Shown piece after piece: positions 1-33,719 of a stretch of 33,719 bases of DNA. Made by a program: the position numbers and the translations under genes. Source of the stretch: Bacillus rhizoplanae (lineage in GTDB: Bacteria; Bacillota; Bacilli; Bacillales; Bacillaceae_G); contig NZ_CAKJTI010000033.1 in NCBI RefSeq assembly GCF_917563915.1, forward strand, positions 1 through 33,719. Direction: 5' to 3'. Positions within the stretch are counted from its first letter, which is position 1. Each line of letters opens with the position of its first letter. The notes under the pieces were generated by a model. It did not search any database. It saw nothing but the letters and a program-made list of their open reading frames with translations, and was not told the origin of the DNA.

Positions 1-74
1 CATATTATACATGACTAATATGTGTTCTCCTTTATTTTTAGGGATTTTTATAATTTAGGTCTTGATAATAAATT
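1..74 (+). repeat. Copy 1 of 47-bp repeat with adjoining hairpin (window edge)
   Basis: Positions 28-74 match 16221-16267 exactly and 33673-33719 in reverse complement (47 of 47). Positions 1-22 form a hairpin with arms CATATTA/TAATATG and loop TACATGAC. Sequence to the right of AATAAATT is unrelated in the three copies, so that point looks like the end of a mobile or repeated element. The element itself lies outside the window, and its family is not recognised. Confidence 0.8.
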
Positions 75-91
75 TTGATAGGTTGTTATTT

Positions 92-1561
92 TTAAAGCTC
101 ACATTTATCTAATGGAATAACTTTTGTTTTCTTTGTAAATTTATAACCTAACCAAAGTATTAAGAAAAGAGGTAAACCAATATATGAAACGAGTACACCG
201 TTCCAATCAATAGATTTTCCCATAAATGCACCGTAGTTTTGACCGAGAATAACGATTAAACATAATACAAATGCAAAGATTGGACCGAATGGGAACCATT
301 TTGCTTTATATGGTAAGTCATTTAAGTCTTTTCCTTGTGCAGTGTATGCCTTGCGGAAACGGTAGTGACTAATTGCAATTCCGATCCAAGCGATGAAGCC
401 TGACATACCAGAAGCATTTAAGAGCCATACATAGACCACACCATCACCGAAAAAAGAAGCTAAGAAAGCAACACATCCAACTAATGATGTTGCAATCAAT
501 GCATTTACAGGTATGCCACGACTATTTAGTTTTCCTAAAAATTTAGGTGCTTTACCTTGGTTTGCTAAATCCCAAAGCATACGTGCTGATGCATACATAC
601 CAGAGTTACCAGCAGACAGAACAGCTGTTAAAATAACGGCGTTCATTACTGATGCCGCAAAGGCAACACCTGCTTTCTCGAATACAAGTGTAAATGGACT
701 TACTGTTACATCACTTGCTGCAAGGCTTTTGTCTGTATATGGAATGAGTAAACCAATTACAAGAATTGCTAAAATATAGAACAGTAGAATTCGCCAAAAG
801 ATGCTGCGAATTGCTTTTGGAATATTGCGTTGTGGATCTTCAGTTTCGCCAGCCGCAACTCCTAATAATTCTGTTCCTTGGAATGAGAATCCAGCTGCCA
901 TAAATACACCAATGATTGCCATGAAGCCTCCGTTAAACGGTGCATCTGCAACTGTGAAGTTTTTGAAACCAACAGGCTCTCCGCCCATAATACCGAAAAT
1001 CATAAGAAAACCGACAATTAAAAAGGCGATAACAGTTACAACCTTAATAAGTGCAAACCAATATTCAGCTTCCCCAAACCCTTTTACAGACATATAATTT
1101 AAAAGAAACATAATAGCTAAACAAATAGCACTCCAAATAAGGGAAGGTGTATTTGGGAACCAAAACTTCATAATTAATGTAACTGCAGAGAGTTCAGCAG
1201 CAATCGTGATGGCCCAGTTATACCAGTAGTTCCAACCTAATGCAAATCCAAGAGCTGGATCGACAAATCTTGTTGCGTAGGTGCTAAATGATCCTGCTAC
1301 AGGCATGTACGATGCTAATTCTGCTAAACTTGTCATTAAAAAATATACCATAATACCAATTGCAGCATAGGCGACGAGAGCACCGCCAGGACCAGCTGTG
1401 TGGACAACACCACCGCTTGCTAGGAATAAACCTGTTCCAATTGTACCACCAAGTGAAATCATTGTAAGATGGCGAGATTTCAATCCGCGCCTTAGTTCGC
1501 CATTTGTTTGTGCAGATTGATTTGTAGATGTAGAGGTAACTTTTGTAGTTGCGCTATTCAT
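92..1561 (-). CDS. lysP: Amino acid permease, probable lysine permease (APC family)
   Basis: 489-residue integral membrane transporter of the APC superfamily, AAT type, with about 12 hydrophobic segments. After a polar N-terminus comes the diagnostic GGTIGTGLFLASG motif in TM1. The start is the ATG at 1561, seven bases after AAGGAGTG; the longer open frame to 1621 would begin inside a transcription terminator and is rejected. The substrate is inferred from the leader: transcription passes a lysine riboswitch and its terminator (1604-1859), so import of lysine shut off by lysine is the expected role. It transports across the cytoplasmic membrane, presumably by proton symport as in LysP. The gene is intact although the 47-bp repeat ends 18 bases past its stop codon. 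Confidence 0.85.
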   Translation of the reverse strand: MNSATTKVTSTSTNQSAQTNGELRRGLKSRHLTMISLGGTIGTGLFLASGGVVHTAGPGGALVAYAAIGIMVYFLMTSLAELASYMPVAGSFSTYATRFVDPALGFALGWNYWYNWAITIAAELSAVTLIMKFWFPNTPSLIWSAICLAIMFLLNYMSVKGFGEAEYWFALIKVVTVIAFLIVGFLMIFGIMGGEPVGFKNFTVADAPFNGGFMAIIGVFMAAGFSFQGTELLGVAAGETEDPQRNIPKAIRSIFWRILLFYILAILVIGLLIPYTDKSLAASDVTVSPFTLVFEKAGVAFAASVMNAVILTAVLSAGNSGMYASARMLWDLANQGKAPKFLGKLNSRGIPVNALIATSLVGCVAFLASFFGDGVVYVWLLNASGMSGFIAWIGIAISHYRFRKAYTAQGKDLNDLPYKAKWFPFGPIFAFVLCLIVILGQNYGAFMGKSIDWNGVLVSYIGLPLFLILWLGYKFTKKTKVIPLDKCEL

Positions 1562-1603
1562 TTTCAACACTCCTTTTCTTGTAAGATAGGAAGGAGCGGG
1601 GGG

Positions 1604-1634
1604 AATAAAAAAAACCGCCAAAGGACTTTAGCGG
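1604..1634 (-). terminator. Rho-independent terminator of the lysine riboswitch
   Basis: On the minus strand a nine-pair stem (CCGCTAAAG / CTTTGGCGG, one mismatch) is followed by TTTTTTTTATT. It lies between the riboswitch aptamer and the permease start, where an off-switch terminator belongs. Confidence 0.88.
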
Positions 1635-1671
1635 AGCATTTCAAAAATAGCCACCCCATCATACCTTCCGT

Positions 1672-1859
1672 TAAGATAGCGCCCCACGTTTACACGGTAA
1701 TTTTGTAAACGTGACAGTTCTGTTCCTATTCGAAAACAGCCCCAGCAAATACTTCCAGAGAAGAAGTATACACTTCGGCAGCTTTTCCTTTCATTCGGAG
1801 TTATTGACGTTCTCTGCGTCTCGTCCGGATTACTAATAAAAGCCGCAACCTCTACCTCA
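1672..1859 (-). ncRNA. Lysine riboswitch (L-box)
   Basis: About 188 nt on the minus strand. The conserved L-box blocks appear in order: GAGGTAGAGGTTGC, then AAGCTGCCGAAGTG, TGCTGGG, GAACTGTCACG, and GCGCTATCTT at the 3' end. Closing stem P1 pairs TGAGGTAG with CTATCTTA. A terminator follows at 1604-1634. High lysine should stabilise the aptamer and favour termination, lowering expression of the permease downstream. Confidence 0.93.
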
Positions 1860-1879
1860 TCGGATTGATGAGGATTTTT

Positions 1880-1908
1880 CTATTACTATGATTTTTAATA
1901 TATCGCAA
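1880..1908 (-). promoter_or_regulatory. Likely sigma-A promoter for the riboswitch-permease transcript
   Basis: On the minus strand TTGCGA (1903-1908) and TAATAG (1880-1885) are separated by 17 bases. They lie about 20 bases upstream of the first riboswitch stem. The hexamers are not perfect but the spacing and position fit. Confidence 0.5.
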
Positions 1909-2149
1909 TTGTAATGATTTTCTGCGAATATTGCAAGGATTTTTTGTAGAAAAAAAGCGAAAAAAGAATGGCTATTTTAGAAAAGCGCTTTCAAAATTCA
2001 TCCCGATCCTAAAAAATATGTAATAAGAAACCTCTTGATGAAAAAGGTTATACTATAGTTTCGCATTGTGTTTCAAAAAATCCTTTAAAATTTACAGAAA
2101 ATTGAGACAAATAAATTTCGACAAAATATATTGTAGAGGAGGAGACTAA

Positions 2150-2183
2150 AAGAAAACAAGCTTCCCTTTATGGGGAAACTTGT
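2150..2183 (-). terminator. Terminator of the TauE/SafE gene
   Basis: The minus strand reads an ACAAGTTTCCCC / GGGAAGCTTGT stem followed by TTTTCTTTT. The hairpin includes the stop codon of the exporter gene. The stretch from 1909 to 2150 holds no gene I can support. Confidence 0.75.
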
Positions 2184-3067
2184 TTTTGTTTGTTATATAC
2201 AATTTTTTTGTTTGCCTGTTGTGATTGATTACGAGTCGTAATAATCAGTGCAATTGTAACGACAAGACCTGTCACAATGTAAGCAAGAAATATTATATTT
2301 TGATTTACTTTAAAAATTGTTAATAGCGTACGGATATTGGTGAAAATAATAAGTCCTCCGACAAGTACTCCAAGTAAATGAGAAGGAACAATTCGTACTA
2401 GCCACGCAGCAATTGGTGCTGCAATGATACCACCAAGCATAAGAGCAAACACCCAAAACCAACTGACTTGTTCCCAACCAAGAGAAATGAAAAATCCAAG
2501 TGTGGCAGCTAATGAAACAGGAAATTCACTCGTATCTACAGAACCGACAACTTTTCTTGCTTCATTACCGCGTGCAAGTAAAACAGGAGTAGTAATGGGG
2601 CCCCAACCGCCACCGCCTGTTGAATCTACAAAACCTGCAAAAAGGCCAAGTGGAATTAACTGCTTACCAGACAGGCGTTTATTATTTATTTGAACAACTT
2701 GTTTTTGTAAAATAAATCTTAATAAGATATATACACCTAATACGAATAAAAATACTGAAATATACGGTTTAATTAAATTTCCTGGTAAGTTACTTAAAAA
2801 GCAAGCACCTACAAAAGCGCCAATTGCCCCTGGTAATGTCAGTCTTGAAACGGTATATTTATCGACATTTCCAAATCGGATATGTGAAATACCAGATGCG
2901 GCAGTTGTAACAACTTCGGCTAAATGAACAGATGCTGAAGCAACAGCTGGTGCAATTCCAAACATGAGTAGTAATGAGGAAGATGTTACCCCATAAGCCA
3001 TTCCTAAAGCTCCATCAATGAGTTGAGCAAAAAAACCAATAATAGCAAAGACAATTAATTTTTGCAT
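2168..3067 (-). CDS. Sulfite exporter TauE/SafE family membrane protein
   Basis: 299 residues with about eight hydrophobic segments arranged as two similar halves, as in PF01925. The N-terminal half has GFFAQLIDGALGMAYG and the second half has GLFAGFVDSTGGGGWGP, the repeated glycine- and aspartate-rich signatures of the family. It is a cytoplasmic-membrane permease for sulfur oxyanions or related organosulfur anions; the exact substrate cannot be read from sequence. The start ATG at 3067 follows GGAGG with a good spacer. The gene stands alone with its own terminator, and is preceded by a long structured leader (3085-3290) and a TTGATT/TATAAT promoter, which suggests control at the RNA level. 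Confidence 0.82.
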   Translation of the reverse strand: MQKLIVFAIIGFFAQLIDGALGMAYGVTSSSLLLMFGIAPAVASASVHLAEVVTTAASGISHIRFGNVDKYTVSRLTLPGAIGAFVGACFLSNLPGNLIKPYISVFLFVLGVYILLRFILQKQVVQINNKRLSGKQLIPLGLFAGFVDSTGGGGWGPITTPVLLARGNEARKVVGSVDTSEFPVSLAATLGFFISLGWEQVSWFWVFALMLGGIIAAPIAAWLVRIVPSHLLGVLVGGLIIFTNIRTLLTIFKVNQNIIFLAYIVTGLVVTIALIITTRNQSQQANKKIVYNKQKQVSP

Positions 3068-3084
3068 GTCTAATACCTCCGTTT

Positions 3085-3290
3085 AAAATAAAGTGAAACC
3101 TCTATCAGTGGGGACTTCATCTCCTACTAATGGTTAGTTGAACCAATCGGGCACATGCCAGCAATTATCTCCCACCTATCTCCTTTGACTTCTCAAAATC
3201 TTAATGTGGGGGTCTTACTGCCCAAAAGTAGCAGATAAAATAAAAAAGGCTCCTTTCTCTAGCGAGAAAAGAGCCTTTGGTTTTCCAATC
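3085..3290 (-). other. Structured leader of the TauE/SafE gene (unknown RNA or repeat remnant)
   Basis: Between promoter and gene the minus strand first makes a strong hairpin with a T-rich tail (3243-3283, AAAGGCTC/GAGCCTTT arms). A stretch full of local pairings follows: GGGCAG with CTGGC..GCCC, CCCCCAC with GTGGG, GGTT-loop-AACC, and a final GTCCCCAC. I do not recognise a riboswitch class. It could be an attenuating leader, a small RNA, or the 3' structured end of a lost TnpB-type element. The plus strand also gives a weaker terminator at the same hairpin. Confidence 0.5.
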
Positions 3291-3316
3291 AGCTTTATCA
3301 TATTCTAATTTTTTTC

Positions 3317-3346
3317 ATTATAATACACATTAATCATATAAATCAA
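3317..3346 (-). promoter_or_regulatory. Sigma-A-type promoter for the TauE/SafE transcript
   Basis: On the minus strand TTGATT (3341-3346) and a perfect TATAAT (3317-3322) are separated by 18 bases. Transcription would start near 3310, only about 25 bases before the strong hairpin. Confidence 0.6.
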
Positions 3347-3430
3347 CTATGTTTTAAATAAAATTTCGAATTGCAAGAAATGATTGAAAAGTAATACACT
3401 AAAAAAGAAAAAAGTTAGGATGGTGAGGAG

Positions 3431-4234
3431 ATGTTACAGTTTGATCATCTTGTTCACGTAATTCAATGCTCTCCAGCTGAAGCAATAAAACAAATGCAGA
3501 TACTCGGATTTCATACAGTTCAAGGAGGAGAGCATACGAATTGGGGAACATATAATAGCTTATGTTATTTTGATTTGGCATATATTGAGTTTTTAGCAGT
3601 TCAGAACAAAGAAGCTGCAAACAGAGCAGAGAACCCTCTCATTCAGCAAACTGTTCGTAAGTTGCAAATGGGGGAAGGGATGCTTCAAATTGCACTGCGT
3701 ACAGAACATATAGAAAAACTTGCTAAGAGATTCTTGGAAAAGGGATTTCATATAAGTGGTCCGCTGGAGGGAAAACGTTTAAGAGATGATGGAACTCTAT
3801 TAAGCTGGAAAATGCTATTTATTGAGCAGGAAGATGATGGCCCTAGATTTCCGTTTTTTATTGAATGGGGTGAATCGGATGAAAAAAGAAGAGCAGATTT
3901 ACAGAAAAAAGGAGTGATTTCATTTCATGACAATAATGTAACTGGAATGAAAAAGGTATTCTATGCTGTTAATAATGTAAATGAAACAAGCAAACTATGG
4001 GAAGAGTTATTGCAAATAGAAATGAGTACACCAAAAATAGATAAGGAGTGGAATGCGGTATTTCAAAGTTTTTCTCTTGGAAAAATAACAATTCAATTTT
4101 GTGAACCGATAGAGAATGGTGTAGTTCAGAATCAATTAAAGAATTACGGCGAGGTCCCATTTGCTGTAGAGTTTCAAGGAGACAAGGAGAATACGAGTGT
4201 ATATCATATATGGAATGGTATGTATATATTTTAG
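3431..4234 (+). CDS. VOC/glyoxalase-like domain protein
   Basis: 267 residues. The N-terminus (MLQFDHLVHVIQ) and the following beta-alpha pattern, with G-G-x-H-x-x-W-G-T-Y-N near residues 32-42 and a Y-x-E-F strand, match the Glyoxalase_3-like branch of the vicinal oxygen chelate fold seen in many B. cereus-group proteins. A second, weaker repeat runs from about residue 165. It is cytosolic, with no signal peptide. GGTGAGGAG precedes the ATG. The reaction and substrate are unknown; the family includes metal-dependent lyases and dioxygenases as well as binding proteins. It is divergent from the TauE/SafE gene. Confidence 0.7.
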   Translation: MLQFDHLVHVIQCSPAEAIKQMQILGFHTVQGGEHTNWGTYNSLCYFDLAYIEFLAVQNKEAANRAENPLIQQTVRKLQMGEGMLQIALRTEHIEKLAKRFLEKGFHISGPLEGKRLRDDGTLLSWKMLFIEQEDDGPRFPFFIEWGESDEKRRADLQKKGVISFHDNNVTGMKKVFYAVNNVNETSKLWEELLQIEMSTPKIDKEWNAVFQSFSLGKITIQFCEPIENGVVQNQLKNYGEVPFAVEFQGDKENTSVYHIWNGMYIF

Positions 4235-4550
4235 GGGGAATCAAGGTGAACGAAGTAATATTTTTGAAAGTAATACACGCTCTATGCTGCAATGATTTTT
4301 CCAGCTGCTATTGTATGGTTTTATAAAATGACGCCGTTTGAATATGATTTTAGATGAGCATGATAAATTTAATTCGTTGGTATGTATCATTCAAAGACAT
4401 GATTGTAATCTAAATGGTAAGTAAATTAAAAATACATAATGACATACATAGATTTATAATCATTAAGACTTTATTTATAGGTGCGTGTAGTTTAGTTTAA
4501 TAACTCAGAAGTACAGAAACGATTTGTTGCTGTATTTCTGAGTTATTATA
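4235..4550. other. Non-coding stretch with a long inverted repeat/terminator
   Basis: Positions 4499-4548 form a near-perfect hairpin (AATAACTCAGAA..ACAG paired with CTGT..TTCTGAGTTATT) lying directly after the stop of the minus-strand small ORF and serving as its likely terminator, although no clear T-run follows. Between 4235 and 4498 I see only short broken frames, including a GTG frame at about 4246 ending after 26 codons. Confidence 0.5.
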
Positions 4551-4721
4551 TTATCTCCAGATAGGCCAACCGTGGTAAAGATGTGGAGTATGGATTAGGC
4601 AATTTTTCATACAACCTGAAAAGCAATTATTGTTTGCTGGTGACGGAAGTTGAAGGCAATAGTTACATTCGTGAGTGCATAACTGCATAACACTATAAGT
4701 GTGATCAGGATATGGTCTCAA
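4551..4721 (-). CDS. Small cysteine-rich protein, 56 residues, TTG start
   Basis: The open frame begins at a TTG at 4721, preceded by AGGAGAG about nine bases upstream, with an in-frame stop just before the ribosome site, so this is the only good start. The peptide holds six cysteines in two groups, C15-x3-C19-x2-C22 and C33-x3-C37-x3-C41, plus six histidines and an aromatic C-terminus (HGWPIWR). No signal peptide or membrane segment is evident. The stop is followed at once by the hairpin at 4499-4548. I do not recognise the family; metal or iron-sulfur binding, or a disulfide-rich peptide, are both possible. Confidence that it is translated is moderate. Confidence 0.5.
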   Translation of the reverse strand: MRPYPDHTYSVMQLCTHECNYCLQLPSPANNNCFSGCMKNCLIHTPHLYHGWPIWR

Positions 4722-4849
4722 ATGAAATCTCTCCTAAGTTTAATATTACAGCATATTCTATTCTGGAAAGGGACAAAAGGTAGATTGTCCTATATAAATT
4801 AGATGCATTTAATTGCTAGTATTTGGTTAGAGAGATGTTAGAAATAGCT

Positions 4850-6295
4850 TCATGTATGAGAAAACTTAATCGCCTGTTGTAGACGAGAGACTCCCTCAGC
4901 AATGTGGTTTATATTTACTTTTCCATATGATAGACGAATATAACCATCTTTTGCGCCAAAAATACTGCCGGGCATAAAGGCCACTTGTTGTTTTAAACTT
5001 TGCATAATAAGTTGTTTCTCTTGAATAGGTTGTTTTAATTTTCCCCATATGTAAATTCCGCCTGTTGGTATAGAAAATGAGAGTTCTTTCTGAAGTGAGC
5101 GTTGCAATGCGTCTGCTAATATATTTCTTTTTTGTAGTAATTCATAGCGTAACTGTTGTAAATGTGTTTCAAACGGAACTGTTTCAAAAAATTGTTGCAT
5201 AAGCCATTGCGGAAAAATACTTAAACCTAATTCCATTTGATGCCGTGCGTCTGATAATCGTTCAACAACGGACTGTGGTGCAACGAGCCAGCCGATTCGT
5301 AATCCTGGTGCTATCATTTTAGACAGAGAATGAACATAAATGACTGTTCCGTTTGTATCGATTGATTTTAAAGTTGAACATGTTTGTTCTTTATTTTCTA
5401 ATGTTAATAAGCTAGAAGGATCATCTTCAACAATTGGAATTCGTAAATCAGCACATAAAGATAGAAGTGTTTCTCTTCTTTTTGGATGAAGGAGTGTCCC
5501 TGTTGGATTTTGATAATTGGGATTTAAAAAAATCATTTTAATCCGGTGCTTTCGATAAAGTTCGTGTACATCGTCTGGATGAATGCCATGTTCATCAACA
5601 GGTAATTGGAAAATACGAATGCCTGCCGATTGGAAAAGAGGCAAGGAATAGCAATGCGACGGACTTTCAAATGCTACTGCATCGCCTTGATTTAATAAAC
5701 ATTGCACAATAAGGTGCAGTGCTTGCTGCGCACCGGAAGTAATCATAATCGATTGTTCAGTTGCATCAATTTGTAAATGCTCCTTCATATATTTAGCTAC
5801 AATTTTTCGTAAAGGAAGGTAGCCTTGTGGATGATCATAGCTTAATGATTGTGTTAACGGTTGTTCGCGTAAAATTGCTTGTAATTGCTGATGCGGAAAC
5901 AAATCACATCCAAGTTCACCGTTTGCAAAATCAATGATATTTTCATTTTGTTGCACTTGCTCACGAATGTAGCGAAGGAGTGGTAAGTTAGGCAAAAATG
6001 TCCCACCTTCCACAAAACCGCTCCAATTCGGTGCGAATTTCGGCGATACACCCCACATCTGTGTACTGACCCTTGTTCCTTTTCCAGTTGTACTTTCAAC
6101 AATTCCCATTGCACGTAGTTCATTATAGGCTGTTGTAATTGTACTTCGATTTACTTGAAGCTGCTCTGCTAGCTTGCGCTCTGAAGGGAGAAAACTTCCT
6201 GGTGGAAGCTCTCCGTACATAATACGCCTTTCAATATAATCAACAACTTGTTGATAGATCGGGATTTTACTATCTAAATCTAACTTCCATTTCAT
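4850..6295 (-). CDS. MocR/PdxR-type regulator (GntR HTH fused to class I aminotransferase domain)
   Basis: 481 residues. Residues 1-78 are a GntR winged helix (IPIYQQVVDYIERRI, then PSERKLAEQLQVNRSTITTAY). Residues 110-475 are a fold-type I PLP domain with NPNYQNPTGT (about 258-267), EDDP and the PLP lysine in SLSK (K326) before R-I-G-W. Such proteins act as regulators that sense PLP or an amino-acid adduct rather than as transaminases. The ATG at 6295 follows AAGGAGA. It is divergent from an EamA transporter with a shared palindromic operator region, so that transporter is the probable target. Whether it is the true PdxR of vitamin B6 synthesis is doubtful because no pdxST genes adjoin. Confidence 0.85.
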   Translation of the reverse strand: MKWKLDLDSKIPIYQQVVDYIERRIMYGELPPGSFLPSERKLAEQLQVNRSTITTAYNELRAMGIVESTTGKGTRVSTQMWGVSPKFAPNWSGFVEGGTFLPNLPLLRYIREQVQQNENIIDFANGELGCDLFPHQQLQAILREQPLTQSLSYDHPQGYLPLRKIVAKYMKEHLQIDATEQSIMITSGAQQALHLIVQCLLNQGDAVAFESPSHCYSLPLFQSAGIRIFQLPVDEHGIHPDDVHELYRKHRIKMIFLNPNYQNPTGTLLHPKRRETLLSLCADLRIPIVEDDPSSLLTLENKEQTCSTLKSIDTNGTVIYVHSLSKMIAPGLRIGWLVAPQSVVERLSDARHQMELGLSIFPQWLMQQFFETVPFETHLQQLRYELLQKRNILADALQRSLQKELSFSIPTGGIYIWGKLKQPIQEKQLIMQSLKQQVAFMPGSIFGAKDGYIRLSYGKVNINHIAEGVSRLQQAIKFSHT

Positions 6296-6327
6296 TTGTA
6301 ACGTCTCCTTGTTCCTTCATTATCACC

Positions 6328-6395
6328 ATTATAGCAAATTGGCTGGGTGAAAAAACAGCCAATTGGACGGTGTTACATTGGGCCAATTTTACTAT
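6328..6395. promoter_or_regulatory. Shared operator/promoter region of the MocR-type regulator and EamA transporter
   Basis: Three related sites occur: ATTGGCTG (6341), CAGCCAATTGG (6355) and TTGGGCCAATTT (6379). The first two form an inverted repeat. A minus-strand TATAAT lies at about 6330-6335. MocR-type regulators bind repeated sites like these in their divergent promoters; the contact bases are inferred. Confidence 0.55.
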
Positions 6396-6421
6396 GCTAA
6401 ATGAGGGAAGGGGAGATTTGG

Positions 6422-7333
6422 ATGAAACGAAGGCAAATGGAATGGCTCCTGATGTCAGTTGCTTTAGTATGGGGAGCAAACTATACGATAGGAAAATACG
6501 GAGTGACATATATGTCATCCATTCAATTTAATAGTATGCGCTTTTTAGTTGCATCTCCAATTTTGTTGCTTATTACCTTTATTATGGAACGTTCATTACG
6601 TATTGAGAGAAAAGACTGGCTGAGACTTCTGGTGGTTGGTATTGTTGGGACAACTTTATATCAAACGCTGTTTATGCTTTCAGTAAAATATACATCTGCA
6701 ACAAACGCTTCATTATTGATTGCAATGTCACCAATCTTTACGGGGATTTTAGCTGTATTGCATAAACAAGAACGTTTTTCTCTGAAAATACAAATCGGGT
6801 CTATGCTTTCTTTTGGCGGGGCAGCGCTTGTGCTATTAACAGGGCATACGAATCAATCTACATATGAATACGCATGGATTGGAAATATAATTGGATTGGT
6901 TGCGTCGATTGCATGGGGCTGGTATCCGATTCTTGCTCAGCCGCTTATTAAGAAATATTCTGCGATGCGAGTAACTGCTTGGTCAACGTTATTAGGAATT
7001 GTTCCGCTTGTTTTATACTGCTTTATAAATGTAGACTCCTTAACATGGCCGACGGATATGCTGAGTTGGGGATCGTTAGGGTATTCGATTGTATTTGCAA
7101 CGATTTTTGGACTTGCAATGTGGTACGTTGGAATTAGTAAAATTGGTTCAACAAAAGTAATGGTTTATATGTATCTTGTTCCATTATTTGCAGTGATTTT
7201 TGCAGCTGTAACGATAGGAGAACAGGTAAATATCATGCAATTGTTTGGTGGGCTTGTTATTTTCGCTGGGTTATACGTTGTGAAAAAAGGAACAGTGAAA
7301 AAGCCAGCGCTCAATTTAAAAAATGTAAGTTAG
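6422..7333 (+). CDS. EamA/DMT-family transporter
   Basis: 303 residues with about ten hydrophobic segments in two EamA repeats (PF00892). The N-terminal signature LVWGANYTIGKYG and the second-repeat signature with A-S-I-A-W-G-W-Y-P are typical. The ATG at 6422 is chosen because AGGGGAG lies six bases before it; the upstream ATG at 6401 has no ribosome site. It is an inner-membrane exporter of metabolites, often amino acids, with unknown substrate. The divergent MocR-type gene suggests an amine, amino acid or B6-related substrate. A bidirectional terminator follows at 7336-7371. Confidence 0.83.
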   Translation: MKRRQMEWLLMSVALVWGANYTIGKYGVTYMSSIQFNSMRFLVASPILLLITFIMERSLRIERKDWLRLLVVGIVGTTLYQTLFMLSVKYTSATNASLLIAMSPIFTGILAVLHKQERFSLKIQIGSMLSFGGAALVLLTGHTNQSTYEYAWIGNIIGLVASIAWGWYPILAQPLIKKYSAMRVTAWSTLLGIVPLVLYCFINVDSLTWPTDMLSWGSLGYSIVFATIFGLAMWYVGISKIGSTKVMVYMYLVPLFAVIFAAVTIGEQVNIMQLFGGLVIFAGLYVVKKGTVKKPALNLKNVS

Positions 7334-7335
7334 TA

Positions 7336-7371
7336 TGAAAATGACCACGTCCTGAGAGGAGTGGTCATTTT
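7336..7371. terminator. Bidirectional terminator
   Basis: The stem AAAATGACCAC / GTGGTCATTTTT closes around a CGTCCTGAGAGGA loop, with a T-run on the plus strand and an A-run before it. It serves the EamA gene and lies at the 3' end of the decayed NUDIX gene. Confidence 0.8.
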
Positions 7372-7810
7372 TGTTTGCATAATAAGATTGCTTGCTTCAC
7401 AGCCCATTTTTGATGATCGTGAACAAACAATTGCTATGCTTCAGACGAAGAAATCCAATGTAAAATGTAATCATCTTCTATAGGAACATGATGTTCTCGC
7501 ACTTTACTACATATGTAAAAATGACCATCATTTAGATAGTATACATTTTCTTTTTCTGTATAAAAGTAGCGCTCAGTATTTCCGATATAGTGGTGCACCT
7601 CAATTTTTCAGCCTAATTCCTCTAATAATTCACGGTGTAAGTACGCTTCTTTTGTTTCATCATTTTCTATGCCGCCGCCAGGTAAAAAATATCTTACTCC
7701 TTTTTGGATAATGGCTATTTTACTCGTACCTTCTTTAAAAATAATGGCATAAGAGCTTGGGTGGAGGTGTATTCTATATGCTGCTTTTTATCCCCAAAAG
7801 AAGGTTTCAT
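7365..7810 (-). pseudogene. Decayed NUDIX hydrolase gene
   Basis: Reading the minus strand from the ATG at 7810 gives MKPSFGDKKQHIEYT, then a frame change near 7755-7765 into SSYAIIFKEGTSKIAIIQKG. The NUDIX box follows as GGGIENDETKEAYLHRELLEELG. Directly after it is a TGA, probably from a TGG codon, then KIEVHHYIGNTERYFYTEKE continues in frame. A TAG follows after WISSSEA, and the frame ends at 7365. One frameshift and two in-frame stops make this a clear pseudogene of about 145 codons. It sits between the EamA and GNAT genes. Confidence 0.85.
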
Positions 7811-7961
7811 TTGCACATCTTTCACCTAATTTCATTTTCTTTAAATGTATTCTCGCACATAGTAATACGAATCTTCAAAAATGAATTTCTAAGTTATAAA
7901 GGAAAGTGCACCTCAATGGCTAATAACATACATATAAATGAGAAGTGAGGGAACATGACAT

Positions 7962-8432
7962 ATGCATATTAGAAAAGTTAAGCCTGAAGATTATATTACA
8001 ATTCATTCTGTTATTAATGACTGGTGGGGCGGGAGACAGATGGCAGATATGCTGCCAAAGCTCTTTTTTGTTCATTTTCAAGAAACGAGTTTTATTATTG
8101 AAAAGGATAATGAAATTGCAGGATTTTTATGTGGCTTTTTTTCGCAAACTTTTGCAGATGAAGCATACGTTCATTTCATCGGTGTGAATCCAAAATATAG
8201 AAGACAAGGGATTGCGTCAGCACTTTATTACTCCTTTTTTGATGCCGTTCGGTCCAAGGGTCGTCATGTTGTAAAAGCAGTAACATCTCCTGTTAATCAA
8301 AAGTCCATTCAATTTCATCGTGATGTAGGGTTTGATATTGAAAAAGGAGATAGTGAAATAGAGGGGATATCTGTACATACAAATTATGATGGACAGGGTG
8401 GAAGTCGAGTGTTATTTATAAAACATTTATAA
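7962..8432 (+). CDS. GNAT family N-acetyltransferase
   Basis: 156 residues, close to the single-domain GNAT length. Motif A for acetyl-CoA is clear at about residues 76-90 (VNPKYRRQGIASALY, the R/Q-x-x-G-x-A core), after the beta-4 strand VHFIG. Motif B ends with SIQFHRDVGFD. It transfers an acetyl group from acetyl-CoA to an amine of an unknown small molecule or protein in the cytosol. The start ATG follows GTGAGGGAAC at a slightly long distance. It is a single gene with its own terminator (8441-8481). Confidence 0.85.
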   Translation: MHIRKVKPEDYITIHSVINDWWGGRQMADMLPKLFFVHFQETSFIIEKDNEIAGFLCGFFSQTFADEAYVHFIGVNPKYRRQGIASALYYSFFDAVRSKGRHVVKAVTSPVNQKSIQFHRDVGFDIEKGDSEIEGISVHTNYDGQGGSRVLFIKHL

Positions 8433-8440
8433 ATGATGTA

Positions 8441-8481
8441 AGCAGCAAAACAATATAAAATTGTTTTGCTGCTTTTTAATT
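8441..8481 (+). terminator. Terminator after the GNAT gene
   Basis: GCAGCAAAACAAT and ATTGTTTTGCTGC form a perfect stem with a short AT loop, followed by TTTTT. Confidence 0.88.
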
Positions 8482-8707
8482 AAAAATATATACTTTTGTT
8501 TTTTCTTAAGAGATGCTGTTTAATAAGAGGTTATTTGTAATTTGAAAATAAAGTTTGCTCATTTTGAACCTCTTTTTACATTAAAATACCTACTTTAAGC
8601 GTATGTAATACTTTAATTCATTTTATAACCCGTCTAAAATGAACATAAAATATCGGGTTCCTCTTTTATTTGAATGATAATCTATTAATGAAAGGGAGGT
8701 CATGCAA

Positions 8708-9586
8708 ATGGATTTACTAAAAAATATGAATAAAGCGTTAGCTCATATTGAAGAAAACCTTGAACATGAAATAGATTATAAAAAAATTGCGAGCATTGCC
8801 CATTGTTCAGAGTACCATTTTAGAAAAATGTTTTCTTTTCTAGCTGGAATAACTTTAGCAGAATACATTCGGCGTAGACGTTTAACTAATGCGGGTTTTG
8901 AGTTAAGTTCTCAGAACGTCAAAGTTATAGATATAGCTCTAAAATATGGCTATCAATCTCCAGATTCGTTTACGAAGGCATTTTATAAATTGCATGGTTT
9001 AACGCCTTCAGAAGTAAGACAGCGTGGACATTCGTTAAAGGCATTTCCGCGTATGACTTTCCAATTAACGATTCAAGGAGGAGTAGAAATGAATTATCGT
9101 ATAGAGGATAAAAAGGCTTTTACACTTGTAGGAGTCAAAAAAAGAGTTCCTATTGTGTTTAAAGGTGAGAATACTGCTATTACAGCAATGTGGGCGGAAT
9201 TAGACTTTGAAAAGATTAAACAATTAAAACAACTTTCAAACACAGAACCGAAAGGACTCATTAGTGCATCGTTTAATTTTTCTGAAGAACGTATGGAAGA
9301 AAAAGGAGAACTCGATCACTTAATAGGTGTCGCTACAACCTCTAAAGAAATGCTTCATTTTGAGACACTAGAAGTTATAGCGGCAACTTGGGCTATTTTT
9401 AAAATTGAAGGAAAGTTTCCAGAAGACACTCAAAATATATGGGGGCGAATTTATTCTGAATGGTTTCCTTCTTCTAACTATGAAGCAGTGAATGGTCCAG
9501 AATTGTTATGGACTGAAGGTAAAGATACTTCCGCACCTAACTTCAAAAGTGAAATATGGATTCCTGTGAAAAAAAGAAAAGCATAA
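8708..9586 (+). CDS. AraC-family regulator with GyrI-like effector domain
   Basis: 292 residues. Residues 1-105 hold two helix-turn-helix units of the AraC/XylS type ([21 protein letters not shown] and a second [20 protein letters not shown]). Residues 120-290 match the GyrI-like small-molecule binding domain (PF06445), ending with [10 protein letters not shown]. This DNA-binding-first, GyrI-second layout is that of Rob and BltR-like drug-sensing activators. The ATG at 8708 is preferred over that at 8702 because GGGAGG is eight bases upstream of it and only two bases upstream of the first. Its target is not evident; the gene is flanked by terminators. Confidence 0.85.
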
Positions 9587-9598
9587 ACGCTATTAAAT

Positions 9599-9638
9599 AA
9601 AAAGTGGGTACTAATGTTTGTAGTAACCCACTTTTTTT
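9599..9638 (+). terminator. Terminator after the AraC-family gene
   Basis: AAAAAGTGGGTACTA pairs with TAGTAACCCACTTTTTTT, a classic stem with T-run. Confidence 0.88.
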
Positions 9639-9639
9639 A

Positions 9640-9968
9640 TATAATCGTACTTTCCTTAAAAATCTTGCTTCGTTAGTTCAAACAGAAAAACAGAAATGTC
9701 TATTCAAATCAAAATAAAATATTTCAGTTTATCGTTTTTATAAACGGTTTAACTTTTTGGCAAAGCAACAGTATTTATGATAACACTTGCAAAACATAAT
9801 ATCGGTGTAGTCCGAAGTAGAATTTGAGTGAATAATCGTACTTTTGCGGTATGCGTCATGATAAGTTAAAGAGGATTCTTTCGAACAGATACAAAATTTT
9901 TAATAAAAATCAATATAAAAGGCAATATAAGGAGGGTTGAATTTATATTTCGAAAGGAAGGATAGCAA
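9640..9968. other. Intergenic region upstream of azoR
   Basis: No gene is visible. A 13-base direct repeat ATAATCGTACTTT occurs at about 9641 and 9833. Near the azoR start there are two ribosome-site-like stretches (AAGGAGGG at about 9928, GGAAGGA at about 9954); only the second is positioned for azoR. Confidence 0.45.
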
Positions 9969-10610
9969 TTGAGTAAAGTTCTATACATTACCGCAAATCC
10001 GAAACCAACTGATCAATCATATGGACTTTCAGTTGGACAAGCTTTTTTAGAAGCATATCGTCACGAGGCTCCGGATGATGAAATTATTGATCTTGATTTG
10101 TACAAAACCAATATTCCATATATTGATGCAGATGTACTTAATGGATGGGGAAAGCTACAAAAAGGGACAGCGTTTGAAAATCTTTCTGCAGAAGAGCAAA
10201 GTAAGATCGCTGCAATTAATAAATTAACGGATCAGTTTGTAGAAGCGGATAACTATATATTTGTAACACCGATGTGGAATTTTAGCTTTCCACCGCTTAT
10301 GAAAGCATACATTGATACAATTTGTATTGCAGGAAAAACATTTAAGTATACAGAAGAAGGTCCTGTTGGCTTGTTATCTGGTAGAAGGGCCGTTCATATT
10401 CAAGCGCGCGGTGGTATTTATTCAGAAGGACCGGCAATAGAAAAGGAGTTTGGAGATCGTTATCTTCGGGCGATTATGAGCTTTGTTGGAATTGAAGATG
10501 TACAATCTATTATAGTAGAAGGTATGAATCAAATGCCGGATGAGGCAGAGAGCATTAAAGAAAAAGCAATGGCACACGCGAGAGAAGTTGCGAAAGGTTT
10601 TTTTGAATAA
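9969..10610 (+). CDS. azoR: FMN-dependent NADH-azoreductase
   Basis: 213 residues of the flavodoxin-like NAD(P)H quinone/azo reductase family. The N-terminus [20 protein letters not shown] forms the FMN phosphate loop, [20 protein letters not shown] is the signature flavin-contact stretch, and RGGIYS follows. The enzyme reduces quinones and azo bonds by two-electron transfer using NADH and works as a cytosolic dimer. The start is TTG at 9969 after GGAAGGA; no ATG fits the family N-terminus. It is a single gene with a terminator right after it. Thiol- or quinone-responsive control is usual for the family but no regulator adjoins. Confidence 0.9.
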
Positions 10611-10612
10611 TT

Positions 10613-10658
10613 AGAAAAAAACCCACAAATTTCTTATAATGGAATTTGTGGGTTTTTA
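10613..10658 (+). terminator. Terminator after azoR
   Basis: AAAAACCCACAAATT pairs with AATTTGTGGGTTTTT, separated by a short loop. Confidence 0.88.
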
Positions 10659-10687
10659 TTTATCAGATAAGTGTGGGGGGAATCGGG

Positions 10688-11152
10688 ATGGATATTGTTT
10701 TTACAGAGGGCGGGAAGCGTTTTAATTATCGCGTAGCAGCTGTATGTATAGAGAATGGAAATGTTCTTCTTCATCGCGGGAAGGGAGATAACTTTTGGTG
10801 TCTACCTGGCGGACGAGTTCAAATGCTTGAAAGTAGTGAATCTGCTCTTAACAGAGAGCTGAAAGAAGAATTAGAAGTGGATGCAAATGTAAAACGATTA
10901 ATGTGGATTGTTGAGAAGTTTTTTACTTATGATAATTATGAGTTTCATGAAATAGGCTTTTATTATGAAACGCATTTAGAAGGTTGTGTTATTCCAAAAA
11001 CAGGTTCTTTTATAAGAAAAGATGGCGGACGAGAATTTGAGTTTCAATGGGTTCCACTAGAGGAGATCAATCACTTTAATACGAAGCCTGCCTTTTTAAA
11101 AACAAAGTTAGATCATTTACCGCAGTGTGTAGAACATATTGTGACAAATTAA
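10688..11152 (+). CDS. NUDIX hydrolase
   Basis: 154 residues. The NUDIX box runs G-x5-E-x7-R-E-x2-E-E from GGRVQMLES to NRELKEELEV at about residues 40-62, with Glu in place of the usual Gly after EE-x. It should hydrolyse a nucleoside-diphosphate-linked substrate with Mg2+, product unknown. The ATG at 10688 follows GGGGGGAATCGGG; an upstream in-frame ATG at 10646 lies inside the azoR terminator and is rejected. It is a single gene, intact, in contrast with the broken NUDIX gene at 7365-7810. Confidence 0.83.
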   Translation: MDIVFTEGGKRFNYRVAAVCIENGNVLLHRGKGDNFWCLPGGRVQMLESSESALNRELKEELEVDANVKRLMWIVEKFFTYDNYEFHEIGFYYETHLEGCVIPKTGSFIRKDGGREFEFQWVPLEEINHFNTKPAFLKTKLDHLPQCVEHIVTN

Positions 11153-11199
11153 AAGAAAGGCGGCTCTGTACCGTTAAGGTTATGTATAATTTCAAACAA

Positions 11200-11254
11200 A
11201 AAGAGACTGTCCCAAAAGGCACATACGTGCATTTTGGGGCAGTCTCTTTTTGTG
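11200..11254. terminator. Long bidirectional terminator/hairpin
   Basis: AAAAAGAGACTG-CCC and GGG-CAGTCTCTTTTT form a long stem with an inner GCAC..GTGC hairpin. It ends the NUDIX transcript. From here to about 11464 no gene is seen. Confidence 0.8.
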
Positions 11255-11464
11255 AAATCCTATCTTTTAAAAATTGGATATAAGTCAGAGGAGAATAAGA
11301 AGAGTGTATTATTGTTTTGTCTAGCATAAAAGACATCCGATTCTAAACTGTACATGTGGAAATATAGTTGAATAATAATTCTGGTGAGCAGAGGGGATAG
11401 TAAATATAATTTTGAGCAGGAGAGGGGATAACTGCCCATTAAAAAGAGGATAAAAACAAAATTA

Positions 11465-11522
11465 TTGCTTTTTAAATGAAATTCATGTATATTGTTTGAT
11501 ACATCAATTATTGATATATCAA
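11465..11522 (+). promoter_or_regulatory. marR promoter with two palindromic operators
   Basis: TTGCTT (11465-11470) and TATATT (11488-11493) are 17 bases apart. Directly downstream lie TTGATACATCAA (11496-11507, 10 of 12 symmetric) and TTGATATATCAA (11511-11522, perfect palindrome), 15 bases centre to centre. Such sites overlapping the transcription start fit autorepression by the MarR protein. Confidence 0.72.
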
Positions 11523-11555
11523 CTTTTTGGACAGCCTAAAAAAAGGGGTGGTAAT

Positions 11556-11984
11556 TTGAGCGATTCATGTTCAAAGGAAGCAATTATTTTATATAAATTA
11601 CATTTCCTCAATAAAAACATTAGTTCGAAATTCGAAGGTTGTACGGGGATTAGCCAGTCTAGACTTGAACTTTTACATCAACTTTATCTAGTAGATGAAA
11701 TGAGTCAAAAAGCACTTCAAAAAGAAATCAAAATTGACAATGCAGCAATTACCCGGCATTTAAAGCAACTTGAAGCTAACGAAATGATTACAAGACGTAA
11801 AAATCCAAATGATAATCGAATAACCCTTGTTAGTTTAACAGATGCTGGTCGGAATAAAATTCACTCCTTTCAAGAGGAAAAAGAGCGATTTGCCACTTCT
11901 GTGTTAAAGGATTTTAACGAAGAAGAACGTGATGAGCTTCTAAATATGTTAAATCGCATTCAAAAAAATATAAAAGAATTCTAA
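11556..11984 (+). CDS. MarR-family transcriptional regulator
   Basis: 142 residues. A winged helix spans about 33-100: SRLELLHQLYLV, MSQKALQKEIKIDNAAITRHLKQLEANEMI as the recognition helix, and the wing RRKNPNDNRITLVSLTDAG with the D-x-R signature. A cysteine at residue 5 and another near residue 28 could be redox-sensitive. The TTG at 11556 follows AAGGGGTGG; the longer frame from 11496 starts inside the operator and is rejected. It leads a probable operon with a nitroreductase and a monooxygenase-fold protein and likely represses all three through the paired palindromes. Confidence 0.85.
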   Translation: MSDSCSKEAIILYKLHFLNKNISSKFEGCTGISQSRLELLHQLYLVDEMSQKALQKEIKIDNAAITRHLKQLEANEMITRRKNPNDNRITLVSLTDAGRNKIHSFQEEKERFATSVLKDFNEEERDELLNMLNRIQKNIKEF

Positions 11985-12019
11985 TGTAACCATTAGACAG
12001 AAAAAGGGAGAATTCATCT

Positions 12020-12658
12020 ATGATTAACATACAAAAAACAAATAATTTTACAGAAATTATCACAGGTCGTCGTTCTATTCGAAAGTACGACCCGTCTGTA
12101 AAAATTAGTAAAGAAGAAATGACAGAGATCCTTACAGAAGCAACACTTGCACCATCTTCTGTAAATATGCAGCCATGGCGCTTTTTAGTAATTGATAGTG
12201 CTGAAGGAAAAGCAAAGCTTGCGCCACTTGCTAAATTTAATCAACTTCAAGTAGAAACATCAGCAGCAATGATTGCTGTTTTTGGTGATTTGAATAATTT
12301 CGAAAATGCCGAAGAAATTTACGGTAAAGCAGTTGAACTTGGATATATGCCTTCAGAAGTAAAAGAAAGTCAAATGGAGAAGCTTGCAGCTTATTTCTCA
12401 ACAGTTTCTCCGGAAGTAATGAAAGACACAGTTTTAATTGATGGTGGTCTTATAGCGATGCAATTTATGCTTACAGCTCGTGCTCACGGATACGATACAT
12501 GTCCAATTGGTGGGTATGAAAAAGATAAAATTGCAGAAGCGTTTGGTTTAGATAAAGAGCGTTATGTACCAATTATGTTAATTTCAATTGGGAAAGCAGC
12601 TGACAGTGGCTACAAATCAGTTCGCCTTCCAATTGATAAAATCGCTCAATGGAAGTAA
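12020..12658 (+). CDS. Nitroreductase family protein
   Basis: 212 residues of the FMN-dependent nitroreductase fold. RRSIRKYDP near residues 17-25 binds FMN phosphate, APSSVNMQPWRFLVI follows, and the C-terminal half has DTCPIGGYEKDKIAEAFGL. It reduces nitro compounds or quinones using NAD(P)H as a cytosolic homodimer. The ATG has AAAAAGGGAG nine bases upstream and lies 35 bases after marR. Together with the MarR regulator and ABM-domain protein it looks like a response unit for electrophiles or quinones. Confidence 0.88.
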   Translation: MINIQKTNNFTEIITGRRSIRKYDPSVKISKEEMTEILTEATLAPSSVNMQPWRFLVIDSAEGKAKLAPLAKFNQLQVETSAAMIAVFGDLNNFENAEEIYGKAVELGYMPSEVKESQMEKLAAYFSTVSPEVMKDTVLIDGGLIAMQFMLTARAHGYDTCPIGGYEKDKIAEAFGLDKERYVPIMLISIGKAADSGYKSVRLPIDKIAQWK

Positions 12659-12747
12659 TTGTATAAGAGCACAAGGTTTCATAATTTGCGTAATTGATTT
12701 TTTTCATAGATACAAATACAAGTGGAAAGATGAGAGGAGACCGTACC

Positions 12748-13044
12748 ATGATTATTATCCATGTTAAATTTCATGTAGATCCAGCAAAACAACAAGCGTT
12801 TTTAAATGAGATTCAGCCGCTAATCAGTGGTTCAAGAAAAGAAAGTGGAAATATGTCTTATGATTTGTACAAGGATACCGAAAAAGAAAATGTCTATACA
12901 ATGGTAGAGGTGTGGGAAAATGCGGAAGTAGTTGCTAATCACAATAAGAGTGAGCATTTCACTTCTTTTGTTGGCAAAGCAAATCAATTTTTAGTTGCAC
13001 CATTAGATATAAAAGCTTTTGATGGAAAACCACTACAAGGGTAA
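12748..13044 (+). CDS. ABM-domain (antibiotic biosynthesis monooxygenase-like) protein
   Basis: 98 residues, the normal length for the dimeric ferredoxin-like ABM fold. MIIIHVKFHVDPAKQQAFLNEI is the first strand and helix, SGNMSYDLYKD and YTMVEVWEN the middle strands, and HNKSEHFTSF holds the conserved histidine. Homologues such as YgiN act on quinols without a cofactor. GAGAGGAGA precedes the ATG at 12748; the upstream ATG at 12694 has no ribosome site. It is the last gene of the marR-nitroreductase unit, ending at a strong terminator. Confidence 0.83.
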   Translation: MIIIHVKFHVDPAKQQAFLNEIQPLISGSRKESGNMSYDLYKDTEKENVYTMVEVWENAEVVANHNKSEHFTSFVGKANQFLVAPLDIKAFDGKPLQG

Positions 13045-13083
13045 TAACAAGGTAGGAAACCGAATTTATATCACCCTTATAAT

Positions 13084-13138
13084 ACTACTAAAAACCTCGA
13101 TGACTCCAGTAGGAGAAGTCGAGGTTTTTAGTAGTATT
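13084..13138. terminator. Bidirectional terminator
   Basis: ACTACTAAAAACCTCGA pairs with TCGAGGTTTTTAGTAGT. It serves both the ABM gene and the converging membrane-protein gene whose stop codon lies inside it. Confidence 0.9.
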
Positions 13139-14255
13139 GAGGTTCAAGCTTATTCTTTTTTTCTTTCACTGACTTTCGATTTTTGTATAATGTATGAACT
13201 TCTCTTTTAAATTTCTGGAGAAGTTCAGTATCATCATGATTTGCATACCTTGTAGCGTTATACGCATTGATAATCACATCAAATTGAATGGAGACCTGTT
13301 CTACTCTATGAAGTCTTTCCATCCATTGTTCAACTGTTTCACCGCGTAGCCGATTTAATGGTGGTTTTAGTTTCTTTTCCAAATTAAATATTTCTTTACG
13401 AATTGCATTCTTTGGTGGGCGTAACCTTTTGCTACGCTTCTGCATTCTCCCTTGTTCTGATGCAACAATGATCGATTCGTAGGAAGCTATACGTCCAAAG
13501 CGTATTTCGTGACGGTTTTTAAATAATTTCCAAATTACATATATGGCAATGATTACTATAATAAGAATTGCAATAGATTGTAAAATCAAGGGATTATATC
13601 CTTTTTCCGGAATCGGTAAAGGTGGTGATTCACCTTTACTTAACTTGCTCTTCCAAGAATCATCTGTGGGTTTAAGTTGAGCCCATAGAAATAGCGGATT
13701 TAACATATAACCCACCCCTAAAGAAATCCATTGCATCATATAAGCAATGATGTTTCTTACGTAAGGAAATATGGGGATGAATAAAAAACTAACAATCCCA
13801 ATTGCTGTAACTGTTAATAATCGCATTGTTTGTTGATTTCGATTAAAACTTGTAATCCATAATGTTAGTAGTGTATAGGAAATAAGTAATCCTATTTCCC
13901 ATATGGATGGCAGCTGCATATGGAAAAGGAAAGAACAGAAAGACCATAAAAATGCTCCTAATAACTTGTGAAATGGTGTAACATCGTCTTTTGCGTACAC
14001 AAGAAAAAAGAAAAACGGCAATAATATGGAACCTATAACAGAAAATAACGACAAAGAATAACAAGTAATGATTTGTAGGATGAATAGCGTTACGAGCCAT
14101 GCTTTTTTCTTTTGCCCATTTTTCATAATAAGCAGTAAGCAAATATGACTGACTAGAAGAAATAAAACAATGTGTAAAACTTCTCCTTTTTCAGTTAACA
14201 AAGAGAGAAGGAGAATAAGAATAAAATCATTAACGTACCGTAGCCATGTATTCAA
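13128..14255 (-). CDS. Membrane protein of the MoxR-DUF58 operon (DUF4129-like C-terminus)
   Basis: 375 residues. About six hydrophobic segments fill residues 1-180, a further one lies near 225-245, and a basic cytosolic tail follows (KRSKRLRPPKNAIRKEIFNLEKKL) with R-x-x-E-T-V-E-Q-W and a final helical part. In B. cereus-group genomes such proteins, often with a transglutaminase domain, follow MoxR and DUF58 genes; here no transglutaminase core is visible. It overlaps the DUF58 gene by 26 bases, so the two are translationally coupled. The function of the operon is unknown beyond a proposed role in envelope stress or metal insertion. The upstream moxR is cut, so expression may be reduced. Confidence 0.72.
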   Translation of the reverse strand: MNTWLRYVNDFILILLLSLLTEKGEVLHIVLFLLVSHICLLLIMKNGQKKKAWLVTLFILQIITCYSLSLFSVIGSILLPFFFFLVYAKDDVTPFHKLLGAFLWSFCSFLFHMQLPSIWEIGLLISYTLLTLWITSFNRNQQTMRLLTVTAIGIVSFLFIPIFPYVRNIIAYMMQWISLGVGYMLNPLFLWAQLKPTDDSWKSKLSKGESPPLPIPEKGYNPLILQSIAILIIVIIAIYVIWKLFKNRHEIRFGRIASYESIIVASEQGRMQKRSKRLRPPKNAIRKEIFNLEKKLKPPLNRLRGETVEQWMERLHRVEQVSIQFDVIINAYNATRYANHDDTELLQKFKREVHTLYKNRKSVKEKKNKLEPQYY

Positions 14256-15393
14256 GGGCTTCTATCACTCCTTCATTGTGAACAATATAAGTTGGCTGCA
14301 TTGTATGAGGGATATCTTTTTTGGGAACACCAAGAAAAAACATCGTAGACGACCTCACTCTTTTTCTCATCATATAATGTAGAAAACCATCTCGCGGCAG
14401 TAATGTACTATCTTCTGAAATACGAGCGAGTTCTTCTAATGCTTTCGCATAATGCATTTGCCCTTCATTTAACGTTAGGTGCAGCGGTCCATCTTCTGCT
14501 AAAATACTAATAAATAATTCAAATGGAACTTTCTTTTCAGTTGCAATTTGACAAATGTATGTTGCATAGGAAATCAGGTCTTCTATATTTTCTTTCCACC
14601 CAAGCCCTCTATCTGACGCGAGACATATACAGATTGTCCAGCTATAATTTTTTACTGCTTCATATTGCTTTGCTTGTAAACTTTGCATTTTCGCTGATGC
14701 CTTCCAGTGGATGGAACGAAATGATTCCCTTTCATACTGTTTGACTCCGACAATTGACGTTTCATCATGAAAAAAAGAAAAGTTTGTTTTGTAAGAGCCT
14801 ATTAATAGTTGCTGTATTTCTTGTAATCCAGCGATTTGTTTCGAGGTAGGGTAGACGATAATTTCTGTTTTTAATTTATGCATAACTGGTAAATGAACTT
14901 GAATGATGTTGAAGGGATCGCCAATGATGCATTCAAACTGTTCAATTTGGAAAACCCCTCGTTTTGTCGCTGTGAAAGTTAAATCCCATTTTTGCTGTGA
15001 GCGAGTAGGGTGTGAGAATGGAAAAGAAAATAGCGTTTTTGATATTTGTTCTAGGCCTATGCTTGGATGAGTAACGAGTGATGGATTGATATGAAAGAAA
15101 CATTTTCCATTCACCAATGGCAGCTTTGCTTTATTTTGTAACATAATAGATAGTTGTCCGCTCTCTTCTGGAAACAATCTCGTTGTTTGTTTCTTATTCA
15201 TAATTTGAAAGTGTGCCTCTATATAAGTGACGTACCGATAAATAAAAAAAGAAAACATGTAATAAAGCAAAAATGGATATACGATAAATGACTGTGGTAA
15301 GTAGAACGTGAACAACAGTGCAACCGGAATCGTTAATTTAATGATATGATTTTGGAACAGTAAAGGGACGGAGACGAGACGTTGACCATTCAT
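14230..15393 (-). CDS. DUF58 domain-containing protein
   Basis: 387 residues. Two hydrophobic segments lie near residues 18-55. The DUF58 signature follows at about 218-240 as V-K-Q-Y-E-R-E-S-F-R-S-I-H-W-K-A-S-A, then a vWA-like region (WTICICLASDRG). These proteins are partners of MoxR AAA+ ATPases. The ATG at 15393 overlaps the moxR stop (ATGA), with GGTGGAG upstream, showing coupling to moxR. No lesion is seen here, but it now lies directly behind a truncated moxR. Confidence 0.83.
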   Translation of the reverse strand: MNGQRLVSVPLLFQNHIIKLTIPVALLFTFYLPQSFIVYPFLLYYMFSFFIYRYVTYIEAHFQIMNKKQTTRLFPEESGQLSIMLQNKAKLPLVNGKCFFHINPSLVTHPSIGLEQISKTLFSFPFSHPTRSQQKWDLTFTATKRGVFQIEQFECIIGDPFNIIQVHLPVMHKLKTEIIVYPTSKQIAGLQEIQQLLIGSYKTNFSFFHDETSIVGVKQYERESFRSIHWKASAKMQSLQAKQYEAVKNYSWTICICLASDRGLGWKENIEDLISYATYICQIATEKKVPFELFISILAEDGPLHLTLNEGQMHYAKALEELARISEDSTLLPRDGFLHYMMRKRVRSSTMFFLGVPKKDIPHTMQPTYIVHNEGVIEALEYMATVR

Positions 15394-15932
15394 GTTTGTT
15401 CAATCTCCACCGGTACATCAACTTCTTTCAAAATCGCTTCTATAATCTCTTGTTTTGTCGTACGAAGAGCGCCTTCCATGGATAAAATAATACGGTGTTT
15501 CCAAATGTAAGGAAGTAGTAATTGCACGTCTTCTGGTGTACAAAATTCTCGATTCCGTAAAAGGGAAAGAGCTTGAATACCTCTTACTAAAGCGAGTGTT
15601 CCGCGTGGACTAATTCCATTTGCAATAAAATCATGATTACGAGTTGCATTAGCAAGTTTGATTATGTAGCCTTCTAAAGGTTCTGACACATGAACTTCTT
15701 TTACTTTATTTTGTACTTGTGTAATATCATCTAGTGAGATGACAGGATGAAGCTCGTCTAACGGTTTGTTCTTTCGAAAACGTCGCATCATTTGAAGCTC
15801 TTCTTCTGGAGTAGGATAACCAATCGAAACGGTCATTAAAAAGCGATCAAGTTGAGCATCTGGAAGAGGGAATGTTCCTTGGGATTCAATTGGATTTTGC
15901 GTTGCAATCACGAAAAATGGTTTCGGCAGAAG
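15390..15932 (-). pseudogene. MoxR-family AAA+ ATPase, C-terminal part only
   Basis: The frame reads LPKPFFVIATQNPIESQGTF from the cut. This is the sensor-1 region, followed by PDAQLDRFLMTVSIGYP and the arginine-rich SPRGTLALVRG and helical lid to IEQT. Walker A, Walker B and about the first 140 residues of a ~320-residue MoxR are missing. The homologous sequence stops at 15932, where TGTGGATCTG begins a Tn7-like end. The N-terminal half does not reappear to the right within this window. ATPase activity must be lost. Confidence 0.85.
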
Positions 15933-16020
15933 TGTGGATCTGAAATAAAGTTACGATTTTTATAAAAAAGACGCGATGTTTTGAATAAAGTCACGATCTT
16001 TGCAAAAAAGTTGCGAAGCT
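15928..16020 (+). mobile_element. Tn7-like transposon end, set A (interrupts moxR)
   Basis: From 15933 the sequence reads TGTGGATCTG, then AAATAAAGTTACGA. In Tn7 the terminal TGTGGGCGGA is likewise ten bases before the first C/A-AATAAAG TnsB site. Four sites follow at ~20-base spacing (AATAAAG or AAAAAAG, each with CGAT or similar): about 15943, 15964, 15984 and 16004. This tandem arrangement resembles the Tn7 right end. A 5-bp target duplication would be AGAAG (15928-15932); its second copy is not found in the window. Confidence 0.7.
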
Positions 16021-16058
16021 TTACCCTTTTGGATATTTTTGTCTGAAGGGGTGTTTTT

Positions 16059-16175
16059 ATGACTAAAAGAAAAAGAACATCTGATCGGTTTAAAAAAGTT
16101 GAAACGTTTTTAAAAAAGCTTAATCAAAAATCCTGTATGAAATGCAAAAATTTATTCAGCAATCGGGAGCTTTAA
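16059..16175 (+). CDS. Short ORF, 38 residues, inside the set A end
   Basis: ATG at 16059 with GAAGGGGTG eight bases upstream. The product is very basic (MTKRKRTSDRFKKVETFLKK... ending in NREL) with a CMKC pair near residues 26-29. The first coding position inside a Tn7-like end is often the start of a transposition gene, so this may be the N-terminus of a truncated gene, but I do not recognise it. The frame runs into the dyad motif at 16155. Confidence 0.35.
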   Translation: MTKRKRTSDRFKKVETFLKKLNQKSCMKCKNLFSNREL

Positions 16176-16183
16176 TGGAATAA
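16155..16183. repeat. Dyad motif copy 1
   Basis: Reads TTCAGCAATCGGGAGC then TTTAATGGAATAA. It shares the CAATCGGG core and GGAATAA edge with copies at 16321, 17421 (inverted), 17620, 24030 and 25498. Confidence 0.6.
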
Positions 16184-16185
16184 AA

Positions 16186-16267
16186 GGAGAGCATATATTA
16201 GTCATGTATAATATGTGCTTTCCTTTATTTTTAGGGATTTTTATAATTTAGGTCTTGATAATAAATT
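16186..16267 (+). repeat. Copy 2 of the 47-bp repeat with 15-bp hairpin
   Basis: Positions 16186-16223 form a hairpin with 15-base arms (GGAGAGCATATATTA / TAATATGTGCTTTCC, two G-T pairs) and loop GTCATGTA. Positions 16221-16267 equal copies 1 and 3 exactly. The loop is the reverse complement of the loop in copy 1, while the flanks keep the same order. The repeat stops at AATAAATT, directly before the set B sites. Confidence 0.8.
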
Positions 16268-16352
16268 CAATAAAGTCGTTTGAAAAATAATAAAGTTGTT
16301 TAAAAAAATGCGAGTCATTCTATTCAACAATCGGGCCGAATTGTTGAGGAAT
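16255..16352 (+). mobile_element. Tn7-like end, set B (interior to the right)
   Basis: CAATAAAGTCGTTT (16268) and TAATAAAGTTGTTT (16291) are two TnsB-like sites. The inner flank (GAGTCATTCTATTC..GGGCC..ATTGTTGAGGAA) aligns with the inner flank of set D read in reverse (AGTCATGTTATTCC..GGGCC..ATTGTGGAGGAA), so B and D look like the two ends of one 7.9-kb unit. The outer ~10 bases coincide with the end of the 47-bp repeat, so the true terminus may have been replaced. Confidence 0.6.
16321..16352. repeat. Dyad motif copy 2
   Basis: TATTCAACAATCGGGCC then GAATTGTTGAGGAA, on the inner side of set B. Confidence 0.55.
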
Positions 16353-16483
16353 TATAGACAGTAGACATCCTACTTGAATAAGATTAATGGTAAAATTGAG
16401 AAGTATGGAAGACTTGATAAAGAATATAAACTAGTTGGTTACAATTAAAAGGGTCTTAATATTAAGGAAGGAAGTGCAAAACT

Positions 16484-17191
16484 ATGGATTTCGAAACAGT
16501 TATACAGGAGCTTGAAGCCCTCGGTAAGGAACGAACTAAAAAAATGTACATATCCAATGGTGCGCACGAGCCGCTTTTTGGCGTAGCTACAGGTGCTATG
16601 AAACCAATCGCAAAGAAAATAAAAATAAATCAACGTTTAGCTGAAGAGCTTTATTCCACAGGTAACTACGATGCAATGTACTTTGCAGGCATTATTGCAA
16701 ACCCAAAAGCTATGAGTGAGTCGGATTTTGATCGTTGGATGGATGGGGCATATTTTTATATGCTGTCTGATTTTGTGGTGGCAGTAACTTTATCAGAGTC
16801 AGATTTTGCACAAGACGTTGCTGATAAATGGATTGCAAGCGGTGACGAGCTGAGAATGTCAGCGGGCTGGAGTTGCTACTGCTGGCTTTTAGGGAATCGC
16901 CTAGACAATGAATTTTCCGAAAGCAAGATTTCCAATATGCTTGAAATTGTGAAAAATACGATTCATGATTCGCCAGAACGAACGAAATCCGCTATGAATA
17001 ATTTTCTATACACCGTGGGGATTTCATATTTGCCGCTACATGAAAAGGCAGTCGAGACCGCAAAAGAAGTAGGTACAGTAGAAGTAAAACGGGACAAGAA
17101 AAAAAGCAGTTTCCTAAATGCTTACGAAAGTATTCATAAGGAAATTGATAGAGGGAGGCTTGGTTTCAAACGTAAATATGTAAGATGTTAA
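16484..17191 (+). CDS. DNA alkylation repair (AlkD-like) protein
   Basis: 235 residues, all helical, matching the HEAT-repeat-like DNA alkylation repair family (PF08713). The opening MDFETVIQELEALGKERTKKMYISNGAHEPLFGVATGAMKPIAKKI is typical, as are LSDFVVAVTLSESDFAQDVADKW and AGWSCYCWLLG. Classical AlkD removes N3- and N7-alkylpurines. This branch is more diverged, so glycosylase activity is inferred rather than shown. AAGGAAGGAAG precedes the ATG. The gene lies between Tn7-like end sets B and C and is therefore transposon cargo. Confidence 0.75.
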   Translation: MDFETVIQELEALGKERTKKMYISNGAHEPLFGVATGAMKPIAKKIKINQRLAEELYSTGNYDAMYFAGIIANPKAMSESDFDRWMDGAYFYMLSDFVVAVTLSESDFAQDVADKWIASGDELRMSAGWSCYCWLLGNRLDNEFSESKISNMLEIVKNTIHDSPERTKSAMNNFLYTVGISYLPLHEKAVETAKEVGTVEVKRDKKKSSFLNAYESIHKEIDRGRLGFKRKYVRC

Positions 17192-17203
17192 AAATTAGCT
17201 TAG

Positions 17204-17359
17204 TATTGGGGTGTTGATCCAAGAAGGATTGACTCTCTTTTTGTTGAAGTTACTGAACTAACGGGCAGAAGGGTGAAGGAGAATTTAGACCATAACTTTA
17301 TAAATACCATTGACTTGGAGTTCACTCCAGCTGTTATGATTTCGAGAGAAATTAGATGA
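17204..17359 (+). pseudogene. Gene fragment behind the AlkD-like gene
   Basis: An open stretch of about 51 codons without a start reads YWGVDPRRIDSLFVEVTE, then TGRRVKENLDHNF and ends FTPAVMISREIR. It looks protein-like in composition but I do not recognise the family. The end of the frame overlaps the MerR-type palindrome, so one of the two readings may be coincidental. Confidence 0.3.
17310..17340 (+). promoter_or_regulatory. MerR-type promoter/operator without its gene
   Basis: TTGACT (17310-17315) and TATGAT (17335-17340) are separated by 19 bases, the stretched spacer of MerR-activated promoters. The spacer holds TGGAGT-TC-ACTCCA, a perfect 6-bp inverted repeat in the expected position. 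No MerR regulator or intact target follows; the next frame (ATGAAAAATTAG) stops after three codons. Confidence 0.55.
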
Positions 17360-17420
17360 AAAATTAGGATTCGGAAATCCTGTAAAATATTTAATCTTTG
17401 TATAAATACATCTATTCCTT

Positions 17421-17441
17421 TATTCCAGAAAAGGGCGCTAT
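17421..17441 (-). repeat. Dyad motif copy 3 (inverted)
   Basis: TATTCCAGAAAAGGGCGCTAT is the reverse complement of the right half of copy 4 (GCGCCCTTTTCTGGAATA), inside set C. Confidence 0.6.
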
Positions 17442-17464
17442 TTTTTGAGTGAAACTTAGATTTT

Positions 17465-17612
17465 TAAACGACTTTATTGTTATATTTTTGAGTACAGTGA
17501 AGTATCTTACATCAAAAATTAAACAACTATATTTTTAACCCCGTCCTAAATTTAGAACGGGGTTATGCTTGTTTGAGCTTTTAAAATTAAAAAACTTTAT
17601 TGTCATTTTACA
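17465..17612 (-). mobile_element. Tn7-like end, set C (interior to the left)
   Basis: Read on the minus strand from 17612: TGTAAAATGA, C, AATAAAGTTTTTTAATTTT. The terminus is TGT and the first site begins at the same offset as in Tn7. A degenerate site (TATAGTTGTTTAATTTT) lies near 17520-17535 and a good one (CAATAAAGTCGTTTAAAAA) near 17467-17486. A CCCCGT/ACGGGG hairpin lies between. The element interior should lie to the left, containing the AlkD-like gene. Confidence 0.65.
17535..17566 (+). terminator. Hairpin inside set C
   Basis: AACCCCGT and ACGGGGTT form a stem with an AAATTTAG-containing loop. The T-rich tail is weak. Confidence 0.55.
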
Positions 17613-17619
17613 AAAGGAC

Positions 17620-17650
17620 TATTCCAGAATCGCGCCCTTTTCTGGAATAA
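17620..17650 (+). repeat. Dyad motif copy 4
   Basis: TATTCCAGAATCGCGCC then CTTTTCTGGAATAA. The outer TATTCCAGAA / TTCTGGAATA arms are perfectly symmetric. It starts eight bases outside the set C terminus. Confidence 0.65.
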
Positions 17651-17737
17651 CCTCTCTTAATTCAATAGGTGTTGTTTAAGACTTCTATCATTTAAGAAAA
17701 TTTGTTTTTACAAAATTAATTAGGTTCTGCTTAATGA

Positions 17738-17972
17738 TTAAAAAAATATCCAGCCACTTATGCCAACAAAAATACATGCATATAGGTTTATTGTATTCTT
17801 TAATAATAGATAAACGATAAGTAATAAAACAGCAGTAGCTGGAAATCCGCAAAGAACACCAAAAGCAAATTTACTCAAACTCTCGCTTGCTTCACCTTGA
17901 ACATATAACCAAATAATGCTTAATAAACTTACGAGTGGAAGGGCTGCTATAGCTCCTCCATATATAAGAAAA
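17738..17972 (-). pseudogene. DUF3147-like membrane protein, C-terminal fragment
   Basis: The minus strand encodes YGGAIAALPLVSLLSIIWLY, a charged loop (VQGEASESLSKFAFG), then CGFPATAVLLLIVYLLLKN and a last hydrophobic stretch ending GWIFF before TAA at 17738. This matches the C-terminal two-thirds of small DUF3147-type membrane proteins of Bacillus. The N-terminus is replaced upstream of about 17972, next to the palindrome GTTCTCGCATGAGAAC (17974-17989). Confidence 0.6.
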
Positions 17973-18063
17973 CTGTTCTCGCATGAGAACGGTCTTCTTA
18001 TTGTGTACCCATCATAAGTCCAATTCTACAAAGATCTTCTCGCGGATGGCCTCTAAATTTGTT

Positions 18064-18669
18064 TTAGTTCTTCATTTTCAATCCCTCAAGGATTGTTTTA
18101 ATCAGCGGCATTGATAATGACTCTAGACTTTGGTCAGAGTCGTGTATACCCCAGTGATAGATGCTTCCCATTAGGCTTTGTGTGACCATTGTTGAAATGA
18201 CTTCTACACATTGGTCAGTGCCAATGGATCCTTGGTCCTTAGCTTCTTCAAGTAGTGTAAAGATGATTTGAAAGAGTGAACGGTTTGAATTTAAAAAGTA
18301 AGTGTGTTCTTTTGAATTTAGAGCGGAACTATAAATGACTTTCATAAGATCTTTACCCATTTCTTCTTCTAGAAAGCGCAATAATTTCTGAGTGAAAATA
18401 AATAGTTTTTCAAATGGGTCCATATCTTTCGGGAAAGAATGGAAAACTTCTAAATAATAATTGTCGACTTCTGTGAATCTCTCTAAAAATATGTCCGATT
18501 TAGCCGAAAAGTGTTGGTAAAATGAACCTTTTGAAGTGCCGGTTTTTTTCACGATTTCGTCGACTGTTACTTTGTCATAACCCTTTTGGCTAAAAAGTTT
18601 TAAAGCTGTTTTTAAAATTTTATCGCGTGTTACTTCTCCTCTGCGCTGCTTTTTTTTTGATTCTAGCAT
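18064..18669 (-). CDS. TetR/AcrR-family repressor of the ketone-body cassette
   Basis: 201 residues. The HTH domain runs RDKILKTALKLFSQKGYDKV, then TVDEIVKKTGTSKGSFYQHF at about 33-52, the standard TetR N-terminus. The C-terminal helical ligand domain is unassigned. The ATG follows CTGGAGG. It is divergent from the CoA-transferase genes, with two palindromes (18720-18731 and 18742-18753) in the shared promoter region, so it very likely represses itself and the cassette. The inducer is probably 3-hydroxybutyrate, acetoacetate or a CoA ester. Confidence 0.85.
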   Translation of the reverse strand: MLESKKKQRRGEVTRDKILKTALKLFSQKGYDKVTVDEIVKKTGTSKGSFYQHFSAKSDIFLERFTEVDNYYLEVFHSFPKDMDPFEKLFIFTQKLLRFLEEEMGKDLMKVIYSSALNSKEHTYFLNSNRSLFQIIFTLLEEAKDQGSIGTDQCVEVISTMVTQSLMGSIYHWGIHDSDQSLESLSMPLIKTILEGLKMKN

Positions 18670-18689
18670 GAAAAATCCTCCAGGAATAA

Positions 18690-18767
18690 TTGACAGAATA
18701 TTTAAATTTTTATAAAATCAGACTATGGTCTAATTATAAACAGACTGCAGTCTAGTTAACAAGTTAA
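18690..18767. promoter_or_regulatory. Divergent promoters with paired TetR operators
   Basis: The operators are AGACTATGGTCT (18720-18731, 10 of 12 symmetric) and AGACTGCAGTCT (18742-18753, perfect), 22 bases centre to centre. The plus-strand promoter is TTGACA, 17 bases, TAAAAT just left of the first operator. The minus-strand promoter is TTGTTA, 18 bases, TATAAT, with the second operator inside its spacer. Both promoters can be blocked by one repressor pair. Confidence 0.75.
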
Positions 18768-18870
18768 TGTTTTATTCAAGTCTACCTCATAGATTTCGAC
18801 TATCACAACGATTTCTTATTTTATTTTAACCGAAAAAGAAAGCGCTTTATAAAGAAATGGAGGGGAAATA

Positions 18871-19557
18871 ATGGATAAAGTCATTGAGTCTAGTGAAATA
18901 AGAAAGTATTTCAAGAGTGGCGATGTAATTTTAACAGGAGGCTTTGGCTTATCAGGTACACCTTTAACGATCATTGATGAACTATTAGAAACAGACATTC
19001 GTGATTTAACGATTGTTAGTAATAATTTAGGGGATCTTGGACAAGGATTACATAAAGTATTCATGCAGGGAAAAATCAAAAAAGCAATTGGCTCCTTTTT
19101 TTCCATTAATAAAGAAGCGGTAATAGCCTGGTCTAAAGGCGAGCTTGAAATCGATTTGCTACCTCAAGGTACATTAGCTGAAGCAATTCGCTGCGGCGGT
19201 GCCGGAATAGGTGGTTTTTACACAAGAACCGCCGTTGGCACTGAATTAAGCAAGGGCAAAGAGGAAAGAGAAATTGATGGAGAGAGATACATTTTTGAAA
19301 AGGCTATTAAAGGTGATGTCGCTATTATAAAGGCGGATAAAGCAGATCGAATTGGAAATTTAGTGTACCATACGACAGCTAGAAACTTTAACCCTATGAT
19401 GGCTACAGCTGGAAAAATAGTCATTGCCGAAGTTAATGAAATTGTTGAAGTTGGTGAGCTGGACCCAGAATTTGTTGTGACGCCTCATGCGTATGTGGAT
19501 TATGTCATCCAAAGCAAATATTCAAAGATAGGGAGTGATTATGTTGAGTCAAGATAA
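18871..19557 (+). CDS. 3-oxoacid CoA-transferase subunit A (acetoacetate activation)
   Basis: 228 residues, full length for the ScoA/AtoD family. GDVILTGGFGLSGTP near residues 17-31 is the conserved CoA-binding glycine stretch, SNNLGDLGQGL and AIRCGGAGIGGFYTRTAVGT follow, and the C-terminus has VVTPHAYVDYVI. With subunit B it moves CoA from succinyl-CoA or another donor to acetoacetate. ATG follows GGAGGGG. It is the first gene of a five-gene cassette and overlaps subunit B by 17 bases. Confidence 0.88.
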   Translation: MDKVIESSEIRKYFKSGDVILTGGFGLSGTPLTIIDELLETDIRDLTIVSNNLGDLGQGLHKVFMQGKIKKAIGSFFSINKEAVIAWSKGELEIDLLPQGTLAEAIRCGGAGIGGFYTRTAVGTELSKGKEEREIDGERYIFEKAIKGDVAIIKADKADRIGNLVYHTTARNFNPMMATAGKIVIAEVNEIVEVGELDPEFVVTPHAYVDYVIQSKYSKIGSDYVESR

Positions 19558-20203
19558 AAGACAAATTATTGCTAAGAGAATTGCCGAAGAATTAGAAGAT
19601 GGACAGATTGTTAACTTAGGAGTTGGAATTCCTACTTTGGTTGCTTCCTATTTAGGTGATAAAGAGGTTTATTTACAATCTGAGAATGGATTGTTAGGTA
19701 TGGGACCTTCTCCTGCAGAGGAAAATTTAGATATTGATTTAATTAATGCAGGAAAAGAACCGGTTACCTATTTGAAAGGTGCATCATTTTTTAATAGTGC
19801 TGATTCTTTTGCTTTGATTAGAGGTGGTCATATTGACGTAGCCGTTTTAGGCACACTTCAGGTGGATGTTCATGGTGAAATTGCCAACTGGGCCGTTCCG
19901 AATCAGCCGATTTTAGGCGTTGGTGGAGCAATGGATTTGGTGACAGGAGCAAAAAAGGTTATTGTCGCAGCTACCTTGTTTGCAAAGGATGGAACGTCTA
20001 AATTAGTCAAGGAATTATCATATAAAACTAGCGGGATTCGAAAAATTGATTTATTTGTTTCCGATTACGCTGTTTTTAAATTTACGGATAAAGGCGTAAA
20101 AGTTGTAGAAATGATGGAAGAGATTTCAATACAAGAATTAAGTGAAAAGGTTGGTTTTGATTTAGAGTATTTGAATGATTTAACACTCGTAAGTAATAAG
20201 TGA
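19541..20203 (+). CDS. 3-oxoacid CoA-transferase subunit B
   Basis: 220 residues. The catalytic glutamate lies in S-E-N-G-L-L-G-M-G (E48). NLGVGIPTLVASYL and GGHIDVAVLGTLQVDVHGEIANW are hallmark ScoB/AtoA blocks. The ATG at 19541 follows GGGAG; a GTG six bases earlier is less well placed. It forms a heteromer with subunit A. Acetoacetyl-CoA made here feeds the thiolase two genes downstream. Confidence 0.88.
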   Translation: MLSQDKRQIIAKRIAEELEDGQIVNLGVGIPTLVASYLGDKEVYLQSENGLLGMGPSPAEENLDIDLINAGKEPVTYLKGASFFNSADSFALIRGGHIDVAVLGTLQVDVHGEIANWAVPNQPILGVGGAMDLVTGAKKVIVAATLFAKDGTSKLVKELSYKTSGIRKIDLFVSDYAVFKFTDKGVKVVEMMEEISIQELSEKVGFDLEYLNDLTLVSNK

Positions 20204-20220
20204 AGAATGGAGGGCAACAC

Positions 20221-20976
20221 TTGGACAAGCAAAGAACAGTTATTGTGACAGGTGCAGCAGGCGGTTTGGGTAAAGCAATCGCAAAGGAATTTATTAAACA
20301 AAATGACTTTGTTTATGTAGCGGATCTTAATAAAGGGGCTGCAGAGGAGACCGCATTTTCGCTGGGGGAAAATGCAAAAGGAATTTATTTAGATGTTACG
20401 GATGAAGCTGTTATTCAATCAACCATTGCAGACATTTTGAAGGAGAGGGGATCGATTGAGGTTTTAGTGAATAATGCCGGAATTCAATATCGTGCGCCAT
20501 TAGAGTCATTCCCTTTAGAAAAATGGAACTTGCTTATGGATGTCATGCTGACAGGTGTATTCCTAATGACAAAGCATGTTTTTCCGCATATGAAGAAAGA
20601 AGAGTACGGCAGGATTGTGAATATTTCATCTGTTCATGGGAAGATGGCCACACCTGAAAAAGTCGCCTATGTTGCTGCCAAGCATGGCGTGATAGGCGTA
20701 ACGGGTGTAACTGCCCTAGAGGGAGCGCCATATAAAATAACGGCTAACTCGATTTTACCTGGTCCAGTGAAAACAGAATTGCTAGTTAAGCAGCTTGATA
20801 GCTTAACAGATAAAGGAATGACGGATAAAGAAGCGCTTGAGGCTATTATGTATCCAAGGCAAGCGATGAATCGTTTTATCGAACCAGAAGAGGTTGCTTC
20901 TGGCGTCGCTTATTTAGCATCAGATGCAGCAGGCGGTATTACAGGAGAACATATTAAAGACGCAGGCGGCATGTAA
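20221..20976 (+). CDS. SDR-family dehydrogenase, probable 3-hydroxybutyrate dehydrogenase
   Basis: 251 residues. The nucleotide loop TGAAGGLG (10-17), NNAG (84-87), and catalytic S136/S137, Y150 and K154 (YVAAK) are present. Substrate assignment comes from overall resemblance (N-S-I-L-P-G-P-V-K-T-E-L) and from context between CoA transferase and thiolase: (R)-3-hydroxybutyrate to acetoacetate with NAD+. The C-terminus GEHIKDAGGM is shorter than the WTAQ-type ending common in the family. The TTG at 20221 follows GGAGGG; the GTG at 20200 has no ribosome site. Confidence 0.8.
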   Translation: MDKQRTVIVTGAAGGLGKAIAKEFIKQNDFVYVADLNKGAAEETAFSLGENAKGIYLDVTDEAVIQSTIADILKERGSIEVLVNNAGIQYRAPLESFPLEKWNLLMDVMLTGVFLMTKHVFPHMKKEEYGRIVNISSVHGKMATPEKVAYVAAKHGVIGVTGVTALEGAPYKITANSILPGPVKTELLVKQLDSLTDKGMTDKEALEAIMYPRQAMNRFIEPEEVASGVAYLASDAAGGITGEHIKDAGGM

Positions 20977-20999
20977 TAAAAAAAAGAGGAGGAAAAAGA

Positions 21000-22184
21000 A
21001 TGGCAACTTATATTGTTGACGGAGCAAGAACAGCCTTTGGTACTTTTGGCGGGGCATTAAAAGATGTGACCGATATCGATTTGGGTGTAGCAGCAACGGA
21101 AGAGGCATTGAAAAGAAGCGGAATTCAAGCTTCTAATGTAGATGAAATCATATTTGGAAATATTATCCACACAAGCAGCAGCTCTGCTTATTTAGCCAGA
21201 CATATCGGTTTAAAAAGCGGCATGGCAGAGTCATCATCTGCGCTTACACTTAATAGATTATGCGGTTCGGGCATGCAGTCTATCGTATCTGCCGCACAGT
21301 CCATTGCTTCTGGGGATGCAAAAGTAGTTGTCGCTGGAGGAACCGAAAATATGAGCTTATCACCGCATGTATTAAGAGGCACGCGCTTCGGCTCACCAAA
21401 TAAAGCACCAAAAGTTGATGATATGTTATGGGAAACATTAACAGATAACTACGTTGGCTGTGGAATGGGGATGACAGCTGAAAACTTAGCTGAAAAATAT
21501 TCAATTTCCCGAGAAGAGCAGGATCAGTTTTCTGTGGAATCACAAGAAAAGGCCATTGCAGCAAGAGATAGCGGCCGTTTTGCGGAGGAAATTGTTCCGG
21601 TTAAGTTAAAAGGCAGAAAAGGCAAGGAAGTCATTTTTGATACGGATGAGCATATTCGTGAAGGTGCATCTGTAGAAGGTTTAGCAAAATTGAAGCCCGC
21701 TTTTAAAAAGGATGGGACTGTTACACCAGGGAACGCGAGCGGCATTAATGATGGTGCAGCTGCTGTGTTAGTCGCATCTGAGGAGTATGTGAGTGAACAT
21801 AACTTAAAGCCGCTTGCGAAAATTGTAACATGGGGCGTTGCAGGAGTTGACCCGAGCATTATGGGTATTGGCCCCGTACCAGCAAGCAAAAAAGCATTAG
21901 AAAAGGCTGGTTTAAGCTTAGAGGATATTGGTTTGTTCGAATTTAATGAGGCATTTGCTTCACAATCTATTGCTGTAATTAAAGAGTTAGGTGTCGATAA
22001 GGAAAAGGTGAATGTGAACGGAGGGGCTGTTGCATTAGGCCATCCTGTAGGCGCAAGCGGTGCTAGAATCACCTATTCTTTAGCACTTGAAATGAGGAAA
22101 AGAAACGTTAAATATGGATTAGCTTCGCTTTGTATTGGCGGCGGACAAGGTATTGCCATTATTTTAGAAAATGTACAAAGCTGA
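21000..22184 (+). CDS. Acetyl-CoA C-acetyltransferase (thiolase)
   Basis: 394 residues, the normal thiolase length. Active-site Cys88 is in LNRLCGSGMQS, the histidine in NGGAVALGHPVGASG and the second cysteine in LCIGGGQG near residue 380. It cleaves acetoacetyl-CoA with CoA into two acetyl-CoA, the last step of 3-hydroxybutyrate breakdown, although the reaction is reversible. AAGAGGAGG precedes the ATG and the gene lies 23 bases after the dehydrogenase. Confidence 0.9.
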   Translation: MATYIVDGARTAFGTFGGALKDVTDIDLGVAATEEALKRSGIQASNVDEIIFGNIIHTSSSSAYLARHIGLKSGMAESSSALTLNRLCGSGMQSIVSAAQSIASGDAKVVVAGGTENMSLSPHVLRGTRFGSPNKAPKVDDMLWETLTDNYVGCGMGMTAENLAEKYSISREEQDQFSVESQEKAIAARDSGRFAEEIVPVKLKGRKGKEVIFDTDEHIREGASVEGLAKLKPAFKKDGTVTPGNASGINDGAAAVLVASEEYVSEHNLKPLAKIVTWGVAGVDPSIMGIGPVPASKKALEKAGLSLEDIGLFEFNEAFASQSIAVIKELGVDKEKVNVNGGAVALGHPVGASGARITYSLALEMRKRNVKYGLASLCIGGGQGIAIILENVQS

Positions 22185-22207
22185 TGAAACAGATAGGGGG
22201 GAATTTG

Positions 22208-23527
22208 ATGAATCAGAATATTAAGGCTATAGAAAAAAGTACAATCCGTAAAACGATGAAACGCATTCTTCCAACTATATTAATTCTATATGTTGTTGCT
22301 TACTTAGACCGGGTAAACTTAGGCTATGCTGCTTTAGAAATGAATGCAGAATTAGCTTTATCTGCTGAAGTTTTTGGTCTTCTTTCCGGTATTTTCTTTA
22401 TTGGCTATTTCTTTTTTGAAGTCCCAAGTAACATGATTATGCATAAAGTTGGGGCGCGCATTTGGATTGCCCGGATTATGCTTTCATGGGGAATTATAGT
22501 AATCTTAACTGGTTTCGCGCAAACGACGACACATTTATACATCCTGCGTTTTCTATTAGGTATTGCTGAAGCCGGGTTTTTTCCTGGAATTGTTTTGTAT
22601 TTAACTTATTGGTTTAGAGCCCGTGAAAGAGGACGAGCAACAGCTGCATTACTGCTGGCTTTACCGATAGGCGGCCTAATCGGCGCACCAGTGTCAACGT
22701 GGATTATTGATAACATATTTTGGCTCAATATGTCAGGATGGAGATGGATGTTTATCCTTGAGGGCATCCCGGCCATTATCTTAGGTGTTCTTACTATTTT
22801 CTTCTTAACAAATAGACCTGCAAAAGCAAAATGGTTATCGAAGGAAGAAATAGATTGGCTGGAGGGCGAATTGAGTGCTGAACGGCAAGCAAGTTCAAAA
22901 GTAAATAAAGTCTCAAAACTAGACATGCTGAAGGATTCAAAGGTTTGGAAGTTATCTGTGTTATATTTTGCTGTTTATACAGGTATCTATGGCTTGTCAT
23001 TCTGGATGCCAACCATCATTAAATCCTTATCAGAAATTGCCACGACCAACTTAGAAATAGGCTGGTTAGCCATGATTCCTTCATTAGTAGGTATTCCGGC
23101 TATTATATTTGTCGGATGGTATTCGGATCGAACGAATGCGTACAAACAACATTTAATTGTTTGCTTTATTATCTCAGTATTGGGCTTTATCGGATGTGGC
23201 TTTTCAGAAAGCGTCTTTATGATGGTACTTATGTTAACAATTACATCTGCTGGATTATTTGGATTTACTGGATGTTTCTTTGCCTACATGACATTTTTCT
23301 TCACCGAGTCTACTGCACCTGTTGGTATCGCTTTAGTCAATTCATTTGCGGCATTAGGCGGATTTGTAGGACCAATGATTCTTGGATCTGTAGCATTTAC
23401 CCAAGGAATGTTTATTTTATCAGGATTACTAATAATCGGCCTTTTTACATTAATTACATTAAAATTGACAAGTAATAATAGTGTGGACACTGTCAAAGAA
23501 ACACAGCCAATTGTTACTCAATCATAA
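22208..23527 (+). CDS. MFS transporter, probable uptake of 3-hydroxybutyrate or acetoacetate
   Basis: 439 residues with 12 predicted TM segments. D-R-V-N-L-G-Y-A at the end of TM1 and G-x-x-E-A-G-F-F-P-G in TM4 are signatures of the anion:cation symporter branch of the major facilitator superfamily, which moves small organic acids. ATG at 22208 follows GGGGG; the upstream ATG at 22130 lies within the thiolase gene. The last gene of the cassette, it ends before the terminator at 23643-23680. The substrate is inferred from context. Confidence 0.82.
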   Translation: MNQNIKAIEKSTIRKTMKRILPTILILYVVAYLDRVNLGYAALEMNAELALSAEVFGLLSGIFFIGYFFFEVPSNMIMHKVGARIWIARIMLSWGIIVILTGFAQTTTHLYILRFLLGIAEAGFFPGIVLYLTYWFRARERGRATAALLLALPIGGLIGAPVSTWIIDNIFWLNMSGWRWMFILEGIPAIILGVLTIFFLTNRPAKAKWLSKEEIDWLEGELSAERQASSKVNKVSKLDMLKDSKVWKLSVLYFAVYTGIYGLSFWMPTIIKSLSEIATTNLEIGWLAMIPSLVGIPAIIFVGWYSDRTNAYKQHLIVCFIISVLGFIGCGFSESVFMMVLMLTITSAGLFGFTGCFFAYMTFFFTESTAPVGIALVNSFAALGGFVGPMILGSVAFTQGMFILSGLLIIGLFTLITLKLTSNNSVDTVKETQPIVTQS

Positions 23528-23642
23528 CGGATAATATTTAAAAGGACGCTAATCTTTAGTAAAACGGAGCTGTGTACCATAAACAAGATGTCACCAAGCA
23601 CCCCCCCGTGAGAATTATTAAGATGTTAAATAGTGTTCATCA

Positions 23643-23680
23643 CAAAAAAGGGAGCATCAGTAACTGATGCTCCCTTTACC
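23643..23680 (+). terminator. Terminator of the ketone-body cassette
   Basis: AAAAGGGAGCATCAG and CTGATGCTCCCTTT form a perfect stem around TAA. The tail is only moderately T-rich. Confidence 0.8.
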
Positions 23681-23689
23681 TTAGTTAAA

Positions 23690-24000
23690 GGAAACAGAAT
23701 TCGACATTAATCAGATAAATGAAGGAAGTTTTGGGAAGGTCTGTACTTTTGGGAAATCCGGGATATGCCATCTGTAGTGCATTAATCATAACGGAGATTA
23801 TCTCCCCAAATTCGTGTAGTATTAATTGTATTTCCACTAAACATTCGGCTCACCTCATCATAGCCCATGCTTTTCTTTTGGGCATGATGCCAAAACCTGA
23901 TCAACCTCCATGGTCAAGCCATATACTATCTAACATTAGGCTTAAACTACAGACCTGTAATAATAGGGTTCCCAGTAACAAACCATTCACCTGACGTTCC
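23690..24000 (-). pseudogene. Possible decayed gene of unknown family
   Basis: The minus strand reads protein-like pieces broken by stops: EWFVTGNPIITG, then after three stops PWRLIRFWHH, KSMGYDEVSRMFSGNTINTT and RIWGDNLRYD. The plus strand holds a 91-codon open frame over the same bases (23719-23994), but its product has no recognisable features and no ribosome site, so it is likely a shadow. No identity can be given. Confidence 0.3.
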
Positions 24001-24029
24001 CCCAATTAGTTATTCTTGCTCTTCCTGTT

Positions 24030-24060
24030 TCCTCCACAATCTGGCCCTTTAACGGAATAA
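24030..24060 (+). repeat. Dyad motif copy 5
   Basis: TCCTCCACAATCTGGCC then CTTTAACGGAATAA, on the inner side of set D. Confidence 0.6.
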
Positions 24061-24140
24061 CATGACTGGCGTTTTTAAACATCTTTATTGCAAATGTAAC
24101 GATTTTATTTAAAATTAAACAACTTTATTGTAACTCATCA
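24060..24140 (-). mobile_element. Tn7-like end, set D (interior to the left)
   Basis: Minus strand from 24140: TGATGAGTTA, C, AATAAAGTTGTTTAATTTT, then a weaker site (AATAAAATCGTTACA) and GCAATAAAGATGTTTAAAAA. The first site has the Tn7 offset, but the terminus is TGA rather than TGT. It pairs by flank similarity with set B and so brackets the AlkD-like gene and the whole ketone-body cassette. Confidence 0.6.
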
Positions 24141-24367
24141 GCTGAAGATTAATTTCGGCTCTTTTTTTCTTTTTAGTAAAGTATTTCCAATTTAGTTTGA
24201 AAAATTTAATTTCTATAGAAAATTGACCTCTCAAATTCGCTTGTAACGAGTTTTAAATATGTATCTAATGTAATTAGTCTTAGATTCATAAAAATTAAAT
24301 ATAAGACCGTTTAAGAGGTTTATCGGTGTTTTATACATTTTTAATCAAAATAAAAAAAGGTAAGCCA
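24141..24367. other. Intergenic, no gene seen
   Basis: Very AT-rich; must hold the 3' end and any terminator of the RHH gene. I see no ORF or clear hairpin. Confidence 0.4.
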
Positions 24368-24520
24368 TTATTTTTGACTTAATCCCTTTTCTACGAGTTG
24401 TCGGATTGCTTCATTACGATTTTTTAACTTATTTTCATGCCAAAAATCCTCAATTTTCTTCAGTTGTTCATTCGAAAATGTAACTAAGACTTGTGTATTT
24501 TTTTCTTTGTTTACTGCCAT
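24368..24520 (-). CDS. Small ribbon-helix-helix protein
   Basis: 50 residues: MAVNKEKNTQVLVTFSNEQL, then a helix KKIEDFWHENKLKNRNEAIR and QLVEKGLSQK. A short beta strand with alternating residues (TQVLVTF) followed by two helices with N-R-N-E-A-I-R-Q-L-V is the CopG/Arc ribbon-helix-helix pattern. ATG at 24520 follows GAGGAAT. Such proteins are common repressors on Bacillus plasmids and integrative elements. It is divergent from the small genes at 24584 and 24841, which it may control. Confidence 0.7.
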   Translation of the reverse strand: MAVNKEKNTQVLVTFSNEQLKKIEDFWHENKLKNRNEAIRQLVEKGLSQK

Positions 24521-24583
24521 GTGAGTATTCCTCTTTTATAAAAGTATTATAAGTTATATAACTTTAGAAAAGGAGTGAGGATA

Positions 24584-24772
24584 TTGGAAAAGAAAATCAA
24601 AAAGATGATGATGGATCTAACTAGCCTCATGAGTAATGGTGAAGTGCGTATGGATGTAACTGATATTAAGTATTATCAAATGCTATGTGGTGCATTAGAA
24701 GCAACAGGAAGAAATTACGATTTATATGTACATGAACAGGATGAAAGTACTTTGCTTTTTAAGTTGAAATAG
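24584..24772 (+). CDS. Small hypothetical protein
   Basis: 62 residues from the TTG at 24584 with AAGGAG eight bases before it. The sequence (MEKKIKKMMMDLTSLMSNGE..., with R-M-D-V-T-D-I-K-Y-Y in the middle) is soluble and mixed helical. I do not recognise the family. With the next two small frames it forms a run of small same-strand genes typical of plasmid or integrative-element DNA. Confidence 0.5.
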   Translation: MEKKIKKMMMDLTSLMSNGEVRMDVTDIKYYQMLCGALEATGRNYDLYVHEQDESTLLFKLK

Positions 24773-24840
24773 CGTAATTCTTAAAAGAAGTGTAATAAAA
24801 GTATTGTTTGTATCTAATAGGAAGTGAGGGCTGTTGAGGG

Positions 24841-25101
24841 ATGGAACAGTTAACCATTTTTGATGTAATAGATGAAACGAAGACACGGCTTTATGAAACA
24901 TTAAAAGCAAAAGGATTACATTACACAATTCAAGGGTACTATTTGCATAACGATTACAAAGGGATGGTCAAATACTTCTATATAAGGACAACTGATAATA
25001 CAATTATTGATTTGTGTATTTCTGAATTTCCAGAAGTATTTGCGATACATGAGGGTTTTAGTGACATTGCGATTAAAAAGATATTTAAAGGGCGATTGTA
25101 A
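24841..25101 (+). CDS. Small hypothetical protein
   Basis: 86 residues: MEQLTIFDVIDETKTRLYET at the start, then a beta-rich part (YTIQGYYLHNDYKGMVKYFY). The ribosome site is unclear: TGAGGG touches the ATG and GTGAGGG lies about 13 bases upstream. Family not recognised. It lies in the same orientation as its neighbours at 24584 and 25140. Confidence 0.5.
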   Translation: MEQLTIFDVIDETKTRLYETLKAKGLHYTIQGYYLHNDYKGMVKYFYIRTTDNTIIDLCISEFPEVFAIHEGFSDIAIKKIFKGRL

Positions 25102-25139
25102 GTCATACAATAAAATTCGAATAAATGGGGGTATTAAAA

Positions 25140-25253
25140 ATGAAAATTGGTACATCTGAATGGCTTTCTCTTAGTAGGGATATTAAGCTGAAGTTGATTC
25201 GTCTTGCTGTTATAGATAGTCAAAATAAAGGGGTTCAGCCGAGATACGTGTAA
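25140..25253 (+). pseudogene. Small gene truncated by the Tn3-family inverted repeat
   Basis: ATG with GGGGG upstream; 30 native-looking codons (MKIGTSEWLSLSRDIKLKLI, then RLAVIDSQNK), after which the frame runs into the inverted repeat at 25230 and stops in it after seven more codons. The rest of the gene is not found to the right of the second inverted repeat. Confidence 0.5.
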
Positions 25254-25266
25254 AAACGGGTCATAG
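25230..25266 (+). repeat. Tn3-family terminal inverted repeat, left copy
   Basis: 37 bases starting GGGGTTCAGCCGAGATACG and ending GGGTCATAG. The reverse complement of 27535-27571 differs at one base. GGGG at the tip, the 37-38-bp length and the AAAAAC-G core fit Tn3-family ends, and a tnpA tail abuts it. Confidence 0.8.
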
Positions 25267-25303
25267 ACTTACTTTTATTTCCAGTCGATGACCCGTTTTA
25301 TGT

Positions 25304-25450
25304 TTATACCGGTATATTTTCCTCTACTGGTTGAGGGATGCTTTGTAAATCGATGACATAATCACCAAAACGTTTAATGTGCCTTGTAAGGTATGGACTC
25401 AGCATAACATGATCTTCTCGTGAAAACTTATACCCTTCATTTATGGGGCG
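25304..25450 (-). pseudogene. tnpA: Tn3-family transposase, C-terminal remnant
   Basis: The minus strand encodes EGYKFSREDHVMLSPYLTRH, then IKRFGDYVIDLQSIPQPVEE and ends NIPV at a TAA at 25304. LSPY-x2-x-HI-x-RFG-Y-x-x-D is the conserved last block of Tn3 TnpA. About 45 of ~990 codons remain; homology ends near 25450. Its 3' end faces the inverted repeat at 25230, the normal Tn3 layout. Confidence 0.85.
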
Positions 25451-25497
25451 AATTTATTAAGCACACAGAAAAGCTGAAGAGAGCTCTTTTATTTTTG

Positions 25498-25525
25498 TTC
25501 CGCAATCGGGCCATATTCTGGAAAA
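25498..25525 (+). repeat. Dyad motif copy 6
   Basis: TTCCGCAATCGGGCC then ATATTCTGGAA, 48 bases after the tnpA remnant ends. It is the only copy away from a Tn7-like end. Confidence 0.6.
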
Positions 25526-25855
25526 AGAAAGGGATTTAGTTAGGGCATCTAGAAAGTTAAAGTTACTTCCAAAAAAGGGCAGTATTTTCGCCCTGCTCTG
25601 CTCCAGTGGGGCGGGCAAGACAATGGTTGTAGAATAAACGTCTGATGAACAGATGGCTCTATACTAAGTGCAGGACATATCTCGATTCTGATAACCCAGA
25701 AAAGGAAGTGAGTCAGATTTTGACTGCCAATATTCATTTTCTTTGATGCATCGAATTCACCTTTTTGACAAAGGGCTTTCAAGCATGAATAACAAAAGAG
25801 AATTTGTAATTTTAAAACAATAGGGCTGATAAAAAAGTAAAAAGAGGGAAACCAA
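25526..25855. other. Intergenic before the serine hydrolase
   Basis: I see no supported gene. A minus-strand frame (25549-25929) covers this stretch but has no ribosome site or family signature. Short mixed-GC segments suggest a patchwork of joined fragments. Confidence 0.4.
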
Positions 25856-25921
25856 GTGAAAAAGATTACAACAGAAGATTTTCGTTCATCAGAAAATGGG
25901 GAAAAAAGGAGAGATTCATGA
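25856..25921 (+). CDS. Upstream leader ORF, 21 residues
   Basis: GTG at 25856 after AGAGGGAAACCAA begins MKKITTEDFRSSENGEKRRD and ends at a TGA that overlaps the hydrolase ATG (ATGATG). The layout is that of translational coupling. It may be a leader peptide or the N-terminal stub of a lost gene into which foreign DNA was joined. Confidence 0.4.
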   Translation: MKKITTEDFRSSENGEKRRDS

Positions 25922-27150
25922 TGGGACAAAGTAACAAAGGCTTCTCCGAAACAGGGCTACACAAAATGCGCAACGTGCTGGCACGACATGTCGATTCCGG
26001 GAAGATTCCTGGGGTCGTCGCCTTAGTCAGCCGGAACGGTGAGACGCACGTCGAAGTGCTCGGCACGATGCGCCATGATGGTGGTGCGCCGATGCGCCGG
26101 GACACGATCTTTCGGATGGCCTCGACGTCCAAGCCGCTTGCGATTGCGGCGGCAATGATCCTGCTCGACGAGTGCAGGCTGCGGCTGGATGACCTGGTAG
26201 AGACGTGGCTACCGGAACTCGCTGACCGGCGGGTGCTGAAGCGGATCGACGGCCCGCTGGACGATACCGTGCCAGCGCGGCGGCCGATCACCGTACGGGA
26301 CCTGCTGACTTCCACGTTCGGGCTCGGCATGGATATTACGTCGCTGGGCACTCCGATCATGAACGCGATCTTCGAGAAGGGGCTCACGCCCGATCTACCG
26401 GTGCCGATGCCCGAGCCGGATGAGTGGATGCGCCGCCTTGGCGAGCTTCCGCTGATGCACCAGCCCGGAGAGCGCTGGCAATACCACATTAGCAACGATT
26501 TACTCGGCGTGCTAGTCGCCAGGGTCACGGGCCAGTCGTTTGAGACGTTCCTGCGCGAACGCATCTTCGCCCCCCTAGGCATGAAGGACACCGGTTTCCA
26601 CGTGCCCGCCAACAAGATCGACCGATTGCCGACCCTCTACGCCCCCGACCCGCAGACCGGAGAGTTCATCGTGTGGGACGAGGCCAAGGGGGGACGCTGG
26701 AGCCAGCCTCCGGCGTTCCAGGGCGGCGGCGGTGGGCTGGTCTCCACCGTCGACGACTACAACGCGTATTTACGGATGCTGCTGAATCACGGGATGCACG
26801 AAAGTGAACGGATCCTGTCCCGGCCCGCCGTCCAGCTGATGACCACCAACCGCCTCACGCCCGAGCAGCAAGCCGCTCGAAACGCCATGGCCACAAACAA
26901 CGTCCATGTGTCATTCGGCCAAGGGCAGCACGGCGGCTGGGGCTTCGGGATGGCGGTGCGCACCTACCGTGGCGACTACGCGCCCATCGGCCAGTTCGGC
27001 TGGGACGGCGGAAGCGGCACCACGACCTACGCTGACCCGGATAACCAGCTCACCGGAATCCTGCTTACCCAGGTCGGGCTGTCAGTCCCGAATTCGGCAC
27101 GGCTTATCCACGACTTCTGGACCATGGTCTACCAGGCAATCGAAGACTGA
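25918..27150 (+). CDS. Serine hydrolase of the class C beta-lactamase/esterase family, GC-rich import
   Basis: 410 residues of the Beta-lactamase fold (PF00144). The catalytic motif S69-x-x-K72 is in MASTSKPLAIA, Tyr189 lies in WQYHISNDLLG, and the third motif is W-D-G-G-S-G-T near residue 360. Members include esterases, D-aminopeptidases and carboxypeptidases; true beta-lactamase activity is not implied. There is no signal peptide. AAAGGAGAG precedes ATGATG, so the start may be 25918 or 25921. Base composition jumps to roughly 60 percent GC from about 25975, while the first ~18 codons are AT-richer, so the gene came from a high-GC donor. It lies between Tn3-type inverted repeats. Confidence 0.82.
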   Translation: MMGQSNKGFSETGLHKMRNVLARHVDSGKIPGVVALVSRNGETHVEVLGTMRHDGGAPMRRDTIFRMASTSKPLAIAAAMILLDECRLRLDDLVETWLPELADRRVLKRIDGPLDDTVPARRPITVRDLLTSTFGLGMDITSLGTPIMNAIFEKGLTPDLPVPMPEPDEWMRRLGELPLMHQPGERWQYHISNDLLGVLVARVTGQSFETFLRERIFAPLGMKDTGFHVPANKIDRLPTLYAPDPQTGEFIVWDEAKGGRWSQPPAFQGGGGGLVSTVDDYNAYLRMLLNHGMHESERILSRPAVQLMTTNRLTPEQQAARNAMATNNVHVSFGQGQHGGWGFGMAVRTYRGDYAPIGQFGWDGGSGTTTYADPDNQLTGILLTQVGLSVPNSARLIHDFWTMVYQAIED

Positions 27151-27179
27151 CACCGAGCCCGCGGTTCGTCGTTCGTTTA

Positions 27180-27345
27180 AAAAAAGGCTGGTGAATTTCA
27201 TCGACCTTATTGGGGCAGAATCAGGACGTGACGCGGAGTTGGTTGGACGGAGTGGAAGCGGGCATGGGCATGGCCGCAAGTCCTTGGAGGTCTATTCAAA
27301 GCTTGCAATCACCGATGCCCAGCAGGGATATAACGAGGTCATCAA
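27180..27345 (+). pseudogene. Tyrosine recombinase, C-terminal remnant
   Basis: One frame reads GAESGRDAELVGRSGSGHGH, then GRKSLEVYSKLAITDAQQGY and NEVINNL. The S-L-E-V-Y-S-K-L-A block carries the nucleophilic tyrosine of phage-type integrases, followed by the usual A-x-A-Q-x-x-Y helix. The catalytic Arg and His boxes are missing. It is still GC-richer than the host and was probably brought in with the hydrolase. Confidence 0.6.
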
Positions 27346-27428
27346 TAATCTAATTACATCTATATTGCGGGTGGTGTCAGCTTCGCTGGTACTACCCCCA
27401 ATAGGGGGCTTAGCTTAACAAGCCAAAT

Positions 27429-27463
27429 TAAAAAGTCGGTTCCTAAGGAATTCGACTTTTTTA
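27429..27463 (+). terminator. Terminator behind the serine hydrolase block
   Basis: AAAAAGTCG-GTTCC and GGAAT-TCGACTTTTTT form a stem with a T-run. Confidence 0.8.
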
Positions 27464-27534
27464 GGTTGAATTTCACAATTCGTGTTTCTTTAATACTATT
27501 TTTGACATTGTTCGATTTGGAAATAAAAGTAATC

Positions 27535-27571
27535 CTATGACCCGTTTTTACACGTATCTCGGTTGAACCCC
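27535..27571 (-). repeat. Tn3-family terminal inverted repeat, right copy
   Basis: 37 bases ending in AACCCC; 36 of 37 match the left copy in inverted orientation. The bases flanking the two copies are ATAAA (left) and TATTT (right), so no target duplication is visible and the pair does not mark one clean insertion. Confidence 0.8.
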
Positions 27572-27717
27572 TATTTCATTGTGGGGAGGATTCAAAAATA
27601 CACTCAGGATGATTGTCTGGTTTTGGATCATAATGCTTTTTATATTTGGAGAAAGCTTGTTACAATAAAAAGAAAAACATAGGGTAAATAAGATAATGAA
27701 AAGAGGAAAGAGGCTGA

Positions 27718-27987
27718 ATGAAGTCAACGGGAATCACTAGAAAAGTAGATGAATTGGGGCGTGTAGTTATCCCAAAAGAACTGAGGGATACGCTCGGTAT
27801 TAAAGAAAAATCACCATTAGAGATCTTTGTAGATGGAGAAAAAATTGTTTTACAGAAGTATCAAGCTGGTGGGGCTTGTATGATAACTGGTGAGGTTTCA
27901 GAACGTAATATGTCATTAGCAAATGGAAAGATTACAATAAGTCCAGAAGGTGCAGAGTACCTGGTTAAAGAGTTGCAACAATACTAA
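27718..27987 (+). CDS. AbrB-family transition-state regulator
   Basis: 89 residues. The N-terminal swapped-hairpin DNA-binding domain (MKSTGITRKVDELGRVVIPKEL, then R-D-T-L-G-I) is clearly AbrB/SpoVT type. The C-terminal part (ACMITGEVSERNMSLANGKI) matches the AbrB/Abh multimerisation region. GAGGAAAGAGG precedes the ATG. Paralogous AbrB genes are common on B. cereus-group plasmids and islands; this is probably an accessory copy, not the chromosomal abrB. It is followed by its own terminator. Confidence 0.88.
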   Translation: MKSTGITRKVDELGRVVIPKELRDTLGIKEKSPLEIFVDGEKIVLQKYQAGGACMITGEVSERNMSLANGKITISPEGAEYLVKELQQY

Positions 27988-28002
27988 GTTGAATAGAGAA
28001 AT

Positions 28003-28036
28003 TAAAGGCTCCGCCATACAGGGAGCTTTTTTTATT
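28003..28036 (+). terminator. Terminator after the AbrB-family gene
   Basis: AAAGGCTCC and GGGAGCTTTTTTT form a stem with a seven-base loop and T-run. Confidence 0.82.
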
Positions 28037-28214
28037 ATCAATATAATAATTTCACATACTGTAATGATTAATAAACAAAACAACCCACAAATAGCAGTCT
28101 ACATTTATAGCTTGTTTCTCTTTTAGGATGCTTTTTCCTTATAAGTAGATTTTGTCGGAATCCCCAATATAATAGACTATAAGTAAAAGTATTTTTATTT
28201 AATGGGGAGATTGG

Positions 28215-28285
28215 TGCAGCATTGAAATAAAGATGAACCGTTTATAACAAAGTTAAACCGTTTTGAAAAAAATGAAGTCTTAATA
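28215..28285 (+). mobile_element. Tn7-like end, set F (interior to the right)
   Basis: TGCAGCATTG, A, AATAAAGATGAACCG, then AACAAAGTTAAACCG and TTTTGAAAAAAATGAAGTC. The ten-base offset matches Tn7. The tip TGCAGC-A-TTG matches set E (TGCAGC-T-TTG) in opposite orientation, and the AAAAAAATG..AGTC inner edge matches set B. Flanking 5-mers of F and E (ATTGG, GTACA) differ. No gene is seen between 28290 and 28500. Confidence 0.5.
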
Positions 28286-28502
28286 TTTAAAATTTAATTA
28301 AGACCATAGCTGTATTGGAAAATACTCCCTGAGACTATGTTAGCAACTGAAGTTTTTATATAAACTTAAATTAATAACCGAGAAGTAAGGGATTGAAAAT
28401 GTCCTTAGTGATCTGCCTTCATTGTTGATTATCGCAAAGGAATTATAGTAAAAGCAAAAAGGTTGGTAACAATCTTGAAAAATAAAATGAGGTGATTCAT
28501 TA

Positions 28503-29504
28503 ATGATTAATTTCAATGGAGAAGAAGTTACCAAGGTGGACGGTAAAACCAAGGTTGTTCAATCGAATATTAAAGCGTGGTTTGCAATTGGAGCAAGTTC
28601 TATCACACTATTCGCAATTATATTGAAATCCTTTTTACCTGAAGCACCGGATTACACAATGGGATTTGCTCCAGTAGGAATTACGGTATTTGCTTCAATC
28701 TTAGGAATGATTGCACTAGCACTATCTATTAACTGGCAGCGTGAAAGTTTAACGCCACGTTTTCTTTTGCTAATTAGCACATGGGGAGCTTGTTTTATAT
28801 TAGTCTGGTCATCAGGCGGTATTGTGTTTGACATATTACGAACAGCTGCTGTACTTGGAATCCCCGGTTTGCCCCCGGTTGTGGATTGGCCAGGATTTGC
28901 AACCAGAACCATTAGCCTCATAGCTGCCATACTGCTTGCTGCAGCAACTCTCTCTTTTCAACGTATATCCCGAGGGGCATGCATTGTATGTGGTCAAGGG
29001 CCTTCAGTGAAAACCCAACCTGACCGTATTTGGTTCGGCTATGCTGCGTTTGTACTATCTTTTCCATATCCATTATTGAAACTTTATTGGTCCTTCGGTG
29101 GCACCCTAGGAGGTGGCCAAAATTTCAGTCAACATTCTGCTTATGGAGAAATGCTAGTATTTGGCGCTTGTGCATTGCTTTGTCTTGCTCTTGTACAAAA
29201 ATGGGGGCGTATTTTTCCTAAGTGGGTACCGTTTGTTGCTGGGAAAAAAGTTCCTCGATTCATTCTAATCACCGGAGGTTGGGTTGCTGCATCTATGACA
29301 GTTTCAATGGGATTTTTGGCAATATTGGGATCTCTTTTGGAGGTATTAGGTCTTTCGAATGGACCAATGTCTTTCGATGACGAAGGTTTGTTGGTATCTA
29401 TAGTATATGGAGGATGGTTGTTGCTGGGTATCGCGATCACTGGAGCTACCTGGAATTATCAGAAGCAAACCAGAGGTAAATGTGTAAAATGTGGAAAATT
29501 TTAA
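28503..29504 (+). CDS. Hypothetical membrane protein with two CxxC motifs
   Basis: 333 residues with about eight hydrophobic segments. A C-x-x-C lies in a cytosolic-type loop (RGACIVCGQG, about residue 160) and another at the extreme C-terminus (GKCVKCGKF); both follow a basic R-G-(A/K)-C, giving the look of an internal duplication, each half four TM segments plus a C-x-x-C-G. This could bind zinc or an iron-sulfur cluster. Family not recognised. GAGGTG lies upstream of the ATG. It is a single gene with a terminator. Confidence 0.65.
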   Translation: MINFNGEEVTKVDGKTKVVQSNIKAWFAIGASSITLFAIILKSFLPEAPDYTMGFAPVGITVFASILGMIALALSINWQRESLTPRFLLLISTWGACFILVWSSGGIVFDILRTAAVLGIPGLPPVVDWPGFATRTISLIAAILLAAATLSFQRISRGACIVCGQGPSVKTQPDRIWFGYAAFVLSFPYPLLKLYWSFGGTLGGGQNFSQHSAYGEMLVFGACALLCLALVQKWGRIFPKWVPFVAGKKVPRFILITGGWVAASMTVSMGFLAILGSLLEVLGLSNGPMSFDDEGLLVSIVYGGWLLLGIAITGATWNYQKQTRGKCVKCGKF

Positions 29505-29522
29505 ATAATGATTTATAGATAT

Positions 29523-29557
29523 TATAAAAGGATCTTCAAATGAAGATCCTTTTTCAT
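29523..29557 (+). terminator. Terminator after the CxxC membrane protein
   Basis: AAAAGGATCTTC and GAAGATCCTTTTT form a perfect stem around a four-base loop. Confidence 0.9.
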
Positions 29558-29712
29558 TGCTGATAACATCGCTTATGTTGACTACATACCCATTTGAGGC
29601 CTTCTTTAACTAAACCAGCTAATAGAAACAAGTCGTTATTTAATTAAAGGGCGATTTAATGGAGGAAAGATCATAGAAATGATCAAACTTTATTCCAAGG
29701 CTACAATTGGTC

Positions 29713-29997
29713 ATGGAGAAAAAATATGCACAATTTTATAAGTGTGCACTACAAGTAAATCCTTACAATTATATAAGTTACAGAGGAACGAATCATACTC
29801 AAACAGAAGGGGTACTGACGGCAAAACGCGGATTTTATACGCTAAGGATATGCAGGATTTCATGCAGGCTACGAAAACGGTTTAAACTGCCAAATGCTGT
29901 TGTGACAGAGCAGTATGAAATCCTGCATACAGCGGAGGGAACAGAAGGCTGGCAAACTCTTGGTATGAATGGATTTCTAGGATTTGATTACTGCTGA
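29713..29997 (+). pseudogene. Composite gene remnant (N-terminal piece plus unrelated tail)
   Basis: The open frame begins EKKYAQFYKCALQVNPYNYI, then SYRGTNHTQTEG, which resembles the N-terminus of a B. cereus-group PHP-domain/AAA protein. After about codon 37 the resemblance ends and the frame reads unrelated sequence. Another frame over 29845-29900 gives AGFHAGYENGLNC, also protein-like. The pieces appear to be joined fragments. No convincing ribosome site precedes it. Confidence 0.4.
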
Positions 29998-30125
29998 TAA
30001 TGAGACTTTATGTTAACCTCACATGTATAGGGTATACAACGTACATAATCGAGATACTTAAAGGATTCCAATCAGGTTTGTCTAAGTTAGAAAAGAAAGG
30101 ACAAATATCTAAAGAGGTGAAATGG

Positions 30126-30638
30126 ATGCAAATCCTACTAATTCGTCACGGAGAATCTGAAGATGATTTTTTAGAAGAGGGTTATAAAGGACCTACTGAT
30201 TTACAATTAACTAAAAGGGGATTGGAGCAAGTTGAAAAAATGTCTAGTTATATATCAAAGGAATTTCCTCCAGAATTTATTTGGTCGAGTACACTATTGA
30301 GAGCAACTCAATCTACTGAAATTTTGAGTAATGCTGTTAAATGCCCTGTAGAGTATCTAATTGAGTTATGTGAAATGCAGAAGGGGAAGAGTAAACTAGA
30401 CTTTAGATTACGTGCTGAGAACATCCTTGCAGCTGTTAGAGAAAGGAGTAAACAGTACAAACGAATTGCGATTGTTTCCCATGGAGGAGTGATTACAAAA
30501 ATTATAGATAGCTTCCTTCAATTACCGAAAGAACATGATGTATGGTTCCATACTGACAACACAGGCATACATCTACTTGAATACAAGTCTAGTGTCCGTT
30601 TTGTTAGGTTTAGTAACAATACCACTCATTTAAACTAG
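30126..30638 (+). CDS. Histidine phosphatase family protein (PGM-like)
   Basis: 170 residues. The phosphate-accepting motif L-I-R-H-G-E is at residues 5-10, S-T-L-L-R-A-T-Q-S near 57-65 holds the second arginine, and I-V-S-H-G-G-V carries the second catalytic histidine. It is a cytosolic phosphatase of unknown substrate. ATG at 30126 follows AGAGGTG six bases upstream; the longer frame from 30000 has no ribosome site. It is shorter than true phosphoglycerate mutase, as usual for this broad family. Confidence 0.83.
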   Translation: MQILLIRHGESEDDFLEEGYKGPTDLQLTKRGLEQVEKMSSYISKEFPPEFIWSSTLLRATQSTEILSNAVKCPVEYLIELCEMQKGKSKLDFRLRAENILAAVRERSKQYKRIAIVSHGGVITKIIDSFLQLPKEHDVWFHTDNTGIHLLEYKSSVRFVRFSNNTTHLN

Positions 30639-30639
30639 G

Positions 30640-31005
30640 ACAAAAATCAACTTCCGCTAACGAAGACTATGTAAATATATAAAGGTAACAGAAATAATTA
30701 TTAAACGGCTACATGAGGTATCATCACATGCCCATCAACTTAAGAACAAAACCGTTCATCAGAACTAAGATATTCTTAAAGTAGAGGTACACTCTTAAAA
30801 ATGTGCATGCCAAATAAACCTAGATAGACATTATTATTACCTTGTTAGCGATGTGGTAATACCCAACAGCCTTGCAAACTTCTGAGTAAACGGAAGGGCA
30901 CTGTAGTCTTATATAAATTTTATATTAATTCATTATTAATAATATATTATCCGTATTAAAATATGATCTTTATAATGAAGATATCACTTTTAAAAGGAGG
31001 AACTA
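30640..31005. other. Intergenic, no gene seen
   Basis: About 365 bases without a supported gene. The last 100 bases are extremely AT-rich. GGAGG at 30997 serves the aldo/keto reductase. I see no clear promoter or terminator hairpin. Confidence 0.45.
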
Positions 31006-31007
31006 GA

Positions 31008-31997
31008 ATGGAGTTTAGTAAACTTGGCAATAGCGGATTAACAATAAGCAAGATTGCATACGGAAACTGGATAAATCACGGGGGGAAAGTAGATGAGGAT
31101 ACTGCAAATGAGTGTGTTAAAGCAGCACTAGATGTCGGTATAACAACATTCGATACTGCTGATGTTTATTCAGACACTAAAGCTGAAGAAATACTCGGCC
31201 GGTCTTTACAAGGTATACGACGGGAGAGCATTGAACTATGTACAAAGGTGTGCCATCCGACTGGGAATGGGCAAAACGATAAAGGTTTATCACGAAAACA
31301 TATTCTAGAAAATTGTAATGCATCTTTGCGTCGGTTACAGACCGACTATATTGATGTCTATTATGCACACAGATTTGACCCAACTACTCCTCTTGAAGAA
31401 ACGATGTTAGCTTTCGCAGATCTTGTAAGACAAGGTAAAGTGCTTTATATTGGTGTAAGTGAGTGGACAGCAGAACAAATCACCCGTGGTGCAGCACTTT
31501 CACGGGAATTGAATATTCCGCTCATCGCTAGCCAACCCCAGTATTCAATGTTGTGGAGAGTTATCGAAACTGATGTGATACCAACCTGTCAACGTGAGGG
31601 ACTTGGGCAAGTAGTATGGTCGCCTGTCGCACAAGGTGTTCTCACTGGAAAATATCTACCCCAAAAACCAGTACCAACTCAATCACGTGCTAATTCTCCT
31701 GCTGGCAAACCATTTTTTCATAAACTTGCACAACGTTGGATGAACGACAATGTGCTCACTGCTATCCAGAAGCTCAAACCCATCGCACAAGAGATTGATC
31801 TTACCCTCGCTCAACTCGCAATAGCTTGGGTACTACAAAACCAGAATGTTTCCTCAGCAATTATCGGTGCCTCGAATCCGGAACAGGTAAGAGAGAATGC
31901 GTTAGCTTCTGGTGTCAAACTGGAACCTGAAATAATGAATCAGATTGACAAAGTACTAGAAGGTTTCGTTGAGTACGATCCGAGTAAAACAGGTTAA
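31008..31997 (+). CDS. Aldo/keto reductase
   Basis: 329 residues, TIM-barrel AKR of the YghZ/Kv-beta-like group. The catalytic tetrad is D49 and Y54 (T-F-D-T-A-D-V-Y), K80 (L-C-T-K-V) and H121 (Y-Y-A-H-R). The NADPH-binding end has AIIGASNPEQVRENALASG. It reduces aldehydes or ketones with NADPH in the cytosol. ATG at 31008 follows AAAGGAGGA; the upstream frame from 30963 is not needed. It converges on a LysR gene, with a terminator between them. Confidence 0.9.
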   Translation: MEFSKLGNSGLTISKIAYGNWINHGGKVDEDTANECVKAALDVGITTFDTADVYSDTKAEEILGRSLQGIRRESIELCTKVCHPTGNGQNDKGLSRKHILENCNASLRRLQTDYIDVYYAHRFDPTTPLEETMLAFADLVRQGKVLYIGVSEWTAEQITRGAALSRELNIPLIASQPQYSMLWRVIETDVIPTCQREGLGQVVWSPVAQGVLTGKYLPQKPVPTQSRANSPAGKPFFHKLAQRWMNDNVLTAIQKLKPIAQEIDLTLAQLAIAWVLQNQNVSSAIIGASNPEQVRENALASGVKLEPEIMNQIDKVLEGFVEYDPSKTG

Positions 31998-32096
31998 GTT
32001 TTTGCACGTGACTTAACCAGAAATATATACAAAATCTTTGTAGTCTTACTTTAAAACTTAAGTTAAATTAGAATTCTTCCTTTGTAATATTTTACT

Positions 32097-32121
32097 ACCC
32101 ATCCCATCAGGATGGGCTTTT
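32097..32121 (+). terminator. Terminator after the aldo/keto reductase
   Basis: CCCATCC and GGATGGG form a stem around CATCA, followed by CTTTTATTC. It lies in the 3' edge of the converging LysR gene. Confidence 0.78.
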
Positions 32122-33028
32122 ATTCTTGATGATCAAGTTGTAAAATCGAATACACCTCTCTAACAACTGTTAAAAAATGATCTACTACTGCAGATTTTTC
32201 ATCTTGTCTCCATCCAACATATAGATTTACTTTTGGTGTAGTCTCTTGGATTTTTTTATAGATAACCCCAGGACGTTTATAACTTTCCACCGATGATGGA
32301 ACGACAGAAACTCCCATTCCTGTTGCAACTAAATTAACAATAGTTTGCATTTGAATAGCTTCTTGAACAACATTTAAACTTACACCATGATCCCAAAAGT
32401 AGTTAATAATTAAATCATAAAAATTTGGACCCAAATGGCGCGGAAACAAAATAAATGGTTCATCAATTAACAATCGGAGTGGAATTTCGGGCAATGAGGC
32501 GAAAGGGTGATCTTGATGTAAAACCAATCTTAAAGATTCTTCAGAACAAACTTCAGAAGATAGTATCCCGTTGTTCTGTTTAGAACGAATAAATCCAATA
32601 TGAATTTGTTTCTCATAGAGTGCTTTTAGTTGCTGCTCCGTTGTCATTTCACGTAATATAAGATGGATTTTAGGAAAGCGTTCTCGAAATTTATTAAGAA
32701 CTTCTATAACGATTTCTGTGGAATCGACAAAACCGATTATTAAATTTCCTATTTTTCCTTCAGCTGCAAGTTGTGTTTCTTTTATGGCTCTTTCTAATTG
32801 AAACAGCGTTTGTTGAGATCCTTCTAAAAATATCTTCCCAGCATCCGTAAGTTCAACCATTCTTTTTGTTCGATGAAAAAGTTGAACTCCCAATTCTTCT
32901 TCTAATTTACGAATTTCTTGGCTTAGAGGAGGTTGTGCCATCCTAAGACGTTCTGCTGCACGACTAAAATTCAATTCCTCTGCCACCATTATGAAATACC
33001 GCATTTTCCTAATATCTATTTTTATCAA
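32120..33028 (-). CDS. LysR-family transcriptional regulator (CatR/BenM-like)
   Basis: 302 residues. The N-terminal winged helix (MRYFIMVAEELNFSRAAERL, then AQPPLSQEIRKLEEELGVQLF) is classic LTTR, and residues 92-295 form the periplasmic-binding-like effector domain (IGFVDSTEIVIEVLNKFRERFPKIH). The first residues depend on a TTG at 33028 whose AGAAGGG is only one base away; an ATG eight codons in (33004) with AGGAAA is an alternative. LTTRs usually regulate a divergent neighbour, but here the upstream side holds only transposon-end sequence, so its original target may be lost. Confidence 0.82.
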   Translation of the reverse strand: MIKIDIRKMRYFIMVAEELNFSRAAERLRMAQPPLSQEIRKLEEELGVQLFHRTKRMVELTDAGKIFLEGSQQTLFQLERAIKETQLAAEGKIGNLIIGFVDSTEIVIEVLNKFRERFPKIHLILREMTTEQQLKALYEKQIHIGFIRSKQNNGILSSEVCSEESLRLVLHQDHPFASLPEIPLRLLIDEPFILFPRHLGPNFYDLIINYFWDHGVSLNVVQEAIQMQTIVNLVATGMGVSVVPSSVESYKRPGVIYKKIQETTPKVNLYVGWRQDEKSAVVDHFLTVVREVYSILQLDHQE

Positions 33029-33029
33029 T

Positions 33030-33444
33030 CCCTTCTGCTAAAATCCAATAAGGACTTCTCTTTTATTATCAAACTCATTTAGGTGCCTAGTATTTTCGTA
33101 GCCATGCTTTTTATGTTTTACGGCTTTTTGGTATTAGGGAGAGGAGATGTTTTAGAGTTTATCGACCTGTTCCATAGATAAGGGGAAAAATACCTTTCTT
33201 CAAATAACCTGTCAGTTAGTTAAGTAATTACACAAACACATTTTAACATAATACCCCATTCTTAAATCGGAATTTTCTGAATAGTAATGAAAGAAAAAAG
33301 GTAGATTAAAAGTCTTTCTCCTTCTGCAACTAACCTGCATAGTTAGTTTAAGTACATTTCTTCACAATCTTTATAGTAATATTAACATAAATATCCAATA
33401 AAAAAATCATCTCTCCACTAAGAGATTTATAGAGGAGAGAGGAT
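33030..33444. other. Intergenic with a possible gene remnant and a hairpin
   Basis: About 33087-33180 contains a plus-strand frame SIFVAMLFMFYGFLVLGRGD without start signal, perhaps a transporter scrap. Positions 33403-33447 form a hairpin (AATC.TCTCTCC / GGAGAGA.GATT with T-run). Nothing else is seen. Confidence 0.4.
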
Positions 33445-33533
33445 TTTTAATCGAACTTTTTTACAAATTATCAAACTTTATTATAAATCAACACTCTTTA
33501 TTATAAATAATCAATCTTTTTTACAAAGCTGCA
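33445..33533 (-). mobile_element. Tn7-like end, set E (interior to the left)
   Basis: Minus strand from 33533: TGCAGCTTTG, T, AAAAAAGATTGATTTAT, then AATAAAGAGTGTTGATTTAT, AATAAAGTTTGATAATTTGT and AAAAAAGTTCGATT. Four TnsB-like sites at exact 20-base spacing, the same layout as set A and like the Tn7 right end. The tip matches set F. Confidence 0.62.
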
Positions 33534-33610
33534 GTACAATGTAGCATTAAGCTTTTTAGTTAGAAAAAAGAATGAAAATTTTTTTGTAAAACAAACAATA
33601 TCTAAGATAT

Positions 33611-33653
33611 AAAACCCTGATTTCCTACTTCGCGTAAGGAAATTAGGGTTTTT
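33611..33653. terminator. Terminator-like hairpin outside set E
   Basis: AAAACCCTGATTTCCT and AAGGAAATTAGGGTTTTT form a strong stem with T-run; no gene precedes it in the window. Confidence 0.7.
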
Positions 33654-33672
33654 ACTTCCAAAAATGCCTTAG

Positions 33673-33719
33673 AATTTATTATCAAGACCTAAATTATAAA
33701 AATCCCTAAAAATAAAGGA
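33673..33719 (-). repeat. Copy 3 of the 47-bp repeat (window edge)
   Basis: Exact reverse complement of 28-74 and 16221-16267. The window ends at the last base of the 47-bp match, so the neighbouring hairpin is not seen here. Confidence 0.85.

Follow-up and report, generated by a model that had tools for sequence, protein, structure and literature searches.

Tn7-like transposon ends of two lineages in Bacillus rhizoplanae, with a probable non-autonomous element free of tns genes

The stretch of Bacillus rhizoplanae DNA analyzed here (33,719 nt at full length, referred to as the window) probably carries ends of two Bacillaceae lineages of Tn7-like transposons, comprising one complete non-autonomous element (F), a decayed element at 8536-9770, an element bracketed by ends B and C that lacks one tip, and three orphan ends (A, D and E). 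We assign this reading a probability of roughly 0.8. A TnsABC transposase encoded elsewhere would bind the AWAAAG sites and pair both ends, and would then move the element and create a 5-bp duplication, with the target chosen by the TnsD or TnsE of the helper. Such elements may have originated when the tns genes lying between the beginning of tnsA and the left end were lost, with other genes then taken up, and A, D and E may have been orphaned through deletion or rearrangement. Genes for tnsA, tnsB and tnsC are absent among the window ORFs, apart from a tnsA start at A, and the elements are therefore filed as non-autonomous. The initial annotation had described the clusters as being without any tns genes, which is correct for the window ORFs and has to be qualified at A, where a tnsA leader and first codons are retained.

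Element F (28215-29705, plus strand, 1,491 bp) was delimited by right-end and left-end models and by identical 5-bp flanks, and consists of a right end, one gene and a left end with no tns gene. The target-site duplication ATTGG at 28210-28214 is repeated exactly at 29706-29710. Using a model trained on 14 right ends, all from outside the window, the right end (28215-28292, plus strand) scored 35.0 bits compared with a top score of 11.5 bits in 200 window shuffles, and it matches at 87% over 52 nt an end adjacent to tnsA in another locus (L146). The left end (29680-29705, plus strand) scored 17.9 bits (top of 200 shuffles, 13.1), a match limited to the last 26 bp in one model scan and weak over 70 bp in another, and its tail is the same as that of an element with annotated tnsA-D on the P. 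asahii plasmid NZ_CP085715. The ends of F match those of transposase-bearing elements and no transposase lies inside, the definition of a non-autonomous derivative. The sole cargo gene (28503-29504, plus strand) encodes a protein of 333 aa which by eye looks like a membrane protein, and which had no match in either a Pfam or a PADLOC search. F lies directly before a broken trlF-like gene, the first 32 codons of which are found at 29713-29808 on the plus strand (71.9% over residues 1-32 to H82, a TrlF family ATPase), and is thus not an attTn7/glmS insertion; no empty site was found for it.

Elements of this type appear to be common in related bacteria. Across the 299 genomes surveyed in a single order, 125 of at least 144 right ends lacked any TnsA match within 1.5 kb; these counts are lower bounds, as no more than 15 candidates were scored per genome and one genome (G422) reached 15. 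No TnsA match of any kind was found in 27 of the 58 genomes with right ends, and 72 ends are therefore without a TnsA-type helper in their own assembly. Sixty stretches were picked from the 125 ends by score and by a start at model position 1-3. They contain 75 right ends, and one of them (L270) starts from an end that has a TnsA fragment nearby. When the 60 stretches were searched by tblastn with one set of TnsA, TnsB and TnsC, TnsB gave no match, TnsA matched as fragments in 8 stretches, and TnsC matched as a single fragment of 52 aa. Exact 5-bp flanks were present in 15 of 36 oriented end pairs versus 0.035 expected, representing 14 distinct elements (233-3,417 bp long) and one span over two stacked copies sharing ACAGC; among the 15 exact flanks, two are homopolymers of A or T. 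Small elements of this kind carry single or few genes, such as those for a PepE-like peptidase, FabZ, IlvD with GntR, an OLD-like nuclease, MerR and others, and a tnsA fragment is retained in 3 of the 14 elements (L245, L248 and the first element of L265). A glmS end lies within 100 bp upstream of 6 of the 75 right ends. F and these 14 elements are best read as cargo modules that would be moved in trans, as the initial annotation had proposed. No published description of tns-less Tn7-like elements was found in the open-licence literature, which is a weak negative.

The small elements also bear on how such forms arise. Those with exact duplications differ in cargo, and the smallest, of 233 and 288 bp, are without an ORF of 60 aa; one duplication is common to two stacked copies; and right-end modules with similarity as high as 92% over 179 nt (L271 and L281) continue into non-aligning sequence. 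These observations argue against each element having jumped with its tns genes and lost them in place, the small forms never having moved as such. We consider that explanation unlikely, although it draws support from the tnsA start kept at A, from a tnsA-start peptide at 8 of 72 surveyed right ends, from the 27 of 58 genomes lacking a TnsA match and from the 21 of 36 oriented pairs in which the flanks differ. Movement in trans of elements already devoid of tns genes is the reading that we prefer.

Assignment to the Tn7-like family relies on relatives that bear tns genes. The layout of Tn7 ends is characterized by the tips, the spacing of the sites and the location of tnsA next to the right end. 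F-type elements resemble Tn7 and Tn7-like elements in their TG...CA tips, right-end sites approximately 20 bp apart, spaced left-end sites and 5-bp duplication, and in that tnsA lies beside the right end in their larger relatives, whereas F differs from Tn7 in having no tns genes inside. Right ends of the window type directly adjoin tnsA, on its upstream side, in glmS-linked elements (L112 and L130) whose five genes follow the order tnsABCDE; of these, TnsA alone was tested by profile, and the other tns names are assigned from gene order. The NZ_CP085715 element, in which tnsA-D are annotated, is bounded by the same ends. Identical 5-bp flanks were found for 9 of 47 oriented end pairs versus 0.046 expected, and three of the nine pairs are tns-less: F, a 1,012-bp element in G422 and a 966-bp element around fabZ on the P. 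asahii plasmid NZ_CP085722. The family call made in the initial annotation is thereby borne out, both by ends upstream of tnsA and by paired ends with 5-bp duplications. An origin in another DDE family (Tn5053/Tn402, Mu or IS) is very improbable; repeated transposase sites and 5-bp duplications are known in several such families, but the same ends stand directly upstream of tnsA in the glmS-linked elements. Tn7-like elements also use targets other than attTn7, and insertion at glmS is not strictly defining.

The A, B, C, D, E and F clusters in the window are genuine signal. Same-strand pairs of AWAAAG sites exactly 20 bp apart occur 8 times in the 33,719 nt versus 0.11 expected, and the pattern AWAAAGN14AWAAAG has 9 matches versus 0.21 expected, one of them (at 25839) outside every cluster. 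With the outside-trained model, scores of 48.0, 36.5 and 14.7 bits were obtained for A, E and D, and a further right end at 9770 scored 18.5 bits, against the shuffle maximum of 11.5. Overlapping transposase-type sites behind a TG tip, a feature of Tn7-like right ends, are present in A, E and F, and in the matrix scan, a check set beforehand, these three lay far above the 200 shuffles, in which equal clusters were not seen. Chance clustering in AT-rich DNA can be dismissed, since neither 300 dinucleotide shuffles nor the 200 model shuffles reached the observed values (excluding it for A, E and F) and exact flanks exceed expectation about 200-400 times in two data sets, even though the motif is AT-rich and the window holds 30 single HAATAAAG sites. 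The tips of A (15933), C (17612), D (24140), F (28215) and E (33533) were placed correctly in the initial annotation, as were the orientations (A, B and F rightward; C, D and E leftward), sites and spacing. B, at approximately 16266, lacks a TG tip where one would be expected. All six clusters hold; the left end at 29705 and the degenerate pair 8536/9770 had been missed.

Right end A (15933-16015, plus strand) is inserted in moxR and is therefore not at attTn7 downstream of glmS. The C-terminal part of the interrupted gene, with AAA_3 and AAA_lid_2, occupies 15390-15932 on the minus strand, and by eye its reading frame stays open as far as the tip. The tnsA start relic in A (MTKRKRTSDR..., 16059-16175, plus strand) belongs to an alignment from the tip into tnsA in which 131 of 158 bases are identical to L135. 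Right end E (33450-33533, minus strand) is an orphan with matches of 79.5-84.3% on four plasmid records. Gene tables for plasmid records are incomplete, so that a lack of tns genes in these and the other plasmid stretches means a lack of annotation, and some of the stretches are truncated where the record begins. A search by 5-bp duplication identified no matching-flank partner inside the window for A, C, D or E. Used as a query for related loci, the MoxR fragment retrieved distant MoxR genes only (8 loci), and nothing close emerged when the moxR region was used in two sweeps of genomes (the best hit reached 66% across 613 bp). Searches at the near setting matched the left 15.9 kb of the window to no plasmid record and 15880-33719 to no phage. 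No empty site is shown because no close relative of the moxR region or of parts of the window was found.

Ends B, C and D are members of a second Tn7-like lineage, and the clusters in the window derive from two lineages. Right end B (16257-16349, plus strand), one of the five seeds of the model for this lineage, has lost its tip at a 48-bp repeat (16221-16268) that runs into it and has an inverted copy at 33672-33719. B and C bracket a DNA alkylation repair gene (PF08713; 16484-17191, plus strand). Left end C (17432-17612, plus strand) has matches in 23 plasmid records, and 14 of the 23 best plasmid matches finish within 2 bases of 17612; spaced sites ending in CA, a Tn7-like left-end feature, are present at 17602 and 17479. 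None of six C-type left ends on plasmids has an exact-duplication partner within 15 kb, and the best pairing seen is a span of approximately 1.8 kb on NZ_CP085722 with flanks CCTTC/CATTC. Orphan end D (24079-24140, minus strand), also one of the five model seeds, is probably a right end. The decayed tns-less element (8536-9770, minus strand) runs from the right end at 9770 to a left-like tip at 8536, carries an AraC/GyrI-like gene at 8702-9586 and has flanks TTATT/GTATT, which match at 4 of 5 bases. With an exact duplication at F only, a 4/5 match here, B having lost its tip and A, D and E partnerless in the window, the nested or stacked elements of the initial proposal are not evident inside the window.

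An inverted-repeat site often marks the cargo border of tns-less elements. Within the window such sites are located inside A (16153-16182, plus strand, core GGGAGC), B (16321-16350, plus strand, GGGCCG), C (17421-17450, minus strand, GGGCGC in the direction from right to left end) and D (24030-24059, plus strand, GGGCCA read from D), and a site search placed one just outside C (17620-17649, plus strand). Of 111 sites, 110 could be centred, giving 109 distinct sites oriented by a model whose seed sites came from the window, from plasmids and from G495; two cores account for 83 of the 109. Sites lie near 33 right ends and 17 left ends, figures that include noise, since a random 250-bp stretch holds a site 10.75% of the time. 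It is conceivable, if rather unlikely, that the tns-less elements are exchangeable shells in which cargo would be swapped by site-specific recombination at GGGCCA (right) and GGGCGC (left) sites and TnsABC would move the filled shell, combining integron-like capture with Tn7-like transposition in Bacillaceae. For 5 of 22 pairs of neighboring sites the core was shared in direct order, versus 3.0 expected, a non-significant excess that 304 of 2000 permutations reached. Alignments that start at the tip ended before the site for 410 of 486 end pairs and extended to it for 71; continuation of similarity into the site is thus not a general rule, and both the exchangeable-shell reading and the main reading are slightly weakened.

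Other identities considered for these sites are not supported. For terminators or RNA hairpins, the arm match was 6.50 of 11 within sites versus 6.47 between sites (reached by 2107 of 5000 permutations), compensatory arm variation was not borne out by an arm-covariation test, and an Rfam search at the sites gave no match at E 5. As for XerS sites, XerS was present in 59 of 299 genomes, 17 of which also bear sites versus 15.8 expected (p 0.74). Nor did sites and TnsA occur together beyond chance (20 genomes versus 17.7 expected, p 0.53). The pdif/Xer modules of Acinetobacter, the subject of PMC12907356 and PMC7399989, show a similar arrangement, with single genes flanked by short recombination sites of two arms and a core. 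The window sites are different ones, and XerS does not co-occur with sites of the window type.

Mobile elements that depend on a transposase from elsewhere are familiar from the MIC231 mobile insertion cassettes of Bacillus cereus, in which a passenger gene between transposon ends is moved in trans. MIC231, a name given in the text of PMC6542083, differs from F-type elements in having IS231 ends and not Tn7-like ends. The TIMEs (PMC4133298) are miniature elements derived from Tn3 that lack a transposase, measure 262-3,892 bp, have duplications of 5 or 6 bp and can also harbor other genes; they have the 38-bp inverted repeats of the Tn3 family, in contrast to the asymmetric Tn7-like ends of F-type elements. 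A survey of Tn7-like core genes (PMC8649781) started from core-protein models, and the terms "nonautonomous" and "non-autonomous" are absent from its main text. Core-gene-based surveys of Tn7-like elements are blind to tns-less ones. If our survey holds, most right ends of the F-like type in the sampled order have no TnsA gene beside them, and some of these TnsA-less ends bound small elements with single or few genes. The inverted-repeat sites at cargo borders raise the question of how this cargo changes. If true, such elements would constitute a hidden path by which genes pass between chromosomes and plasmids.

The initial annotation had proposed six clusters of Tn7-like (TnsB-type) ends, A to F, without tns genes, and the underlying sites recur in the window with a 20-bp periodicity. 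Same-strand AWAAAG-type pairs spaced exactly 20 bp occur eight times versus 0.11 expected, a count reached by none of 300 dinucleotide shuffles; pairs spaced 40 bp occur five times (0.14 expected), and the fixed pattern AWAAAGN14AWAAAG matches nine times (0.21 expected). The tips and orientations of A (15933), C (17612), D (24140), E (33533) and F (28215) also match those first described. Cluster B (~16266) has no tip, since a 48-bp repeat extends into it. This repeat is present in exactly two inverted copies (16221-16268 and 33672-33719), with a near-copy at the window start (about 27-73), and the first copy reaches the place of B's missing tip.

Tn7-like elements were sought in 299 related genomes of one order, 66 of which gave a hit with the TnsA domain PF08722. 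A window-like end adjoins many of the tnsA genes fetched from these genomes, which upholds the assignment to the Tn7-like family. At two of the surveyed loci (L112 and L130) the gene order is glmS, right end, tnsA and then four genes in tnsBCDE order; TnsA was named by profile, and the others we take, from gene order, to be tnsB, tnsC, tnsD and tnsE. We built a right-end model from 14 right ends, one from a plasmid and none from the window, while left ends were identified through matching 5-bp flanks. In the window this model scores A, E and F at 48.0, 36.5 and 35.0 bits, all exceeding the best score of 11.5 bits over 200 window shuffles, and reveals a further end at 9770 (18.5 bits). End A, located inside a moxR gene, shares 131 of 158 aligned bases with surveyed locus L135; the alignment starts at the tip, spans the leader and includes the first tnsA codons. 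A is therefore a right end that retains a remnant of tnsA.

Element F (28215-29705, plus strand) is the only element of the window shown to be complete. Its right end starts at 28215, directly preceded by ATTGG, and the left-end consensus TCAAACTTTATT...CTACA lies at 29683-29705, with ATTGG directly after it. The 1,491-bp element carries a single gene of 333 aa with no Pfam match. Its left tail also terminates a 22.7-kb element on a Peribacillus asahii plasmid that has annotated TnsA, Mu-type transposase, ATP-binding and TnsD genes. The right flank of F codes for residues 1-32 of a TrlF-family protein, and a GGGGAG sequence was seen by eye just to the left, so F may separate the ribosome-binding site of this gene from its start codon.

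Elsewhere, an AraC/GyrI-like gene lies between a left-like end at 8536 and the right end at 9770; the two flanks agree at four of five bases. C is a left end matched in 23 plasmid records, the best match ending within 2 bases of 17612 in 14 of them; in the stretches viewed of five of these 23 records, whose gene tables are incomplete, no tns genes are annotated. B and D look like right ends of C's lineage, and B and C enclose a DNA alkylation repair gene. The nearest tnsA-bearing relative seen for this second lineage is a 20.1-kb span with matching TAGAT flanks in one survey genome. No partners for A, D and E were found within the window. Just inside E, short segments at 33081-33183 and 33320-33416 match a Tn3-family transposase region and unannotated parts of several Bacillaceae plasmids.

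Ends of this type are common, and most stand apart from TnsA. With up to 15 candidates scored per genome, the right-end model finds at least 144 ends in 58 of the 299 genomes. Of the 144 listed, 19 have TnsA no more than 1.5 kb away and 125 do not; in 27 of the 58 genomes TnsA gives no match anywhere. Right ends and TnsA nonetheless co-occur above chance (31 genomes versus 12.8 expected, p 3e-9). The 60 stretches fetched hold 36 oriented pairs of ends no more than 5 kb apart, and 15 of these have identical 5-bp flanks, versus 0.035 expected. Fourteen of the 15 are separate elements, 233 to 3,417 bp long, of which two are stacked and have one flank in common; the other is the span over these two. 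At L265 (101-4245), two small Tn7-like elements are stacked head to tail with the common flank ACAGC, and the first retains a 116-aa tnsA fragment. The same 60 stretches gave no TnsB match, TnsA fragments in eight and a TnsC fragment in one. Cargo includes MerR, GntR, RibD-like, OLD-like and, weakly, CMD-like proteins, with peptidase S51 and a FabA-like dehydratase in further flank-matched elements; GTACC flanks a 966-bp fabZ element of a complete plasmid on either side. Plasmid pNY3A (CP079755), listed under Klebsiella grimontii, has Tn7-like ends of Bacillaceae type together with an S-layer gene, and the record is possibly mislabelled or a contaminant.

A 30-bp inverted repeat, exemplified by TATTCAACAATC-GGGCCA-GATTGTTGAATA, recurs beside Tn7-like ends. 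Sites with a GGGCCA or GGGCGC core occur in the window at 16153-17649, 24030-24059 and 25496-25525 and on plasmids NZ_CP085715 and NZ_CP022984, both beside such ends and between genes of Bacillaceae megaplasmids. Of 72 surveyed right ends, 25 have a site 80-330 bp to the inside, versus a mean of 2.6 at random positions (maximum of 500: 8), and 2 have one to the outside; none of 12 tnsA-adjacent right ends has a site inside. The strict pattern matches 80 of 299 genomes (reversed control, none), and 30 genomes have both sites and right ends (15.5 expected, p 5e-6); sites and TnsA do not co-occur across genomes. When sites are read in the direction from right end to left end, GGGCCA forms the core of 20 of 33 beside right ends and GGGCGC that of 11 of 17 beside left ends, both sets containing noise, since a random stretch holds a site in about 11% of cases. 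The arms do not covary within a site (6.50 of 11 positions match within sites versus 6.47 between sites), which speaks against a conserved hairpin.

Right-end module pairs aligned from the tip end before the site in 410 of 486 cases; among the 71 that reach it, 58 end 10-40 nt into the site and one passes. With sites masked, 32 pairs come within 15 nt and none passes. Modules are alike before the site in 415 of 703 pairs and past it in three, the best case being L271/L281 (92% over 179 nt). Such endings fit a cargo border at the site without proving one, because similarity is lost before the site in most pairs and the sites are alike among themselves. A recombination system acting there is a hypothesis: XerS genes are annotated near some sites, their co-occurrence with sites across genomes is not above chance (17 genomes versus 15.8 expected), neither a recombinase nor a circle was identified, and neighbouring sites do not have cores in common beyond chance.

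Between 55-bp inverted repeats in the window (25229-27572) lies a gene for a serine hydrolase, in GC-rich sequence (65%); its identity is 83.6% with Streptomyces plasmids and 87.3% with a single Peribacillus plasmid. The left repeat overlaps a segment that matches a Tn3-family transposase region; the interval between the repeats contains no ORF for a Tn3 transposase, and the 5-bp flanks differ. A lysine riboswitch (1669-1862, minus strand) lies upstream of a permease gene (92-1621).

Non-autonomous transposons are an already known kind; a broad population of small non-autonomous Tn7-like elements was not met in listings of the open-access literature searched. Our preferred reading of the region is a set of Tn7-like elements without tns genes, together with orphan ends, from two lineages, and from homology, flank duplications and the survey we infer that the tns-less elements would have moved in trans.
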